Source: Paludibacter sp. (GTDB lineage Bacteria; Bacteroidota; Bacteroidia; Bacteroidales; Paludibacteraceae). From it: 64,000 nt of DNA. Position numbers and translations under genes: made by a program. Below, piece by piece: positions 1 to 64,000 of the stretch; the first letter of the stretch is position 1; each line of letters starts with the position of its first letter. Under the pieces are notes generated by a model. It was not told the DNA's origin, did not search any database, and saw nothing but the letters and a program-made list of their open reading frames with translations. The DNA lies in contig JAQTTH010000010.1 of the NCBI GenBank assembly GCA_028710895.1, positions 1-64,000 of the forward strand, written 5' to 3'.

Positions 1-451
1 TTATAAAACAAGAATACTATCAAAAATCACCGCTGTAACGGTTATTCAAATGATAAACAAATTATTAAACAGAAATATCAACAATCTAAAATCATTTGTG
101 GTCTAAATGCACTACGGGTTATATTATCATTTACTCGTTGTATATTTCAATCTATTTAGTTTTTACAAAGATATAAATTATTTATTGACCAATAGATTTC
201 ATCAACCATTTGTTCACCTGTTGAAAACTTTTTTTAATATTTCTGGCCTTAACTATTGGATTTCTCGAATTAACTTTATATATTTGACCCGTTAAATTTA
301 TGAACGCCCGTTTTCCACCGGATATTTACACGCAATGTCCTGTAGGATAACGAAGAAAGATACATATTTCCGTTCACTATACACTAGGTTCACTACCACT
401 ATCGAGGTTTGCCAACGGGCGAACAATTGCTTTTTGTTTCTGAAAACAGCG
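1..451. other. AT-rich region without a supported gene
   Basis: I see no supportable gene here. A 62-codon open frame at 107-295 has no recognisable family and an AT-driven composition, so I do not call it. The stretch leads into the palindrome array that begins at 452. Confidence 0.5.
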
Positions 452-633
452 TCCCAACATTGGGAATGTTCGGTTAACCCATCGGCGAAGCGTTCCCAAT
501 ATTGGGAATCTTTGTTTGACCCCTTAGCGGAGCATTCCCAATGTTGGGAAAGCTATTCTGACCCCTGGGAACTACATTCCCAATGTTGGGAAAGTATTTT
601 TCACCCCTTAGTTGGAGTTTCCCAAGTTTGGGA
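452..633. repeat. Palindrome array 1, five units at exact 42-bp pitch
   Basis: Five copies of a palindrome of the type TTCCCAAyrTTGGGAA lie at 452-465, 493-508, 535-550, 577-592 and 620-633. Their centres are exactly 42 bp apart. The outer two are 14-bp cores, and spacers share a loose ACCCCTTAG-like word. Because 42 is a multiple of three, both strands stay open: the plus frame repeats SQxWES every 14 residues and the minus frame repeats PNIGN. Those frames look like by-products of the repeat. The array ends about 80 bp before the DUF6261-like gene. A 42-bp pitch is close to four DNA turns, so all palindromes would face the same side. Confidence 0.9.
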
Positions 634-712
634 CGCTGTTTTGGAACAAAAGCTACCAATAGTCTCAAGTGTTTTCTAAATAGTATGTTTTATCCTTTTT
701 ATTTATTTGCTT

Positions 713-1447
713 ATGGAAATAGCAAGTTTGTATTTACACAATCAACGTAATGCAGCGCATTACCAGTTTCAAACCGATTTCAACAGTACTGTTATCAAGT
801 ACACACCCCAGGCACTTGGTATTGTTGACGATTATGCAGCGTATCTGCCGTTGTTGAACGACGAGGGTGTGGCGTTGGTGGCTATCACAAAAAGTGCTAC
901 TACCGATGAATTGGAAATTGCCGACAATAACCGCGACTTTACGTTTCGGGGCATAGCCGACAAAGTGACTAACAGTCTGAACCACTTCAACCCCGAAGTG
1001 CGTGAGGCAGCCAAACGTGTGAAAGTAATTTTCGATACGTATGGCAATCTGGCCCGCAAACCGGATGATGAAGAATCGGGACTTATCACCAGTTTGATTG
1101 CCGATTTGAGAACAAAAGTTCCTGCGGAAATTGTAACTGTTGGTCTTGTGGATTGGATAGCTGAACTCGAACGGCTCGACAATGCGTTTATAGCGTTAGA
1201 AGCTACCCGTAACTCCGAAGAGGCTACCCGCTCCGAACTCCGCATGAAGCAAGTGCGCGTAGTGGTGGATGCGGCTTACAACAAAATTGTGAAACGTATC
1301 AATGCACTTATTGTAGTGAACGGCGAAGCTCCTTACGCTGAATTTGTACGGGAACTCAATGCCCGTATCGGTCGTGCTCAGGACTCGATAGCACTTAGCA
1401 AAGCTCAAAAGGCGAAAGCTCCTGCTACCGAAGCTCCAAAAGCGTAA
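713..1447 (+). CDS. DUF6261-like protein of unknown function
   Basis: A 244-residue soluble protein without signal peptide or membrane segment. It looks mainly alpha-helical and ends in a low-complexity Ala/Lys/Pro tail (KAQKAKAPATEAPKA). From memory it resembles the Bacteroidota family DUF6261, whose function is unknown; I could not check this. A TTG at 707 would add two residues, but the ATG at 713, giving MEIASLYLHNQ, is the better start. No Shine-Dalgarno sequence is visible. It is a single-gene unit between palindrome array 1 and a hairpin terminator at 1460. Its closeness to the array suggests a link such as binding to it or control by it, but this is inference. Confidence 0.75.
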   Translation: MEIASLYLHNQRNAAHYQFQTDFNSTVIKYTPQALGIVDDYAAYLPLLNDEGVALVAITKSATTDELEIADNNRDFTFRGIADKVTNSLNHFNPEVREAAKRVKVIFDTYGNLARKPDDEESGLITSLIADLRTKVPAEIVTVGLVDWIAELERLDNAFIALEATRNSEEATRSELRMKQVRVVVDAAYNKIVKRINALIVVNGEAPYAEFVRELNARIGRAQDSIALSKAQKAKAPATEAPKA

Positions 1448-1459
1448 TCTCTGAAAACG

Positions 1460-1510
1460 ATCATCCCCTCCTGCTGCTTATGGGGTAAGCGGTGGGAGGG
1501 GTGATTTTTA
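1460..1510 (+). terminator. Rho-independent terminator after the DUF6261-like gene
   Basis: A GC-rich arm with ATCATCCCCTCC at 1460-1471 pairs with GGAGGGGTGAT at 1495-1505 with one bulge, and a T-run follows. Confidence 0.75.
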
Positions 1511-1576
1511 ATTAAAAAGATTATATTTGTGTCTGAATTTTTATGAGTGAATATCACAAACTAAATTAAACGTGTT

Positions 1577-2716
1577 ATGAATAAAAGAAATCTTGTTCTT
1601 CTTTTTGCTATTTTACTCTGTAAGCTTTCAATTTTTGCACAAGCTGATTTCATACCGGGGTATATCCAAACCAATGAGTATGATAGTATATATGGATTAA
1701 TTGATTTCAGAGGAGATCAAGCGAATAATATTGAATGCAGGTTCAAAAAAACTGCAACAGACGCAATTCAAACATTCAGCCCAAGGCAATTATACGGCTA
1801 TGGGTTTGAAAACAGCAAGCATTATGTTTCAAAAGAACTAAAAAGCAAGGAAGAAACGAAAACGATATTTCTTGAATATCTTGTAAGAGGTGTTGTGGAT
1901 CTCTATTTTTATCGTGACCTGAAAGGCGATCATTACTTAGTAGGAAAAAATGATTTACCGATTAAAGAGGTTTCATTGCCAGATGAAATAATAAGCATTG
2001 ATGGGGTAAATTACGAGCGAAATATTTTAATAAACCCGAATCTCCTCAAATTCTATTTGCATGATTGCCCTGAAATATTTCCCGACATAGATCGATTGAA
2101 AATTGCAACACACAAATCCCTTATTCAGTTGATTAAGAAATACCATGATATACATTGCCCGAATGATGTTTGTTTGATTTATCAGAAGAAAATGCCTAAA
2201 TTCCGGGTTGACATTCAACCGATAGTTGGCTTTGCAAATTTCAATATGAATGGTCCGCTTGGTAATTTATACAATATCAATTTCCCTCTCAATAAATTTA
2301 TGTTTCAATATGGGGTTTTATCCTATTTCTGGTTGCCGTTGGTAAATGAAAAAATATTTCTCAAAACCGGTTTGATAATAAATAGAATGAAAGGCTACAT
2401 AGCTGATTCTTATTCGGTTCAAAGAACCTATTTGGAAGAAAGTAGTATAAAAATTCCACTGCAGGTTCATTATCAATTTCTCAACACCAATATAACTCCG
2501 GTAATAGGCGGTGGCTTGAATTTATATTCAACGCCAACTTTACCATTTGCAGTGTTTCCAACATTAAATGCAGGAGTGAATGCCCGGATTACAGAGAAAG
2601 TTTATGCAACACTTTCGTCAGACTTAGATTATTTTAGTCCAATCTTTATTGTACCAATAAATGCGAGTCAAATAATTTCGTACTCTTTTAATTTGGGTTT
2701 AGCTATAAAGCTGTAA
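1577..2716 (+). CDS. Secreted protein with probable outer-membrane beta-barrel
   Basis: 379 residues. A signal peptide spans about residues 1-22, ending SIFAQ. The N-terminal half contains YIQTNEYDSIYGLIDFRG, a polar domain of a kind I associate with Bacteroidota outer-membrane proteins. The second half, from about residue 210, alternates hydrophobic and polar residues with repeated glycines, as in a PorT-like small barrel. The precise function is not recognisable. It stands alone, convergent with the EamA gene, with a shared hairpin at 2739-2796. The start ATG is directly followed by a basic-hydrophobic leader, which supports it. Confidence 0.7.
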   Translation: MNKRNLVLLFAILLCKLSIFAQADFIPGYIQTNEYDSIYGLIDFRGDQANNIECRFKKTATDAIQTFSPRQLYGYGFENSKHYVSKELKSKEETKTIFLEYLVRGVVDLYFYRDLKGDHYLVGKNDLPIKEVSLPDEIISIDGVNYERNILINPNLLKFYLHDCPEIFPDIDRLKIATHKSLIQLIKKYHDIHCPNDVCLIYQKKMPKFRVDIQPIVGFANFNMNGPLGNLYNINFPLNKFMFQYGVLSYFWLPLVNEKIFLKTGLIINRMKGYIADSYSVQRTYLEESSIKIPLQVHYQFLNTNITPVIGGGLNLYSTPTLPFAVFPTLNAGVNARITEKVYATLSSDLDYFSPIFIVPINASQIISYSFNLGLAIKL

Positions 2717-2738
2717 CTAAATTGTCTAACTTGCTTTT

Positions 2739-2796
2739 GGGTTTCGCCAATTTATAATCGCGTTCTTATAAACCGCGATTACAAATTGCGAAACCC
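2739..2796. terminator. Imperfect inverted repeat between convergent genes
   Basis: GGGTTTCGCCAATTTATAAT at 2739 onward pairs, with a few mismatches, with ATTACAAATTGCGAAACCC ending at 2796. It lies between two convergent stop codons and probably terminates both transcripts. Confidence 0.6.
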
Positions 2797-2812
2797 GCTT
2801 GTGAGAGAGTTT

Positions 2813-3682
2813 TTATTTCCGCTTATTCACCAGATAAATCCCTGCCAATACCACCACAGCCCCAACAACCTCGTGGAGTAGAAGCATTTCACCCAACACA
2901 GGGATAGAAAACAGCGCTGTAAATACCGACTGGCTGAGCAAACTGACGGAAGCAATGGTAGGTGGGATATGTCCCAACGCCTGATTGATGGCCAGCCAAC
3001 CCAGAACCTGCGGAACTAGTCCGAGGGTGATTAACGCCGCCCAACTGCCTGCGCTGAAACCCCACACCGGTGTGGACGTGAAAAGGCAGATAAGCCCCAG
3101 CACCACGGTGCTACTCACCATGGAAATGGTGGTGAACGAGAAGGTATCGAGCGAGTTGCGACCTTTGCGCACGGTAATAAGGTAAGCTCCGTAGAACATG
3201 CTGGCAGCAATGGCAAGCATATTTCCGAGATTGAGGTTGGCGCCCATCACTTGTTGTATGCCCACAATTATGCTCACCCCGAGTATGGAAATGGCTGTCC
3301 CAATCCAGAAAATACGCGTTGGTTTCTGTTTCAAAAAAAGCAACGACCCAAGACCCACCCAAACAGGTGCAAGATTGGCCAACAGGGTAGAGATACTTGC
3401 TTTTGAAAGCATAATGGAGGTGTTCCAAAGGGCAATGTCGCAGGCAAAAAGGATGCCGCATACGATGGCTACTTTCACGCCTTTGAGGTCGGTAATCGGT
3501 TTTTTGAAATAAAGCCACACGGGAATAATGCCCACCATGCCGAAAAACATGCGGTAAAATGCCGAACCAAACCCGCTTATGCCTGCAATTTTGACAAGTA
3601 TGGCCGACCATGAAATGCACAGAACACCGAAAATTAATAGCGCGTAATGAATCCAGGGGTGATCTTTGTGCATTTTAATCAT
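2813..3682 (-). CDS. EamA/DMT-family transporter
   Basis: About 289 residues from the ATG at 3682; a longer frame opens at 3748 but its added leader is unconvincing. The protein has about ten hydrophobic helices in two related halves, as in the drug/metabolite transporter superfamily (two EamA domains). Helices such as HYALLIFGVLCISWSAILV at the start and the second-half run SVFTALFSIPVLGEMLLLHE are typical of the family. It is likely an inner-membrane exporter, with unknown substrate. It is a single gene transcribed away from the kinase-RapZ fusion gene. Confidence 0.85.
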   Translation of the reverse strand: MIKMHKDHPWIHYALLIFGVLCISWSAILVKIAGISGFGSAFYRMFFGMVGIIPVWLYFKKPITDLKGVKVAIVCGILFACDIALWNTSIMLSKASISTLLANLAPVWVGLGSLLFLKQKPTRIFWIGTAISILGVSIIVGIQQVMGANLNLGNMLAIAASMFYGAYLITVRKGRNSLDTFSFTTISMVSSTVVLGLICLFTSTPVWGFSAGSWAALITLGLVPQVLGWLAINQALGHIPPTIASVSLLSQSVFTALFSIPVLGEMLLLHEVVGAVVVLAGIYLVNKRK

Positions 3683-3813
3683 AAAAGGGAATGTATGGGG
3701 CTGTTGAAATTTGAATTGCAAAGGTAAATAAACTATGACTCCAAACAAACGGAAAGTATAAAAGTTGAAAAGGGATGCGAAGTTTTTTGCATTTTTCCCA
3801 AACTGCCTGTCGG

Positions 3814-3848
3814 ATTGACTAATCTTTAAAATGATGTTTGTATCTTTG
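3814..3848 (+). promoter_or_regulatory. Probable promoter of the kinase-RapZ gene
   Basis: The -7 box TATCTTTG is at 3841-3848 and ATTG is at 3814-3817, with a 23-bp spacer. This matches the Bacteroidota pattern loosely and sits 29 bp upstream of the ATG. Confidence 0.55.
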
Positions 3849-3876
3849 CGTCACAAACGCCATATCCTAACACAAA

Positions 3877-5301
3877 ATGACCGAACTCGAATCACTTTTT
3901 CAGCAATACACCCACGAAAAGCTTTTTAATCAACTGGAACTTTCTGCTTCCGGTTCCAACCGAAAATACTTCCGACTGCAGGGCGAAAAATCAACCCTGA
4001 TAGGCGTTGAAGGTACTTCGATAGAAGAAAACCGCGCTTTTATTGCCATGTCGAAACATTTCCACCAACAGGGTTTGCCCGTACCGCAGGTGTTGGCCGA
4101 ATCCGCCGATAGCAAATTCTACCTTCAGGACGATTTGGGCGATACCCTGCTTTTCGATTACATTGCCGGTGGGCGCAAAACAGGTGTTTTTGCCGAAGGC
4201 GAAAAGGAAATGCTGCGCAAAACCATGCGTAAACTGCCCGCCATTCAGGTGTTGGGTGCTAAGGGTTTCGATTTTTCGGTGTGTTACCCGCAGCCGGAGT
4301 TTAATGAACGGTCGATTTTGTGGGATTTGAATTATTTCAAATACTGTTTTCTGAAATCAACGGGGTTGGAGTTTCAGGAGAACCGCCTGGAAGATGACTT
4401 TGCCCGCTTGTCGGATGTGTTGTTGCGTTCTAAGACTGATAGCTTTATGTACCGCGATTTTCAGAGCCGGAATGTGATGGTAAAGGACGGCGAACCTTAT
4501 TTCATCGACTTTCAGGGTGGCCGGAAAGGGCCGTTGTATTACGATGTGGCTTCGTTTCTGTGGCAGGCCAAAGCAAAATACAGCGAAGAACTGCGTGAAG
4601 AATTACTCCAGATTTATCTGGACGCACTCAACGAATTTGTTCCTGTCGATGAAACCGATTTCCGCAAGCAGTTGCAGCATTTTGTTCTATTCAGAACGTT
4701 GCAGGTATTGGGAGCGTATGGCTTCCGGGGTTATTTCGAGAAAAAGCCGCACTTTTTACAAAGCATTCCGTATGCCATCGAGAATTTGCGTACTTTGATA
4801 AAATCCGATGATTCGGAATATCCGTATCTGCTCGAAATCTTACAAGAAATGACTGAACTGGAGCAGTTTCGTGAAATGGAAGTAAGCAAACCATTGGTGG
4901 TGAAAGTATATAGTTTCTCTTACAAAAAAGGAATCCCGCAGGATAATTCAGGCAATGGCGGTGGCTTTGTATTCGACTGTCGTGCTGTGAACAATCCCGG
5001 CAAATACGAGCGCTATCAAAGCCTCACCGGACTGGACGAATCGGTAAAAGTGTTTTTGGAAGATGACGGCGAAATTCTCACTTTTCTGGATCATGCTTAT
5101 GCGTTGGTTGATGCTTCGGTGAAGCGCTATAAAGATCGTGGATTTACCAACCTGATGATTAGTTTTGGTTGTACCGGTGGACGTCATCGTTCGGTTTATT
5201 CTGCCCAGAAAGTAGCAGAACGCATCAACGAGAAATTTGGCGTGGAGGTACAGTTGGTTCATCGGGAACAGAATATAGAACAGGGGTTTGCTGCACGTTA
5301 A
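3877..5301 (+). CDS. Sugar kinase (AmgK-like) fused to RapZ C-terminal domain
   Basis: 474 residues in two parts. Residues 1 to about 330 are an aminoglycoside-phosphotransferase-type kinase: the catalytic loop reads YRDFQSRN with Asp194 and Asn199, and the metal-binding DFQ has Asp211. AmgK kinases of this fold phosphorylate MurNAc/GlcNAc at the anomeric position in peptidoglycan recycling. Residues about 345-474 match the C-terminal domain of RapZ, including GIPQD, FVFDCRAVNNPG and GCTGGRHRSVYSAQ at 431-444; in Escherichia coli that domain senses glucosamine-6-phosphate. The RapZ N-terminal P-loop domain is absent, replaced by the kinase. The MurU-like gene follows at 5449. Specificity is inferred from that pairing. 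Confidence 0.85.
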   Translation: MTELESLFQQYTHEKLFNQLELSASGSNRKYFRLQGEKSTLIGVEGTSIEENRAFIAMSKHFHQQGLPVPQVLAESADSKFYLQDDLGDTLLFDYIAGGRKTGVFAEGEKEMLRKTMRKLPAIQVLGAKGFDFSVCYPQPEFNERSILWDLNYFKYCFLKSTGLEFQENRLEDDFARLSDVLLRSKTDSFMYRDFQSRNVMVKDGEPYFIDFQGGRKGPLYYDVASFLWQAKAKYSEELREELLQIYLDALNEFVPVDETDFRKQLQHFVLFRTLQVLGAYGFRGYFEKKPHFLQSIPYAIENLRTLIKSDDSEYPYLLEILQEMTELEQFREMEVSKPLVVKVYSFSYKKGIPQDNSGNGGGFVFDCRAVNNPGKYERYQSLTGLDESVKVFLEDDGEILTFLDHAYALVDASVKRYKDRGFTNLMISFGCTGGRHRSVYSAQKVAERINEKFGVEVQLVHREQNIEQGFAAR

Positions 5302-5394
5302 TTGAAACCTCAAAGCGTGTGAAACACCTTTGAGAGTTTCTAATTCATAGATATTAATACTTTTTCGGGAGCTTCGCACTCCGAAAGGTTTCAT
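5302..5394. repeat. Compound inverted-repeat element between kinase and murU-like genes
   Basis: Outer ends TTGAAACCT (5302-5310) and AGGTTTCAT (5386-5394) are near-perfect inverted repeats. Inside is a stem with about 17-bp imperfect arms at 5304-5340 and a second hairpin around 5363-5386 with the loop CTTCGCA. The structure looks like a small non-autonomous repeat element and directly follows the stop codon at 5301. Confidence 0.6.
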
Positions 5395-5448
5395 AAAATA
5401 GTACTAATTTGAGTTTCAATCTCGATCTCTCAACAAAATAGAATCAAT

Positions 5449-6189
5449 TTGAAAGCAATGATATTCGCCGCAGGTTTGGGGACGCGGTTAAAACCAATTA
5501 CAGATTCAATTCCGAAGGCTTTGGTTCCAATAAATGGAAAACCGCTACTTCAGTTAGTGATAGAAAAGTTGAAGGCAGCAGGTTTCGATGAAGTCATTGT
5601 AAATATTCATCATTTTCCTGATCAAATAATTGATTTTCTGAAAGCGAACGATAATTTCGGGATTCGGATTGAAGTGTCGGATGAGCGTGATCAGTTGCTC
5701 GATACAGGCGGTGGGATTAGGAAGGTTGCTTCGTTTTTCGATGATGGAAAACCGTTTCTGGTTCACAATGTAGATATTTTGTCGAATGCGGATCTGAGGG
5801 AACTTTACAATCAACATCTTCGTACAAACTCGTTGGCAACGCTGGTTGTCAGTAAGCGTGACACTTTCCGATACTTGCTCTTCGATGATAACCTGCGGTT
5901 GAATGGCTGGATAAATGAAAAGACGGGCGAAACAAAACCAGTCGGATTGCATAAGCCGGAACTTTATAATAAACTGGCATTTTCAGGTATTCAGGTACTA
6001 TCGCCTCAGGTTTTTGATTTGATGAAAGAGTTGGAACCTAAATTTCCGATTATGGATTTCTACTTATCAAACGCGCCAACGCAGTTGATTAGCGGTTTTA
6101 TTCCTGCCGATTACAAGATGTTGGATGTTGGGAAGTTGAATGTGTTAGACGAAGCAGAAAAGTTTGTCAGGGCACAATCATTTGAATAG
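5449..6189 (+). CDS. MurU-like sugar-1-phosphate nucleotidyltransferase
   Basis: 246 residues with the nucleotidyltransferase signature GLGTRLKPIT near the N-terminus, then IPKALVPINGKPLL. The fold is that of MurU and RmlA-type enzymes, which join a sugar 1-phosphate to a nucleoside triphosphate. Pairing with the preceding AmgK-like kinase suggests UDP-MurNAc synthesis by salvage; substrate specificity is inferred. The start appears to be TTG at 5449, giving MKAMIFAAGLGTR, the usual N-terminus of this family; the first ATG, at 5458, would remove three residues. The 3' end overlaps the convergent lipid-kinase gene by 23 bp. Confidence 0.85.
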   Translation: MKAMIFAAGLGTRLKPITDSIPKALVPINGKPLLQLVIEKLKAAGFDEVIVNIHHFPDQIIDFLKANDNFGIRIEVSDERDQLLDTGGGIRKVASFFDDGKPFLVHNVDILSNADLRELYNQHLRTNSLATLVVSKRDTFRYLLFDDNLRLNGWINEKTGETKPVGLHKPELYNKLAFSGIQVLSPQVFDLMKELEPKFPIMDFYLSNAPTQLISGFIPADYKMLDVGKLNVLDEAEKFVRAQSFE

Positions 6190-7102
6190 CATTTGGAATA
6201 ATGCTGATTTTAAAGGGTGAGCAACCATTTACAATAATCCCATCGGCTTCCAGTAAAGCACTTTTATCGCATTGAACCAGCAAACTTTGGGTCCGAAACG
6301 ATTCTATTAACGGATGCTCCAGCAGTTTGCCATTGAAAATGCGCGTTAAAGCTCCAAGTATATCAAAGAATGTTGGTTTTTTAGCCATCATCGTATCTAG
6401 CCATCCATCGTAGGGTAGGGCGTTGGGGTTTTGTTTCATACCTCCACCACTGTAGCATCCGTTGGCTACATTCATGGTAAACATGCTATCCGTGATGTTT
6501 CTTTCCTCTGAGAATATCCTTATTTTATGTGCTTTGTAGCTGAAAACCGCTCCAAGTAAAGCAATTGTGTACATAAAAGAGTGACTGCCGAAGATTTCTT
6601 TCAGTCGGTGTGTGAGGTTCACGACGGCTGCATCGAGTCCTAAGCCTATGGAGTTTATGAAGTAATGTGCCTGTTTTTCACCTTCCAGTTCAAACTCTAC
6701 TTTACCAATATCAATTACCTGTACTTTGCCTTTCAGAAATACATCAATGGATTTTTGATAGTCGCGGGTAAGTCCCCAAAAGCGACCCCAATCGTTGCCT
6801 GTGCCACGTGGTATCAAAGCAAATCGTAGGGATGCAGTATCTTCAATGTTTGCGCTGAAAATGCCGTTAATCACTTCGCTCATGGTGCCATCGCCACCTA
6901 AAATCAGGAAGTTTTTATATTGTTTTTCGGCAAAGTATTTAGCAATCTTTATGGCATGACCAGCAAACCGGGTAACGCGATAATCAAACTCAATTCCGGC
7001 ATGTTTCAGCGTCAGGAAAAGATATTTTCGTTGTTGGCGAAATTTCTTTTTTCCCGATTTCGGATTGATGATGATAGCCCAATGTTGCGGTGTGATTTCC
7101 AT
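6167..7102 (-). CDS. Diacylglycerol/lipid kinase (YegS/BmrU type)
   Basis: 311 residues from the ATG at 7102; an in-frame TTG at 7114 would lie in a repeat and is rejected. Motifs of the DAGK catalytic family are clear: NPKSGKKK near the N-terminus, GGDGTMSEVING for nucleotide binding, and PRGTGNDWGR. Members phosphorylate lipids such as diacylglycerol or sphingoid bases at the inner membrane face; Bacteroidota make sphingolipids, so either is possible. The gene runs against the murU-like gene and shares 23 bp of 3' end with it. Confidence 0.88.
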   Translation of the reverse strand: MEITPQHWAIIINPKSGKKKFRQQRKYLFLTLKHAGIEFDYRVTRFAGHAIKIAKYFAEKQYKNFLILGGDGTMSEVINGIFSANIEDTASLRFALIPRGTGNDWGRFWGLTRDYQKSIDVFLKGKVQVIDIGKVEFELEGEKQAHYFINSIGLGLDAAVVNLTHRLKEIFGSHSFMYTIALLGAVFSYKAHKIRIFSEERNITDSMFTMNVANGCYSGGGMKQNPNALPYDGWLDTMMAKKPTFFDILGALTRIFNGKLLEHPLIESFRTQSLLVQCDKSALLEADGIIVNGCSPFKISIIPNAIQMIVP

Positions 7103-7107
7103 AATAT

Positions 7108-7191
7108 GACCCAAAACCCCTAAAGGGGCTTAAAGATAAAATTAAAATTCAAAGATACTAACTTCATTTCCCCCTTTAGGGGATAGGGGTC
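7108..7191. repeat. Inverted repeat with CCCCTAAAGGGG-type arms
   Basis: The left arm at 7108-7128 (GACCCAAAACCCCTAAAGGGG without its last base) pairs with the right arm at 7171-7191 with few mismatches. Each arm contains the smaller palindrome CCCCTAAAGGGG or its complement. The element fills the gap between the lipid kinase start and aroC, and its right arm covers the aroC stop codon. A related word, CCTAAAGGGG, occurs just after mazG near 52801. Confidence 0.7.
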
Positions 7192-8254
7192 AGTTTTTTG
7201 TCAGATACAAATCAATCAAAGTCAATGCTGCCATTGCTTCTACAATGGGTACTGCACGTGGAAGAACACATGGATCGTGACGACCTTTGGCTTCTAACTC
7301 CACTTCGTTTTGATGAATATCCAGTGTGTCTTGTCTTTTTGAAATAGTGGCAACCGGTTTGAATAATACGCGGAAATAAATATCCTGACCATTGCTGATG
7401 CCGCCCTGAATACCACCGGAATTATTTGTTTTGGTCGAAACTTTATCTCCATCCTTGACAAACGAATCGTTCATTTCGGAACCTTTGAGGCTTACACCTT
7501 CAAATCCACGACCGTAATCGAACCCATGTGTTGCATTGATGCTTAACATTGATTGAGCCAATCGCGACTGCAGTTTGTCGAAAATTGGTTCTCCCCAACC
7601 TACAGGCACTCCCTTGATAATGCATGAAATGATACCTCCGATAGAGTCACCATCTTTTTTCAATTCTTTGATGTATTCAATCATTTGTTCGGCAACTTCA
7701 GGTTGCGGACAACGAACTACATTACTTTCAATTAAGGCTAAATCTGCAGTTTCGAAAGTTTGCGACATAGCAATATGTCCTACCTGCGAAGTAAATGCTG
7801 TAATTTCAACTCCCAGTTTTTTCAATGCCAGTTTGGCAATGGCACCTGCTACAACGCGCGAAGCTGTTTCGCGGGCTGAACTGCGGCCCCCGCCACGGTG
7901 GTCACGAATTCCGTATTTTTGTTGATACGTAAAATCGGCATGCGATGGTCGATATACTTCTTTCAAATGGTCGTAATCAGAGCTGTGTTGATTTTCGTTC
8001 CAGATTACAAAGGCTATTGGTGTTCCGGTTGTTTTTCCTTCAAAAATCCCTGACAGAAATTCTACTTTATCACCTTCTTTTCTTGGAGTAGATATGGCTG
8101 ACTGACCCGGGCGGCGACGATTTAATTCGTTTTGAATAAATTCTTCGTCCACCTCAATTCCCGAAGGGCAACCATCAACAATTCCTCCGATTCCTTTTCC
8201 GTGTGATTCTCCAAATGAAGTGAAAGTAAATAATTTACCGTGTATATTCGACAT
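7190..8254 (-). CDS. aroC: Chorismate synthase
   Basis: 354 residues, the usual length. It converts 5-enolpyruvylshikimate-3-phosphate to chorismate using reduced FMN. Family motifs are present in order: [18 protein letters not shown] at the N-terminus, [17 protein letters not shown] in the middle, and [17 protein letters not shown] near the C-terminus. The start ATG gives the standard opening followed by [10 protein letters not shown]. The product chorismate feeds pabB and pabC at 23.7-25.3 kb. The gene follows slyD on the same strand with a 196-bp gap, so it may have its own promoter. Confidence 0.97.
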
Positions 8255-8384
8255 AATTCTAAGTGTGGGGTAATAAATTTTTAAGCTATGCTTTTAAAAT
8301 CATAACTAAAGTACAAAGTTATTCAAAAGTTTCAAACTTTTGAGCTTCTAAATAAAAAGGATTGAAATCAATAACATACAACAA

Positions 8385-8419
8385 TGGATATTAAGTGATG
8401 CAAAACCACTCAATATCCA
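8385..8419 (-). terminator. Hairpin downstream of slyD
   Basis: TGGATATTAAGTG at 8385-8397 pairs with CACTCAATATCCA at 8407-8419 with one mismatch. No strong T-run follows on either strand, so it is a hairpin and only a possible terminator. Confidence 0.45.
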
Positions 8420-8450
8420 CTGAATATATGTTGAAAATGAACTGGGGAGA

Positions 8451-9065
8451 TTAATGGCAACCACAGCCACTTCCGCAGCTACCCGCCATTTCTTCTTCAC
8501 CGGTTCCGCAACCGCCATCGCCACATCCGCCGCCTTCGCCGCTTCCGCAACCACATCCGCTTCCGCAACCACCGCCGCCCATAAGTGCTGCCAGTTCTTT
8601 TTCTGAAGCTTCACGCACTTCGAGTACTGTTCCTTTGAAGTGCAGATTTTCACCAGCTAAAGGATGGTTTAAATCAACTTTTACATGTGTATCAGAGATA
8701 GATACAACCTGTGCGTTGATACGGTTTCCTTCGTTATCCATCAATGGAACAACATTGCCTTCGAAAATAACTTCTTCGTCAATTTTACCATCAATTTCAA
8801 AAATAGCGCGGTCTAAATCCAAAACATTTTCATCTTCGTATGGTCCGTAAGCATCCTCGTTTTCAATAGTGAAATCGAATGCAGAACCAACTTCTAAACC
8901 AAAGATATTTTCTTCGAATTTTGGAAGCATCATGCCAACACCATAAATAAAACTTAATGGTTGTTCGGCAGTTGCTTTTTCCATTAATTCTAATTCTCCT
9001 TCAACTTCACCGTCTACGTACAACTCGTATTCGGCTGATACTGATTTGTTTGCTGTAATTTTCAT
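8451..9065 (-). CDS. slyD: SlyD-type FKBP peptidyl-prolyl isomerase with Cys/Gly tail
   Basis: 204 residues. Residues 1 to about 160 form the FKBP domain with the SlyD insert-in-flap: LSFIYGVGMMLPKFEENIFG, then FTIENEDAYGPY. The last 40 or so residues are almost only Gly, Cys, Asp, Glu and Ser with a final His, in repeated CG and CGSG units. In Escherichia coli SlyD a His/Cys-rich tail binds nickel; here it is cysteine-rich, so binding of a soft metal is plausible but inferred. The protein lacks a signal peptide and should be cytosolic. Confidence 0.92.
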   Translation of the reverse strand: MKITANKSVSAEYELYVDGEVEGELELMEKATAEQPLSFIYGVGMMLPKFEENIFGLEVGSAFDFTIENEDAYGPYEDENVLDLDRAIFEIDGKIDEEVIFEGNVVPLMDNEGNRINAQVVSISDTHVKVDLNHPLAGENLHFKGTVLEVREASEKELAALMGGGGCGSGCGCGSGEGGGCGDGGCGTGEEEMAGSCGSGCGCH

Positions 9066-9152
9066 TTTTTCTCTCTTATTGTTTTTGTTGTGATAATTTT
9101 TGTTTCTAAAATTCTACAATCTTATATATAATAATACTAATTGTATAATAAC

Positions 9153-11891
9153 TCAATACCAGGTAATATTGTTCGTGCCATATCCACTTTGTTTGTCATA
9201 TTTTAAATCCTTAAGCATGCTTGCATTAACACCTAAATGGAAACTGTAGGATTTGTAATAACCAAACGGAACTATGTTTGCAGTCATTGTCCAGCAATGC
9301 AGGTTCCTTGTTACACTTAAATTTGTATATGTGAATTGTTTGTATTTAAAATCATAGGAAGAACTGGCATTTATTTTCCAGTTCTGAGTCAGTGAAATAT
9401 TCCCTGATAAACTCAGGTTATGAGTAAAATCCATTTTGTATTCTAATGGATTTTTAGGATCAATCAAATTTGTTTGTCCATATCGGATTGAATAGTTGAT
9501 ACTTATGCTCCATGGGATTGTCAGTTTTTCATAGCCATCTTCATCTAGATCTACTTTTTTATCCTTACTGTCGGTCTTTTTTCCATTATTGGTTTGATCT
9601 TGTGGAGCTGTATTTGGCTGACCGGAATCAGTTGATTTATCCGATTTACTTTCTTTGTTACCAAATAGCTTTTTGAACGTGTCGTTATTCAGCGTGTAAC
9701 TGTAAGAGGTGCTTGTTCCCAGGAATCGCGGAAAACCGCCATGATCCCAGCGTAGTTTGTTTACCCGCACGAGACTTGTACCCTTAAGTTCATTCATATA
9801 TGGATCAAAACCACCACTTAAACTTAAACTGTAGTTCTTTATTTTTATGCGCAGGCTGGCATTTAATATTGACCAACGCATAGAATCTGCTGCCAGGTTA
9901 TAGCTTCCGTTGACGGCAAAATTATCTATTAGACTTACTATGTTGAATGGTTTTGTTCCGGTAGTGTCTTTATCATTCCGAACTTTCATTTCAACGTTGT
10001 TACTCAGCGAAAAATTTAAGCTTCCCGATTTTCCCACACCCGGGGTTCCATATAAACTGTTGGCATAATGTGAATATTGGACCACTGTTGGGTTTGCATT
10101 GTTAACGTCTGTTTTGGTGTATTTGCCATAATATCCCCAGCTTGCATCACCAAAATCCGGCATATAACTAAATCCAATGGACGGTGTCATAACGTGACGT
10201 ATACGATCTACTTTGTCTCCAAACAATGATCTGATTGGTGTATAGAATCCATAGATTTTTGTGGAAGCAGATACGCCCAAATTGAAATCGAATACACGCT
10301 TAAATCCATAAACTGTATCTGTTTTTATTTTCTTAGTAACAGAGTCTTGATATTGATTTGTCGATTGAGTATACCACCGTTCAGTGTAATTGAAAGATGG
10401 AGAGACATTTATGTATTTTAAAATATTAAAAGTAGCACTTACAGGGATGCTGTGTCTCATTCCATTTTTCCAATCTTTTACAAAGGAAGATGTAAGTAGT
10501 AACCTTTCTTTTGTATTTATACTGTTCGCAAATGTTCCGGAATATGACATCGAAATTTTTTCGTACCAACGTTCTTTGCCAACTCCATTCTTACGTTTCA
10601 AAGGGTAGATTCTACTCATAGAAATACTCAGGTTTGGCAGTGTCAGGCTAATCATCGAGTCCTTAGTTTGCTGATTTATTAACATGCTCCCTGAAAGGCT
10701 GAACGGGCTGTCAGGAAATCGCTGTGAAAACGAAATACTTGAACCTTTTGTGTTCTCTGAATTTAATTCGGGCTGATAATACGAGTTTATATTGCTTCGA
10801 TTGTATCCGCTGGTTGAGAAATTTACACTTCCTGAAAGCGTTCTGTATGGATTTGCTTTTGTGTCTTGTGAATGCGACCATTGAATCCGCAAATTAGTTG
10901 CCGCATTATAATTTGGGAGGTCTTTTTCACCTGTCACATCATTCCTGAAGCTAATATTTAAATTTCCCCTGAATTTATAGCGTTTCACATATTGTGTACT
11001 TGCTGATACTGCCCAGGTTCCTTTGGTGTAAATGTCACCCCGAAGTTCCATATCCATGTAGTCGTTCAGTGCAAAATAATAACCACCATTTGTAAGTCCA
11101 AAACCGCGGGTTAATTCATCGGTGTATGATGGCATTAAAATACCTGAAGAGTATTTGCTTGTGAATGGGAAAAATCCAAATGGTACTGCTATAGGTAATG
11201 GAACATCGGCTATAACCAAATGAGCCGGACCCGCCACAATATAACTGCCTGGTTTTACTTTTCCTTTCGATAGGCTTAAATAGAAATCAGGATGATCGTG
11301 GTTTTCGCAGGTTGTGTATTTTCCGCCTGCAATACAAAGAGTTTCATCAGTAGTCTTTTTGGTTCGGTCACTTATCACGTAACCTTCACCTTGTTGCGTA
11401 ACTGCCTGACGGATATAGCCTTTCTTTGTTTTTAAGTTGTAAGTGAGCTGTTTGGAAACATATTTTGATTCTCCTTCGCTAAATTCCGGTTCGCCTATTT
11501 TTTTTCCAATGCTATCTGTAGTTCCTTTTGCAAATATGAGACTACTGTCCATTTTTACGCGAATAAAATCAGCTTTTAAATCTATGTTTTTGTACTTTAT
11601 ATCACTTTCGCCATGTAAAAATCCTGTGCCATTCCCCAGAAATACAATTGAATCTTTGGCTGAATAATCAATTTCGGCATCTATCTGGTTTGGTTTAGGT
11701 GTTTTCGCTGATTTTGAATTGATTGTGTCTTTGACTGCGTTGGTTGTGCTATCGATGATGGCTGAATTAACTTTTTTACTAGTAGATATGAGTTTTCCTT
11801 GGCTGTAACCCCAAATGGGTAAAGCTAGCAGAAAAAAAAGAAGCAAAAACGAACGTGCTTTGCTGAAATATAGTCGGTTACAGATTTGCAT
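9153..11891 (-). CDS. lptD: LPS-assembly protein LptD (Bacteroidota type)
   Basis: 912 residues with a signal peptide (LLLFFLLALPIWGYSQG, about residues 15-32). An OstA/LptA-like N-terminal part (about residues 70-200, beta-jellyroll pattern, FLHGESDIKYKNIDLKADF) is followed by a long beta-barrel rich in alternating aromatic and polar residues. This matches the outer-membrane LPS translocon of Bacteroidota. A Ser/Asp/Lys-rich linker within the barrel, around residues 748-785, is probably an extracellular loop. It is divergent from the amidase/MlaD pair. A TAAATTTG -7-like box lies at 11935-11942 on the minus strand. Confidence 0.9.
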   Translation of the reverse strand: MQICNRLYFSKARSFLLLFFLLALPIWGYSQGKLISTSKKVNSAIIDSTTNAVKDTINSKSAKTPKPNQIDAEIDYSAKDSIVFLGNGTGFLHGESDIKYKNIDLKADFIRVKMDSSLIFAKGTTDSIGKKIGEPEFSEGESKYVSKQLTYNLKTKKGYIRQAVTQQGEGYVISDRTKKTTDETLCIAGGKYTTCENHDHPDFYLSLSKGKVKPGSYIVAGPAHLVIADVPLPIAVPFGFFPFTSKYSSGILMPSYTDELTRGFGLTNGGYYFALNDYMDMELRGDIYTKGTWAVSASTQYVKRYKFRGNLNISFRNDVTGEKDLPNYNAATNLRIQWSHSQDTKANPYRTLSGSVNFSTSGYNRSNINSYYQPELNSENTKGSSISFSQRFPDSPFSLSGSMLINQQTKDSMISLTLPNLSISMSRIYPLKRKNGVGKERWYEKISMSYSGTFANSINTKERLLLTSSFVKDWKNGMRHSIPVSATFNILKYINVSPSFNYTERWYTQSTNQYQDSVTKKIKTDTVYGFKRVFDFNLGVSASTKIYGFYTPIRSLFGDKVDRIRHVMTPSIGFSYMPDFGDASWGYYGKYTKTDVNNANPTVVQYSHYANSLYGTPGVGKSGSLNFSLSNNVEMKVRNDKDTTGTKPFNIVSLIDNFAVNGSYNLAADSMRWSILNASLRIKIKNYSLSLSGGFDPYMNELKGTSLVRVNKLRWDHGGFPRFLGTSTSYSYTLNNDTFKKLFGNKESKSDKSTDSGQPNTAPQDQTNNGKKTDSKDKKVDLDEDGYEKLTIPWSISINYSIRYGQTNLIDPKNPLEYKMDFTHNLSLSGNISLTQNWKINASSSYDFKYKQFTYTNLSVTRNLHCWTMTANIVPFGYYKSYSFHLGVNASMLKDLKYDKQSGYGTNNITWY

Positions 11892-12080
11892 CCGGGCGGT
11901 TTCTGGATTTCAAAAATTAGGATGCAAATTTAGTGAAAAAAAAGTAGTCTCTTTTAGTTGTATTCTTTTTTTATGATTAATTTGAAATTTTACTGGTTCA
12001 TTAGGCATAATAAACTAGATAAAAAGATTACTTTTGCATAAAATTTTACACCTTATTTTCCAGTAATTAACGGAATTTAT

Positions 12081-13409
12081 ATGAAATTTATAAAAAAGTA
12101 TATTCTTGTAAGTCAATGTTCTATCATATTGCTTTGTGTTTTGCCCATAACCTCACTCTTTGCTCAGGATGCAAGATTTACGGTTGTGCTGGATGCAGGA
12201 CATGGCGGACATGATCCGGGTGCAATTGGTTCATTTGCCCGTGAAAAAGATATAAATTTAGCAATAACGCTCGATTTAGGTGCAATTATCGAGCAAAGAT
12301 TTAAAGATGTAAAAGTAGTATATAGCCGTAAAACGGATAAATACCTAACACTTCAGGAACGTGCTGATGTTGTAAATGATCATCATGCCGATTTATTTAT
12401 TTGCGTACATACTAACTCCTCCCCAAGTGCCTCGGCTTATGGTGCTGAGAGTTTTACATTGGGGTTAGCGAAAACAAAGGCGAATTTAGATGTAGCGATG
12501 CGTGAGAACTCCGTAATTACGCTTGAAGATAATTACAAATCGAAATATCAGGGTTTCGATCCTAATTCGGTTGATTCTTATATTATGTTTGAATTTATGC
12601 AGGATAAATACATCGACCGAAGTGTTGATTTTGCTTCAATTATTCAAAAGCAATTTCATAGTTATAGTAATCGATTGGACCGTGGTGTTCGTCAAGCTGG
12701 TTTTTGGGTATTGCACCGCTCAGCTTGCCCGAGTGTATTGGTAGAAGTAGGTTTTATTTCAAATCCTGCCGAAGAGCGATATTTGTCATCAGATCAGGGC
12801 CAAAAAGAGATGGCTACTGCTATTTTTAATGCGTTTGTTGATTACAAACGAGATCATGACAAAAAATCAGGAAGACAGTCATCAGCCGTTTCGAAAATTG
12901 AACCATCAAACAAAGTTATTGAAACTGAGCCGGAAGATAAACCTGCTGTGGTAACACAAGAACAGCCTCCTGTTGAAACAAAAGTAGCGACTCCACAGCA
13001 AACAGTACCTCAAACTCAACCAAAAATTTCAACACAACAAAGACCTGTTGTGAATACAAAGAATGTCGAAACCGATATTCAGGCAAAACAAATTCAAACT
13101 GCTGATAGTGAAAGAAGAAAAAACAGAGTAGTGGTTTCGACAAATCAGAATTTGCCGGTGTTTAAGGTTCAATTGTTGGCAACTACCAAAAAGCTGATTG
13201 AGAATTCATCTGAATTTAAAGGAGTTGAGGGCGTTGATTTCTTTGAAGAAGGAGGTTTAAGAAAATATACTGTTGGCTCAGAAACTGATTATCAGAAAAT
13301 AGAAAAAATAAGAGCAAGTGTTCTTTCTAAATTTCCAACGGCATTTATCATTGCGTTTGTTGGGGATAAAAAGCTATCACCAGCAGAGGTCATGAAATTG
13401 GCTAAATAA
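12081..13409 (+). CDS. N-acetylmuramoyl-L-alanine amidase
   Basis: 442 residues. A signal peptide ends near TSLFAQ (about residue 29). The zinc amidase_3 domain follows: VVLDAGHGGHDPGAIG, then REKDINLAITL, ICVHTNSS and SVLVEVGFISNPAEE, which carry the metal and catalytic residues of the AmiC fold. A Pro/Gln/Lys-rich linker (about residues 255-355) leads to a C-terminal SPOR-like domain (FKVQLLATTKKLIENSSEF). The enzyme cuts the stem peptide from MurNAc in the periplasm during division. MlaD follows after 47 bp. Confidence 0.93.
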   Translation: MKFIKKYILVSQCSIILLCVLPITSLFAQDARFTVVLDAGHGGHDPGAIGSFAREKDINLAITLDLGAIIEQRFKDVKVVYSRKTDKYLTLQERADVVNDHHADLFICVHTNSSPSASAYGAESFTLGLAKTKANLDVAMRENSVITLEDNYKSKYQGFDPNSVDSYIMFEFMQDKYIDRSVDFASIIQKQFHSYSNRLDRGVRQAGFWVLHRSACPSVLVEVGFISNPAEERYLSSDQGQKEMATAIFNAFVDYKRDHDKKSGRQSSAVSKIEPSNKVIETEPEDKPAVVTQEQPPVETKVATPQQTVPQTQPKISTQQRPVVNTKNVETDIQAKQIQTADSERRKNRVVVSTNQNLPVFKVQLLATTKKLIENSSEFKGVEGVDFFEEGGLRKYTVGSETDYQKIEKIRASVLSKFPTAFIIAFVGDKKLSPAEVMKLAK

Positions 13410-13456
13410 AACATGGTCAAATACGATTAAAGATTAGCAGATAAAAAATAAACAGA

Positions 13457-14362
13457 ATGAAAAAAAAGTTTTTTACCCGTGAAGTAAAAGTGGGTATAAT
13501 GGCATTAGTAGCCATTTTTGTATTGTATTTTGGACTTAATTTCCTCAAAGGGATAGATATATTCTCACCTGTGAGTTATTACTATGCTTCATACGAAAAT
13601 GTTGGTGGTTTGGTTCCATCTTCTCCCGTTTATGTAAAAGGGTTTAAAGTAGGACAGGTGGAAGAAGTAAAATATGATTTCAGCAAAAGAGAATCTTTCG
13701 TAATCAAGATATCTGTTTCAAATGATATTAAATTACCAAAAGGAGCTAAAATAGAATTGTATGATGAAGGATTGATGGGTGGAAAAGCCATTCAACTGGT
13801 TTATGAGCCAATTACTGCATCACAAACAATGTATCAGCCCGGCGACACAGTTGAATCGCAGGTAGGAGTTGGCTTAATGGATAAAGTCACAGCCAATTTA
13901 TTGCCAAAAATTGAGAGTATTTCAACACAAACAGATTCATTGATTCGCTCTGTTCGTACGCTGGTTGCAAACAAAGATCTGACTAAAAGTCTTGCCTCAA
14001 TTGAACGTACAACATCGGATTTAGCTGTAAGTTCGTCTCAATTGAAGAAGATGATGAGTAGTGATGTTCCTCATATTCTAAGTGATGTGAATACTGTGAC
14101 TTCAGACTTTAAGCAAATAAGTGGGAATTTGAAAAAAATTGATTTTGCCGCAACATTTGCGAGCATCAACCATACCATTGAAAATCTAAATTTAATTACC
14201 GATAAGGTGAATAACTCAGAAGGAACTATTGGCATGTTGTTGAACAATAAAGACCTGTATATCAATCTTTCAAATACAGCAGCAAGCTCAGATAAATTGT
14301 TGATTGATTTGAAAAATAATCCAAAACGGTACGTTCATTTTTCGCTTTTTGGAAGTAAATAA
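13457..14362 (+). CDS. MlaD/MCE family lipid-transport protein
   Basis: 301 residues with one N-terminal membrane helix (about residues 14-30, VGIMALVAIFVLYFGLNF) and an MCE domain directly after it (YYASYENVGGLVPSSPVYVK). The C-terminal half is helical. MCE proteins carry phospholipids between inner and outer membranes, bound to an ABC transporter; the rest of that complex is not in this window. It lies 47 bp after the amidase gene, probably in one operon, and ends with a terminator at 14435. Confidence 0.92.
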   Translation: MKKKFFTREVKVGIMALVAIFVLYFGLNFLKGIDIFSPVSYYYASYENVGGLVPSSPVYVKGFKVGQVEEVKYDFSKRESFVIKISVSNDIKLPKGAKIELYDEGLMGGKAIQLVYEPITASQTMYQPGDTVESQVGVGLMDKVTANLLPKIESISTQTDSLIRSVRTLVANKDLTKSLASIERTTSDLAVSSSQLKKMMSSDVPHILSDVNTVTSDFKQISGNLKKIDFAATFASINHTIENLNLITDKVNNSEGTIGMLLNNKDLYINLSNTAASSDKLLIDLKNNPKRYVHFSLFGSK

Positions 14363-14434
14363 TCACAGCCTGTTATTTATAATCATTCTAAATAGATGCA
14401 GGGGTCGAAAATAGTTTGATTTAGAATTTATAAT

Positions 14435-14472
14435 AGCCGAAACCTTTTATTAAGAAGAGTTTCGGCTTTTTT
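14435..14472 (+). terminator. Terminator after the MlaD gene
   Basis: AGCCGAAAC at 14435-14443 pairs with GTTTCGGCT at 14459-14467, and a T-run follows. Confidence 0.8.
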
Positions 14473-14767
14473 AACCGCAAAAATATGAATTTTGCTTTCA
14501 AACTGTTAACCCCCTTACTATCAGCGATGTTTCAAAATTGTTACAGCTAACATATTGATTTACATCTCTGTAGTCTAAAGTTCTGATACTAAAACTGATG
14601 ATTAATCAAGCATTGTTGCTAAATAAAAATGATTTTTTTATGTCAGAAAAGTTTTAGATTTTTGTAGTGCTGAAAAAAGCCCGTTGTAGAAACGTTTTTT
14701 GGCAACACATTTTTTCCTTGTATGTATCACTTGTAGTCTTTAATTTATTTTTTGAAGTATAACTAAA
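14473..14767. other. Leader region of dnaA, no origin seen
   Basis: About 300 bp of AT-rich sequence before dnaA. I searched by eye for DnaA boxes of the TTATCCACA type and for clustered 13-mers and found none convincing. It probably holds the dnaA promoter; I cannot place the boxes. Confidence 0.4.
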
Positions 14768-16159
14768 ATGTCAAATAATCACGATCAATTATGGAGTCGC
14801 TGTCTGAGCGTAATTAAAGACAATATTAGCGAGGCATCTTTTAATACATGGTTTACCCCTATCGTTCCGTTGAAATATGAAAATAGCATATTTGTTTTAC
14901 AAGTGCCTAGTCAGTTTTTCGTAGAGTATATAGAGGAAAAATACATCGATTTGTTGAGAATGACTCTTTATCGTGAGGTGGGAGTTGGAACTCGTTTGGA
15001 ATACCGCGTTCTGATTGATAAATCCAGCGGAAAAGGTACACAGATACCAAGTGCAAGCGAACAGCCCAAACCAAAGGCTACAAACGGCAATAATGCCTAT
15101 GTGAGTCCTTATCATAAACCTCAGTTACCCGAAATAGATCCACAATTAAATCCGTCGTATAATTTTAACAATCTAATTGAAGGAAATAGTAACAAGCTTG
15201 CCCGTACTGCGGGTATAAGCATTGGCAACGAGCCTGGAAAGAACATTTTCAATCCGTTATTCGTTTACGGACAATCAGGCGTTGGTAAAACTCACCTTGC
15301 AAACGCAATAGGTGTAATGACGAAACAATTGCACCCCGAAAAACGGGTACTTTATGTTTCGGCTAATACATTTCAGATTCAATATACCGATGCAGTTAGA
15401 AGTAATACTGTAAATGATTTTCTGAATTTTTATCAAACAATTGATGTGTTGATTGTAGATGATATTCAGGAGTTTGTGGGAAAAACCGGAACTCAAAATA
15501 CATTCTTCCATATTTTTAATCACCTTCACCAAACAGGAAAGCAACTGATTCTGACCTCTGATCGTTCGCCGATTGTAATGGTAGGGTTGGAGCAACGATT
15601 ACTTACCCGTTTTAAGTGGGGTTTGTCTGCTGAGATTGAAAAACCGGATTTTGATTTGCGTAAATCGATTCTTCAGAGTAAAATTTATCGTGATGGTTTG
15701 GAAATACCGGACGAAGTGGTTGATTTTATTGCAGAACATGTTGTCGACAATGTCCGTGACCTTGAAGGAGTTTTGGTTTCACTTTTAGCCCACTCAACAT
15801 TGGCAAATATGCCAATTGATGTAACCCTGGCAGAAAAAGTAATTAGCCGCATTGTGAATATAACTCACAAGGTTAATACAGTTGAAAAAATCCGTGATGT
15901 TGTGTGCGAATATTTTTCTTTGTCGGTTGATGCAATTTCGACGAAGAGTCGTAAGCGTGAAGTTGTTCAGGCTCGCCAGATTGCCATGTATCTTTCTAAA
16001 CAACTGACAAAGAGCTCGTTGTCGAGTATTGGGAATACAATTGGACAACGTGACCATGCAACGGTTTTGCATGCATGCAAAATTGTAACCGACTTGATGG
16101 ATTGCGACAAAAATTTCCGCTTAAGTGTTCGTGAAATTGAAGAGAAATTGAAACGATAA
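14768..16159 (+). CDS. dnaA: Chromosomal replication initiator DnaA
   Basis: 463 residues with all four domains. Domain I covers about residues 1-85 (WSRCLSVIKDNISEASFNTW). A short linker follows. The AAA+ domain has Walker A GQSGVGKT at 168-175 and Walker B VLIVDDI at 227-233. The C-terminal DNA-binding helix-turn-helix carries GQRDHATVLHA from residue 426. The protein binds DnaA boxes with ATP and opens the origin. It is monocistronic here, followed by a terminator at 16207. Confidence 0.98.
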   Translation: MSNNHDQLWSRCLSVIKDNISEASFNTWFTPIVPLKYENSIFVLQVPSQFFVEYIEEKYIDLLRMTLYREVGVGTRLEYRVLIDKSSGKGTQIPSASEQPKPKATNGNNAYVSPYHKPQLPEIDPQLNPSYNFNNLIEGNSNKLARTAGISIGNEPGKNIFNPLFVYGQSGVGKTHLANAIGVMTKQLHPEKRVLYVSANTFQIQYTDAVRSNTVNDFLNFYQTIDVLIVDDIQEFVGKTGTQNTFFHIFNHLHQTGKQLILTSDRSPIVMVGLEQRLLTRFKWGLSAEIEKPDFDLRKSILQSKIYRDGLEIPDEVVDFIAEHVVDNVRDLEGVLVSLLAHSTLANMPIDVTLAEKVISRIVNITHKVNTVEKIRDVVCEYFSLSVDAISTKSRKREVVQARQIAMYLSKQLTKSSLSSIGNTIGQRDHATVLHACKIVTDLMDCDKNFRLSVREIEEKLKR

Positions 16160-16206
16160 TGTAGTTTTAAGTGTTTTGTAAACACTACGAAATCCAATAA
16201 TTCTTT

Positions 16207-16238
16207 AAGCTGCTATTGTAAATGGCAGCTTTTTTTGT
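16207..16238 (+). terminator. Terminator after dnaA
   Basis: AAGCTGCTAT at 16207-16216 pairs with ATGGCAGCTT at 16222-16231 with one mismatch, and a T-run follows. Confidence 0.75.
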
Positions 16239-16314
16239 GGAATAACTTTCGTCAAGTTCTATGCAAATAGGAAAAAAAGTATTATTTTTACAACCGAAAT
16301 AAAAACAAAAAAAC

Positions 16315-16872
16315 ATGGTTTATAAATTCACAATGCTATCCGATGAGGTAGATGATTTTGTTCGCATTATTGAGATTGATTCAGAAGCTAAATTCATCGA
16401 TTTACATAATGCTATTCTCGATTCGGTGAATTACGAGAAGAATCAGATGACAACTTTCTTTATCTGTTCGGATAATTGGGAGAAAGGGCAGGAAGTTACT
16501 TTAGTAGAAATGGAATCGAGTTCGGAATATGACAATTTAGTCATGGATGAGACAACACTGGAAGAGTTATTGGTAGATGAAAATCAAAAATTACTTTACG
16601 TGTTTGATATGATGTCTGATCGGGTATTTTTCCTTGAATTGACGGAAATTGTACCGAGAAAAAATCTAAGTAAAGCTGTTTGTGTATCTTCAGAAGGGGA
16701 TGCACCCATTCAGATAATGGCTGACGAAGGAATAATTGCAGTACCAAAAGCAAGTCTCGACGAAAATTTCTATGGTGATGAAGATTTTGAACTAGACGAA
16801 CTGGACGAAGAAGGATTCGGAGAAATGAATTTTGATGACAGCAGTCTTTTTGCTGAAGATCCGAAATTTTAA
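16315..16872 (+). CDS. Plasmid pRiA4b ORF-3-like protein
   Basis: 185 residues. The N-terminal half (MVYKFTMLSDEVDDFVRIIEI, read as one domain with the following LHNAILDSVNYEKNQMTTFF) resembles the PRiA4_ORF3 family, whose role is not established. The C-terminal third is strongly acidic (EDFELDELDEEGFGEM). It is soluble with no signal peptide. Despite the plasmid-derived family name nothing here suggests recent transfer: base composition matches the neighbours and it sits between dnaA and miaA. Confidence 0.8.
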   Translation: MVYKFTMLSDEVDDFVRIIEIDSEAKFIDLHNAILDSVNYEKNQMTTFFICSDNWEKGQEVTLVEMESSSEYDNLVMDETTLEELLVDENQKLLYVFDMMSDRVFFLELTEIVPRKNLSKAVCVSSEGDAPIQIMADEGIIAVPKASLDENFYGDEDFELDELDEEGFGEMNFDDSSLFAEDPKF

Positions 16873-16893
16873 AAACTCCTTGAAAAATAAATG

Positions 16894-16933
16894 AAGACAG
16901 AAAATAAATGTGTATTATTTTCTGTCTTTTTTA
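16894..16933 (+). terminator. Terminator before miaA
   Basis: AAGACAGAAAATA at 16894-16906 pairs perfectly with TATTTTCTGTCTT at 16916-16928, and a T-run follows. An open frame for miaA starting at 16908 would lie inside this hairpin, which argues for the start at 16935 or 16944. Confidence 0.85.
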
Positions 16934-16934
16934 T

Positions 16935-17855
16935 ATGAACCTGATGGATAATAAACCAACATTACTTGTGATTCTCGGGCCAACAGGGGTCGGCAAAACA
17001 AATATCAGCTTACGATTAACTGAATACTTTGCTTGTCCTATTGTTTCGTCAGATTCGAGGCAATTTTACCGTGAATTGAAGATTGGTACTGCTGCACCAA
17101 CAGAAGATGAACTGAATCGGGTAAAACATTATTTCATTGGCTCACATTCGATATTTGATGAATATAATGCCGGCCAATATGAGCAGGACGCTATGAATTT
17201 GCTCACCGAATTGTTTCAGAAGCATAAAATTGTGTTGTTGGTAGGAGGTTCGATGATGTACATTGATGCAATTTGTAACGGAATGGATGATATTCCCACT
17301 GTGGATGCCGATACGCGATCTTTCTGGCAAAATCAATTTGCTGAATTTGGTTTGGAGTTTATTCAAAATGAATTAAAAAGACTTGATCCAACGCATTTCG
17401 AAGAAGTTGATCTGCTGAATCCGAAGCGTATAATGCATGCATTGGAAATTTGCAGCATGACCGGTAAGCCTTATTCAGAACTCAGAACCGGACAAAAAAA
17501 GGAACGTCCGTTTAATGTCGTCAAAATAGGATTAAATCGTCCCCGCCCGGAACTTTATGAACGAATCAACTTTCGTGTGGAGGAGATGATGGCAGAAGGT
17601 TTGTTGGCAGAAGCAAAACAATTCTATGAGTATCGACATTTGAATACCCTGAATACAGTTGGGTATAAAGAGCTTTACGAATATATGGCCGGGAATTGGC
17701 CGCTGGATTTTGCTGTGAATATGATTAAACAGGATTCCCGTCGTTATGCTAAGCGTCAATTGACCTGGTTCAACCGGGATAAAGAAATTCATTGGTTTCA
17801 TCCAACTGAAGAAGAGAATATTATGGGGTTTGTAAATGAAACTTCTAAAAAGTGA
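16935..17855 (+). CDS. miaA: tRNA dimethylallyltransferase
   Basis: 306 residues from the ATG at 16935; the ATG at 16944 is equally possible, while one at 16908 falls inside a terminator. The P-loop GPTGVGKT is followed by SSDSRQFYRELKIGTAAPT, both diagnostic of MiaA, and VGYKELYEYMAGNW lies near the C-terminus. The enzyme adds a dimethylallyl group to A37 of tRNAs reading UNN codons. murB follows after 36 bp and is probably co-transcribed. Confidence 0.95.
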   Translation: MNLMDNKPTLLVILGPTGVGKTNISLRLTEYFACPIVSSDSRQFYRELKIGTAAPTEDELNRVKHYFIGSHSIFDEYNAGQYEQDAMNLLTELFQKHKIVLLVGGSMMYIDAICNGMDDIPTVDADTRSFWQNQFAEFGLEFIQNELKRLDPTHFEEVDLLNPKRIMHALEICSMTGKPYSELRTGQKKERPFNVVKIGLNRPRPELYERINFRVEEMMAEGLLAEAKQFYEYRHLNTLNTVGYKELYEYMAGNWPLDFAVNMIKQDSRRYAKRQLTWFNRDKEIHWFHPTEEENIMGFVNETSKK

Positions 17856-17891
17856 CAAGTTTAGACTTGTGACTACGAAAAACCGATAAAA

Positions 17892-18902
17892 ATGGAAATA
17901 CTTCGAAGTGCTTCTTTGCTTGCTTACAATACTTTTGGCATTGATGCCATAGCTGATTATTTTGTAGAATATAGTTCTGTAGAGGAGTTGCAAGAACTTC
18001 TACAATCAGAACTGATTAAATCAAATCGTCTTTTGGCTATTGGTGGCGGGAGCAATCTATTGTTTTTGAATGATTTTAAAGGTGTTGTGCTTCATTCTGC
18101 CATTCATTCAATAAATATAGTCTCAGAAAATACTGATTCAGTTTGTTTGGAAGTTGGTGCCGGAGTTGTTTGGGATGATTTCGTAGCGTATTGCGTTGAG
18201 AATGGTTGGGGAGGAGTGGAGAACCTTTCGCTCATCCCGGGCGAAATTGGAGCTTCTGCCGTTCAAAATATCGGTGCGTATGGTGTAGAGGTGCAAGATG
18301 TGATTGTGGAAGTGAATGCTGTGGAGATTGAAAGTTCCACAATTCGTAAATTTCCTAATGTAGACTGTAAGTATGGATATCGTGAAAGCATTTTCAAGAA
18401 TGAACTTAAAGGAAAATATCTGATTACGTCTGTAATTTTTAAATTAGAAAAACATCCTGTCTTTAAATTGAATTACCAACATTTGGAAGAAGAAGTACTG
18501 AAAAATGGACTTGTTGATTTGAAAAATATACGTCAAACCATAATTGCAATTCGTGAAAGTAAATTGCCCAATCCTAAGGTGTTTGGGAATGCAGGAAGCT
18601 TTTTTATGAATCCTGTTATCTCAAGAAAACAATTTGATAGTTTGTTGGCTCAATATCCTCAAATTCCCCATTACTTTGTTTCCGAAACGGAAGAAAAAGT
18701 ACCTGCGGGTTGGTTGATTGATCAATGTGGGTGGAAAGGGAAGCAAATTGGGAATGCTGGAGTACACGATAAGCAAGCGCTTGTACTGGTAAATAAAGGT
18801 GGAGCAACCGGTGCTGAAATTGTATTTCTGGCAGAACAAATTCAGGCTTCTGTAAAAGAAAAATATGGTATAGAATTGCAACCCGAGGTGAATTACATTT
18901 GA
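17892..18902 (+). CDS. murB: UDP-N-acetylenolpyruvoylglucosamine reductase
   Basis: 336 residues, the length of the type I enzyme. FAD-binding motifs include LAIGGGSNLLF and LSLIPGEIGASAVQNIGAYG; the YGYRESIFK segment matches the tyrosine loop of type I MurB; NAGSFFMNP carries the catalytic serine region. It reduces the enolpyruvyl group of UDP-GlcNAc to UDP-MurNAc in the cytosol. Repeat array 2 and a terminator at 19316 lie downstream, so the array may be transcribed as its 3' untranslated region. Confidence 0.96.
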   Translation: MEILRSASLLAYNTFGIDAIADYFVEYSSVEELQELLQSELIKSNRLLAIGGGSNLLFLNDFKGVVLHSAIHSINIVSENTDSVCLEVGAGVVWDDFVAYCVENGWGGVENLSLIPGEIGASAVQNIGAYGVEVQDVIVEVNAVEIESSTIRKFPNVDCKYGYRESIFKNELKGKYLITSVIFKLEKHPVFKLNYQHLEEEVLKNGLVDLKNIRQTIIAIRESKLPNPKVFGNAGSFFMNPVISRKQFDSLLAQYPQIPHYFVSETEEKVPAGWLIDQCGWKGKQIGNAGVHDKQALVLVNKGGATGAEIVFLAEQIQASVKEKYGIELQPEVNYI

Positions 18903-18950
18903 CGAAGTCTACCCGACAGCTCTAAATGCCTGCTCAACAACCGCAGAAGC

Positions 18951-19260
18951 AACTTTACATTAGGAAATGCTTGCTCGACATTAAGAAATGTCCGCTAAAC
19001 TTTTGCGGAACGGACTTTACATTAAGAAATGCCCACTTTACAACCGCGGAAGCAACTTTACATTAAGAAATGCTCGCTCGACATTAAGAAATGCCCGCTA
19101 AACTTTCGCGGAACGGACTTTACATTAAGAAATATCCACTTTACAATTGGGGGAAGCAACTTTACATTAAGAAATGCTTGCTCGACATTAAGAAATGTCC
19201 GCTAAACTTTTGCGGAACGGACTTTACATTTAGAAATACCCACTTTACAAATGCTGAAGC
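18951..19260. repeat. Repeat array 2, three 103-104-bp units of about 20.7-bp subunits
   Basis: Three copies start at 18951, 19054 and 19158. Each holds five subunits of 20-21 bp, for example TTTACATTAAGAAATGCCCAC, TCGACATTAAGAAATGCCCGC less its last base, and TAAACTTTTGCGGAACGGAC. The word CATTAAGAAATG is a loose palindrome with CATT and AATG ends. Degenerate subunits extend to about 18905 on the left and 19290 on the right. Copies differ by a few bases. Open frames through it are by-products. The array lies between the murB stop and a terminator. Confidence 0.9.
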
Positions 19261-19315
19261 CGCTCGACAATTGGAAATGGACACTCAACATTTCCATAAG
19301 AGTATTTTATACGAA

Positions 19316-19362
19316 CGAAGGTGTTTCAAAATATATTCTGAAACACCTTCGTCGGTTTTTTA
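19316..19362 (+). terminator. Strong terminator after repeat array 2
   Basis: CGAAGGTGTTTCA at 19316-19328 pairs perfectly with TGAAACACCTTCG at 19339-19351, then a T-run at 19356-19361. It is the first clear terminator after murB. Confidence 0.85.
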
Positions 19363-19379
19363 TAATCTTCTGGATTGAT

Positions 19380-20429
19380 TTAATGTATATTCAAAGCATT
19401 TAATTTTGCCTGATATTTTTTTGCATTTGCCTGATGTTCTGCCCAGGTTGAAGCAAATTTATGCTCACCATTGAAAGTTTCGGAAGCACACATATAAATG
19501 TAATTATGATGTGTATAATTTAGTACGGCGTCAATGCCACTTTCGGAAGCAACACGGATGGGTCCCGGAGGTAACCCATGATTGCGATAGGTGTTGTATG
19601 GTGAAATATACAGTATTTGCTTTAAAGTAAGGCGTTTCAGACCAAAATCACCAACTGCATATTTCAACGTTGGATCGGCTTGCAAAGGCATATCCGATTT
19701 CAACCGGTTGATATATAATCCGGCCACTTTCGGACGATCGGTTTTATTATTTGTTTCTTCTTCCACAATCGATGCCAATGTGCTTACCTGAACCGGCGTC
19801 ATTGGGATTGCTGCTGCTTTTTCCTTACGTTCGTTTGTCCAAAACTTAGTATATTCTTTGTTCATGCGTTCAAAAAGATCTTTGGCGTTCAGATTCCAAA
19901 AAACCTCGTACGTGTTGGGAATAAACAAAGCAATTGCCGTGTTGGGAGTTAATCCGTATTGTGACAGAAAAGCAGTGTCATTCATCAAGGCTAAAATACT
20001 AACAGAATCGGCCATAAGTTGTGTCCCAAGTCTGGCTGCAAGTTGTTCCTTGGTACGAATATTATTAAACGTAAGTTTAACGGGTGTTTGCCGGCCACTG
20101 CGCAAAATACGAACCAATTGGAAGTTGTTCATACCTTTTTTTAGTTCATAGCGTCCTGAGCGTATTTTTGAACCATAATGAAGCAATGATGCTACTTGTT
20201 TAAAGGCTGACATATTTATTATTTTAGCATCTTTTTTCAAGAGTACTTGTACATCGGTGTAGGTGCTACTATCCGGAATGCACAGATAGGTTTTTTCCTC
20301 AGTTCGGGGGAAGATATTGGGGAAAAATAAAATATAAGCAATGTAAAGAATTATTGCTAGTATTCCAAAGCCAACCCACTTAATTGCTTTTTTGAGGGAA
20401 TCAGGCTGTTTTTTACTTTTTTTAGTCAT
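19380..20429 (-). CDS. mltG: Endolytic transglycosylase MltG
   Basis: 349 residues. A basic N-terminus and one membrane helix (about residues 16-34, WVGFGILAIILYIAYILFF) are followed by the YceG domain. ASIVEEETNN carries the catalytic glutamate, and MPLQADPTLKYA and SPYNTYRNHGLPPGPI are family hallmarks. MltG cuts nascent glycan strands at the inner membrane and sets their length. A -7-like box TATTTTTG lies at 20463-20470 on the minus strand. Confidence 0.94.
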   Translation of the reverse strand: MTKKSKKQPDSLKKAIKWVGFGILAIILYIAYILFFPNIFPRTEEKTYLCIPDSSTYTDVQVLLKKDAKIINMSAFKQVASLLHYGSKIRSGRYELKKGMNNFQLVRILRSGRQTPVKLTFNNIRTKEQLAARLGTQLMADSVSILALMNDTAFLSQYGLTPNTAIALFIPNTYEVFWNLNAKDLFERMNKEYTKFWTNERKEKAAAIPMTPVQVSTLASIVEEETNNKTDRPKVAGLYINRLKSDMPLQADPTLKYAVGDFGLKRLTLKQILYISPYNTYRNHGLPPGPIRVASESGIDAVLNYTHHNYIYMCASETFNGEHKFASTWAEHQANAKKYQAKLNALNIH

Positions 20430-20561
20430 AATCTAATGGTATTTCAGGCGTTATTTGGAATACAAAAATACGGAAATGTTTTGAATTAATTAAAAGGAAA
20501 ACGAAAAGCAAATAATTTAGAATAGATTTTGATACCTAAATTACAGAAAGTCAATTGAAAG

Positions 20562-20585
20562 TAATTATGAATTATGAATTATGAA
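20562..20585. repeat. Simple repeat of a 7-bp unit
   Basis: Three tandem copies of a word close to AATTATG. A related AT-rich run stands before mazG at about 51970-52000. Confidence 0.6.
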
Positions 20586-20605
20586 ATTTGTAATGCAAAA
20601 ATGGT

Positions 20606-20636
20606 TTTGATAATCAAAAATTCTTTCCTATATTTG
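20606..20636 (+). promoter_or_regulatory. Promoter of tRNA-Ser
   Basis: TTTG at 20606-20609 and TATATTTG at 20629-20636 are separated by 19 bp, an exact fit to the Bacteroidota sigma consensus, 21 bp before the tRNA. Confidence 0.8.
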
Positions 20637-20656
20637 CACCCGCTAAAGCGAAGTTT

Positions 20657-20743
20657 GGAAGTTTGGGTGAGTGGCTGAAACCACCAGTTTGCTAAACTGA
20701 CGTACGGGCAACCGTACCACGAGTTCGAATCTCGTAGCTTCCG
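20657..20743 (+). tRNA. tRNA-Ser (anticodon GCT)
   Basis: 87 nt. The acceptor arm GGAAGTT (20657-20663) pairs with AGCTTCC (20736-20742), the anticodon GCT is at 20691-20693 in loop TTGCTAA, and the T-arm contains GTTCGAATC. A long variable arm (GTACGGGCAACCGTAC) marks it as a class II tRNA. CCA is not encoded. It reads AGC/AGU codons. Confidence 0.95.
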
Positions 20744-20747
20744 CTGA

Positions 20748-20782
20748 AACGCCGATTCCTGAAAAGGTTTCGGCGTTTTTTG
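20748..20782 (+). terminator. Terminator after tRNA-Ser
   Basis: AACGCCGA at 20748-20755 pairs with TCGGCGTT at 20770-20777, followed by a T-run. Confidence 0.85.
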
Positions 20783-20802
20783 TTTTAAACTACTCATGAC
20801 GG

Positions 20803-20833
20803 ATTGAGTGTCAGTTTAAAATGAGTATCTTTG
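20803..20833 (+). promoter_or_regulatory. Promoter of the DEAD-box helicase gene
   Basis: ATTG at 20803-20806 and TATCTTTG at 20826-20833 are spaced by 19 bp. An upstream reading-frame start at 20831 overlaps the -7 box, so translation must begin later, at 20855. Confidence 0.7.
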
Positions 20834-20854
20834 CAGTATATTAATATATTTTCA

Positions 20855-22081
20855 ATGAGATTTGACGAACTTCCTCTTTGCGATGCCGTGTTAGACGGGT
20901 TGCAAGCCATGAATTTTAAAGAAGCCACTCCGGTTCAGGCCGAAACTATCCCCGTAATTTTACAGAAACGTGATGTAATTGCCTGTGCTCAAACCGGAAC
21001 AGGTAAAACTGCTGCTTTTATTTTACCACTTTTACACAATTTACAATCCGAACCGCATCCCGAGGATAAAGTAAATGCCATTATTATGGCTCCAACCCGT
21101 GAATTGGCTCAGCAAATTGACCAACAAATGGAAGGATTCTCGTATTTTACCTCTTTCTCGTCGGTGGCGGTATATGGTGGAAATGATTCTTCGGCCTGGG
21201 ATGTTCAGCGCCGTGGATTGCAAAAAGGAGCCGATGTGGTAATTGCCACTCCGGGCCGTTTACTTTCCCATATAAATCTTTACGATATTGATTTTTCGCA
21301 TGTAAAATATTTTATTCTCGACGAAGCTGACCGCATGCTTGATATGGGATTCTTCGACGATATAATGACAGTTGTAAACCGATTACCAAAAGATCGTCAG
21401 ACAATTATGTTTTCGGCAACCATGCCTCCCAAAATACGTTTGTTGGCAAAAACAATTTTGAATAATCCGGTTGAAGTGAAAATAGCCGTTTCTAAACCGC
21501 CCGAAAGGATTATGCAAACGGCTTATATTTGTCATGAACCTCAAAAGCAATTGATTATTCGTCATTTATTTGCGGGGCAAGAAGCTAACAAGGTGATTAT
21601 TTTCTCAGGTTCGAAACTCAAAGTGAAAGAACTCTTCAAAACGTTCCGCCAAATGGGGCTTTCGGTAGGTGAGATGCACTCAGATTTAGATCAGGCGCAA
21701 CGCGACCATGTTATGCACGAGTTCAAAAATAACCGTGTAAGCATTTTAGTGGCTACTGATATAGTATCCCGTGGTATTGATATTGACGATATTTCGTTGG
21801 TAATAAACTACGATGTGCCTCACGATGCCGAAGATTATGTGCACCGTATTGGCCGTACGGCTCGTGCAAGTGCCAAAGGGATGGCAATTACTTTTGTTTC
21901 GATAGAAGAGCAATATAAATTCAAACAAATTGAAGATTTTCTGGAAAAAGATATTTACAAGATACCTCTACCTGAAGAACTTGGAGAAGCTCCTGAATAT
22001 AACCCGGAGAAATATAAACATTCTAAAAAAACTTTCTCGAAAGGAAAAGGTTCATTTCATAGAAATAAACCAAGAAAATAA
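20855..22081 (+). CDS. DEAD-box ATP-dependent RNA helicase (RhlE-like)
   Basis: 408 residues from the ATG at 20855. All core motifs are present: Q-motif ATPVQAETIP, motif I AQTGTGKT, Ia PTRELAQQ, II DEAD, III SAT, V ATDIVSRGIDI and VI HRIGRTARA. A short Lys-rich C-terminal tail (about 30 residues) probably adds RNA affinity. It resembles RhlE/SrmB-type helicases that remodel rRNA or mRNA. It has its own promoter and a terminator at 22101. Confidence 0.95.
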   Translation: MRFDELPLCDAVLDGLQAMNFKEATPVQAETIPVILQKRDVIACAQTGTGKTAAFILPLLHNLQSEPHPEDKVNAIIMAPTRELAQQIDQQMEGFSYFTSFSSVAVYGGNDSSAWDVQRRGLQKGADVVIATPGRLLSHINLYDIDFSHVKYFILDEADRMLDMGFFDDIMTVVNRLPKDRQTIMFSATMPPKIRLLAKTILNNPVEVKIAVSKPPERIMQTAYICHEPQKQLIIRHLFAGQEANKVIIFSGSKLKVKELFKTFRQMGLSVGEMHSDLDQAQRDHVMHEFKNNRVSILVATDIVSRGIDIDDISLVINYDVPHDAEDYVHRIGRTARASAKGMAITFVSIEEQYKFKQIEDFLEKDIYKIPLPEELGEAPEYNPEKYKHSKKTFSKGKGSFHRNKPRK

Positions 22082-22100
22082 TAATTTAAATTCTTTGATA

Positions 22101-22130
22101 AAGGCTTCACTCAACGTGGAGCCTTTTTTG
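22101..22130 (+). terminator. Terminator after the DEAD-box gene
   Basis: AAGGCTTCAC at 22101-22110 pairs with GTGGAGCCTT at 22116-22125 with one mismatch, then a T-run. Confidence 0.8.
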
Positions 22131-22313
22131 TTTTATACTCGTTATGTCTTTTTTCTGCCAATTTTGTGTCTGTGGCAAATAATATGATATGTTGTAGAAT
22201 ATATTTCAATAAATCACACTAAAATATAATGAATTGTGTATTTTTGTACTGTACTTTTAAAATATGTATTTAATTGATAACAACAACTCTATTTATTTTA
22301 AAAAATTATCAAC

Positions 22314-23645
22314 ATGAAAACAACCATTACACAATTAGGAAAACATTTGTTTGTCTTAATTCTTGCTTTGCTTAGCTCGCAAACCAATTTTGCGCAATTC
22401 ACACCCGGAGCCGGGGGGAGCCTTCCAACTTTTACTCCATTTACTGCTCCTACAGGAAAAATTGGTGGTCTTTTTGTAACTAAAAACGGAAGGGAAAACA
22501 ATGTATTCTACACTGGCACAAAGTCAATTGTAGAAATGTCATTCCCTGCACCTTCCACCATTGGAGCTGATAGTTATACACTACAATGTTCGACTAACGA
22601 TGGAGGAACCTGGATTAATTACAAGTATGGTAATGCCGACCTTACAACCACTGGTGATAATTTCAGTTTGAATCTGTTCGAAAACTACAAATTGCGGTTG
22701 TTGGTTAACGGTGGTCCGAAAAACTGATATACTTCCAACGAAGTGTATGTACCACTTTCTTCTGTGGACTCCTGGTTCTCGGGATGGTCTCTCGACGAAA
22801 GTATGTTCCTTACGGGTGTAATGACTCCCTGGGTTGGTAGGGGATTACTGACTTCTTTTACTGTTAAGAAATTGCCCGATTATAGTGCTATAACAGGAGG
22901 AATGAATTATCAGTGGTATAGAGTGAATCCTGCAACCTATGAAATGACTCTTATACCTGACTCAACAAGGCTCGGTTATACTACTACAATGGCTGATGTT
23001 GGATATTTGTTGGCTATACGTGCTACAGGGGATGGTGTAAATGTGGGTGGATATGCTCAAATTATGTCATCAAATCCAACTGTTGTGTCAAATCTGGCAA
23101 CAGTGAGTAATATTACCAGCACCGGGCTCACCCTTAATCTGTATAAAACAGTTAGTAGCCTAACACCATCAGATTTAATTATTTATGACAAAACTCATAC
23201 TCCGATTACTATAAATTCGGTATCTCAAGGTGCCAATGCTGCTATTTATAATATTGCAGCTGCTTTAGATACTGCAAGTAGTCCTTATTATTTGCAAGGT
23301 ACTTCTAATTTCTGGCGCATAGCCACAGAATTTAAAACACCTATGTTTACCGAGTTTATGGAAGGTGTTAGTTTTAGTTACACACTTCCTACAAAAACAG
23401 ATATGGTTAAGGATAATGAATTATCAGTTTATCCAATTCCAGCAAAGGATAATGTCTGGTTTAAAACAAATGATAGAATCAGTGAAATCACAATTTTCAA
23501 TGCAAAAGGTGAGAAATTGCTTCAATCATCAATCAACAGCAATGAAGGGGTTTTCAATACTTCGGGGTTAAGCAATGGGATGTACATTTTGAGATTAAAA
23601 TCTGCGGATGGAGTTCAAAACAGAAAGATTCAAATTCTAAAGTAA
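22314..23645 (+). pseudogene. T9SS cargo protein gene interrupted by an in-frame TGA
   Basis: Two open segments, 22314-22727 and 22743-23645, lie in the same frame and are separated only by TGA at 22725-22727. Read through, they give a 443-residue protein with a signal peptide (LFVLILALLSSQTNFAQF, about residues 12-29) and a C-terminal T9SS type A sorting tail (VYPIPAKDNVWF to RKIQILK). The 3' segment has no signal peptide, so alone it could not be exported. A single GGA-to-TGA change would explain it, but other ancestral codons are possible. I call it a nonsense mutation or sequencing error. The central region is of unknown function. Confidence 0.7.
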
Positions 23646-23657
23646 ACTTTTTAATTC

Positions 23658-23686
23658 TAACGGCTTCGCTTAAAGTGAAGCCGTTA
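23658..23686. terminator. Hairpin after the broken T9SS gene
   Basis: TAACGGCTTC at 23658-23667 pairs with GAAGCCGTTA at 23677-23686. There is no clear T-run. Confidence 0.5.
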
Positions 23687-23750
23687 CTGTTTCGCATTAA
23701 ATGCAATTTGAAAAGTTTATGTAACTTTGTGCTCACTTCGGTTGTATAAG

Positions 23751-24752
23751 ATGAAAGAACAATTTCCGTATTCGCTTTTAAACAAGGATCAAATTAATAG
23801 TCAGATGAATTATTTGGGAGCTCTGGGCATCTCATTTTTGTTTATTATTGATTATAAAGCGGAATATGGCTATGTGATAAGGGAAGATGAACTGGATGAG
23901 CGGTTTATTCGGTTTCAAAGTCAGGAGCCGGGAGCCAAGAGCCAAGAGTCAGGAATCAGGACTGAGCAAATAGAATGGGAAGTAAAACCAATAAGCCCGG
24001 AATTGTATAAACAGAAGTTTGATTTTGTTCAACAACAAATTCATCAGGGAAATTCCTTTCTCACCAATCTCACACAACCTACTGAAATAGTTACAAATCT
24101 TTCGCTACTCGATTTGTTTCAATTATCTTCGGCCAAATATAAACTCTGGGCTAGTGGACAATTCACAGTACTTTCTCCTGAAACATTCGTTCAAATTCAT
24201 GCCGGAGAAATATCTTCTTTTCCCATGAAAGGGACTATTGATGCTGCAATTCCAAATGCAGCCGAAATAATTCTGAATGACCCGAAAGAACAAGCAGAAC
24301 ATGCAACCATTGTTGATTTAATACGAAATGATTTGAGTTTGGTTGCGGATCATGTGGAGGTAAAACGCTATCGATATATCGAGAAATTGACAACAAACAA
24401 ACAAAACCTGTTACAAGTCAGTTCAGAAATTTGTGGGAAGTTGCCTGAAAACTATCGGGAACGATTGGGTGATATCATTTTTTCGTTACTACCTGCAGGA
24501 TCTATTAGTGGAGCACCTAAACCCAAGACACTTGAAATCATTGAAAAAGCAGAGGAATATAACCGTGGCTTTTACACAGGAATTTGTGGCTGGTTTGATG
24601 GTAAAAATCTGGATTCGGCAGTGATGATACGGTTTATTGAGCAACAGGGCGAAAAATTGATTTTTAAAAGTGGTGGAGGAATTACTGCTAAAAGTGAGTT
24701 GATAAAAGAATACGAAGAATTAATCCAAAAAGTATATGTGCCGGTTTTTTGA
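23751..24752 (+). CDS. pabB: Aminodeoxychorismate synthase component I
   Basis: 333 residues from the ATG at 23751; a frame opening at 23727 overlaps a TAACTTTG promoter-like box. Chorismate-binding motifs are clear: FPMKGTIDAAI with the active-site lysine region, IVDLIRNDLSLVADHVEV, PAGSISGAPKPKTLEII and FKSGGGITAKSE. The enzyme makes 4-amino-4-deoxychorismate for folate synthesis. A low-complexity in-frame insertion sits at about residues 57-74. pabC overlaps its 3' end by 17 bp, which suggests translational coupling. No pabA glutaminase is present here. Confidence 0.93.
   Translation: MKEQFPYSLLNKDQINSQMNYLGALGISFLFIIDYKAEYGYVIREDELDERFIRFQSQEPGAKSQESGIRTEQIEWEVKPISPELYKQKFDFVQQQIHQGNSFLTNLTQPTEIVTNLSLLDLFQLSSAKYKLWASGQFTVLSPETFVQIHAGEISSFPMKGTIDAAIPNAAEIILNDPKEQAEHATIVDLIRNDLSLVADHVEVKRYRYIEKLTTNKQNLLQVSSEICGKLPENYRERLGDIIFSLLPAGSISGAPKPKTLEIIEKAEEYNRGFYTGICGWFDGKNLDSAVMIRFIEQQGEKLIFKSGGGITAKSELIKEYEELIQKVYVPVF
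23919..23972. repeat. Short purine-rich repeat inserted in frame in pabB
   Basis: About 54 bp built from variants of CAGGAGCC, GAGCCAAGAG and AGTCAGGAAT. It encodes QSQEPGAKSQESGIRTEQ between two conserved parts of PabB. The composition is unlike the surrounding AT-rich gene. Confidence 0.6.
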
Positions 24753-25329
24753 GTCGATAAAAATTAAGGATGGTGTGGTTTGTCGGTTGAAACTACATCA
24801 GGACAGGGTTAATAAAGCTTTTGCGGCTGGCTATCCTGATGAAGATATTTTAAGTCTTTTTGAAGTAATAAACCAATCTGTTATACTTCAATCAGGTATT
24901 TATAAATGTCGGATTGTGTATGATTCTGACCTAATTTCACTCGAAATTGCTCCCTATGTGCGTCATGAAATCAAATCTCTCCGCATGGTTGATACGGATA
25001 TGGAAAGTTATTCGTATAAGCAGGAAGATAGAACTCAGTTTAATGAAGCTTTTGCAAAACGGGGTGAGTGTGATGATGTTTTGTTGGTGAGAAATGGTCT
25101 TTTGACCGATACTTCTTATTCAAATATTGCTCTTTACGATGGAACTAATTGGTTTACTCCTCGCATTCCACTGCTGTATGGTGTAAACAGGGCCGAATTG
25201 CTCGAGAGTGGAAAGTTAATAGAAAAAGATATTGCTGCAACTGAGTTGAAGAATTACAAGCAGATAGCTTTATTTAATGCAATGATTGAGTTTGGTGAAT
25301 TGATATTGCCGGTAAGTCAGATTTTTTAG
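24736..25329 (+). CDS. pabC: Aminodeoxychorismate lyase-like class IV aminotransferase
   Basis: 197 residues, short for PabC (usually about 270) but similar to the compact form paired with pabB in Bacteroidota. Class IV features: RLKLHQDRVNKAF near the N-terminus, and VLLVRNGLLTDTSYSNIAL with TPRIPLLYGVNR near the C-terminus. The PLP lysine is probably in SYKQEDR. It would release pyruvate from aminodeoxychorismate to give 4-aminobenzoate. The start overlaps pabB by 17 bp and the end overlaps the convergent exporter gene by 4 bp. Confidence 0.85.
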   Translation: MCRFFESIKIKDGVVCRLKLHQDRVNKAFAAGYPDEDILSLFEVINQSVILQSGIYKCRIVYDSDLISLEIAPYVRHEIKSLRMVDTDMESYSYKQEDRTQFNEAFAKRGECDDVLLVRNGLLTDTSYSNIALYDGTNWFTPRIPLLYGVNRAELLESGKLIEKDIAATELKNYKQIALFNAMIEFGELILPVSQIF

Positions 25330-27572
25330 TTCTCAATTCGACTGTTTGCTGTTTGAAACAACGAAAAGTACTTTCCTTTTAAAGCCATCAATTCCTGATG
25401 TGTTCCGGATTCAACCACTTCACCTTCGTGAAAGAAATAAATCAAATCTGCCCACTGAACTGTGCTGAGTCGGTGGCTGATGATGACAGCCGTTTTATCC
25501 TTCGCTAGTTTTCTCAAGCTACTGATGATTTGAAGCTCAGCATCGGCATCAAGGGCACTTGATGGCTCATCCATCAGGATTAAGGGAGAATCCCTGTAAA
25601 AGGCGCGTGCTATGGCCATTTTCTGCCATTGCCCGATACTCAGTTCTTCGCCGCCTTTAAACAGGTTTCCAAGTAATGTATTGTACCCGTCGGGTAACCG
25701 CTCAATTACATCAGCAATTCCTGCTTCCTGAGCTGCTTTTCGGGCTTTTTCCATATCAATTGGGCTGTTGATATTTCCTAAGGCCAGATTGTCTATTGCA
25801 GCTAAATTGTAAAGTGCAAAATCCTGAAATACTGCAGTTATATGCTGGGTTATGCTTGTTTGACCGAGCAAACCTGCATCTACACCATCAAAAAGTATTT
25901 TCCCTGAATTAGGTTGATAGAAACCACAAAGCAATTTAATCAATGTAGTTTTTCCTGATCCATTAGCCCCTACAAAAGCAACCGTTTTTCCGGCAGGGAT
26001 AGTTATATTGATCGATTTTAAAGCATCTCTTTTACTGGATTCGTACCTGAAACTTGCATTTTCAATCCGAATTTCTTTCGTCAATGTAAACTGTGATTGA
26101 TTGTTTGTCACAGTAGCGGATCGGGTTGGCATATTTAGAAAGGCCATAAAATCATTCAGGAATGTATTGTCTTCCAAAATTTGGGTCAGTGACATAAAAA
26201 ACTCATTCAACACCCCATATCCCCGCTGAAAGGCGAAGAAGAACAGCACAACCGTTCCAATAGAGATTTCGCCCTTTATTTTCAGATAGGACACAAAACC
26301 CAATGATAAAAATATCAAAGAAACCGAGAATATCTGAGCAGCAATGTTGAGACTAAGTTCCGATTTACGTAGTGTAATTCGTTGTTCGAACAAAGTGTCC
26401 TGAACCGTTGAATATCGTTGTTTGAAAAAATTGAAGAATCCAAAAAGCTTCATTTCTTTTGCAAATGGAAAACCTGTCAGAATCCGGTTGAAATAATACA
26501 TTTCACGTTCCTTGGTGCTTTGAATTTCTTTCAGTTTGTATAATTTCCTTGAAAATTTCAATCGAATATACACACCCGGAATGATAGCAATTATAAGAAT
26601 CAGTATCAAATACCATTTTATTGATATAAACATGCCAACTAAAAACAGTGCAGAGGCAACTGATTTTATAGTTGTAAGTAATTCGTTGATTATCTTAATA
26701 GGACGGAATGAAGCTTCCTGTACAGCTCTATGAATTTTATCCTGTTCTGCAGGATTCTCATAGTGCGATAAGTCCAGCGAAGCATGTTTTCGGTGTAGTT
26801 TTTCGAAAACCTGACGCGTGATTGATTGCGATAATTTCTCAGAAAAATAGGATCTGATTTCGGACAAAACACCACTTGCCAGAAAAACAAGGGCTGTAAG
26901 TATTAGAAGAAAAACAAAATGGATTTGTTGGTTATCATTCAGGGCGGAGAGGCTTGTGAGATAATCGATCAGGGATTTTATGCATACAATAACAACAAAT
27001 GGTAATATGCCCTGAAGTGCCGAAATAACAGCATTGATAGAAAAGATTTTACCTGAACCTTTAGCCAGCAAAGAAACATTACTCCAAATAGACTTTAACA
27101 CTGTATTGAGTGTCTCTGTTTTTGATTTGAAAAGGAGTTGGATATTGTGAAAAGGTATAACAAAACTCGATAGATAGTTTGCTATGAAACGTTGTATTTT
27201 CATATACCGGCTATCTATACTAATTATTTTGTTTTTTCGTTCGAATGAAACCAGTTTTCCAACTAAAGCATCGCTTGTAAAAGGGGTATCTTTATATTGA
27301 TTTTTATCACCTTTGGCCGTGAAAACCTGATATTCATTTTTTTTTGAAATATCGATTAGTCTATGCGCCACAAGTTTGCCATGTGCTTTAAATATCACGA
27401 TATCACCAATTTTCAGTTCATTGGGTGAGCACTTTTCCACTTGTCCCAATTCTCCTGCTTTCAATGTAGGGTACATGCTGTTTCCCGCCATACGGAAACT
27501 CAGCGTATGATTGTCATCTAATAAGGACTCGGCAAAATCCAATAAATTGTTATTTATTGCCTCCTTTTTCAT
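25326..27572 (-). CDS. ABC exporter with fused N-terminal S26 signal-peptidase-like domain
   Basis: 748 residues. Residues 20-125 are an S26 peptidase domain: GNSMYPTLKAGE with Ser32, VAHRL with His70, and AKGDKNQYKD with Asp89 and Asp95. The Ser/His/Asp set resembles the archaeal and ER-type signal peptidase rather than the Ser/Lys type. Residues about 170-460 are the transmembrane domain. The ATPase has Walker A GANGSGKT at 535-542, signature LSIGQ at 644-648 (usually LSGGQ), Walker B LILMDEP at 664-670 and His700. This parallels exporters with fused C39 peptidases that trim leaders during export. Its start overlaps the kinase-like gene by 23 bp. Confidence 0.88.
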   Translation of the reverse strand: MKKEAINNNLLDFAESLLDDNHTLSFRMAGNSMYPTLKAGELGQVEKCSPNELKIGDIVIFKAHGKLVAHRLIDISKKNEYQVFTAKGDKNQYKDTPFTSDALVGKLVSFERKNKIISIDSRYMKIQRFIANYLSSFVIPFHNIQLLFKSKTETLNTVLKSIWSNVSLLAKGSGKIFSINAVISALQGILPFVVIVCIKSLIDYLTSLSALNDNQQIHFVFLLILTALVFLASGVLSEIRSYFSEKLSQSITRQVFEKLHRKHASLDLSHYENPAEQDKIHRAVQEASFRPIKIINELLTTIKSVASALFLVGMFISIKWYLILILIIAIIPGVYIRLKFSRKLYKLKEIQSTKEREMYYFNRILTGFPFAKEMKLFGFFNFFKQRYSTVQDTLFEQRITLRKSELSLNIAAQIFSVSLIFLSLGFVSYLKIKGEISIGTVVLFFFAFQRGYGVLNEFFMSLTQILEDNTFLNDFMAFLNMPTRSATVTNNQSQFTLTKEIRIENASFRYESSKRDALKSINITIPAGKTVAFVGANGSGKTTLIKLLCGFYQPNSGKILFDGVDAGLLGQTSITQHITAVFQDFALYNLAAIDNLALGNINSPIDMEKARKAAQEAGIADVIERLPDGYNTLLGNLFKGGEELSIGQWQKMAIARAFYRDSPLILMDEPSSALDADAELQIISSLRKLAKDKTAVIISHRLSTVQWADLIYFFHEGEVVESGTHQELMALKGKYFSLFQTANSRIEN

Positions 27573-28437
27573 GGGCTAGGACATAGTTTACAACACTTTC
27601 ATCCGGAACAAATCCAAGTTCGCAAACAGGAATATGCATGCATAAATCGCTGAAAAAGTTGAGACGGGATTGTATAAATTGTTTTTCAAAATTATTTTGA
27701 ATGCAAAAGGCCATTACTTTTGAAATGGCTAAAGCACCTGATAGTTTATTTAGTATGTTTTCCGGCGAATGACGAATCAAATAGATTGCACCCAAAGGAG
27801 CTCTTTTTGATATGTCTTTGTAATACATGGGTGTATTATAAACAAAATAACCATCTTCTTCCTTTCGGATAATAATTCGGTCGTCGTTTATAATCTGATT
27901 ACCCGCTTCCGACCAAAGTTTCGAAATTGTACTTTTGCCATTGCCTGAAAAACCTGTAAACAACCTGGCTTTAGTGCCATCGAATGCACAGGAAGCATGC
28001 ATCATTACCGCATCTGAATTAATTGTCAGATAGTGCATAATAATGGGCCCTAATGGATATTTTAAGGGGAAAAGACGATTTTCAGAGTTTGGTTTCGAAA
28101 ATACCATCCATTTTGTAAAGGATTTATCTAACACAGCCATCTGCTGCACCTTTCCGAGATTCTGTTGGTCGTAAATGAGAAATCCTAAATCATTTCTCGC
28201 ATGGAATATCGAATAGAATTTTTGGTCTTCATTTTCTGCTTCAAAAACCAATTCATCTTGTGAAAAAGGCCATATAGGCATATCATCGAAGCAACGGATA
28301 GTAATGTCTGCTTCGGTTGTTTTTTTATCTGATATAAATGGCTCATAACCTTCTTCCAATTCAAAATTAGAATTGGAATAAAGCATAATAGAAAAACCTG
28401 CAATATTTAAGTAAATCGTATTCTGTTGATTTTCCAT
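27550..28437 (-). CDS. HPr-kinase-like P-loop protein
   Basis: 295 residues. Walker A is GFSGNGKST at 162-170, followed by INDDR at 183-187, the layout of HPr kinase/phosphorylase C-terminal domains. The N-terminal 140 residues are an unrelated beta-rich region without a clear match. HPrK homologues occur in peptide-modification clusters, for example as peptide kinases in lasso-peptide tailoring, and in sugar regulation. No HPr gene is nearby, and the company of PqqD and a peptidase-exporter favours a peptide substrate; that is inference. It is 7 bp after the PqqD-like gene and overlaps the exporter gene. Confidence 0.8.
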   Translation of the reverse strand: MENQQNTIYLNIAGFSIMLYSNSNFELEEGYEPFISDKKTTEADITIRCFDDMPIWPFSQDELVFEAENEDQKFYSIFHARNDLGFLIYDQQNLGKVQQMAVLDKSFTKWMVFSKPNSENRLFPLKYPLGPIIMHYLTINSDAVMMHASCAFDGTKARLFTGFSGNGKSTISKLWSEAGNQIINDDRIIIRKEEDGYFVYNTPMYYKDISKRAPLGAIYLIRHSPENILNKLSGALAISKVMAFCIQNNFEKQFIQSRLNFFSDLCMHIPVCELGFVPDESVVNYVLAHEKGGNK

Positions 28438-28444
28438 AACTGAT

Positions 28445-28729
28445 TCATCGCTTTTTCAAAAACATGACTTCCAGATGATTTAAGAAATTTTCAATATCTC
28501 TGGATGCTGTTTCGCTGTCGATATCGAACGTTTCAGTCATTGAATTTTCCAGTTCTTCTAAAGTAGTTGTTTCGGTTATGTTTTCCCAAATAAATTTTGC
28601 TGTCTCGTTCATTGTAAACATTTCACTCATTTGAGCTACATTACCGGTTAGAGGGACCAGAATTAGTTCATTACCCACTTCACGGGCAACAAATTTCGAT
28701 TTCAGATTGTAAAGTGATTGAATTTCCAT
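28445..28729 (-). CDS. PqqD-like protein (RiPP-recognition fold)
   Basis: 94 residues. The pattern is that of the PqqD family: a short beta region, then MNETAKFIWENI, then acidic helices (TTLEELENSM, ETASRDIENFL). PqqD is a stand-alone peptide chaperone that holds the leader of a ribosomally made precursor for its modifying enzymes. No radical-SAM or cyclase gene is seen here. It is the first gene of a three-gene unit with the kinase-like and exporter genes, and has a -7 box 62 bp upstream. Confidence 0.85.
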   Translation of the reverse strand: MEIQSLYNLKSKFVAREVGNELILVPLTGNVAQMSEMFTMNETAKFIWENITETTTLEELENSMTETFDIDSETASRDIENFLNHLEVMFLKKR

Positions 28730-28790
28730 GAAATTTATTATTTGCTTATTAGCAAGTTGTTATAACTGATTGATATGTTTAGTATATATG

Positions 28791-28798
28791 CAAAGATA
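28791..28798 (-). promoter_or_regulatory. Candidate -7 box for the PqqD-kinase-exporter operon
   Basis: On the minus strand it reads TATCTTTG. I could not see a well-spaced -33 TTTG, so it is tentative. Confidence 0.45.
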
Positions 28799-28832
28799 AG
28801 TAAATTTTCAAATACACATACGATAAAATAAG

Positions 28833-28854
28833 AATCCCGGAATACTCAGGGATT
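28833..28854. terminator. Hairpin between the lyase gene and the PqqD operon
   Basis: AATCCC at 28833-28838 pairs with GGGATT at 28849-28854. A T-run follows on the plus strand and a weaker CTTATTTT on the minus strand, so it may partly terminate the lyase transcript. Confidence 0.45.
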
Positions 28855-28909
28855 TTTATTCATGTTGTGAGAAATAATTCTTACACAGTCAACCTGAGAA
28901 TGGACAGTA

Positions 28910-31900
28910 TTAATCAATAATCACTCTTTTTGTTGTACCATTATTGCCATTATTTGCAGTAACTATGTACATCCCCGGCTTTAAATATCCAATGACTGTA
29001 TGACTGTTCGTTATTTGCTTTGTAATCAGTTTCTGTCCTAAGATATTGTAAATAGATACGAAAGAAGCGTTACTAATATTGCCTTTGCAATTCACAGTAA
29101 TCTGATTGTTGCTGTCTTTGTTAATATCGATTGATTGGTTTATTGTTGAAGAATAGTCTGTTGTTATGCCTACTGTTTTAAAAACTATACTAAATCGATT
29201 ACCGGATGAAGTAACTTCTGATGTAAAACTATAGTTTGAGACATCAGTAAGTTCTGTTTCTTTATTCAACAGATCATCTTTCAAATAAACCCCTACAGTA
29301 TCAAAATTGCTGATTTCAGTAGTTTTAATGCTAAAAGTATTTGTCTCACCGGTTGTGAAACCTAATGGGATTGAATAATTTACGGATTCAACGCTATTTA
29401 ATCCATTTATAACCATTTTTTCCGACCCTGAATTTGTATATATTTCAGGCTGTGCAGCATTAGAATTACTCATTTTGTAAGAATCATAGGCATCAATCCC
29501 GTTTGAGGCATTGGCATTAAACAAAATTATAGCTTCATCGCTATTCACATCATTTGAAACAACCAGTCGTAACACTTTTTGATTTAGGTTCTGAATAGCC
29601 GGAACTTTGAAATTTATATCAGGAATAGTGACCCCTACGGTTTGGGACTCTTTGTGAGAGCGCATTGAATTCCGGAATGTGAGTGTGCCTAATGTGTCAT
29701 GTGCTAAAACCGGGGCTTTTACACGCACCCAGAATGCCTGCATGGGTGGAATGTGACAATTAATCTGTTCACCATTATTACTCGTACCCAATTGGCTTGT
29801 CGAATTATAAGTGTCGAAAACGTATGCAGTATTGCCAGCATTTTTTGTTCGATACCAAATCGTTGGTTCCAGATTTGATTTTTCGGCTGCATCCCAGTTT
29901 ACATATGATGGATATGGATTCCCAATCAAATTAAAACCACTTTTAGTAACACCATGTGTGCGGGTTAAAGATACTGTTTGATTTCCGTCGTTCAATGAAC
30001 CACTAAAGTTTACAGGACCACTTGTTTTTGTTGAAACCGCTATATATCCTTTCATGTGGGTGAGTGTTGCAGTTGCCGGTGATTTCCAGGTTGCGCTAGG
30101 TTCATCATACATAATAATTGCTTTGGCAGATGTACTCAAAGCTGAACTATCCACACCCGTTACCGGAATAGAAATGTACCAATTACGCCCGGAACTTAGA
30201 TACTGTTGTACAGTAGCCGATACAATCTGTCCATTTGCATTGCTATTTACAAAGGTGGCTGTGCCGGTATTATCACTTTTGATTTGAATCTTTGTTGAAG
30301 GTAGATTTCTACCCGAATTCAGACTTACTTTTGATCCCGGCATAAGAGCCAAATTAGACAGAGTGCCGGCTTTATCAATTGTCAGTAATCCATTGTCGAC
30401 GGTCAGATTGGCATTATCAGGAATTGTTGTTGCAGAATAATTATTGATACCTGATATATGGTGGCCTGTGTAGGTTAGTATTCCTGTTGATGGTTCGAAC
30501 GTATATCCCGGGCAATTTACAATGGAAAAACTCCCAGTGGAACTCCCGGCATAGACTATTTTTATTTTTGTACCAAGTTCAGGAGCTGAAGCTGTAACAT
30601 TAATATTCAAAGTTCCACCCCTGGTTAAAGCTCCTGAAACCGAAATTGAATCATGCTGTCCCTGTCCAAAACCACTGACTGAAAGATTGGTTGTTGAACC
30701 ACTATTCAGAGCCAGATTATTTCCAAAATGTAATTTCCCTTCCAAAATTCCGCTGATAGTCGTCAATCCACTTATTGTTCCCGTTCCGGATAATGTAGCT
30801 CCCTGACTAACTGTAACACCACCTTTTAAACAAGCTTTGTCTCCTAAACTAAGTTTTCCTCCGGTTATCAAAGTTGAACTTGTATAGAAACAGGTATCTG
30901 TAACAGTAAATGTTCCTGTTCCTACCTTTGTTAAGGCGTTACCTCTAATCTTTCCGTTAAAAACTGAACTGGAGTTTTTTGCACCGATAATCCAGTTAGC
31001 TCCTGATAACTCACTACCTACAACGCCTGCAAGTTCACCAATTGAAACAGAAGTGCCTGTAGTTATATGATATACATTGATACGACTGTCCAAAACATTG
31101 ATGGCAGCATTTGCATAACCATAATTGTTGCTAATTCTAAAATCCCCTGCAGTAGTTCCTTTTCCCTGCGAATCAAATAATAAATTCAATTGTCCTGAAA
31201 ACCCTGACCAGTTACCAAATAACGTGGTGCGAACATAGGGTATATACATATTCAGGGTTCCTGAACCGGTCAAACTTCCATAGTTATCACTCCGGTAATC
31301 CACATTATACCGTGATGTAGTTCCCTGTGGTATGATGAGATTAAAATAGGTACTGTTATACGAATCGCTACTGAAAAGAGAAAGAGTTCCTCCACTCAGT
31401 GTTACGTTCGTAGTCTGTGGTCCCATTCCGTATCGGTTTGCTGTATCATCACCCATAATCAACGTTCCTTCTTTGATCTCAACTCCACCAGCAAAAGTAT
31501 TTGCTTGTTGTTGTAGAGTGAGTGAACCTGCCCCCGTTTTAATCAGCCGACCACTTCCTGCAATCAATCCTCTAACAGTCATAAGCGCAGTGTCAATTGC
31601 AATAGTGTCGTTTGTGCCTCCTAATGTTATTCCTCTGTTTGTGTAAATTCCGGGTAATGATGCATAACGGAGTGTTGAGTTATTTAATGACAGGTAAGAT
31701 GGATCTGTAGAAGTAGTGGATCCTACTGAACTTTTTAATCCGGCATCGTCCAGATAACCTATTTCCAGACTTCCTCCGTTTACAATCGTTTTCCCTGAAT
31801 ATCCATTTTGTGTGAGAATTGTAAGCTTTCCATTTCCATTTTTTGTCAATCCTCCTGAACCGGTTATTGAGCCTGATCCGGTAAATTTAAAATTTGCTTT

Positions 31901-34870
31901 TGAAGTTTCAACCCGAACACCTGTTACCGGAAGAGATGTCCCAACAGGAGTTGTAAGTGTAGAAATATATGTACCTGAACTAGATGGGTCAGTAACTTCG
32001 CCTGATAATGCAGGTGGTATATAATCCGAATTTGTTTTGCCAATACCATCGAATATGACTGAGTCGCACGGAACAAAAACATCACTAAGGCCATCACGTA
32101 ACCAGTTGGAACTGGTTGCAAGATCCCAACTCTCACCAGAGCCGGACCAGACAACGTTAGCAGCTGCACGCATGCCTTTGACTTTGAGTAAGATTGAATT
32201 GTTGGAGTTTGATAGGCTAAAAGGATATTCAGATAATCCCTGAACTTTTATTTTTGATAAACTACCGGTAAAAGTTCCTGTATATGTAAATAGTTTATAA
32301 TCACCGGCACTTACTTTCTGGCTGAGTAAATTTATTAACACAGTTATCGTGTCATTAAGTATCAGATTACCATGTATCCGAATGAGGTCATTCTTTTTGA
32401 TAATACCTGTAGGATCATCTGATAAGTCAATATAATTTACGGCATTCAGTTTTTCTGTCAGGTTATTGAAAGTAATAGTATCAGCATTTCCAACTCCGCT
32501 TCCGGGTACAACTGCACCTCCATATTCAATAGTTACATTTTGAAAGTAAGGGCCTTTGCCGCCAATCCGTCCTCCTGTTAATCCCATTGAAAGTGGTCCA
32601 CCCCACGTTCCTCCATAAACAGTAACCGGACTGTTTGAAAGTGAGTCATTTACAATTAGGGCTCCATCCCATACTGTTGTATTACCAGAATAACTGTTTT
32701 TATTATTTAGCGTTAATGTCCCTTTACCAACTTTTGTCAACGGACATGTTCCGGTTATTTTTCCGGTTCCACCAAATGTGTAATTTATCGGAGAATAAAC
32801 AGTAACACATGCCGGAGCAATAGTGCCGGAAACAAGAATAGGAGAGGTGTTGTTACCTGTCAAATCAAATGATACAGAATCATTAGCTGTAAAGGCTGTC
32901 GAAACAGAATTGTTATCCCAGTTTGTTGCTGAATTGTCCCACAAATTTCCGGATGTACCTTTCCAATGCAATTTGGCTTTTGTAATGGGTGGCGGTGGTG
33001 GAGTTTGCATACCACCCCCAAGGTAGTAGTCGGGAAATGCACCTCCAATACGACCTTTGCAACTGACTTCAGTTTTATAACCCGGGTTTTGTATAAGAGT
33101 ATACAGCCGGTTGATAGCAGGATCCCAGCTTGAATAAATACGAAGTTCTGACCGGTCTGTTTTTTCTACTATGATTTCCTCGCGCCAGTCGCCCAGAATG
33201 TCGCCCCAAAATGGAGGATGCCCACCGTATGGGATATCACAATATCCATTATCACTGTAGATGCTAAATAAACGAGAGTTTGGCCATTTATCAATAGCCG
33301 GTGCAGTCCCTGATCCATTAACGCCATTGATAAGTTCACGTTGCAAATCGCTATCCCACCAGATTCCCCATACAGGAAATGGTTTACTATCAGTGATTTT
33401 ATCTCCTTTTGAATTAAATACCCCTGTCATGGTTGAATAAAACTCAGCACCTTTTGAACTTGCAATATAATCGCCTGCATCACCACGACTGACATCGCCA
33501 AATTCTGGTAAGTACTGTTTCTTTATAAATTGTCCGGTGGCTCCATCGATGATTGATTGTCCGAGTAACCCATTGTTGTTTTGTTGGATACTATATATCT
33601 CATAACCGGGACGGTCGGGATCCATATCTAAAACCCTGAAATGGTCACCGTGCGAAAAATCACTATTGGCATACAACACTGTACCATCATCATCCAATGC
33701 CGATCCCAAAAATGCGATTTCATCTTTTCCATCGTTATCAAGGTCATAAACCAGAATATTGTGAGCCTGATGCAATCCTTGTCCTGCCGTAGGAACCCAG
33801 CGCCAACGTTCTGATATTGTACCGTTACGGAAATCGAAAGCAAATGCGGGTGTATTATCACCACCTGCACCGCGTACACTGACTAAGCTGGGTAAAACAC
33901 CATCCAACCAGGCTACTGCCAAATAGATATAAAGTGGTCTTTCGTTTACCCCGAAAGTAGCTGCAGCGTCGTTATTGGTTGATGGTTGAAAAGGAGTACG
34001 GGCGAGTTCTTTTCCGGTAGCTCCTTCGAGAAATGAAAGAAATTCAGGACCGCTGTTTACTGTTCCATCAGCCAGATGGTAATCCGTTTTTCCATCACTG
34101 TTTGTGTCTCCAATGCGTGTACTGTCGGCACTACCATATCGGAAGCAGGTACCTTCGAAAGTACGAAGGCCAATCTCAGCCTTACCATCGCCATTAAAGT
34201 CCGCAACAGCTAATGAACCACTACCATTTGCCGTATAGGTGAAGTTTGGACCAAGATCCAGCCGCCACAATAATGTACTATTTAGTTTATAACAATCTAT
34301 TTTTGTACTTCGGGTCAATGGGGGAGTTGCTCCATCATAAGTACGCATACAAATGTATTCATATTCACCATCTCCGTCTACATCGCCTACATGCACCTGC
34401 CAGGATGTATATACGCCTCCATCTGGTTCGTTTTGTTGTGAGATAGCAAGATAGCGCCGAACAGGAGTATTGGCAGTTAAAAGGAAAGGTGCACTTGCAG
34501 CTTGTTCCACTCCTTTTATAATTGGTTTTACATAGTAGCTGTTTGTTGCGGTTGCATTCAGACTATTATCAACATAGTCAGTCGTTAAGGTCAATGGTCC
34601 TGCAATTTTGGTGGCAGCTGCTCCGTTTACCGATTTATACAGATTAAATGAAATATCAGCCGGGTCGGTGCCAAGTAAGCGCCAGCCCACATAGGCTTTT
34701 CCACCTCCCTCATTCAGAACAATCATCCCGCGTCCGAGATTCTCCATTTTACGTTGTGCCGAGATTTCATTTGTTGCTGTTTGACAACAAAGCGCAATGA
34801 ACAGGAATATGGCATAGATGAAATTTCTTTCTTTAGCAATCTGAAATAAGGTGAGTAAGGATTTTTTCAT
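28910..34870 (-). CDS. Rhamnogalacturonan lyase-like giant with T9SS tail
   Basis: 1986 residues. A signal peptide spans about 1-39 (ending NEISAQ). Residues about 40-640 match family PL11 rhamnogalacturonan lyases, with DVDGDGEYEYICMRTYDG and DFNGDGKAEIGLRTFEG calcium-type loops. Then come four autotransporter-associated beta-strand repeats near residues 710, 1007, 1103 and 1303 (as in GSGGLTKNGNGKLTIL). From about 1500 is the shared C-terminal module (VQQYLSSGRNWY, GFNLIGNPYPSYVNW, PPMQAFWVRV), closing with a T9SS type A tail (VSIYNILGQKL, GMYIVTANNG). It would cut pectin backbone at the cell surface. The peptide gene at 35016 lies just upstream. Confidence 0.88.
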   Translation of the reverse strand: MKKSLLTLFQIAKERNFIYAIFLFIALCCQTATNEISAQRKMENLGRGMIVLNEGGGKAYVGWRLLGTDPADISFNLYKSVNGAAATKIAGPLTLTTDYVDNSLNATATNSYYVKPIIKGVEQAASAPFLLTANTPVRRYLAISQQNEPDGGVYTSWQVHVGDVDGDGEYEYICMRTYDGATPPLTRSTKIDCYKLNSTLLWRLDLGPNFTYTANGSGSLAVADFNGDGKAEIGLRTFEGTCFRYGSADSTRIGDTNSDGKTDYHLADGTVNSGPEFLSFLEGATGKELARTPFQPSTNNDAAATFGVNERPLYIYLAVAWLDGVLPSLVSVRGAGGDNTPAFAFDFRNGTISERWRWVPTAGQGLHQAHNILVYDLDNDGKDEIAFLGSALDDDGTVLYANSDFSHGDHFRVLDMDPDRPGYEIYSIQQNNNGLLGQSIIDGATGQFIKKQYLPEFGDVSRGDAGDYIASSKGAEFYSTMTGVFNSKGDKITDSKPFPVWGIWWDSDLQRELINGVNGSGTAPAIDKWPNSRLFSIYSDNGYCDIPYGGHPPFWGDILGDWREEIIVEKTDRSELRIYSSWDPAINRLYTLIQNPGYKTEVSCKGRIGGAFPDYYLGGGMQTPPPPPITKAKLHWKGTSGNLWDNSATNWDNNSVSTAFTANDSVSFDLTGNNTSPILVSGTIAPACVTVYSPINYTFGGTGKITGTCPLTKVGKGTLTLNNKNSYSGNTTVWDGALIVNDSLSNSPVTVYGGTWGGPLSMGLTGGRIGGKGPYFQNVTIEYGGAVVPGSGVGNADTITFNNLTEKLNAVNYIDLSDDPTGIIKKNDLIRIHGNLILNDTITVLINLLSQKVSAGDYKLFTYTGTFTGSLSKIKVQGLSEYPFSLSNSNNSILLKVKGMRAAANVVWSGSGESWDLATSSNWLRDGLSDVFVPCDSVIFDGIGKTNSDYIPPALSGEVTDPSSSGTYISTLTTPVGTSLPVTGVRVETSKANFKFTGSGSITGSGGLTKNGNGKLTILTQNGYSGKTIVNGGSLEIGYLDDAGLKSSVGSTTSTDPSYLSLNNSTLRYASLPGIYTNRGITLGGTNDTIAIDTALMTVRGLIAGSGRLIKTGAGSLTLQQQANTFAGGVEIKEGTLIMGDDTANRYGMGPQTTNVTLSGGTLSLFSSDSYNSTYFNLIIPQGTTSRYNVDYRSDNYGSLTGSGTLNMYIPYVRTTLFGNWSGFSGQLNLLFDSQGKGTTAGDFRISNNYGYANAAINVLDSRINVYHITTGTSVSIGELAGVVGSELSGANWIIGAKNSSSVFNGKIRGNALTKVGTGTFTVTDTCFYTSSTLITGGKLSLGDKACLKGGVTVSQGATLSGTGTISGLTTISGILEGKLHFGNNLALNSGSTTNLSVSGFGQGQHDSISVSGALTRGGTLNINVTASAPELGTKIKIVYAGSSTGSFSIVNCPGYTFEPSTGILTYTGHHISGINNYSATTIPDNANLTVDNGLLTIDKAGTLSNLALMPGSKVSLNSGRNLPSTKIQIKSDNTGTATFVNSNANGQIVSATVQQYLSSGRNWYISIPVTGVDSSALSTSAKAIIMYDEPSATWKSPATATLTHMKGYIAVSTKTSGPVNFSGSLNDGNQTVSLTRTHGVTKSGFNLIGNPYPSYVNWDAAEKSNLEPTIWYRTKNAGNTAYVFDTYNSTSQLGTSNNGEQINCHIPPMQAFWVRVKAPVLAHDTLGTLTFRNSMRSHKESQTVGVTIPDINFKVPAIQNLNQKVLRLVVSNDVNSDEAIILFNANASNGIDAYDSYKMSNSNAAQPEIYTNSGSEKMVINGLNSVESVNYSIPLGFTTGETNTFSIKTTEISNFDTVGVYLKDDLLNKETELTDVSNYSFTSEVTSSGNRFSIVFKTVGITTDYSSTINQSIDINKDSNNQITVNCKGNISNASFVSIYNILGQKLITKQITNSHTVIGYLKPGMYIVTANNGNNGTTKRVIID

Positions 34871-34895
34871 GTCTGATTGATTGGTATATTATTTA

Positions 34896-34934
34896 AATTA
34901 GCCCGAATTCTGTTTTACAAAATCCGGGCTAATT
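34896..34934. terminator. Hairpin between peptide 2 and the lyase gene
   Basis: AATTAGCCCG at 34896-34905 pairs perfectly with CGGGCTAATT at 34925-34934. No long T-run follows, so it may attenuate or protect rather than fully terminate. Confidence 0.5.
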
Positions 34935-35015
34935 ATACTTACTGTTTTCTAAGACAATTTAAAATTGTTTCAGAAGTTTTTTTTTGCGAACGCTTCTACG
35001 TTAATAACTTTTCCA

Positions 35016-35198
35016 TTATCCTACGTTTGTTTTAAACGGATCGTTGTTGAAGTATTCAGGAGCATTTGAACCCTTTACAAGTTCAAACATGGGTGGATTT
35101 GATTCCAAGGCCAATGAAATTTCATTATCCAGTTTAATTTGCTCAATTAATGGCGAGCTATAGGTACGTTTCGGAGTATTTTCTTTTGTTGTTTTCAT
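35016..35198 (-). CDS. Small conserved peptide 2 (candidate modified-peptide precursor)
   Basis: 60 residues, no cysteine, no signal peptide. The N-terminal half holds LIEQIKLDNEISLALES, then a PP pair, ELVKG, and PEYFNNDPFKTN close to the end. A paralogue at 40427-40600 keeps LDNEISLALES and PEYFNNDPFKTN identical although the large genes next to them differ, which shows it is a real protein. It starts 59 bp after the stop of the FG-GAP protein gene and lies between two hairpins. Having a conserved leader-like segment and a conserved short C-terminus near a PqqD-like gene suggests a RiPP-type precursor; no product is known. Confidence 0.75.
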   Translation of the reverse strand: MKTTKENTPKRTYSSPLIEQIKLDNEISLALESNPPMFELVKGSNAPEYFNNDPFKTNVG

Positions 35199-35221
35199 AT
35201 TGTATGTGATTTTAATCAGTT

Positions 35222-35249
35222 CCCCTTCTCTGCTTTGAGAGAAGGGAAA
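35222..35249. terminator. Hairpin between FG-GAP gene and peptide 2
   Basis: TCCCCTTCTCT pairs with AGAGAAGGGA around a short loop. It has no T-run, so it may stabilise the upstream mRNA end. Confidence 0.45.
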
Positions 35250-35257
35250 GTTGAATA

Positions 35258-38200
35258 TTAGTTAAGTATTACCTTTTTAGTTGTTGTTTTATTACCGTTG
35301 TTTACTGTAACTACGTAAACACCCGGCCTGAAACTGCTACTGATAATTGTATTGCTTGCAGTAATTTGCTGAGCAGACACTTTTTGGCCTAATGCATTGT
35401 AAACCGACACAAATGAATCGTTTATAGCACCTTTACAATTTACTGTAATCTGATTGTTAGCATTTTTATTAATAACAACAGCCTGATCAGTTGAAGCGTT
35501 GATACCGGTAGTAACGCCAGCCGCTTTAAATACAACACTAAAACGGGTAGTAGTTGAAGCAACATCCGAAGTGAACGTGTAGCTTGATGCATCAGTTAAT
35601 TCTTGTTCGGTATTCAATACATTGTCTCTCAGGTAAACTTTCATACCATCAAAGTTAGCAATTTGTGTAGCTTTGATTGAGAATGAATTAGACTGACCTG
35701 TTGTAAATCCAAGTGGCAATGTCTCTTCCGGAGTAACAACACTAAGACCATTGATAACTAACTTTTCAGTTCCTGCAATTGTATAGATTTCAGGAATAGC
35801 TGCATTAGCATTCGACATTTTTGGTGAATCGTAATCATCAAGACCATCCGAAGCATTTGGATTAAAATAAACTACTGCTTCATCAATGTTAGTTCCGTTC
35901 GAAACCTGAAGGCGCAAAACCTGTTGAGTTGCATCTGCCACAGCACGTGATTTCAATTTTAAATCTGATGCACCTTTATGTGAACGCATAGAGTTGCGGA
36001 ACGTCAATGTACCAGTTGTATCATTTGCCAAAACGGCAGGTTTAACGCGTACCCAGAAGGCTTGCATTGGTGGAATATTGCTATTTACTGTTTCACCATT
36101 TAAGCCTGTTCCAATTTGACCTGTGGCATTATAAGTATCAAATACATAAGCCGTAGCGCCTGAGTTCATAGAACGATACCACATGGTTGTTTCAAGGTTA
36201 GATTTCTCTGCAGCATCCCAACTTACATACGATGGGTATGGGTTGCCTACTAAATTGAAACCACTCTTAGTTACACCATAAGTGCGTGGTAATGTCACCG
36301 TTTCTTCACCGCTATTAAGTGCTCCTGAGAAAGCGACATTACCTGTTGTTACTGTTCCTGCCGAAATATAACCTTTCAACGGAAGTAATGAGCTTTCTGT
36401 TGAAAATTGGACAAAGGCTGCTGCAGGCTCATTATAATAATTAATTGTATTTGCAGAACTTAATGCCGAAGTGGTAGCCGTAGCAACCGGGCTTGAAACA
36501 TACCAGTTACGACCTGAAGTAAGATATTGCTGAACAGTTGTAGTTCCACTTACTGTTAATCCACTTGTTGTATTAGCATCTACAAATGTTGCTGTTCCGG
36601 TTGCATTACTATTAATTGCAAGGTTTCCATTTACTGTAAGACCATAACTGCTATTAAGTGTATACTTTACTCCCTGTTCAATAGTGAGATCACCATCTTT
36701 AGTACAGTTATTGTTAATTATAATATCTGTAGTTAATGTGCCTGGTAATCCCGCACTCCAATTTCCATATGTTGACCAGTTTCCTTCAGTATTGAAAGTT
36801 GTAGTCGTTGATGCAAGTGTTGCAAAAGTAACTCCAGCTCTTGCTGAATATTTTTCAAGTCCGGGTATACCATTATATGTACATGCTCTCACCTGGTATG
36901 AAGTATTGTACTTTAGTCCTGTAAAAGTAGAGAATGGATTAAAGTTTCCGTTACTCAAGTAGGAAGAATTACCATTATAGACACAATACCACCCCGATGT
37001 TTCAACCTGAGTACCTGAACCAAATACTGTATTTCCAGTGTAAGTTGTATTCGAAGCAACAGAAACATCTTCTAAAGCATCACTTCCTTCTTTGATAAAA
37101 ACAACAGTTGCATATCCAACATTTGGAGTGGTTCCTGATTGACTAGGTTTAATAGAGACTGTCGTAGTTGTTGGAAAATTCGTAGCTACTGTAAGTCCCG
37201 ATGTAACTGCTGAGGTAGGAACTACATAGTCTAATGAGGATAAAATAACGGGGTTATTTGTACTTGTTGTTGTTAAATAATTTATAATTGTATTATCTGC
37301 AGTTCCGTTATACGAGATGACCATAACCTGAAAATCTCTCTTTCCAGTCAATCCTGTAACAACGACAGATCCAGCTGAAAGTGGAGTAACTGGTCCATTA
37401 TATACACAATACCATCCAGAAGATCCAATTTGGCTACCGCTATTACCAAAAACAGTATTTGGAGAATATGCTGTATTTGCGCTTGGTGCAGGATAATCAC
37501 CTAAATTTGTACCTTCTTTCATGAAGACAGCCGTTTTATATCCATCACCATTTGTCCAACCCATTGTTATCGATGTTTGAGTTGCAGTCGTAGCAGAGAG
37601 ATTTATTGCTTGTGCAGAAGGAGTTGTTGTAGGACTTCCAATTGTAAATGTACCTTCAGTCGCCCAAGTTCCTGATACATAGGCAGCATCAACAGCCTGT
37701 ACGCTCCAGTAATATGTGCCATCCGCTAAGCCCTTGACATTTGCAGATGTCAGATTATATTTTCCAGGACCATAAATAGATGAAGTTAGGATATTAGAAG
37801 ACCCAGAGGTAGTTCCAATGCGTACATTATACGTCAGGCTAACGTTAGGCGTGTGATCATCAGCTGATGCTGGCATTGTCCAAGATATGGAAGCTACTGA
37901 ACCAGAAGGTATTGCGGTAATTGTACTTGGAGCTGAAGGTGCTGTATTTGCCGTTGCCGTTCCATTTAAATACACAATAGTTGCCGGAGTAGAAGCAGCC
38001 GCATCGCTATATCCAAAAGTAATTAAATCTGGTTTATTGTCTCCATTAAGATCCGCCCATACTTCACCTCCGTATTGTAAGCCTGTAAGTGTTAAGCCAG
38101 CACTTATAAATGTTGGTGTAGTGGTTTCTCCATTGTTTAAATACAAAACTGTAGTAGGTGTCGCCGTTGCCAATCCATGTATAGATAAATCCAAATCACC

Positions 38201-39241
38201 ATCATTATCATAATCTACAGCTGAAACAATTCCACTGCTAACATATGTTCCGTTAGATCCTAAAGGAGTAATCGAACCTGGAGCTGTACTTGTATTAGCA
38301 TATGTACCGGCTACAGTTGTTGTATTGATTGACAACTTAATTGCTGGAGCAGGTGTGCCTGATGAATTAATGTATGATTGGATGTAGTCAATTTTCCCAT
38401 CCTTGTTAAAGTCGCCATATACCATGTTTGAAGCCCTTGGTGTATTTGTTGTACCAGAATATGAAGTGTTTGTAAATGTACCTGTTCCATCATTAATGCC
38501 TTGGCCACCTATGTTTCCACCTCCATAAAATAAGTAATCAGGGTCGCCATCAAGGTCTAAATCTGCCATCAATGTTTGTCCATAAGCTGCTGCATTTGTT
38601 GGTATTGCAGAAGATGTAAAAGTGCCATTATTATTGTTCTTATACAGTTGAGTTATAGTAGTCCTTGCTCCTGATGAACCTGGGTAGGCTAAGGAAGTGT
38701 ATGTTCGTCCATGAATAAGCAAATCAAGGTCTCCGTCATTATCAACATCAGACCATTCAATAGATCCAAAATAACAACCTGTAGGAGCTGTAGTTCCTGT
38801 AAATGCAGCAGTTGTATTATTCGTAAATGTTGAGCCGGTATTTCTATATAAATACACTACGTTTGCTCCAGCAGTGGTACGTCCAGCATAGCAAAAATCT
38901 AATTTTCCATCTTTGTCATAATCAGCTACACCTATCATACCGCTGTTTACTGCGGTAGGGGTTGCAGGTGTTAACCAAGTAGCTGTTGCATCCGTAAAGG
39001 TACCATCTCCATTTCCAGTGTAAAAATTTATTATACATCCAGAAGTTGCAAAAGCAGCTGTTTGACCAACAACTAAAGCGTCAAGTTTTCCATCGTTGTT
39101 AAAGTCCGCAAACTTAATTTGTCCTCGCCCAATATTGGGCAATCCTGATGCGGTTACTGTTAACTGAGCATTTAGCATCCCAGTAGACATAACCAACATG
39201 CATAAAATAACGCATGCTTTAAATAAAGTAATTTTTCTCAT
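35258..39241 (-). CDS. FG-GAP/FN3 T9SS-exported surface protein
   Basis: 1327 residues. Signal peptide about 1-25 (ending GMLNAQ). Seven FG-GAP/VCBS-type repeats follow in about residues 30-430, each with a DxDxDGxxD-like loop, such as FADFNNDGKLDALVV, SDVDNDGDLDLLIHG and ADLNGDNKPDLITFG, suggesting a calcium-binding beta-propeller. A fibronectin-III-like domain (ITAIPSGSVASISWTMP) begins near 440, with further beta regions to about 860. The last 460 or so residues are the same C-terminal module found in the lyase and in the protein at 40662, ending in a T9SS type A tail (VSVYNALGQKVSAQQ, GVYVVTVNNG). It probably binds ligands at the surface; no enzyme domain is seen. Confidence 0.85.
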   Translation of the reverse strand: MRKITLFKACVILCMLVMSTGMLNAQLTVTASGLPNIGRGQIKFADFNNDGKLDALVVGQTAAFATSGCIINFYTGNGDGTFTDATATWLTPATPTAVNSGMIGVADYDKDGKLDFCYAGRTTAGANVVYLYRNTGSTFTNNTTAAFTGTTAPTGCYFGSIEWSDVDNDGDLDLLIHGRTYTSLAYPGSSGARTTITQLYKNNNNGTFTSSAIPTNAAAYGQTLMADLDLDGDPDYLFYGGGNIGGQGINDGTGTFTNTSYSGTTNTPRASNMVYGDFNKDGKIDYIQSYINSSGTPAPAIKLSINTTTVAGTYANTSTAPGSITPLGSNGTYVSSGIVSAVDYDNDGDLDLSIHGLATATPTTVLYLNNGETTTPTFISAGLTLTGLQYGGEVWADLNGDNKPDLITFGYSDAAASTPATIVYLNGTATANTAPSAPSTITAIPSGSVASISWTMPASADDHTPNVSLTYNVRIGTTSGSSNILTSSIYGPGKYNLTSANVKGLADGTYYWSVQAVDAAYVSGTWATEGTFTIGSPTTTPSAQAINLSATTATQTSITMGWTNGDGYKTAVFMKEGTNLGDYPAPSANTAYSPNTVFGNSGSQIGSSGWYCVYNGPVTPLSAGSVVVTGLTGKRDFQVMVISYNGTADNTIINYLTTTSTNNPVILSSLDYVVPTSAVTSGLTVATNFPTTTTVSIKPSQSGTTPNVGYATVVFIKEGSDALEDVSVASNTTYTGNTVFGSGTQVETSGWYCVYNGNSSYLSNGNFNPFSTFTGLKYNTSYQVRACTYNGIPGLEKYSARAGVTFATLASTTTTFNTEGNWSTYGNWSAGLPGTLTTDIIINNNCTKDGDLTIEQGVKYTLNSSYGLTVNGNLAINSNATGTATFVDANTTSGLTVSGTTTVQQYLTSGRNWYVSSPVATATTSALSSANTINYYNEPAAAFVQFSTESSLLPLKGYISAGTVTTGNVAFSGALNSGEETVTLPRTYGVTKSGFNLVGNPYPSYVSWDAAEKSNLETTMWYRSMNSGATAYVFDTYNATGQIGTGLNGETVNSNIPPMQAFWVRVKPAVLANDTTGTLTFRNSMRSHKGASDLKLKSRAVADATQQVLRLQVSNGTNIDEAVVYFNPNASDGLDDYDSPKMSNANAAIPEIYTIAGTEKLVINGLSVVTPEETLPLGFTTGQSNSFSIKATQIANFDGMKVYLRDNVLNTEQELTDASSYTFTSDVASTTTRFSVVFKAAGVTTGINASTDQAVVINKNANNQITVNCKGAINDSFVSVYNALGQKVSAQQITASNTIISSSFRPGVYVVTVNNGNKTTTKKVILN

Positions 39242-39624
39242 AAATAAATAGATTTAAAAAGGTGTTATAAATTTGGTTGTTTTTAAATTTCAAAATCAGG
39301 CAGACTTAAATAACTCAAAAGGATATTCCGATGAAATAAGTCAGGTGCAAAAGAAGTACATACAGTTATTTATTACAATGGAATTCTATTCATTTGTATG
39401 GATTATTATTCATTAAGTTAATGTGCAGTTTTTCAGCATGTTATGAGAGCAATTTGTGAGAGGATAAAATGTTGAGGCGGGTGGATAAATGTGTAACTAA
39501 AGAATTTGTAGTAAATAAGACTACGAAAAAAGAGGATTTATTGCTACTGATTTGTAGCTAGTTAGAACGGAAAAACAACCCCAAATATTCGGAAATGTTT
39601 TTCTGATTGAGTGTTGTTATGCTA
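39242..39624. other. AT-rich spacer upstream of the FG-GAP gene
   Basis: I see no gene and no clear Bacteroidota promoter here, although the promoter of the minus-strand FG-GAP gene must lie in it or further upstream. Confidence 0.4.
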
Positions 39625-39788
39625 TATGTGTTTTAAAAGAATTATTAATATTGAACTCCTGTAAATCTGTACTTTTTACAATTTAGTAAGCAAGTGAAGA
39701 CTCAACTGCCAGCGATATTTCATTATTAAGTTGTATTCGCTCTATTTTGGCGTGTGGTAATTGCTTTTAGTTGATTTTCTGTGTTCGT
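39625..39788 (-). pseudogene. Decayed copy of the small peptide gene
   Basis: The minus strand aligns along its whole length with the peptide gene at 40427-40600. The start codon has become ACG (39786-39788), there is a one-base deletion near codon 12, and the codon for Glu before LVK has become TAA. The LDNEIS region survives as a readable relic. It lies directly downstream of a decayed T9SS tail, the same order as the intact pairs. Confidence 0.75.
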
Positions 39789-39856
39789 AAATGATTTGTG
39801 TTTTTTTAGCGACTTATTGTATGATTTATATTGCTTGAAATATTTATTTTGACTAT

Positions 39857-40060
39857 TCAATTATTATCTTTTTAGTAACAGAAATATTTGAATTATTTAC
39901 AGTAATAAAATAAACTCCTACAGATAAATTGGTTTTGATTATTGAGTCGGCTCCTGCTATTTGTTTGTGTATTAATTCTTGGTCCGCTATGCCAAAAATT
40001 GGTATAGTTGAGTTATTGTATAATTTGCTGTTGATGCAATATCTGAGCTGAGGTTATTGA
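39857..40060 (-). pseudogene. Decayed T9SS C-terminal tail fragment
   Basis: The sequence from 39857 to about 40034 aligns with the 3' end of the intact gene at 40662, including the words ATTATCTTTTTAGTA and TTATTGTATAATTTGCTG. After that it jumps to sequence like 40966-40990, so an internal part was deleted. No open frame remains. It is the relic of a third T9SS cargo gene. Confidence 0.7.
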
Positions 40061-40127
40061 ACACAATTTGTATTCATTCGATGTTAGCGGATTATTCATT
40101 CTTTCAAAGCTTCCCGTAGTTGCTTGT

Positions 40128-40191
40128 TTGACCAGTACTGGTCAAGCTATTTGACCTATACTAGTCAAATATTTTGACCAATACAGGTCAA
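40128..40191. repeat. Palindrome array 4, three units at exact 23-bp pitch
   Basis: Three 18-bp palindromes with TTGACC and GGTCAA-like arms lie at 40128-40145, 40151-40168 and 40174-40191. The first, TTGACCAGTACTGGTCAA, is perfect; the others have central changes. Centres are 23 bp apart. The array lies between the decayed T9SS fragment and the strong palindrome terminator at 40291. Confidence 0.9.
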
Positions 40192-40290
40192 AGTGTCATA
40201 AACGAATTATGGTATCCTTGTAATAGGAACGAATGTGATCCTACGTGGTTTGTTTGCAGAAATGATGATACGTTATTTCTAATAGTAAAA

Positions 40291-40334
40291 AAGGAAGAGA
40301 ACTTGTCGGCCGACAAGTTCTCTTCCTTTTTATA
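40291..40334. terminator. Perfect 38-bp palindrome terminator after peptide 1
   Basis: AAGGAAGAGAACTTGTCGG at 40291-40309 is the exact reverse complement of 40310-40328. T-runs follow on both strands; on the minus strand it would end the transcript of the peptide at 40427-40600 about 100 nt after its stop. Confidence 0.85.
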
Positions 40335-40426
40335 GTGGTAGAAGAAAATAATTCATGCTGATTGAGTTAAAATACTCTTTCTTCCTATGCCTTTTTGATA
40401 GTCTTACACCTTTCGTGCAATTAGAA

Positions 40427-40600
40427 TCACATAATATTTGTTTTAAATGGATCATTGTTGAAATACTCAGGCATATTTGTATTTTTTACAAGTTCGTATG
40501 CCGGTGGAGACTCAAGGGCCAGGGATATTTCATTATCAAGTTGGATTCGTTCTATTTTAGGCGTACAGTAATTGCCTTTCAATTTATTTTCTGTGTTCAT
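40427..40600 (-). CDS. Small conserved peptide 1 (candidate modified-peptide precursor)
   Basis: 57 residues, opening MNTENKLKGNYCTPKIERI, then LDNEISLALES, PPAYELVK and PEYFNNDPFKTN, ending NIM. It is a paralogue of the peptide at 35016. It has one cysteine, near the N-terminus, and no signal peptide. It starts 61 bp after the stop of the T9SS gene at 40662-43295 and ends before a strong terminator, so it is probably transcribed with that gene. Retention of its last third and its middle, with changes elsewhere, points to selection at the protein level. Function unknown; a RiPP-type role is inferred. Confidence 0.75.
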   Translation of the reverse strand: MNTENKLKGNYCTPKIERIQLDNEISLALESPPAYELVKNTNMPEYFNNDPFKTNIM

Positions 40601-40661
40601 AATTTTTCTCTGTTTTTATTGATACCTAATAATTTATATAAATGAAAAATGATAGTATCAT

Positions 40662-43295
40662 TTAATCAATTATTATCTTTTTAGTAGTACTGTTAGTTGA
40701 ATTATTGACATGTACGAAATATACACCTGATAATAAATTGGTTTTAATTACAGAATCAGCTCCTGAGACTTGTTTACTCATTAGTTCCTGACCCATGGCA
40801 TTGTAAATTGTAACGGTTGAGTTATTGTATAATTTGCTGTTGTTCTTAATTGTTATTTGATTGTCTGCATTTTTGTAAACAATAACATCATTGTCAGCAA
40901 TCGTGTTAGTGGCTGTTGTTACTCCTACCGATTTAAACACAATACTAAATCTGTCTGCTGTTGATACAATATCTGAACTAAAGCTATAGGCTGTTCCAAC
41001 TGTCAGTTCCTGTTCGGTGTTCAGGTATTTGTCTTTCAGGATAATTCTGGTATTGGCATCAAAGTTATTTATTTCAGTTGCCTTGATTGAGAATACATTT
41101 GACTGCCCGGTAGTAAAACCTACTGGTAGTTCTGAATTTGTACTAACACTGTTTAATCCATTAATCACAACCTGCTCATTCCCGGCCAGTGTGTAAATTT
41201 CAGGGATTGCGGCTTTGGCATTTGACATTTTTGGAGAATCGTAAGCGTCAAAAGAATTCGAAGCGTTGACATTGAAATAAATAACAGCTTCATCGCTGTT
41301 TACGTCGTTTGATACCTGTATACGTAAAAGTTGTTGTTCAGTGTTCTTCAATGCCGGAGCTTTCAACGGATTTGCTGTACCACTGTGTGAACGCATACTG
41401 TTGTTTAATGAAAGTGTCCCACCTCCGGCATTTGCTCTTACCCAGAATGCCTGCATGGGTGCAACAAGTCCTGTAACCCCTATTGGAGTTCCAATACCGC
41501 CGGTTGCATTGTAAGTTTGAAATACATAAGCGCTTGATACATAAGTACGATACCAGATGGTTGTTAGCGTATTTGATGCAGTAGCAACGGCTTCCGACCA
41601 GGTAAGATGCGATGGATAAGGATTTCCAACTAAATTAAAACCTTCTTTCGTTTGTCCGCTTGTTCGGGTTAAAGCAATTGTTTGATTCCCCGTATTCAAT
41701 GCCCCGCTAAAATTGACTGTCACTCCTGTTTCTCCCACTGGTGCAACAGCAATGTATCCTTTTGCAGGAGTGAGTGTTCCGCTTTCGGTCGGCCACGGAG
41801 TTGTTGATCCATTAGGTTCATCGTAACTTACCATGGAAGTACCTGTAGTTGTATTTATTGAGCTTACTGTTGCTGCTGCTATCGGACTCGATATGTACCA
41901 GTTTCTACCGGTAGCCAGATATTGTTGCACATTCGTAGTAGTTGCACTCACAGTTCCATTATCTATAAATGTACCGTTTCCGGTTGCATTGCTTTGTATA
42001 TTAAAGGTGGTGGCAGTCAAAGTTTGGCCTGAGTTGAGTGTGAGTTTAGCACCCGGGTTGATTGTCACTGTTCCTGCAGTTAACGAAGTAGCAAGAGTAA
42101 CTTTTGCTCCGCTTGTTTTGGCAATAACCAGGTTGTTCATTGTGGCACCACCGGTGACATCAACTGTGGCATCGCTGCTTCCACTTAGTGTGATTGTTCC
42201 GCTTCCTGCAGTAAAACTACCAGCAGTTCGGGTCCAGTTTCCCTGAATTGTAAGATTTGGGGTATTGTTATTTAAAACCAACGTGCCACCATCAATAAGC
42301 AAATTACCGGTTGCCGTTCTGTTAGCGTTCAGGTTTACTGTGCCGGAACTGATTGTAATGTAATTGGGTACTACAGTAGTCGACCAGGAATTGTCACTTC
42401 CATTCACATCGTAGATTGCACCTGTTCCCTGATTAAATTTGAGAATCGCACTTGACCCATAAAAGCTTGTTGGAGGTGCAGTTGCTACATAACCTCCCGA
42501 TCCAACTTCTAATGTTCCTGTTACAGATGTTCCTGCGCCAAATGACGCACCAACATTACTGGATCCTGATGATTTATTGATTGCAATACGATCAAAATCG
42601 ATTGTACCTGCAATAGAGTGTATTGCATCTCCTGAACTTGGTGCTCCGGTAAATATAACTGTATTGCCTCCGGTACCATTAGCCCAGGTTCCACTATTTG
42701 ATAATGTTGTTGCAGAGCCAGCTGTTGATTTCGAAATTGTTATAGTTCTGGCAGTATTATCACTGGCAGTAAATGTTGCACCCGAATTGATAGTTAATGA
42801 ACCTACTGTTACCGCCTGATCAAGTGTGATATTGTGAGCAATTTTGAAATTAGCAGATTGTGACGATGGAACAGAGCCATCGCACCAACTTGAGGCGGAA
42901 CTCCAATCCCCATCTGCTGCAGTAGTTGGATTAACAATAAATGAGAAATTGGCTCCCCCATTGTTTAAATACATACTTCCTGACCAATCATCATAACCAT
43001 GAAAATAGCACAGGCAATTGTTTGAAGAGTTTATTTTTTGTGTAACCGACCAAACGCTGTTTCCTGAATTATTCCCACTATAATTCATTTGGTATTCTGT
43101 CCAGGTTGCACCGCCATCTATCGATACGCCTACTTTACAATGCAAACCTACATAATCTTGATTTTGCCAGACACTTAACGTTACATCCTGAGATGAAGTG
43201 CTCTGAATGTAAGATTGATTTCCCATCCATGAAGGGAAGGCATGCATAATGATTGAACAGGAAATGAATAATCCGAGTAAAATTTTCTTTTTCAT
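40662..43295 (-). CDS. T9SS-exported surface protein, unknown N-terminus
   Basis: 877 residues from the ATG at 43295, which starts a clear signal peptide (KKKILLGLFISCSIIMHAF); an upstream ATG at 43331 would put the leader inside. Residues about 25-125 (WQNQDYVGLHCKVGVSIDGG with WTEYQMNYSG) look like a carbohydrate-binding-type beta domain, unassigned. Residues about 130-400 are Ser/Thr/Gly-rich beta repeats. From about 430 is the C-terminal module shared with the two other giants, ending in a T9SS type A tail (VTIYNAMGQELMSKQ, GVYFVHVNNS). A TACATTTG -7-like box lies at 43329-43336 on the minus strand. Peptide 1 follows. Confidence 0.83.
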   Translation of the reverse strand: MKKKILLGLFISCSIIMHAFPSWMGNQSYIQSTSSQDVTLSVWQNQDYVGLHCKVGVSIDGGATWTEYQMNYSGNNSGNSVWSVTQKINSSNNCLCYFHGYDDWSGSMYLNNGGANFSFIVNPTTAADGDWSSASSWCDGSVPSSQSANFKIAHNITLDQAVTVGSLTINSGATFTASDNTARTITISKSTAGSATTLSNSGTWANGTGGNTVIFTGAPSSGDAIHSIAGTIDFDRIAINKSSGSSNVGASFGAGTSVTGTLEVGSGGYVATAPPTSFYGSSAILKFNQGTGAIYDVNGSDNSWSTTVVPNYITISSGTVNLNANRTATGNLLIDGGTLVLNNNTPNLTIQGNWTRTAGSFTAGSGTITLSGSSDATVDVTGGATMNNLVIAKTSGAKVTLATSLTAGTVTINPGAKLTLNSGQTLTATTFNIQSNATGNGTFIDNGTVSATTTNVQQYLATGRNWYISSPIAAATVSSINTTTGTSMVSYDEPNGSTTPWPTESGTLTPAKGYIAVAPVGETGVTVNFSGALNTGNQTIALTRTSGQTKEGFNLVGNPYPSHLTWSEAVATASNTLTTIWYRTYVSSAYVFQTYNATGGIGTPIGVTGLVAPMQAFWVRANAGGGTLSLNNSMRSHSGTANPLKAPALKNTEQQLLRIQVSNDVNSDEAVIYFNVNASNSFDAYDSPKMSNAKAAIPEIYTLAGNEQVVINGLNSVSTNSELPVGFTTGQSNVFSIKATEINNFDANTRIILKDKYLNTEQELTVGTAYSFSSDIVSTADRFSIVFKSVGVTTATNTIADNDVIVYKNADNQITIKNNSKLYNNSTVTIYNAMGQELMSKQVSGADSVIKTNLLSGVYFVHVNNSTNSTTKKIIID

Positions 43296-43435
43296 AAATA
43301 CTATATTTAAAGGTTGAATTAAGAAATACAAATGTATATTCTATTGGTATTGAATGTAGTATTTTTTGTGAAATAATTTAAAATATCTGTCGCAAACGTT
43401 TGCAATTCAGGTCCGAAATGTATTGTGGGGAAAAT

Positions 43436-43480
43436 AGAATAGCCTGAAGTTTATGATAAACATAAACTTCAGGCTATTCT
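43436..43480. terminator. Perfect 20-bp-stem hairpin after dnaX
   Basis: AGAATAGCCTGAAGTTTATG at 43436-43455 pairs perfectly with 43461-43480 around a 5-base loop. A short ATTTT follows on the minus strand. Confidence 0.8.
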
Positions 43481-43508
43481 ATAATTTCAAAATGACTTTA
43501 TGAAATTA

Positions 43509-45254
43509 TCAATCTATTTCCAGTTGCAATCCGTTTTTCAGAATATCAAGCGCGGGATTCTGTTCGGCCATTAGCTTATAACGGTCTTCAGGAGTGTTTG
43601 CACGTTGAACTTCTGTTTCTTCGGCCACTTTTATGGTCATTTTTATGCTGTTGTTTTGAAGCTGATGGTGTATAAACTCCTGGATGTCGGCATGAAGGCG
43701 TTTTAGTTCTTTTTCTTGTAGAATATTACTTACAGTTATTTCAAAAGTTATGGGAGATGTTAGTATGGGTATTGTGGTCTGAAAAAAACTAACCATTCTG
43801 GCTTGTTCCGGAATTGTATCGGCGAATTGATGCCAGGCTTTCTCCAACTCTTCTGTTGTAAATGATTTATTTAAAACAACGGCTTGTTCTACAACTTTTG
43901 TTTCGTTGTAGGATGTTTGTGGGGCTGCGGCAACAGTAGGAGCCGAAATTGAAATTCGTCCGGGCCGTTGAAGGCTTGGTTTTGAGTCAGACGCAGCTTC
44001 TGCGGGTTTTACTGGCGCTGGAATTGGCCTCGATGGCGTATGCGTCTGAGTAGTTGTAGGTGCTGTTACAGTCTGTTTGCTTTCGGTTGCTATAGGGGTT
44101 TCTACAGCTATTTTCTGAATAGGAGCAGATTGATCGTCAATTAGTAGGGATTTTTTTTTTTCATCCGTCAGTTGACACTGACGAATTAAAGCAAGCTCCA
44201 CTAATAGTCGCTTGTTTTTACTTTGCCGGTAATCAATATCGCAATCGTTACTTATTTTCAGAGCCTGAAAGAGAAATTCGGGCGTGCAAAGCTGAGCCTG
44301 ACTTTTATAACGTTCACCTATGTCGGCACCAACTTCGAGCAACGAAATAGTTTGCGGATCTTTGCTTACCAATACATCGCGCAGGTGAGAACTAAGACCG
44401 GTGATAAAATGATGCGCATCAAAACCTTTGTTGAGTACTTCGTTGAAAATAAGCAATGATTGACTAACATCTCCTTTCAGAAACGCTTCAATCAATTTGA
44501 AATAGTATTCGTAATCGAGCACATTCAGGTTTTCGATAATGCCCTGGTAGGTAATGTTGCTACCACAGAAACTTACAAGTTGATCGAAAATGGACAATGC
44601 ATCACGCATACCGCCATCGCTCTTTTGAGCTACCACATTCAATCCATTCACATCGATAGTAACGCCTTCTTTTTGGGCTACCATTTGCAAATGAGCAACT
44701 GTATCGGCTACAGTTATGCGGTTGAAGTCGTAAATCTGACAGCGGGAAAGGATGGTAGGAATGATTTTATGCTTTTCGGTTGTTGCTAAAATAAAAATAG
44801 CATGAGCCGGCGGTTCTTCAAGCGTTTTCAGAAATGCATTAAAAGCACCTGCCGAAAGCATGTGAACCTCATCAATAATATATACGCTGTATTTTCCAAT
44901 TTGGGGTGGGATGCGAACCTGATCTATCAATGACCGAATATCATCTACACCATTGTTGGATGCAGCATCCAATTCATGAATGTTATAGGACCGTTGTTCG
45001 TTAAACGAAACACATGATTCACATTCGTTGCAAGCTTCGTGTTCGGCAGTTAAGTTCTGGCAATTTATTGTTTTGGCAAAAATACGGGCGCAGGTTGTTT
45101 TTCCAACACCACGTGGTCCGCAAAATAAATATGCATGTGCCAAATGGTTGCCTTTGATAGCATTTTTAAGTGTGGTTGTCAGGGCTGACTGGCCAACAAC
45201 AGAACCAAATGTGGATGGGCGATATTTACGTGCTGATACAATGAAATTATCCAT
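43509..45254 (-). CDS. dnaX: DNA polymerase III subunits gamma and tau
   Basis: 581 residues. The clamp-loader AAA+ domain has Walker A GPRGVGKTTCARIFAK, a zinc site (CQNLTAEHEACNECESC), Walker B YIIDEVHMLS and sensor 1 TTEKHKIIPTILSRCQ. The middle is helical; residues about 370-440 are a low-complexity Pro/Thr/Ala linker, followed by a tau-like C-terminal domain (LEKAWHQFADTIPEQ). It loads the sliding clamp at the replication fork. No frameshift site is evident by eye. It is divergent from ftsB. Confidence 0.96.
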   Translation of the reverse strand: MDNFIVSARKYRPSTFGSVVGQSALTTTLKNAIKGNHLAHAYLFCGPRGVGKTTCARIFAKTINCQNLTAEHEACNECESCVSFNEQRSYNIHELDAASNNGVDDIRSLIDQVRIPPQIGKYSVYIIDEVHMLSAGAFNAFLKTLEEPPAHAIFILATTEKHKIIPTILSRCQIYDFNRITVADTVAHLQMVAQKEGVTIDVNGLNVVAQKSDGGMRDALSIFDQLVSFCGSNITYQGIIENLNVLDYEYYFKLIEAFLKGDVSQSLLIFNEVLNKGFDAHHFITGLSSHLRDVLVSKDPQTISLLEVGADIGERYKSQAQLCTPEFLFQALKISNDCDIDYRQSKNKRLLVELALIRQCQLTDEKKKSLLIDDQSAPIQKIAVETPIATESKQTVTAPTTTQTHTPSRPIPAPVKPAEAASDSKPSLQRPGRISISAPTVAAAPQTSYNETKVVEQAVVLNKSFTTEELEKAWHQFADTIPEQARMVSFFQTTIPILTSPITFEITVSNILQEKELKRLHADIQEFIHHQLQNNSIKMTIKVAEETEVQRANTPEDRYKLMAEQNPALDILKNGLQLEID

Positions 45255-45283
45255 AAACTGAAAACTTGTGCTTCTTTTGTCTG

Positions 45284-45291
45284 CAAATGTA
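45284..45291 (-). promoter_or_regulatory. Candidate -7 box of dnaX
   Basis: The minus strand reads TACATTTG about 30 bp before the dnaX start. A -33 TTTG is not visible. Confidence 0.4.
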
Positions 45292-45342
45292 CAGAAAAAA
45301 AGACGTACTTTTCTTCAAAAAAAAAGATTTCTCAAAAAAAAG

Positions 45343-45369
45343 TTGGTTCGTAAAAAATGCTTACCTTTG
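45343..45369 (+). promoter_or_regulatory. Probable promoter of ftsB
   Basis: TTGG at 45343 and TACCTTTG at 45362-45369. The word AATGCTTACCTTTGTCC is repeated exactly in front of mazG at about 51953-51968. An earlier reading frame start at 45266 lies upstream of this box, which supports the start at 45419. Confidence 0.55.
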
Positions 45370-45418
45370 TCCGATTATTACCGAAATTTATCATCTCATT
45401 CAATCTCAACTCACTGCC

Positions 45419-45724
45419 ATGACTGCCTTTTTAAAAACAGGAATGAAACTAAAAAAGATATTTTTAAATAAATATCTGATTGTTTTTGTTGCGTTTGCAG
45501 TGTGGGTAACTTTTTTCGATGAGCATAGTTTGATTCATCGTTTTCAGAGCTACAGAAGAATTAGCCAAATGGAAAATGAATTGAAATTTTATCAGGATGA
45601 GATTAACGCAACGAAGCAAAAAAAGACAGAACTTCAGTCGAGTGATGATAATCTGGAGAAATTTGCGCGGGAGCATTATTTCATGAAAAGACAAGACGAA
45701 GATATTTTTATAATTAAAGAATGA
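45419..45724 (+). CDS. FtsB-like septum formation initiator
   Basis: 101 residues from the ATG at 45419, with a second ATG at 45443 possible. One membrane helix (LIVFVAFAVWVTFF, about residues 18-33) is followed by a coiled coil (ISQMENELKFYQDEI) and the FtsB/DivIC signature LEKFAREHYFMKRQDED. FtsB bridges FtsL and FtsQ in the divisome. The next gene overlaps it by four bases (ATGA). Confidence 0.88.
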   Translation: MTAFLKTGMKLKKIFLNKYLIVFVAFAVWVTFFDEHSLIHRFQSYRRISQMENELKFYQDEINATKQKKTELQSSDDNLEKFAREHYFMKRQDEDIFIIKE

Positions 45725-46050
45725 CTCAGAAAAAACAATCTCAAATCCTTTTCCTTATTGGTGGTACAATCACTATTTTGGGAGCTTTTGCCCATTTATT
45801 CAATGTAGAATACGCACCTTATGTCTTCTCGGTTGGCTCTGCTATCATTATTTATTGGCAATTTATGCAGGCGCTTCGTTCAAAAGGCTTAAGCCAACGC
45901 ATGCAACGCTTGATTCGCATGGGCTTTCTTTCTAGTTTAATGTTGGGATTGGCTGCTTATTTTATGTTTGTACATTCCAATACATGGGTTGTTGCAGTAT
46001 TGATATATGCACTTACAACTCTTTTTTATTCTTTCCGGGGAGAAAAATAA
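45721..46050 (+). CDS. Small integral membrane protein of unknown function
   Basis: 109 residues with about four membrane helices (ILFLIGGTITILGAFAHLF, YVFSVGSAIIIYW, FLSSLMLGLAAYFMFV, WVVAVLIYALTTLFY) and short polar ends. I do not recognise the family. It overlaps ftsB by the ATGA at 45721-45724, so translation is coupled, and a link to division or the envelope is possible but inferred. Confidence 0.75.
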   Translation: MTQKKQSQILFLIGGTITILGAFAHLFNVEYAPYVFSVGSAIIIYWQFMQALRSKGLSQRMQRLIRMGFLSSLMLGLAAYFMFVHSNTWVVAVLIYALTTLFYSFRGEK

Positions 46051-46067
46051 TAAGATTTACTTTATAT

Positions 46068-46107
46068 AAAAAGCGCCATTCCCAGCAATTGAGAATGGCG
46101 CTTTTTT
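46068..46107. terminator. Bidirectional terminator between ftsB operon and Skp gene
   Basis: AAAAAGCGCCATTC at 46068-46081 pairs with GAATGGCGCTTTTT at 46093-46106, with A- and T-runs at the two sides. Confidence 0.85.
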
Positions 46108-46124
46108 ATATATCCGGCTATCTG

Positions 46125-46727
46125 CTATTTTTTAGCACAGCGTTCGTTTAAAAGTTTTGTTACTTCGGATGTGATATCATACCCTTTTCCGGCATATAAT
46201 ACATTGTCGTTGGCAGTATTACTGATAATCATTTCGTATTTATGATCTTTGTTGAAATCTTTCAGAAAAGCATTGATAGTATCACGTAGCTCTTCACTCA
46301 TTTTTTGTTGAACCTGCATCAATTGTTGGCTCAATTTACCATCAAGCTGTTGCAATTCCTGTTGTTTCTTTTGCAGGCGTAGTTGCTCTTGTTCGGCACG
46401 TTCGCGACTTAAAAAAGCATTGTTTTCTAATTTTTTCTGAAACTCAGCCATTTCTGTCTGAAGCTCACGGGCTCTTGTGTTGATTGTCAGGCGCGAATCT
46501 TCTTGTTTTTTTGTGAGTGACTCATTAGCATCTTTCGAAAACTGATAATGTAATAACAATGAGTCAACATTGATGTAAGCAATTGGTAGTTTACCTGCTG
46601 CAACGGCTGGTTTTCCTGTAATCAGTTCTTTAGCTGTTGAGTTTGACTTGGTTCCTAAAACTAACCAAAAGAGGATAATTACAGCAATCGCCAATACGGC
46701 ATTCAAAATGAGTGATAGGTTTTTCAT
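46125..46727 (-). CDS. OmpH/Skp-like periplasmic chaperone
   Basis: 200 residues. A hydrophobic signal or anchor (LILNAVLAIAVIILFWLVLG, residues about 4-25) is followed by IAYINVDSLLLHYQF, the opening strand of the Skp fold, then a long Gln/Glu/Lys-rich coiled coil (about 75-150), then YEMIISNTANDNVLYAGKGYDIT. Skp holds unfolded outer-membrane proteins in the periplasm. Whether the leader is cleaved is uncertain. Confidence 0.85.
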   Translation of the reverse strand: MKNLSLILNAVLAIAVIILFWLVLGTKSNSTAKELITGKPAVAAGKLPIAYINVDSLLLHYQFSKDANESLTKKQEDSRLTINTRARELQTEMAEFQKKLENNAFLSRERAEQEQLRLQKKQQELQQLDGKLSQQLMQVQQKMSEELRDTINAFLKDFNKDHKYEMIISNTANDNVLYAGKGYDITSEVTKLLNERCAKK

Positions 46728-46943
46728 TCGGGTAATTTTCTATGTGTTTAATGTGAAATCCTATTTAAAATTAGCATCGAAATACACTTTCAAATAAAAT
46801 TCGACTGCAAAGATAATTTTTTTAGAACACATCGATACTAAGGCCATTCAATTTTTAGTAAAATGAATGTTTCATTGTATTTATTAACCTTTATTTAGGT
46901 TTTGTATTCTTTTTGTATCAATTTTTTACTCAATAAAAAAGAA

Positions 46944-46977
46944 AAAAACCGAACTGATTTGAATCTGTTCGGTTTTT
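46944..46977 (-). terminator. Terminator of sodB
   Basis: AAAACCGAAC and GTTCGGTTTT arms frame a loop, and a T-rich run follows on the minus strand. Confidence 0.75.
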
Positions 46978-46995
46978 ACAATAGAGTTACGGATT

Positions 46996-47571
46996 TTAGA
47001 ATCTGTCTGAAACAATTTTCCAATCGACTAAATCCCACAATGCAGCTACATAGTCGGCACGACGGTTTTGATAGTCAATGTAATAGGCATGTTCCCATAC
47101 ATCGAATGTTAGCAATGGAATTAAACCACGGGTAAGTGGGTTTCCGGCATTACTTTCTTTTACGATTGATAGTTTACCTTCGCCATCTTTAACGAGCCAG
47201 GCCCATCCGGAACCAAATACGGTGATAGCGGCTTTGTTGAATTCAGCTTTGAAATTATCAAGCGAACCCCATCCGGCATTAATAGCTGTTGCAAGTTTAT
47301 CGCTTAGTTGACTTCCCCTGGTAGGTGTCAATGACAAGAAATAGAAATTGTGATTCCAGATTTGTGCAGCATTATTGAACATGGGTCCCTCTGATTTTTT
47401 TACAATTGTATCCAAATCAGCATCAGCAAATTCAGTTCCTTCAACCAGTCCATTCAGGTTATTCACGTAGGTTAGATGATGCTTGCCGTAGTGAAAGCTA
47501 ATGGTTTTTTCGCTTATAATAGGTTCTAATGCATTGTGTGCATAAGGTAATTCGGGCAATGAGAATTTCAT
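46996..47571 (-). CDS. sodB: Iron/manganese superoxide dismutase
   Basis: 191 residues. Metal ligands by family pattern are His27 (SFHYGKHHLTYVNNL), the His of AAQIWNHNFY, and Asp and His of DVWEHAYYIDYQNRR. The length and sequence fit the iron-type enzyme, though cambialistic use of manganese is common in this group. It converts superoxide to peroxide in the cytosol. The start ATG directly gives the usual KFSLPELPYAHNALEP opening. Confidence 0.95.
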   Translation of the reverse strand: MKFSLPELPYAHNALEPIISEKTISFHYGKHHLTYVNNLNGLVEGTEFADADLDTIVKKSEGPMFNNAAQIWNHNFYFLSLTPTRGSQLSDKLATAINAGWGSLDNFKAEFNKAAITVFGSGWAWLVKDGEGKLSIVKESNAGNPLTRGLIPLLTFDVWEHAYYIDYQNRRADYVAALWDLVDWKIVSDRF

Positions 47572-47690
47572 AATTTTGCTATTTTATAGGTTAGTAATTA
47601 ATTTACTTGATTCATATTAGTTCTTAAACGTAGATCGTTGTCATTTTGTTTGAACACTTGGCTGTTTATTTTACAAAAAAGCTAAAGACA

Positions 47691-47722
47691 TTTGGTTTCC
47701 TGCATTTTTCTTATCATCTTTG
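47691..47722 (+). promoter_or_regulatory. Probable promoter of the SPOR lipoprotein gene
   Basis: TTTG at 47691-47694 and CATCTTTG at 47715-47722, 20-bp spacer; the -7 box has one mismatch to TAnnTTTG. Confidence 0.45.
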
Positions 47723-47841
47723 CAGTCCGAAACGAGTATGAATGATAGATGTTTGAAAAAATATCAACTCCCGGTCTAAAATAATTGTGTAATTCGTTTG
47801 AAACAGTTAAATTTGTATTCAAAATAAATAAACAAAAAAAT

Positions 47842-48312
47842 ATGAACAAAACAATCAGATTAATTGTCGCACTAGCCATAGTAATGATGGCCACATCTGC
47901 CTGTAAAACTAAACAGAAAATTGCAGAAATACCTGCAGGAGCGAATATCGAAGCTAAGTCTACACCGAAAGTTGTTGAAACCACTCCGGTTGTGAAGGAA
48001 GCTGTAGTAAAAGAAGTAGTATCAAATGAACCCGAAGTTACACGTAATGAGAATTTTAGCTTAGTTGATGGCGAAAGCGCTTCGATGAATTACAAATACC
48101 ACGTTGTTGTAGGTAGTTTCTCAAAACAAGACAATGCCAAAGGATTGAAAACCACATTGAAAGCTGAAGGTAACAATGCATTAATTGTTGTGAACGAAAA
48201 AGGTATGTACCGCGTATTAATTGCTTCGTTCAATGACTACAAAGAAGCTCACGCTCGTATCAAACAAATCTCAACACGCTTTCCTGATGCCTGGGTGTTG
48301 GTAAAGAAATAA
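47842..48312 (+). CDS. SPOR-domain lipoprotein
   Basis: 156 residues from the ATG at 47842; the longer frame from 47785 lacks a leader at its start. A lipoprotein signal (LIVALAIVMMATSAC) ends at the lipobox cysteine, about residue 20. A charged Val/Lys/Pro linker leads to a C-terminal SPOR domain (YHVVVGSFSKQDNAKGL to WVLVKK), which binds septal peptidoglycan lacking stem peptides. It is divergent from sodB and ends at a strong terminator. Confidence 0.88.
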   Translation: MNKTIRLIVALAIVMMATSACKTKQKIAEIPAGANIEAKSTPKVVETTPVVKEAVVKEVVSNEPEVTRNENFSLVDGESASMNYKYHVVVGSFSKQDNAKGLKTTLKAEGNNALIVVNEKGMYRVLIASFNDYKEAHARIKQISTRFPDAWVLVKK

Positions 48313-48333
48313 TTCTGAGTTTATAATTGGCTC

Positions 48334-48376
48334 ACATAGAAAGGGGAAAAAGCATTGCTTTTTCCCCTTTCTATGT
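48334..48376. terminator. Bidirectional terminator
   Basis: ACATAGAAAGGGGAAAAAGC from 48334 pairs perfectly with the sequence ending at 48376, between two convergent genes. Confidence 0.85.
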
Positions 48377-48389
48377 TTCGGACTGAATA

Positions 48390-49082
48390 CTATTTTGCCA
48401 GATTATCCAATATTTGATGCATTCTCAGGTTGTTTGAAGCAATAAATTCAGTTGTCAACAAAATCTTGTCGGCAGATTGAATCGTTTCACCCTCTATCAG
48501 TTCTGAAGTGCCATTTTCAACCATTCCGCGCAGTGTTTCTGCGGTAACTTCGAAATGAAACTGAAGACCCAGTACTTTATCGTTGTACAAAAATGCCTGA
48601 TTGTTACAAACTTCAGAACTTATCAAATGTGTGCTGCCATTGGGCAAATCAAAGGTATCGCCATGCCAGTGGAAAACAGGGAATTTGTCCTCAAATCCGT
48701 CAAATAATGAGGTTGTTTTAGCCTTTTCGGAAAGCGCAACGTCAAACCACCCAATTTCTTTTTGCTTATTCGGATAGACTTTTGCCCCGAGTACTTCAGC
48801 AATCAATTGTGAGCCAAGACATATTCCCAGGACCGTTTTACCGGTATCAATGGCTTGTTTTATAAACGCTTTCTCTTCCGATAACCATGGGTAAATAGTT
48901 TCATCGTAAACTCCCATGGGACCACCCATAACGATTAACCAATCAATGGCATTTATATCAGGCAATTCGTACTTTTCGTAAAACCGGGTATACGAAACTG
49001 TATGATTGTTTTTCGTAATCCATTGTTCTATACAGCCCAATCCTTCGAATGGGACATGCATAAATACTGCAATACTTTTCAT
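48390..49082 (-). CDS. Class I glutamine amidotransferase-like protein
   Basis: 230 residues. The nucleophile elbow is GICLGSQL with Cys88, and His176 and Glu178 in LQFHFEV complete the triad. The family (GMP-synthase-like amidotransferases) includes gamma-glutamyl-peptide hydrolases as well as subunits of synthases; no partner domain is present, so the substrate is unknown. It is the last gene of a six-gene unit with a GntR regulator and an ABC transporter, overlapping the preceding small gene by one base. Confidence 0.85.
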   Translation of the reverse strand: MKSIAVFMHVPFEGLGCIEQWITKNNHTVSYTRFYEKYELPDINAIDWLIVMGGPMGVYDETIYPWLSEEKAFIKQAIDTGKTVLGICLGSQLIAEVLGAKVYPNKQKEIGWFDVALSEKAKTTSLFDGFEDKFPVFHWHGDTFDLPNGSTHLISSEVCNNQAFLYNDKVLGLQFHFEVTAETLRGMVENGTSELIEGETIQSADKILLTTEFIASNNLRMHQILDNLAK

Positions 49083-49267
49083 TATCTGATATGGATGTGT
49101 ATGTTTGTTGAATCGCCTGAAACAGTGTCGGTTTGAGATTTTGTTCCATTTGTATTCTCAATTTCTATGCTTTTTTTGGCTTCGCTTTTCAACACTATAT
49201 TGCCTATAATCATGCTTACTACTATGAGAGTAAATAATCCGAGCAGTAATTTATTGCTTGTTTTCAT
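49082..49267 (-). CDS. Small single-helix membrane protein
   Basis: 61 residues: basic start, one membrane helix (LLLGLFTLIVVSMIIGNIV), then a polar tail with a His-rich end (STNIHIHIR). No family recognised. Its first bases overlap the previous gene by four (ATGA-type overlap) and its stop touches the amidotransferase start, so it is translated as part of the operon. Confidence 0.65.
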   Translation of the reverse strand: MKTSNKLLLGLFTLIVVSMIIGNIVLKSEAKKSIEIENTNGTKSQTDTVSGDSTNIHIHIR

Positions 49268-49500
49268 AAATTTGAAATTAGTTGATTGATACTTTTATTT
49301 ATAAAGGATTTAGTGTAGATATAAAGTCTACTTTCATTCGTACGAACGGTATCGCTCTTTACCTGGTTTTTATCAAATTCAGCTGTTATTTCACGCAGTG
49401 GATCCATAACAACGTTTTTATCTTTCATGTTGTGAAGTAAACCGAAGCCTACAACAACTATCACTGCAACAGCTTTTGGTATTCTATGGGTTGTTTTCAT
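49264..49500 (-). CDS. Small hypothetical protein of the GntR/ABC operon
   Basis: 78 residues with a short hydrophobic stretch (AVAVIVVVGFGLL, residues 9-21) and a charged tail. No family recognised. It lies 12 bp after the GntR gene and overlaps the next small gene by four bases. Confidence 0.6.
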   Translation of the reverse strand: MKTTHRIPKAVAVIVVVGFGLLHNMKDKNVVMDPLREITAEFDKNQVKSDTVRTNESRLYIYTKSFINKSINQLISNL

Positions 49501-49512
49501 TTGAATCTGAAT

Positions 49513-49881
49513 TTATTGGTTGTTTTTGATATAATCGTCGTAGCGAACTTTTAGTTCATCAAAACTCATTCCGAGTATAGATATATTCTTGAAAAATACC
49601 GGAAGCTCGTGATCCATAAACTGATTCCGACGGTACTTTAATATCTTTTCTTTGGCTTGTTCTGCAACGAAATAACCTACACCACGTTTGTTGAAAATGA
49701 TTTCGTTGTTTTGTAAAAAGTCAAATGTTCGCATCACTGTATTGGGATTGACCTGCAAATCCACTCCCAATTCCCTTACAGACAGAATGCGGTCGCCTTC
49801 GTTCCAACGGCCCAGCAATATCTGTTCGCAGACGTAATCGCCTATTTGCAGGTAAATGGCTTGTGTTTCTTTGAATTCCAT
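49513..49881 (-). CDS. GntR-family regulator (YtrA-like)
   Basis: 122 residues. An N-terminal winged helix (RILSVRELGVDLQVNPNTVM, then GVGYFVAEQA) is followed by only about 45 residues, the layout of the YtrA subfamily that controls ABC transporter operons. It probably represses its own operon; no operator could be read with confidence. It sits 4 bp after the permease gene. Confidence 0.9.
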   Translation of the reverse strand: MEFKETQAIYLQIGDYVCEQILLGRWNEGDRILSVRELGVDLQVNPNTVMRTFDFLQNNEIIFNKRGVGYFVAEQAKEKILKYRRNQFMDHELPVFFKNISILGMSFDELKVRYDDYIKNNQ

Positions 49882-49885
49882 AATG

Positions 49886-50668
49886 TTATACTTCTTTTTC
49901 GGTTAAACGGAAATAGGTCACTACCCAGAAGAATGGGATTAAGGCATATTTAAATATAGTTCCAACTGTTTGGAGACTTCTGAATAAATTATGTTCGGGT
50001 GTTATCGAAATATCCATCATCTGCCCATTTATATGATAGGTGCCAAATGTAACTTTCAGTAAGAATAATTCAATAAGACCCAGTACAATAGTCAAAGCGA
50101 TGATTGCCAGCATTGTTTTTCCAACGGCATTACCTTTGAAATAAATTGAGCCAAGCATAAATACAGCCTGAATTCCGGCAAAGGCAATAAAAGTGTTCAG
50201 TAAATTTGGGCCGGAGTTATATACAGCATGACCATTTACAACAAATTCAGGAGTAGCTGATTGTAATAATGCAAATTGAATGGCATTGTGTGTATCAAAA
50301 AACAAATTGCCAAGCGATGTTCCTAACACTGTTCCGATAATGTAAGTTATCAATATCATGGCAAAGTAATAAAACGTGCTCAGGATAATGGACGTTGTCA
50401 GTTTCTCGAAATGTGTTGCAGGTATCAATAAATAATGCATTCCGCTTGGTGTGAAATTGAAAATTTTGAATGTCCGTGCAGCAAAAATAAATCCGGAAAT
50501 GTATAAAAACATTTCAACTGAAATTGCTTTTTCTCTGGAACCGGCCAGGTGCATAAGGGTAAACACCACTGTTGTAATTCCCCAAAATGTCAGTTCGCGT
50601 TGTTTGTTTTCGGTAAAGTATCGCTTGAATAATAATCCTAAACGATTGATATCTAGTGTTGTATTCAT
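49886..50668 (-). CDS. ABC transporter permease
   Basis: 260 residues with about six membrane helices (such as FLYISGFIFAARTF, IILSTFYYFAMILITYIIG and TMLAIIALTIVLGLIEL). It follows the ATPase gene by 15 bp and precedes the GntR gene. The pairing is like YtrB/YtrC-type exporters of cell-wall-active compounds; the substrate is unknown. Confidence 0.82.
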   Translation of the reverse strand: MNTTLDINRLGLLFKRYFTENKQRELTFWGITTVVFTLMHLAGSREKAISVEMFLYISGFIFAARTFKIFNFTPSGMHYLLIPATHFEKLTTSIILSTFYYFAMILITYIIGTVLGTSLGNLFFDTHNAIQFALLQSATPEFVVNGHAVYNSGPNLLNTFIAFAGIQAVFMLGSIYFKGNAVGKTMLAIIALTIVLGLIELFLLKVTFGTYHINGQMMDISITPEHNLFRSLQTVGTIFKYALIPFFWVVTYFRLTEKEV

Positions 50669-50683
50669 AATGGTGTTGTTGAA

Positions 50684-51517
50684 TTAAAATAGTTTGACAA
50701 TTTTGTTTTTCTCAGTCAAAATAGCGTTGAAGAGTAGCTCAATATCCAGTTTGCTTTCTTCGCCGGTGGTGTTTACACACACCTGATAAAGTCCGCGAAG
50801 CGTATCTTCGCTGTAAATCACATCTTCAGTTTTTTCGTTGCGGTCGGCCACACGGAAGAATAGCTTTTTAGTAATTTCCTCAATGGGTTGATTGAAAACA
50901 ATTTCGTGTTTTTCCATTACCGTAATGCTGTCAATCAAACTATCAAGGTCGTGAACCTGATGGGTAGAAATAATCAGACAACGGCTTTCGTCGATTGCCG
51001 AAGCCACCATGCGGCGAAATTGTCCTTTCGATGGAATGTCCAATCCGTTTGTTGGTTCATCCATAAGCAACAGTTTGGTATTTGTAGCCAAACCGAAAGC
51101 TACAAAGACTTTCTTTTTCTGACCGTGTGACAACTTGTTGAGCATCGATTTCTTGTTTTCAATATCAAACTCTTTGAGGTAAGCATTGAATTGCTCTGTA
51201 CTGAAATTTGGGTAAAACGGAGCATACACCTTTTCGTAATTTTCTATACTCAACGAGAGTTGAGGTAATTCTTCGGGTAGGAAGAAGATATCACGAAGCA
51301 TTTCAGGACTACGTTTTGCCGGATCGAATCCAAGTGTGTTGATGGATCCTGCTTTCGGAAAATCCAGGCCCGAAATGAGTTTCAGCAAGGTACTTTTGCC
51401 TTCGCCGTTTTTGCCAAGTAAACCGTGAATGCGTCCGGCTTCGAGCTTCAGGCTCAAATTGGTCAATAATTCTGTTCGTTTTGTGTAACTAAACGTTACG
51501 TTTTGCACATTTACCAT
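50684..51517 (-). CDS. ABC transporter ATP-binding protein
   Basis: 277 residues. Walker A GLLGKNGEGKSTLLKL, signature LSHGQKKKV, Walker B LLLMDEPTNGLD and the switch histidine in STHQVHDL are present. It drives the permease encoded next. It opens the six-gene unit and has the promoter at 51575-51604. Confidence 0.93.
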   Translation of the reverse strand: MVNVQNVTFSYTKRTELLTNLSLKLEAGRIHGLLGKNGEGKSTLLKLISGLDFPKAGSINTLGFDPAKRSPEMLRDIFFLPEELPQLSLSIENYEKVYAPFYPNFSTEQFNAYLKEFDIENKKSMLNKLSHGQKKKVFVAFGLATNTKLLLMDEPTNGLDIPSKGQFRRMVASAIDESRCLIISTHQVHDLDSLIDSITVMEKHEIVFNQPIEEITKKLFFRVADRNEKTEDVIYSEDTLRGLYQVCVNTTGEESKLDIELLFNAILTEKNKIVKLF

Positions 51518-51574
51518 AATCGTAAATTATTAGTGTTGTTGTTTGATTTAGTGTTCTAGTTTAATAGTACACCG

Positions 51575-51604
51575 CAAAAGTATGGCAATATTTTGAATTA
51601 CAAA
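51575..51604 (-). promoter_or_regulatory. Promoter of the ABC/GntR operon
   Basis: On the minus strand TTTG (51601-51604) and TACTTTTG (51575-51582) are separated by 18 bp, close to consensus and 58 bp before the ATPase start. Confidence 0.75.
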
Positions 51605-51683
51605 TAGCAGAAGGGTTAAAAAAGCTTAATTCGTTGAAAATATTTTTGAAATGCTCATTTTGTTGGGGTACTTGCATTGAGTT

Positions 51684-51896
51684 CGTCTTGACTTTTTGAC
51701 AATAGAATAATGTCGCTCCTACGGAGCTTTCAAAAACTATAAAATCAATATTACTACCATAATACTGCTCCCATGGAGCATTTAAAGAGCTTCGGAGAAG
51801 CGAATACCGATAGCTATCGGTAGGTAGAATATTTGTTTCAATGAACATAAAAGCTCCGTAGGAGCGACATTATTCTATTGTCAAAAAGTCAAGACG
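51684..51896. mobile_element. MITE-like element with 47-bp perfect terminal inverted repeats
   Basis: The arm at 51684-51730 (opening CGTCTTGACTTTTTGACAAT) is the exact reverse complement of 51850-51896. The 119-bp centre holds smaller palindromes such as GCTCCCATGGAGC and CCGATAGCTATCGG. There is no transposase frame, so it would need one supplied elsewhere. A clear target duplication is not visible. Confidence 0.8.
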
Positions 51897-51957
51897 ACTT
51901 CATTTTAATTAAAGCGAACTCAAATCTGAAAGTTTTCACCACAAGTCTAAAAATGCT

Positions 51958-51965
51958 TACCTTTG
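51958..51965 (+). promoter_or_regulatory. Candidate -7 box of mazG
   Basis: TACCTTTG in the word AATGCTTACCTTTGTCC, the same word as before ftsB. Confidence 0.5.
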
Positions 51966-52007
51966 TCCTAATTATTAATTATGAATTATTAATTGTGAAT
52001 TGAAGAA

Positions 52008-52805
52008 ATGCATACAACAGAAGAAAAACTACAGGAATTCAAACGCCTGCTCGAAATAATGACCGAACTGCGTGCTAAATGCCCGTGGGATAAGGAGCAA
52101 ACTTTCGAAAGTCTGCGCACCTTGACGATAGAAGAAACGTACGAACTGGCCGACGCCATCATTCGCGATGACAAAAAGGAAATCCGCAAAGAACTGGGCG
52201 ATATATTGTTGCATATTGTTTTTTATGCCGAAATGGGCTCTGAAACGCAGGATTTCGATATTTACGATGTGTGTAAAGGTTTGTGTGAAAAGCTGATTTA
52301 CCGCCATCCACATATTTTTGCCGATGTTACAGCCGAAAACTCGGAAGCCGTGATGCAAAACTGGGAAACGCTGAAACTGAAAGAAAAAGGCGGCAATAAA
52401 TCGGTGCTGTCAGGTGTGCCCATGTCGCTTCCGGCGCTGATTAAGGCACATCGCATCCAGGACAAAGCCCGCAGTGTTGGCTTCGATTGGGAACACCGCG
52501 AGCAGGTGTGGGACAAGGTGCAGGAGGAAATCAATGAGTTCAAAGCCGAAGTGGCAGCTATGGACAAAGACAAAATGGAAGCCGAGTTTGGCGACCTGAT
52601 GTTTAGCCTGATTAATGCCGCCCGACTATACGACATTAACCCCGAAAATGCCCTGGAACGTACCAACCGCAAGTTTATCAGTCGTTTCAACTACCTGGAA
52701 TCAAAAACCATCACCATTGGTAAAGACCTGAAAGAAATGACTCTTGCCGAAATGGATGTGATATGGGACGAGGCGAAGAAGAATGAAAGAACCCTTAACT
52801 CCTAA
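52008..52805 (+). CDS. mazG: Nucleoside triphosphate pyrophosphohydrolase
   Basis: 265 residues with two MazG domains. The first has CPWDKEQTFESLRTLTIEE and KELGDILLHIVFYAEMG, which carry the metal-binding EExxE and ExxD residues; the second has EEINEFKAEVAAMDKD and EFGDLMFSLINAARL. It hydrolyses non-canonical or excess NTPs to monophosphates. Its final codons are duplicated at 54051-54084, at the far side of an inserted segment. Confidence 0.95.
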   Translation: MHTTEEKLQEFKRLLEIMTELRAKCPWDKEQTFESLRTLTIEETYELADAIIRDDKKEIRKELGDILLHIVFYAEMGSETQDFDIYDVCKGLCEKLIYRHPHIFADVTAENSEAVMQNWETLKLKEKGGNKSVLSGVPMSLPALIKAHRIQDKARSVGFDWEHREQVWDKVQEEINEFKAEVAAMDKDKMEAEFGDLMFSLINAARLYDINPENALERTNRKFISRFNYLESKTITIGKDLKEMTLAEMDVIWDEAKKNERTLNS

Positions 52806-52873
52806 AGGGGAATTTCGACGAAGATTGAGTGGCTATCTAAAATTTTTATTGTTTAATTATATATAGAAAAACC

Positions 52874-53647
52874 ATGGAAAAGCATAATCCTGAAGAAGAA
52901 AATTCCGAATCGAAAGAAAGATTACGGGAGCAGTTGGGTTTTGACCCGGATAGACTATTTAAATCATTAGAGACATATGCGGAATTATATCGCAAGATTA
53001 AGTTGTTGCAATTTCCATTGACGGCCGACCTGAAGGAACAAATGAAAGAATTGTTCGAAAAGCAATATCCAGGAATAAAGCCTTATATTCAAATATGGCA
53101 TGTTAACTGGGTTTTCGAAGCCATGGAGGGAGTAGCTAATAATTTGTCCATCCGGTTGGTGAATTTTTTCGAGAAAGTGGAGAAAGGTGAAAACTACAAG
53201 GAAGGGTGTGATGAGTATTATCAACTAGTGGAGTTGTACACCAAGCCTTACGAGGCACATAAAAGGGAGATTGAATACGACGAATTGAAACTCAATGCCG
53301 AACAGTTGCGGATATATGAAGAGGTTGTTGAAGAATCGTATCAGGAGGATTTGATAGGATTCAAAGATATGAACCTGAGGAGAAATGAATTTCTGAATGT
53401 TGTGAACAAGCTGATGCTTCGCTATTTTGGTGAACATAACGACACACTCACTGCTGAAGAATGGTTACACTACGACATCATTACAGGCATGGGGTATGAA
53501 GATTATTTTGATGCATGCAAAGAATTAAATCACTATTTGATAGAAAAAAACATGCAGGAATATCCCGGGTTGGATTATGATCATTTCCTATTAAAAGAAT
53601 GCGAAAGATTCCATGAAGAATGGGAGCTCAAAAAACAAACTATTTGA
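52874..53647 (+). CDS. Hypothetical acidic helical protein
   Basis: 257 residues, rich in Glu, Lys, Tyr and Leu, without signal peptide or membrane helix; probably all-alpha. No family is recognised. It stands inside a segment bounded by two copies of the mazG 3' end, together with repeat array 3 and an AbiH fragment, so it may be cargo of an acquired defence-type segment. It codes normally for this region in base composition. Confidence 0.65.
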   Translation: MEKHNPEEENSESKERLREQLGFDPDRLFKSLETYAELYRKIKLLQFPLTADLKEQMKELFEKQYPGIKPYIQIWHVNWVFEAMEGVANNLSIRLVNFFEKVEKGENYKEGCDEYYQLVELYTKPYEAHKREIEYDELKLNAEQLRIYEEVVEESYQEDLIGFKDMNLRRNEFLNVVNKLMLRYFGEHNDTLTAEEWLHYDIITGMGYEDYFDACKELNHYLIEKNMQEYPGLDYDHFLLKECERFHEEWELKKQTI

Positions 53648-53709
53648 AAATATTAGTGCTCTGTAATTTTGCAGAATCGCAAAAAACCGTCAAATAGTTC
53701 TCTGTGAAA

Positions 53710-53955
53710 TTTTGAAGTTAAAATAATTCGTCAATTATTCCTTCTTACTTTTTTGAAGTTAAGAAAAATGAAAAAATGAGACCTCAAAAAATTTTGAAGT
53801 TAAGAAAAACGGAAAAATAAGACTTCAAAAGATTTTGAAGTTAAGAAAAGCGGAAAATTGGGACCCCAAAAAATTTTGAAGTTAAAATAAACGAAAAAAT
53901 AAGACCTCAAAAAATTTCGAAGTTAAAAATAACGGATAAAATACGTATCTGCACA
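53710..53955. repeat. Palindrome array 3, six units at exact 41-bp pitch
   Basis: Units starting with TTTTGAAGTT lie at 53710, 53751, 53792, 53833, 53874 and 53915, always 41 bp apart. In the best copies the unit boundary forms the palindrome ACTTCAAAAGATTTTGAAGT, and the rest reads like AAGAAAAACGGAAAAATAAG. A degenerate seventh copy may begin near 53667. All stops are dense; there is no gene in it. Confidence 0.9.
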
Positions 53956-54013
53956 GCCGTTGATTCTTAAATAACGAATAAAAAGCTTGCTATAAGCTAT
54001 ATAATCAGGTATT

Positions 54014-54073
54014 ATGAATAAATTAGTGATTATTGGAAATGGATTTGACTTGGGACGAGGCGAAGATAAATGA
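54014..54073 (+). pseudogene. N-terminal stub of an AbiH-like gene
   Basis: Nineteen codons, beginning MNKLVIIGNGFDLG, which is the typical opening of AbiH abortive-infection proteins. After Leu13 the sequence runs into a copy of the mazG tail and stops at TGA. The rest of the gene (usually over 250 residues) is missing. Confidence 0.65.
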
Positions 54074-54084
54074 AAGAACTTAAC
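54051..54084. repeat. Second copy of the mazG 3' end
   Basis: TGGGACGAGGCGAAG and, with small changes, AATGAAAGAAC and TTAAC match 52764-52798 in the mazG 3' end. The copies are 1287 bp apart and bracket the unknown gene, array 3 and the AbiH stub. Confidence 0.8.
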
Positions 54085-54094
54085 AGGTAACACA

Positions 54095-54430
54095 ATGGAA
54101 TCAAAAGAATTTAAATCAGGATTTTCAGAAGTAGATTATAAATGGGATTCAAGAATCAGACGTTCGATTTTTCCATCATTTATCATATTTTTTATGTCTA
54201 TATTTTTGACAGATAAGTCTTTAAAGTACGGAATTGAGCAGGTGCCTATGTTAACTGTTTATGTGTATTATGTTTATTTTTTTGTTTACACAGCATATGT
54301 TTATCCTCAAAGAAAAAAATATAATCAACAATTAATTGATCAAATTAAAATACCATACTTTCTAAAGTTAATTCCAATTGCTTTAATTTTCGTTTGGGTG
54401 ATTTCAGTTGTTTTTTGGAGTTTTCTATAG
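54095..54430 (+). CDS. Small membrane protein of unknown function
   Basis: 111 residues with about three membrane helices (FPSFIIFFMSIFLTDK, TVYVYYVYFFVYTAYVY, LIPIALIFVWVISVVFW) and a polar N-terminus. No family recognised. mutS2 begins 12 bp after its stop, so the two are probably transcribed together. Confidence 0.6.
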   Translation: MESKEFKSGFSEVDYKWDSRIRRSIFPSFIIFFMSIFLTDKSLKYGIEQVPMLTVYVYYVYFFVYTAYVYPQRKKYNQQLIDQIKIPYFLKLIPIALIFVWVISVVFWSFL

Positions 54431-54442
54431 ACATTCATTCAT

Positions 54443-56908
54443 ATGCTTTATCCTTCTCATTTCGAACAAAAAATAGCTTTTACCACGATTCGCCAACTGT
54501 TGAAAGACAAGTGCGTGAGCACGCTGGGCGAAGAAAAAGTAGATGAAATTCAGTTTTCGTCGGACTACACTGATGTTATGCGCCTACTAAGTCAGACCGA
54601 CGAGATGCTGCGTGTGCTCACCACCGACAGCGACGAATTGCCGATTGGTGATTTTTACGATGTGCGTCCGGCTTTGTCGCGTGTGCGCATCGAAGGGCTT
54701 TTTCTGGACGAGTTGGAAGTTTTTAATCTACGCAGGGCATTGGAGGCTGTGCGTTTGTTGGTGGCTTTCCTCACCCGGCACGAAGCCGAAGTTTATCCGC
54801 ATTTACACGAATTGGTAAGTGGAGTTGAGACTTTCCCGTTGATTATTAACCGCATCGATAGCATTCTGAATAAGTTTGGAAAAGTGAAAGATAATGCATC
54901 CAGTGAATTGGGGCGTATCCGCAAAGACTTGTTTCAGGTACAAAGTTCTATTTCACGCACGTTGAATTCCATACTACGTCAGGCGCAAGCTGATGGTTAT
55001 GTGGAAAAAGACGTGGCGCCCACCATGCGCGAAGGTCGTTTGGTGATTCCTGTTTCGCCGGCTTTTAAACGTAAAGTAAATGGTATTGTACACGACGAAT
55101 CGGCCACGGGTAAAACGGTTTATATTGAGCCACAACAAGTGGTGGAAGCCAACAACCGCCTGCGTGAGCTGGAAGGCGAGGAGCGGAGGGAGATTATGCG
55201 CATTTTGCTGGAATTCACCAATTTTGTGCGTCCGCATACCGAAGATATTTTTGCTTCGCAATATTTCCTCGGGCAAATTGATTTTTTACGGGCTAAAGCG
55301 CTTTTTGGTCTGGAAATAAATGCCATTAAACCCCGTGTTGACGATTGTTGCCAACTGGAATGGGCCAAAGCCATTCACCCGATTTTGTTTCTTTCGCTCA
55401 AAAAACAAGGGAAAAGTATCGTTCCACTGGATATTACATTGAACGAAAAACAGCGCATCTTGCTTATTTCAGGGCCTAATGCCGGTGGTAAATCGGTTTG
55501 TCTGAAAACGGTGGTATTGCTGCAATATATGCTTCAGTGCGGGTTGCTGGTGCCGTTGCACGATAGCAGTCGCGCAGGTATTTTCGAACGTCTGTTTATT
55601 GATATTGGAGACGAGCAATCCATTGAAAACGATTTGTCGACTTACAGTTCGCACTTGCTGAACATGAAATATTTTATCCGTAACAGCAATGATAAAACGT
55701 TGTTACTGATTGACGAATTTGGAACGGGAACGGAGCCCATGATTGGTGGAGCCATTGCTGAAGCCACGCTAGAACGCTTCAACCGGAATCTGGCATTTGG
55801 TGTGATTACAACGCACTACACCAACCTGAAACATTATGCCGAAGATGCCGTAGGCATTGTAAATGGCGCCATGCTATACGACCGTCAGCACCTGCAACCA
55901 TTGTTTCAGCTCAGCATTGGCAATCCGGGAAGTTCGTTTGCAGTGGAAATTGCCCGCAAAATCGGATTGCCCGAAGATTTGATTGCCGAAGCAGCCGATA
56001 AAGTTGGGGCAGAGCATCTCGATTACGATAAGCACTTGCAGGACATTGTCCGCGATAAACGCTATTGGGAAAACAAGCGTCAGCAAATTCGGCAGAAAGA
56101 AAAAAAACTCGAAGAAACCTTGGAAAAATACGAAGCTGAAATGGCTTCTATCGATCGTCAGCGCAAAGATATTACCAATAAAGCGAAGGATGAAGCTAAG
56201 AACCTCTTGAGCGAAGCCAATGCGAAAATTGAAAATACCATTCGTCAGATAAAAGAAGCCGATGCGGAAAAAGAAAAGACACGTTTGGTTCGAAAAGAGT
56301 TGGAGGATTTTAAGGCGAAGATAGGCGTTGAACAATCGGAAACTGGTAGGGACAGGTCGCGACCTGTCCTCAATAAAAACCCAAAACCAATCAATAAGGA
56401 CAGGTCACGACCTGTCCCTACGCCAATTGTTGAATCCGAAATATTGAAAATTGGCGCTAATGTTCGCTTAAAAGGTCAAACGGCAACGGGGAAAATTATC
56501 GAAATTCAGGACAAACAGGCTGTTGTGGCATTCGGGCAAATGAAATCGACCGTGAAGTTGGCTAAACTGGAACCCATAAGTAATACGCAATTAAAGAAAG
56601 AAGCTAAAAAATATGATTCACTGGGTACAACCAGCTCCGACGAAGTTCGTCAGCGAAAGCTCACTTTCTCGTCTGAAATTGACGTCCGCGGCATGCGTGG
56701 CGACGAGGCTTTGCAGGCTGTGATGTATTTTATCGACGATGCGGTGATGGTAGGCGTGGCTTCGGTTCGCATTTTGCACGGAACAGGAACCGGTGCGTTG
56801 CGACAAATGATCCGCCAATACCTGGGCACAGTGCATGGCGTAAAAACCTATCGCGACGAGCATATTCAGTTTGGTGGAGCGGGGATTACAGTGGTGGAGT
56901 TTGAGTGA
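54443..56908 (+). CDS. mutS2: Endonuclease MutS2
   Basis: 821 residues. An N-terminal helical core and clamp lead to the ATPase: SGPNAGGKSVCLKTV, DEQSIENDLSTYSSHL and LLLIDEFGTGTEP. A long coiled coil (about 540-640) follows, then a small beta domain (IGANVRLKGQTATGKII) and a C-terminal Smr nuclease domain (IDVRGMRGDEALQAVMYF, ILHGTGTGAL). MutS2 acts in recombination control and collided-ribosome rescue. A 76-bp inverted repeat is inserted in frame between coiled coil and beta domain, encoding two GRDRSRPV-like blocks. Confidence 0.95.
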   Translation: MLYPSHFEQKIAFTTIRQLLKDKCVSTLGEEKVDEIQFSSDYTDVMRLLSQTDEMLRVLTTDSDELPIGDFYDVRPALSRVRIEGLFLDELEVFNLRRALEAVRLLVAFLTRHEAEVYPHLHELVSGVETFPLIINRIDSILNKFGKVKDNASSELGRIRKDLFQVQSSISRTLNSILRQAQADGYVEKDVAPTMREGRLVIPVSPAFKRKVNGIVHDESATGKTVYIEPQQVVEANNRLRELEGEERREIMRILLEFTNFVRPHTEDIFASQYFLGQIDFLRAKALFGLEINAIKPRVDDCCQLEWAKAIHPILFLSLKKQGKSIVPLDITLNEKQRILLISGPNAGGKSVCLKTVVLLQYMLQCGLLVPLHDSSRAGIFERLFIDIGDEQSIENDLSTYSSHLLNMKYFIRNSNDKTLLLIDEFGTGTEPMIGGAIAEATLERFNRNLAFGVITTHYTNLKHYAEDAVGIVNGAMLYDRQHLQPLFQLSIGNPGSSFAVEIARKIGLPEDLIAEAADKVGAEHLDYDKHLQDIVRDKRYWENKRQQIRQKEKKLEETLEKYEAEMASIDRQRKDITNKAKDEAKNLLSEANAKIENTIRQIKEADAEKEKTRLVRKELEDFKAKIGVEQSETGRDRSRPVLNKNPKPINKDRSRPVPTPIVESEILKIGANVRLKGQTATGKIIEIQDKQAVVAFGQMKSTVKLAKLEPISNTQLKKEAKKYDSLGTTSSDEVRQRKLTFSSEIDVRGMRGDEALQAVMYFIDDAVMVGVASVRILHGTGTGALRQMIRQYLGTVHGVKTYRDEHIQFGGAGITVVEFE
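56346..56421. repeat. Inverted repeat inserted within mutS2
   Basis: Arms of 24 bp at 56346-56369 and 56398-56421 are reverse complements with one mismatch, around a 28-bp spacer. Each arm contains GGACAGGTCGCGACCTGTCC or a one-base variant, itself a palindrome. The insertion keeps the reading frame open. Confidence 0.85.
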
Positions 56909-56956
56909 GCGGAATTATACCGTTTGAAAAATATACCCTTTCGGGTGTTAATTAAT

Positions 56957-57006
56957 AAACAGAAACGGATTTTATACCCGAAAGGGTACAAAATCCGTTT
57001 CTGTTT
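56957..57006. terminator. Bidirectional terminator after mutS2
   Basis: AAACAGAAACGGATTTT from 56957 with the following ACCC pairs almost perfectly with the sequence ending at 57006 around GAAA. It lies between two convergent genes. Confidence 0.85.
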
Positions 57007-57009
57007 TAT

Positions 57010-57777
57010 TTATTTCTTATCCAACTGCCCAAAAACTCTCTTCAATAAATCGTTAACTCGTGCCAATGGATTGGTTCGGATTGATTTTTCTTCAGCAGCT
57101 ACTTTTACAAACAACGCATCCAGGGCTTTTTCAGTAACATAATCAGTCAGATTTACATTTACTGTTTTCAGTCCGGCAATTGAACCAACAGCCGAGCCTG
57201 CTACCTTATTGTAGTTAGACGTTAATGTATTCCATGTTTTGGTTGTGGAGACATTGGCAACCAATGGTTTCTCCAACGAAGTCTGAATTTTCGGGGCAAA
57301 AGCAGCTTTCAGTTGAGTATAGGTGCTTTTGCGCAGATACTCGGTTGCTGCATTGTCTTTTCCAAACAAAATACCAACTGCATCGGTAATGCTCATACTG
57401 CTGATGGCCGTTTTGAAAATTGGTGTTGCTTCTTTTACCGCATCCTCGGCCGATCGATTGAGCGAAAGTACGGCTTTGTCCACCAATGCCTCTCCACCCG
57501 GAATCAACCTGATATTATCGATAATGGGTTGAGCATCCTTAGGAAGCAACAGTTTAAATGCTGCATCTTTGTAAAATCCATTTTCAACTCCCAGGTTTCC
57601 CACAGCTTTTTCTATACCCACATTCAACGAACTTTTCAGTCCCGAAATGTTTTCGGCATTTGTAACTACTCCCGACGTTGTGCCGGTATTGGCATATTGT
57701 GAGGCAATTTGCATTAATTCAGAGCAGGAGCTTACAGTCAGTAAAATGATAAAGGCTAAGGCAATGTTTTTTTTCAT
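57010..57777 (-). CDS. DUF4197 lipoprotein
   Basis: 255 residues. A signal ends at a lipobox-like cysteine (LTVSSC, about residue 18). The body matches DUF4197 in my reading: GFYKDAAFKLLLP-type helices, GGEALVDKAVLSLNRSAEDAV and a C-terminal VTEKALDALFVKVAAEEKSI. Function unknown; located in the periplasm, probably lipid-anchored. It is monocistronic and divergent from eno. Confidence 0.85.
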   Translation of the reverse strand: MKKNIALAFIILLTVSSCSELMQIASQYANTGTTSGVVTNAENISGLKSSLNVGIEKAVGNLGVENGFYKDAAFKLLLPKDAQPIIDNIRLIPGGEALVDKAVLSLNRSAEDAVKEATPIFKTAISSMSITDAVGILFGKDNAATEYLRKSTYTQLKAAFAPKIQTSLEKPLVANVSTTKTWNTLTSNYNKVAGSAVGSIAGLKTVNVNLTDYVTEKALDALFVKVAAEEKSIRTNPLARVNDLLKRVFGQLDKK

Positions 57778-57864
57778 GGTTGGTTTAATTTAAGTTGCTG
57801 ATAAAAATGAGCTACAAATATAAAGATTATTCCTTTAAATAAAGCCGTTATTTGTCGGTGTTAG

Positions 57865-59208
<1,344 letters not shown>

Positions 59209-59251
59209 GAAAAAGTGGCAGATTGATCTCTGACATTATTTTACTTCTATT

Positions 59252-59283
59252 AAAAGCCACCTGTCAAAAGGGTGGCTTTTTTT
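59252..59283 (+). terminator. Terminator of eno
   Basis: AAAAGCCACC at 59252-59261 pairs perfectly with GGTGGCTTTT at 59271-59280 and a T-run follows. Confidence 0.9.
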
Positions 59284-59487
59284 GTTCATGCTTTTTAGAT
59301 TTTTTTACGAACGAATTTCTGAGCGTTAATACCCGTTAAGCCTGCAAAAGAGAGTGTTAAACTACGAAAAATATCAAGCAGGTTTGTATTTGCGGGTGCA
59401 ACTTTTGTTTATTTTCGCATCGGTTTTTTCAACACTCTGTCTGTAATTAGAAATAATAATTTATAAATCACTTAATAATCAGAAAAA

Positions 59488-61017
59488 ATGAAAACAATGG
59501 ATGTATCAAAACGAATGAAGATGCTCGGATTTTTTGGTTTAGTAGTAGTTGTTAGTGTAGCTACAAATTTGACAACGAGCTTTGTTGCCAACAAACAGCA
59601 TGATGGTTTTGGCGATGACAATGTATCTGTTCCTGCCACCTATGCTAAATTTGCAAATGCTTCAAGAGCTATGGAAACTGATTTTACCGTGGCAGCAGAA
59701 CTCTCTATTCATGCTGTGGTTCACGTAAAAACAAAAACACCGGTTCAACAAATGCAAATGGATCAGTTTGGTTTCCCCAATGACCCTTTCTTTCAATATT
59801 TCTTCGGACAACCTAATCCGGGTCAACGCCAGCAGAGGCCACAAGAAATGCCTATGCAGGAAGCTTCGGGATCTGGTGTTATAATCTCCAACGATGGTTA
59901 TATCGTTACCAACAATCATGTGGTTGATAAATCTAAGGAAATTGAGGTGACGCTGAATGATAAAAGAACATTCAAAGCCAAACTAATTGGTGCAGATCCT
60001 AACACTGATATTGCTTTGATTAAGATAGAAGCCGAAAAGTTACCTGTTATTCTGTTTGGGAATTCCGATTCGTTGAAAGTTGGTCAGTGGGTGTTGGCAG
60101 TTGGTAATCCGTTCAATCTTACTTCAACTGTAACAGCAGGTATTGTGAGTGCCAAAGGACGTGACATAAACATTATCAACTCCAAAATGAAAATAGAATC
60201 GTTTATACAGACAGATGCGGCTGTGAATCCCGGAAATAGTGGTGGCGCTTTGGTAAATACCAAAGGCGAACTTGTGGGTATTAATACGGCTATTGCATCT
60301 CAAACCGGTTCTTATGCCGGTTATGCATTTGCAGTTCCTGTAAGTATAGTTCAAAAAGTGGTTGCGGATATTCGTCAGTTTGGTACTGTTCAACGTGCTG
60401 TACTTGGGGTTTCGCTTGCTGAAATTACTGATACGCTGGCAAAAGAGAAGAAACTAAAAACACTTGTTGGTGCTTACGTAGCAGAAGTTGTAAAAGGAAG
60501 TGCAGCTGAAAATGCAGGAATAAAAGCAGGTGATGTTATCAACAATGTAAATGGTGTTGCCACCAGCACAAGAACCGAAGTGATGGAACAAATAGGCCGT
60601 TACCGTCCCGGCGATAAAATTACAATAACAGTAGTGCGTGGTAATGATGAAAAAGAATTCAAGGCAGAGCTGAAAAACCGTCAGGGAAATACCGAAGTTG
60701 TTTCGTCGCAGGGAAGCGAAGATAATCTTGGAGCAACATATAAACCTGTCAGCGACAAAGTAAAAGAACAACTTCGTTTAGAAGGAGGCATCGAAGTTAA
60801 ATCAATCAGCAAAGGTAAGTTTGCCGATGCAGGTATTAAGCCCGGATTCATTATCGTGAAGATTAATAATCAGGCTATTCGTTCTGCTGAAGATGTTCAG
60901 TCGGCTTACGATGCAGTTTTAAATAACGGAGAACAGGATAAACCGTTCTTTATAACCGGCGTTTATCCGAACGGAAAAGTAGCTTATTACGCCATTAATC
61001 TGGCCGACGAAAAATAA
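59488..61017 (+). CDS. Do-family serine endoprotease (HtrA/DegP)
   Basis: 509 residues. A membrane-type leader (LGFFGLVVVVSVATNLTTSF, about 12-31) is followed by a trypsin-fold domain whose triad lies in NNHVVDKS (His), NTDIALIKIE (Asp) and NPGNSGGALV (Ser). A Gln/Pro-rich loop (residues about 110-130, PGQRQQRPQEM) corresponds to the LA loop. Two PDZ domains follow (about 300-395 and 415-505). It degrades or refolds misfolded envelope proteins. The gene stands alone between terminators. Confidence 0.94.
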   Translation: MKTMDVSKRMKMLGFFGLVVVVSVATNLTTSFVANKQHDGFGDDNVSVPATYAKFANASRAMETDFTVAAELSIHAVVHVKTKTPVQQMQMDQFGFPNDPFFQYFFGQPNPGQRQQRPQEMPMQEASGSGVIISNDGYIVTNNHVVDKSKEIEVTLNDKRTFKAKLIGADPNTDIALIKIEAEKLPVILFGNSDSLKVGQWVLAVGNPFNLTSTVTAGIVSAKGRDINIINSKMKIESFIQTDAAVNPGNSGGALVNTKGELVGINTAIASQTGSYAGYAFAVPVSIVQKVVADIRQFGTVQRAVLGVSLAEITDTLAKEKKLKTLVGAYVAEVVKGSAAENAGIKAGDVINNVNGVATSTRTEVMEQIGRYRPGDKITITVVRGNDEKEFKAELKNRQGNTEVVSSQGSEDNLGATYKPVSDKVKEQLRLEGGIEVKSISKGKFADAGIKPGFIIVKINNQAIRSAEDVQSAYDAVLNNGEQDKPFFITGVYPNGKVAYYAINLADEK

Positions 61018-61041
61018 CTTCCAATCACAAATTTCTTTAAA

Positions 61042-61083
61042 ACAGAACAGATACAACAATGTTTGTATCTGTTCTGTCGTTTT
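61042..61083 (+). terminator. Terminator of the HtrA gene
   Basis: ACAGAACAGATACAA at 61042-61056 pairs perfectly with TTGTATCTGTTCTGT at 61063-61077. Confidence 0.8.
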
Positions 61084-61281
61084 ATCAACAGTTGAAAACA
61101 ATTTTGAATATTCAGTGTTTAAAGAATAATTATTGCAAGCAATGAATAGAAATTTAAGCTGATTAATCTTCGAATTTATAGCCAATCTCTGTTTTAATTT
61201 TAAAATAGTAAGTGTGTTTGAAAGAATATACATTTTTTTATTAGAATAGTTCCTGCAATGCAATTCTTTTGGATTTTACAT

Positions 61282-61312
61282 TTTGGCAATCCGAAAAAAA
61301 CAACTACTTTTG
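61282..61312 (+). promoter_or_regulatory. Promoter of rpoD
   Basis: TTTG at 61282-61285 and TACTTTTG at 61305-61312, separated by 19 bp, fit the Bacteroidota consensus exactly. It fixes the rpoD start at 61335, since the frame opening at 61269 lies before it. Confidence 0.85.
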
Positions 61313-61334
61313 CAAGCTAATTTTCATCAATAAA

Positions 61335-62198
61335 ATGAGACAATTAAAAATTACCAAATCAATCACGAATCGTGAAAGTGCTTCTCTTGACAAGTATTTG
61401 CAAGAGATTGGACGCGAAGATCTTATCACAGTTGAAGAAGAAGTTGAGTTGGCTCAACGGATACGCGCAGGTGATAGAATTGCGTTGGAAAAACTGACAC
61501 GAGCAAACTTACGTTTCGTCGTTTCGGTGGCAAAACAGTACCAAAATCAAGGCCTCAGTCTACCCGACTTAATTAATGAAGGCAACCTTGGACTGATTAA
61601 AGCAGCCGAAAAGTTTGACGAAACCCGTGGATTCAAGTTTATTTCGTATGCAGTTTGGTGGATTCGTCAATCTATCTTGCAGGCTTTGGCCGAACAGTCA
61701 CGTATTGTTCGTCTTCCGCTTAACCAGGTAGGTTCATTAAACAAAATCAACAAAGCATTTTCTAAGTTCGAACAGGAAAACGAACGTCGTCCATCGCCGG
61801 AAGAACTGGCAGATGTGTTGGACATTCCTGTTGACAAAATTGCTGACACAATGAAAGTATCAGGCCGTCATATTTCGGTGGATGCTCCGTTTGTTGAAGG
61901 TGAAGACAACAGCTTGTTGGATGTAATGATTAACGATGATTCTCCGAACGCTGACCGTGTGTTGATCAACGAATCACTATCTAAAGAAATTGAGCGCGTA
62001 CTGGCATTTACTTTGTCGGACAGAGAACGCGATATAGTAAAAAAATTCTTTGGTATTGGTGTGGCTGAAATGACACTCGAAGAAATTGGCGACGAATTTG
62101 GTTTGACACGCGAACGCGTTCGTCAGATTAAAGAAAAAGCGATTCGTAAATTGAGACCAAACGCTAAAAGCAAATTATTAAAAGGATTTTTGGGATAA
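61335..62198 (+). CDS. rpoD: Primary RNA polymerase sigma factor
   Basis: 287 residues, much shorter than proteobacterial sigma-70 since region 1.1 is missing, as is usual in Bacteroidota. Region 1.2 ([14 protein letters not shown]), region 2 ([32 protein letters not shown]), region 3 and region 4 ([17 protein letters not shown]) are complete. This sigma recognises TTTG/TAnnTTTG promoters, which are seen here before this gene itself and others. Terminator at 62230. Confidence 0.95.
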
Positions 62199-62229
62199 TC
62201 GGAATGATAGTACGATTTTTCTAAAACAT

Positions 62230-62264
62230 AAAAGGAGCAACTTCATTGAAGTTGCTCCTTTTAT
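62230..62264 (+). terminator. Terminator of rpoD
   Basis: AAAAGGAGCAACTTCA at 62230-62245 pairs with TGAAGTTGCTCCTTTT, ending near 62262. Confidence 0.85.
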
Positions 62265-62283
62265 GTTGTGTAATCTTGATTGA

Positions 62284-63507
62284 TTAACCCAGTTTTACAT
62301 CCAGATTACGTTTTAATGCAGCTAAGAAACCTTCTGTACTCAGGTAGTTCTCACTGGTTACATTATCACCGTAAATCAATACTGCCAAATCCTTTGTCAT
62401 TTCGCCGGATTCAACAGTTTCAATACAAACCTGTTCCAGTTTTTCGCAGAAGTTTTGCAATTCAGCATTACCGTCCAGTTTGGCGCGGTGCATCAAACCA
62501 CGGGTCCACGCAAAGATAGACGCAATCGGATTGGTTGAAGTTGATTTGCCTTGTTGGTGTTGACGGTAGTGACGGGTTACAGTCCCGTGAGCTGCCTCAG
62601 CTTCCACTGTTTTGCCATCAGGCGTAACAAGTACTGAAGACATCAAACCAAGGGAACCAAAGCCCTGTGCAACGGTGTCAGACTGAACGTCGCCGTCGTA
62701 GTTTTTACAAGCCCACACAAATCCACCGTTCCATTTCATACACGAAGCCACCATGTCGTCGATCAGACGGTGCTCGTAAGTAATTCCTGCTTCTTTGAAT
62801 GCAGCCTGGAATTCTTTTTCGTATACTTCCTGGAAAATATCTTTGAAACGTCCGTCGTAAGCTTTCAGAATGGTGTTTTTAGTAGAAAGATACAATGGCC
62901 ATTTTTTCTCCAAAGCAACCTGGAACGATGAACGAGCAAATCCATAGATAGATTCGTCGGTATTGTACATGGTCATTGCCACGCCATCGCCTTCGAAGTT
63001 ATATACTTCCCATTCTTTTGTTTCGCCGGCTTCGTTGGTAAAGGTCATTTTCAATGTTCCTTTGCCTTTGATAACGGTGTCGGTAGCTTTGTATTGATCA
63101 CCAAAAGCATGACGACCAATAACGATAGGTTTTGTCCAGCCTTGTACGTAACGTGGCACGTTGCTCATTACAATCGGTTCGCGAAAAACAGTTCCACCAA
63201 TGATGTTACGGATAGTTCCGTTTGGCGATTTCCACATTTTTTTCAAACCGAACTCTTCTACACGTGCTTCGTCGGGTGTGATAGTGGCACATTTAATACC
63301 TACATTGTATTTGTTGATTGCATTTGCCGAATCAATAGTTACCTGATCGTTTGTCAAGTCACGATTTTCAATACTCAAATCGTAATATTTGATGTCTAAG
63401 TCGAGATAAGGGAGAATAAGTTGTTCCTTGATAAATGCCCAGATAATACGGGTCATTTCATCTCCATCAAGTTCAACAACCGGATTTTGTACTTTAATTT
63501 TGCTCAT
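62284..63507 (-). CDS. icd: NADP-dependent isocitrate dehydrogenase
   Basis: 407 residues of the eukaryote-like homodimeric type: [19 protein letters not shown] at the start, [20 protein letters not shown], and [20 protein letters not shown] with the cofactor-binding part. It oxidises isocitrate to 2-oxoglutarate in the cytosol. It lies 95 bp downstream of the citrate synthase gene on the same strand, which suggests an oxidative branch for glutamate synthesis, but an inverted repeat lies between the two. Confidence 0.96.
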
Positions 63508-63521
63508 ATGGTTAGTCTATT

Positions 63522-63595
63522 GACAACAGTCAACGGACAACAGTGAAATCTGATATTGAGTCAGGTTCTGAACTGTTGTCCGTTGTCTATAGTCT
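63522..63595. repeat. Inverted repeat between citrate synthase and icd
   Basis: ACGGACAACAGT (about 63533-63544) and ACTGTTGTCCGT (about 63572-63583) are exact inverted repeats, extended outward by AGTC...GACT-type ends with an internal gap. It fills nearly the whole intergenic space. Confidence 0.65.
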
Positions 63596-63602
63596 AATTA
63601 AT

Positions 63603-64000
63603 TTATCTGTCTTTCAATGGGATAAACTCTTTACGTTCTCCAACATTTTTGTAAGCAGGACGAATGATACGTTTGCTGGCGAAGTTCAATTCTTCGATAC
63701 GGTGTGCAGCCCAACCTGTAACACGCGACATGGCAAACATGGGTGTATAAATTTCTTTCGGAAGGCCAAGTGCTTCATAAACAAAGCCTGAGTAGAAATC
63801 GACGTTTGTACAAACTTGTTTGCCAATTCCGTCACCTTTGAATGTCATGAAAGCATTTACAGAACGTTCGTCTAACAATTCAAGAAAGGCAAATTCTTTT
63901 TCAAGACCTTTTTCATGAGCCATTTTACGAGCCATTTCTTTTAGCAATAATGCACGTGGATCAGAGATGGTGTATACAGCGTGACCGATACCATAAATTA
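63603..64000 (-). CDS. gltA: Citrate synthase (3' part, runs off the window)
   Basis: The 3' 132 codons; the frame stays open to the window edge. It reads IYGIGHAVYTISDPRA, then KGDGIGKQVCTNVDFYSG and the C-terminus. GHAVYT and SDPRA are diagnostic of citrate synthase, which condenses acetyl-CoA with oxaloacetate. An internal start at 63947 can be ignored since coding continues upstream. icd follows on the same strand. Confidence 0.93.
   Translation of the reverse strand, partial: IYGIGHAVYTISDPRALLLKEMARKMAHEKGLEKEFAFLELLDERSVNAFMTFKGDGIGKQVCTNVDFYSGFVYEALGLPKEIYTPMFAMSRVTGWAAHRIEELNFASKRIIRPAYKNVGERKEFIPLKDR

Follow-up and report, generated by a model that had tools for sequence, protein, structure and literature searches.

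A putative Bacteroidota system for maturing and exporting LPP-type RiPPs, with precursor genes paired to type IX secretion cargos

The window, a stretch of 64,000 nucleotides from a Paludibacter contig (JAQTTH010000010.1), probably encodes a Bacteroidota system that matures and exports RiPPs of the LPP (linear polyphosphorylated peptide) type, including the processing steps proposed below. Its precursor genes are paired with genes for cargos of the type IX secretion system (T9SS). The sequence-based part of this assignment comprises the set of parts, the predicted catalytic residues, a modelled RRE fold, the co-occurrence across genomes and an apparent one-to-one pairing with one clade of a cargo module.

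According to the ORF calls, the three T9SS cargos, two short peptides, a PqqD-like protein, an HPrK-like protein and an S26-ABC fusion are all encoded on the minus strand, as are all further features described here. This confirms the arrangement described in the original prediction. The ORF of cargo 1 opens at 43331 (889 residues with a TTG start); an in-frame inner ATG at 43295 gives a protein of 877 residues (40662–43295). The protein has a type A sorting tail and carries a C-terminal module of ~430 residues (40665–41954) of the peptide-paired clade. Precursor peptide A (57 residues, 40427–40600) follows 61 nt behind cargo 1. A perfect 36-nt hairpin with a T run (40284–40327, −25.9 kcal/mol), located 99 nt behind peptide A, is the probable terminator of this unit. 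Neither the terminator scan (11 hits vs 12.5 in shuffles), which missed this long palindrome, nor the promoter scan (60 vs 62.0) showed an excess over chance. Additionally, the window contains a decayed third cargo-peptide pair that is absent from the original prediction. It consists of a cargo C-terminus remnant with a T9SS tail (39856–40050) and a peptide copy with one stop (39623–39751). Cargo 2 (1327 residues, 35258–39241) has FG-GAP repeats and the C-terminal module, and is followed after 59 nt by precursor peptide B (60 residues, 35016–35198). Cargo 3 (1986 residues, 28910–34870) combines a rhamnogalacturonan lyase of family 11 with the module. It carries the sole full module in the home genome for which no peptide was found behind the cargo; the gene of the PqqD-like discrete RRE (94 residues, 28445–28729) is next instead. 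The genes of the HPrK-like kinase (295 residues, 27550–28437) and the S26-ABC fusion (748 residues, 25326–27572) overlap by 23 nt. All three cargos score above the NCBIfam cut-off for the C-terminal sorting domain TIGR04183 and are thus type A cargos. Por_Secre_tail exceeds the Pfam cut-off in two of them and remains below it in the 1986-residue cargo (24.4 vs 27).

The PqqD-like protein matches Pfam PqqD (PF05402, 2e-15). Its profile finds TbiB1 in the PDB (4e-10) and the fold model is nearest to TbiB1 with leader. The kinase is present as a single copy in the home genome and is matched by PEPCK_ATP (3e-7), weakly by Hpr_kinase_C (0.16) and by an HPrK structure at E 0.009 only. Its conserved residues His147, Lys168, Asp185 and Asp186 are invariant (11/11). 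The fusion protein starts with the peptidase domain, followed by the exporter membrane domain and the ATPase (ABC_tran, 4e-28). Peptidase_S24 is marginally above the Pfam cut-off (23.6 vs 23.3 bits) and Peptidase_S26 below. The peptidase domain is of the SipW/Sec11 type with invariant Ser32, His70 and Asp89 (17/17) and a match to SEC11C (E 1e-3); a freestanding relative reaches 3e-10 with TIGR02228, short of the cut-off. For the exporter, the best NCBIfam model is MsbA (3e-84, below its cut-off). Peptidase-containing ABC transporters have a C39 cysteine peptidase domain at the N-terminus. The fusion shows the same single chain of peptidase, exporter and ATPase, with a serine S26 peptidase replacing the C39 domain. 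Of the 43 best related loci, 25 have an ABC gene and 18 an NTP transferase gene. No NTP transferase was found in the window operon or linked to the system in the home genome, which has two unlinked copies. A role in antiphage defence was rejected: the PADLOC matches of the exporter (best mad3, 3.5e-30, ATPase part) and the kinase look like generic ATPase matches, and PADLOC returned none for PqqD or the peptides.

Peptides A and B are paralogous as predicted (68% identity), and no Pfam or NCBIfam model matched them at E 1. Homologues are located on other contigs of the home genome (E down to 2e-19), which has eight intact copies and one decayed copy on seven contigs. Codon differences in the leaders of the eight intact copies, summed over 28 pairs, are distributed 133/95/315 over the three codon positions, and 254 of 387 differences summed over pairs are synonymous. 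Because there are homologues in the same genome and the leader differences are mainly in third positions, the peptide ORFs are more than chance. The leader has the pattern YxxPx[IV]xx[IV]x[LI]DxEISLx[LM]xS and ends with a near-invariant Ser/Thr; the core forms the C-terminus. In the 56 distinct peptides kept, [YF]..P is present by selection, and D12 is partly selected in the peptides that the second pattern alone detected. L128 (genome G405), L174, L178, L185 and L186 encode different kinds of peptide and were omitted from the peptide statistics. Of the 56, 43 follow a module cargo at a distance of up to 160 nt, 15 are near PqqD/HPrK genes on the same strand, and 53 fall into either group. Genome G336 retains the enzymes, has no module at E 1e-20 and encodes peptides that stop where the leader ends. 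The joint absence of module and core counts in favor of the assignment; the leader-only peptides, which do not fit a core-releasing cut, count against it.

Every peptide copy of the home genome follows a cargo that has this ~430-residue module. A peptide follows nine of the ten module loci (one pair is decayed); the remaining 140 of the 150 T9SS tails scored yielded no peptide. The module profile was built from these very loci, and A7 from the nine copies, which makes the home-genome matches a matter of construction. What is informative about the search is the lack of a full match in any other tail. In a tree of paired and unpaired modules, two label changes are needed compared with 14.4 after shuffling. 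That tree was calculated without L266 and L282, which are cut by contig ends, and without six loci already present. L286 was scored as unpaired, although only 36 nt of contig follow its module. When the two doubtful rows, L286 and L281 with its very long branch, are excluded, one label change remains (13.0 after shuffling). Judged from these sequences, pairing appears confined to essentially one module clade. L040, L125, L148 and L180 were removed from the alignment (A8, 32 rows; A9, 28 rows); the cargos beside the L040 and L180 peptides align poorly to the module, which counts against the proposed pairing. The module is not a generally peptide-specific domain: its superfamily occurs in 216 of 395 genomes of the class (at E 1e-20, with up to four candidates per genome scored) and only one clade is paired. 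Peptide and module distances in the home genome are correlated (r 0.80, p 0.005), which may reflect co-duplication only. The Fisher values from the same analysis take no account of kinship. A fold search with the module gave no convincing match over its whole length. One match of 75 columns is to the T9SS substrate tail 8glk_D (TM 0.79 by target) and presumably represents the C-terminal end of the module.

Co-occurrence across genomes supports the original proposal: the peptides are very likely substrates of the PqqD-HPrK-S26/ABC set and are tied to T9SS cargos. Among 150 sampled genomes of the family the peptide is found in 12 of 14 strong-kinase genomes, and all 11 peptide-bearing genomes have a strong kinase. 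Among 395 sampled genomes of the class it is found in nine of ten strong-kinase genomes. Within the genus, the peptide accompanies the kinase in 8/8 versus 0/5 cases. Thus, the peptides are not usually found without the enzyme set and the operon does not always sit beside unrelated precursors. Counting against the association, three genomes (G240, G304, G418) have peptide and module cargo with kinase and PqqD not detected, two (G072, G089) have the kinase with no match in the peptide search, and the kinase of G140 reads with one internal stop. Most home-genome copies lie away from the maturation operon. Since this is the case, and three genomes have pairs with no kinase or PqqD detected, linkage to the operon is not needed. 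Apparent fusions of peptide and cargo in G220 and G245 are matches inside an unrelated 421-residue ORF and a receptor-like ORF and were not counted.

LPP RiPPs were published in May 2026 from the lpp cluster of Paenibacillus alginolyticus and are said there to be limited to Bacillota (PMC13381572). The parts described there are a SipW-like Ser-His-Asp leader peptidase (LppS), a discrete RRE, an HprK-like kinase, an MsbA-like exporter and an NTP transferase, with the precursor motif YxxPxVLxHQxIxFETxxS. The first four have counterparts in the window. Furthermore, both systems have an N-terminal YxxPx[VI] leader, a variable C-terminus and no cyclase, and the NTP transferase is linked in some relatives. 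In contrast, the host here belongs to Bacteroidota, the precursors are dispersed and paired with T9SS cargos, S26 and ABC form one protein in the nearest relatives, and the window operon lacks the NTP transferase of the core cluster. The leader contains YxxPx[IV] without HQ and FET, and has five more residues between Tyr and the proposed cut. Three differences count against the assignment: the core has no Ser at +3, which LppK phosphorylates (PMC13381572), Glu, located at −2 in LppA, is found there in only 20 of 56 peptides, and the home genome has no linked NTP transferase. Since the enzymes match the LPP set, the chemistry is probably not new. The suggestion of new chemistry is therefore not supported, and categorically new chemistry was rejected because the LPP enzymes are published. 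Likewise, the system is not undescribed with respect to its enzymes, as the same kind of set with a YxxP leader is present in LPP RiPPs (PMC13381572).

The phosphorylated lasso peptides paeninodin, Bsf and pseudomycoidin (PMC9266682, PMC10368454) share the YxxPxL leader motif (Bsf), a discrete RRE, a His-Lys-Asp-Asp kinase and, in some, an NTP transferase. A YxxPxL-type leader and a discrete RRE are also found in the window system, whereas Pfam and NCBIfam scans of the locus proteins revealed no macrolactam cyclase and no B2 leader peptidase. In agreement with the original prediction, they revealed no other cyclase, radical-SAM or dehydratase either. T9SS type B cargos have dedicated PorP/SprF-like shuttles (PMC12618676) and thus resemble the present cargos in having a dedicated partner. 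Here, however, the partner is a peptide of ~50–80 residues with a RiPP-type leader and the cargo tail is of type A. Among the literature matches listed, no T9SS cargo-peptide pairing and no S26-ABC fusion is described. As far as searched, the pairing of one peptide with each T9SS cargo, the dispersal of precursors from a single maturation operon and the S26-ABC fusion are new.

By analogy to LPP, the PqqD-like RRE would bind the YxxPx[IV] part of the leader, the HPrK-like kinase would phosphorylate the peptide and the S26 domain would receive the leader bound to the RRE and cut after the Ser/Thr that ends it. The fused ABC exporter could then carry the core into the periplasm. There, before or during T9SS export, the core might encounter the ~430-residue module of the cargo encoded upstream and act as its ligand, subunit or attached group. 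Tentatively, each T9SS cargo of the one clade would have its own peptide, matured by the shared operon and bound or joined to its module in the periplasm.

It is rather unlikely that the processed phosphopeptide is instead a free signal or antimicrobial and the cargo merely co-expressed without physical partnership. RiPPs are commonly free products, and the LPP report assigns its product no role in the part available (PMC13381572). The enzyme triad is present in 24 of 37 more distant loci and the cargo module in one of 37. These loci are mostly from phyla in which, we presume, T9SS is not expected. However, the eight home-genome cores are similar (mean identity 59%) and each follows a cargo of its own that shares this module, which a free product does not need; the near-restriction of pairing to one module clade points in the same direction. 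An improbable alternative is a cytoplasmic helper of the module cargos, e.g. a secretion chaperone or regulator, with the enzymes acting elsewhere. Most peptide copies indeed sit with cargo and not with enzymes, and the three genomes with pairs and no enzymes detected fit this explanation. Against it, lasso and LPP leaders bind the RRE through the motif YxxPx[L/V/I], the peptide gene lies between the PqqD and kinase genes in L149, L154, L161, L162, L171 and L172, and peptide and kinase co-occur in two samples. Passive hitch-hiking of the peptide on a duplicating cargo segment, suggested by tandem or dispersed home-genome pairs of which one is decayed, is very improbable given intact pairs in several families, leaders conserved while modules outside the home genome are 27–46% identical to those of the window, mostly synonymous leader differences and the PqqD-peptide-kinase order elsewhere.

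The LPP-type system paired with T9SS cargos thus remains the favored assignment. It connects peptides with RiPP-type leaders to type IX secretion, topics that the literature among the matches listed does not join, and extends LPP-like loci beyond Bacillota. It also offers a candidate setting for the LPP class, the role of which is stated as unknown by its discoverers (PMC13381572). The idea lends itself to direct tests because pairing is one-to-one, there is only one maturation operon and S26 is fused to ABC. If the core does bind or join the cargo module, a RiPP pathway would serve protein secretion, and the modified peptide would become part of a surface protein.

The minus strand of the window carries three T9SS cargos alternating with two small peptides, followed by genes for a PqqD-like RRE protein (28445–28729), an HPrK-like kinase (27550–28437) and an S26-ABC fusion (25326–27572). 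Re-reading of the open reading frames confirmed the gene list of the original prediction. The reading frames of kinase and transporter share 23 nt. Pfam identifies PqqD (2e-15), ABC_tran (4e-28) and, in the kinase, PEPCK_ATP (3e-7); Peptidase_S24 in the fusion is barely above the cut-off. A third, decayed cargo-peptide pair lies at 39623–40050. The third intact cargo, the lyase, is followed by PqqD with no peptide seen in the interval. Inspected by eye, this interval contains (28790–28870) a hairpin followed by a TAnnTTTG-like motif, a sequence resembling the promoter element of Bacteroidota, which suggests that the PqqD-kinase-S26-ABC operon has its own promoter.

Judged by sequence, the enzyme set is of the kind published for linear polyphosphorylated peptides (LPPs), RiPPs known from Bacillota, and as to its enzymes the system is not the undescribed one it had been taken for. 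In PMC13381572, a SipW-like peptidase was shown to cut the RRE-bound precursor after FET and an HprK-like kinase to place several phosphates on core Ser3. In contrast to the LPPs, the system occurs in Bacteroidota, does not match their precursor motif and has no NTP transferase linked to the window operon. For these three reasons it is regarded as an LPP variant and not as a member. Two NTP_transf_5 genes of the home genome G000 (contigs C24 and C39; L255, L256) are unlinked to the operon and, by eye, adjoin sugar-transferase-like genes. In the open-licence literature, no paper was found that mentions 'type IX secretion' together with either PqqD or lasso peptide, and titles and abstract beginnings among the matches listed from the wider open-licence literature contain no T9SS-RiPP link, although five papers include both 'type IX secretion' and 'RiPP' and one matches an S26-type peptidase transporter. 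The terms 'S24', 'S26' and 'secretion system' are absent from a RiPP survey of Bacteroidales.

Cargo-peptide pairs are dispersed over G000 (4.9 Mb, 41 contigs), where nine peptide matches, one carrying a stop, lie on seven contigs. In 20 wider stretches with copies from G000 and nine other family genomes (a subset of 33 matches), all 23 peptide ORFs have a same-strand cargo with the shared C-terminal module 9–148 nt upstream; among these cargos, one is cut by the contig end (L050) and one matches the module weakly (L040). Profile A7, built from G000's own nine module copies, detected nine full modules, a decayed one and five matches to the tail only in G000; searched with this profile, trained on those nine, no further G000 protein has a full module. 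Behind eight of the full modules and behind the decayed one lies a peptide or remnant; the ninth full module is that of the lyase cargo before PqqD. The T9SS tails of G000 number at least 150 (150 scored of 217 candidates), including the ten module loci; the remaining 140 scored tails have no peptide match (E 0.001). The passengers vary and include rhamnogalacturonan lyase, FG-GAP, Shr-like Hb-interacting and cadherin-like domains. One module cargo (L032, 4352–9520) has three Shr-like Hb-interacting domains (PF07550, 9e-48). A hairpin search of the eight intact G000 pairs detected no terminator-like structure separating cargo from peptide, and in four pairs one of −10 kcal/mol or better behind the peptide; this placement fits a putative joint transcript.

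The module superfamily is widespread (216/395 class genomes at 1e-20). Among 30 fetched module loci of the class sample, a peptide follows the module in 11 and is lacking in 16, and the contig ends ≤36 nt past the module in three. When 33 paired and 17 other modules are placed on one tree, the paired/unpaired label changes twice, compared with 14.4 times in shuffles (0/500 as low). Without L281 (very long branch) and L286 (contig cut behind the module), one change remains versus 13.0 shuffled, with a support of 95. Because label changes are so few on both trees, pairing with a peptide marks essentially one module clade.

The original prediction proposed checking whether peptides co-occur with the enzymes, and they do in 9/10 strong-kinase genomes of the class sample and 12/14 of the family sample. 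The kinase is single-copy in G000. A second, weak PqqD-like gene of G000 (C10:88325–88486, outside the window; L317) has, by eye, ATP-grasp-like and response-regulator-like neighbors. Of the class genomes (395), a kinase match of any strength (1e-3) is present in 27, a strong one (below 1e-50) in 10 and a peptide match in 15. Two of the 15 were rejected as false, and G405 has a peptide of different look without a module cargo. The tenth strong-kinase genome, G334, has no peptide match; its completeness is 83%, and a contig end truncates its module cargo. In G240, G304 and G418, peptide and module cargo are present and searches found neither kinase nor PqqD; these are either real exceptions or gaps. 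Behind a module cargo of G508 (L267) lies a divergent YxxP peptide; the PqqD and kinase matches of this genome are weak only and near each other on another contig. In the family sample (150 genomes), a kinase match of any strength occurs in 63 and a strong one in 14 (below 1e-95, next match 1e-24). All 11 peptide genomes of the first family search are among these 14. A profile search added G010, where 142 nt separate the peptide from an upstream module-like cargo cut by the contig end, and found none in strong-kinase genomes G072 and G089. The G140 kinase has one in-frame stop. No kinase match was obtained in the five genomes of the same genus that lack the peptide (0/5), and two of them show weak PqqD matches near 1e-4.

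A kinase-profile scan of titled genomes confirmed at least 96 loci, of which 80 were kept; lineages are those of record titles, which may be wrong for metagenome bins. In the best 43 of the 80, PqqD, kinase and S26 occur together in 40, an ABC exporter in 25, a peptide in 20, NTP_transf_5 in 18 and the S26-ABC fusion in 12. Fusions make up 12 of the 13 nearest loci and S26 is a separate gene elsewhere, as in L143 (titled Paludibacter). The order PqqD-peptide-kinase-S26 is found in L149, L154, L161, L162, L171 and L172, and four of these six are preceded by a module cargo. The 37 weaker loci (L173–L209) include 24 with the PqqD-HPrK-S26 triad, often with NTP_transf_5, under titles such as Omnitrophota, Aminicenantes and Terriglobia; four (L174, L178, L185, L186) have other, Cys-bearing YxxP peptides. 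By these titles, the triad loci would be LPP-like systems outside Bacillota.

The Ser-His-Asp triad of the peptidase is kept in 17/17 S26 sequences, and the kinase motif His-Lys-Asp-Asp, named in PMC9266682, in 11/11. The modeled fold of the PqqD-like RRE most resembles leader-bound TbiB1, and the leaders retain the YxxPx[IV] motif. All 56 distinct peptides were chosen with [YF]..P, and Asp at position 12 (56/56) was partly a selection criterion, applied to those from a second pattern. Position 15 is Ile in 52, position 19 Leu or Met in 52, position 20 Glu in 20 and position 21 Ser in 53 and Thr in two. The C-terminal part depends on lineage: many Paludibacter copies have EYFNNDPFKTN, and other lineages NPL[KR]WW[KR], DPLMSIKAFKIFK or FNPLKFFK. 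Among the G000 copies, leaders are on average 77% identical and cores 59%, and peptide distances correlate with module distances (r 0.80, p 0.005).

Since the leader end LxLxS resembles IxFET of the LPPs, the S26 part is proposed to cut after the near-invariant leader-end Ser. The simplest reading of the fusion is that cutting and export would be coupled; no membrane helix is seen by eye before its S26 part. The phosphate acceptor would differ from core Ser3 of the LPPs, as Ser at +3 is absent here; the only near-universal hydroxyl residues are the leader-end Ser/Thr and the leader Tyr. All four of PqqD, kinase, S26 and an NTP transferase are present in genome G336, which shows no module at 1e-20. 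Its four tandem peptides (L111, G336:C5, 12300–12800) adjoin PqqD and are little more than leader, ending by eye at the leader-end Ser/Thr or ≤2 residues past it, which sits badly with the proposed cut. That peptides with little or no core occur in a genome lacking the module suggests, from one genome, a role of the core connected with the cargo.
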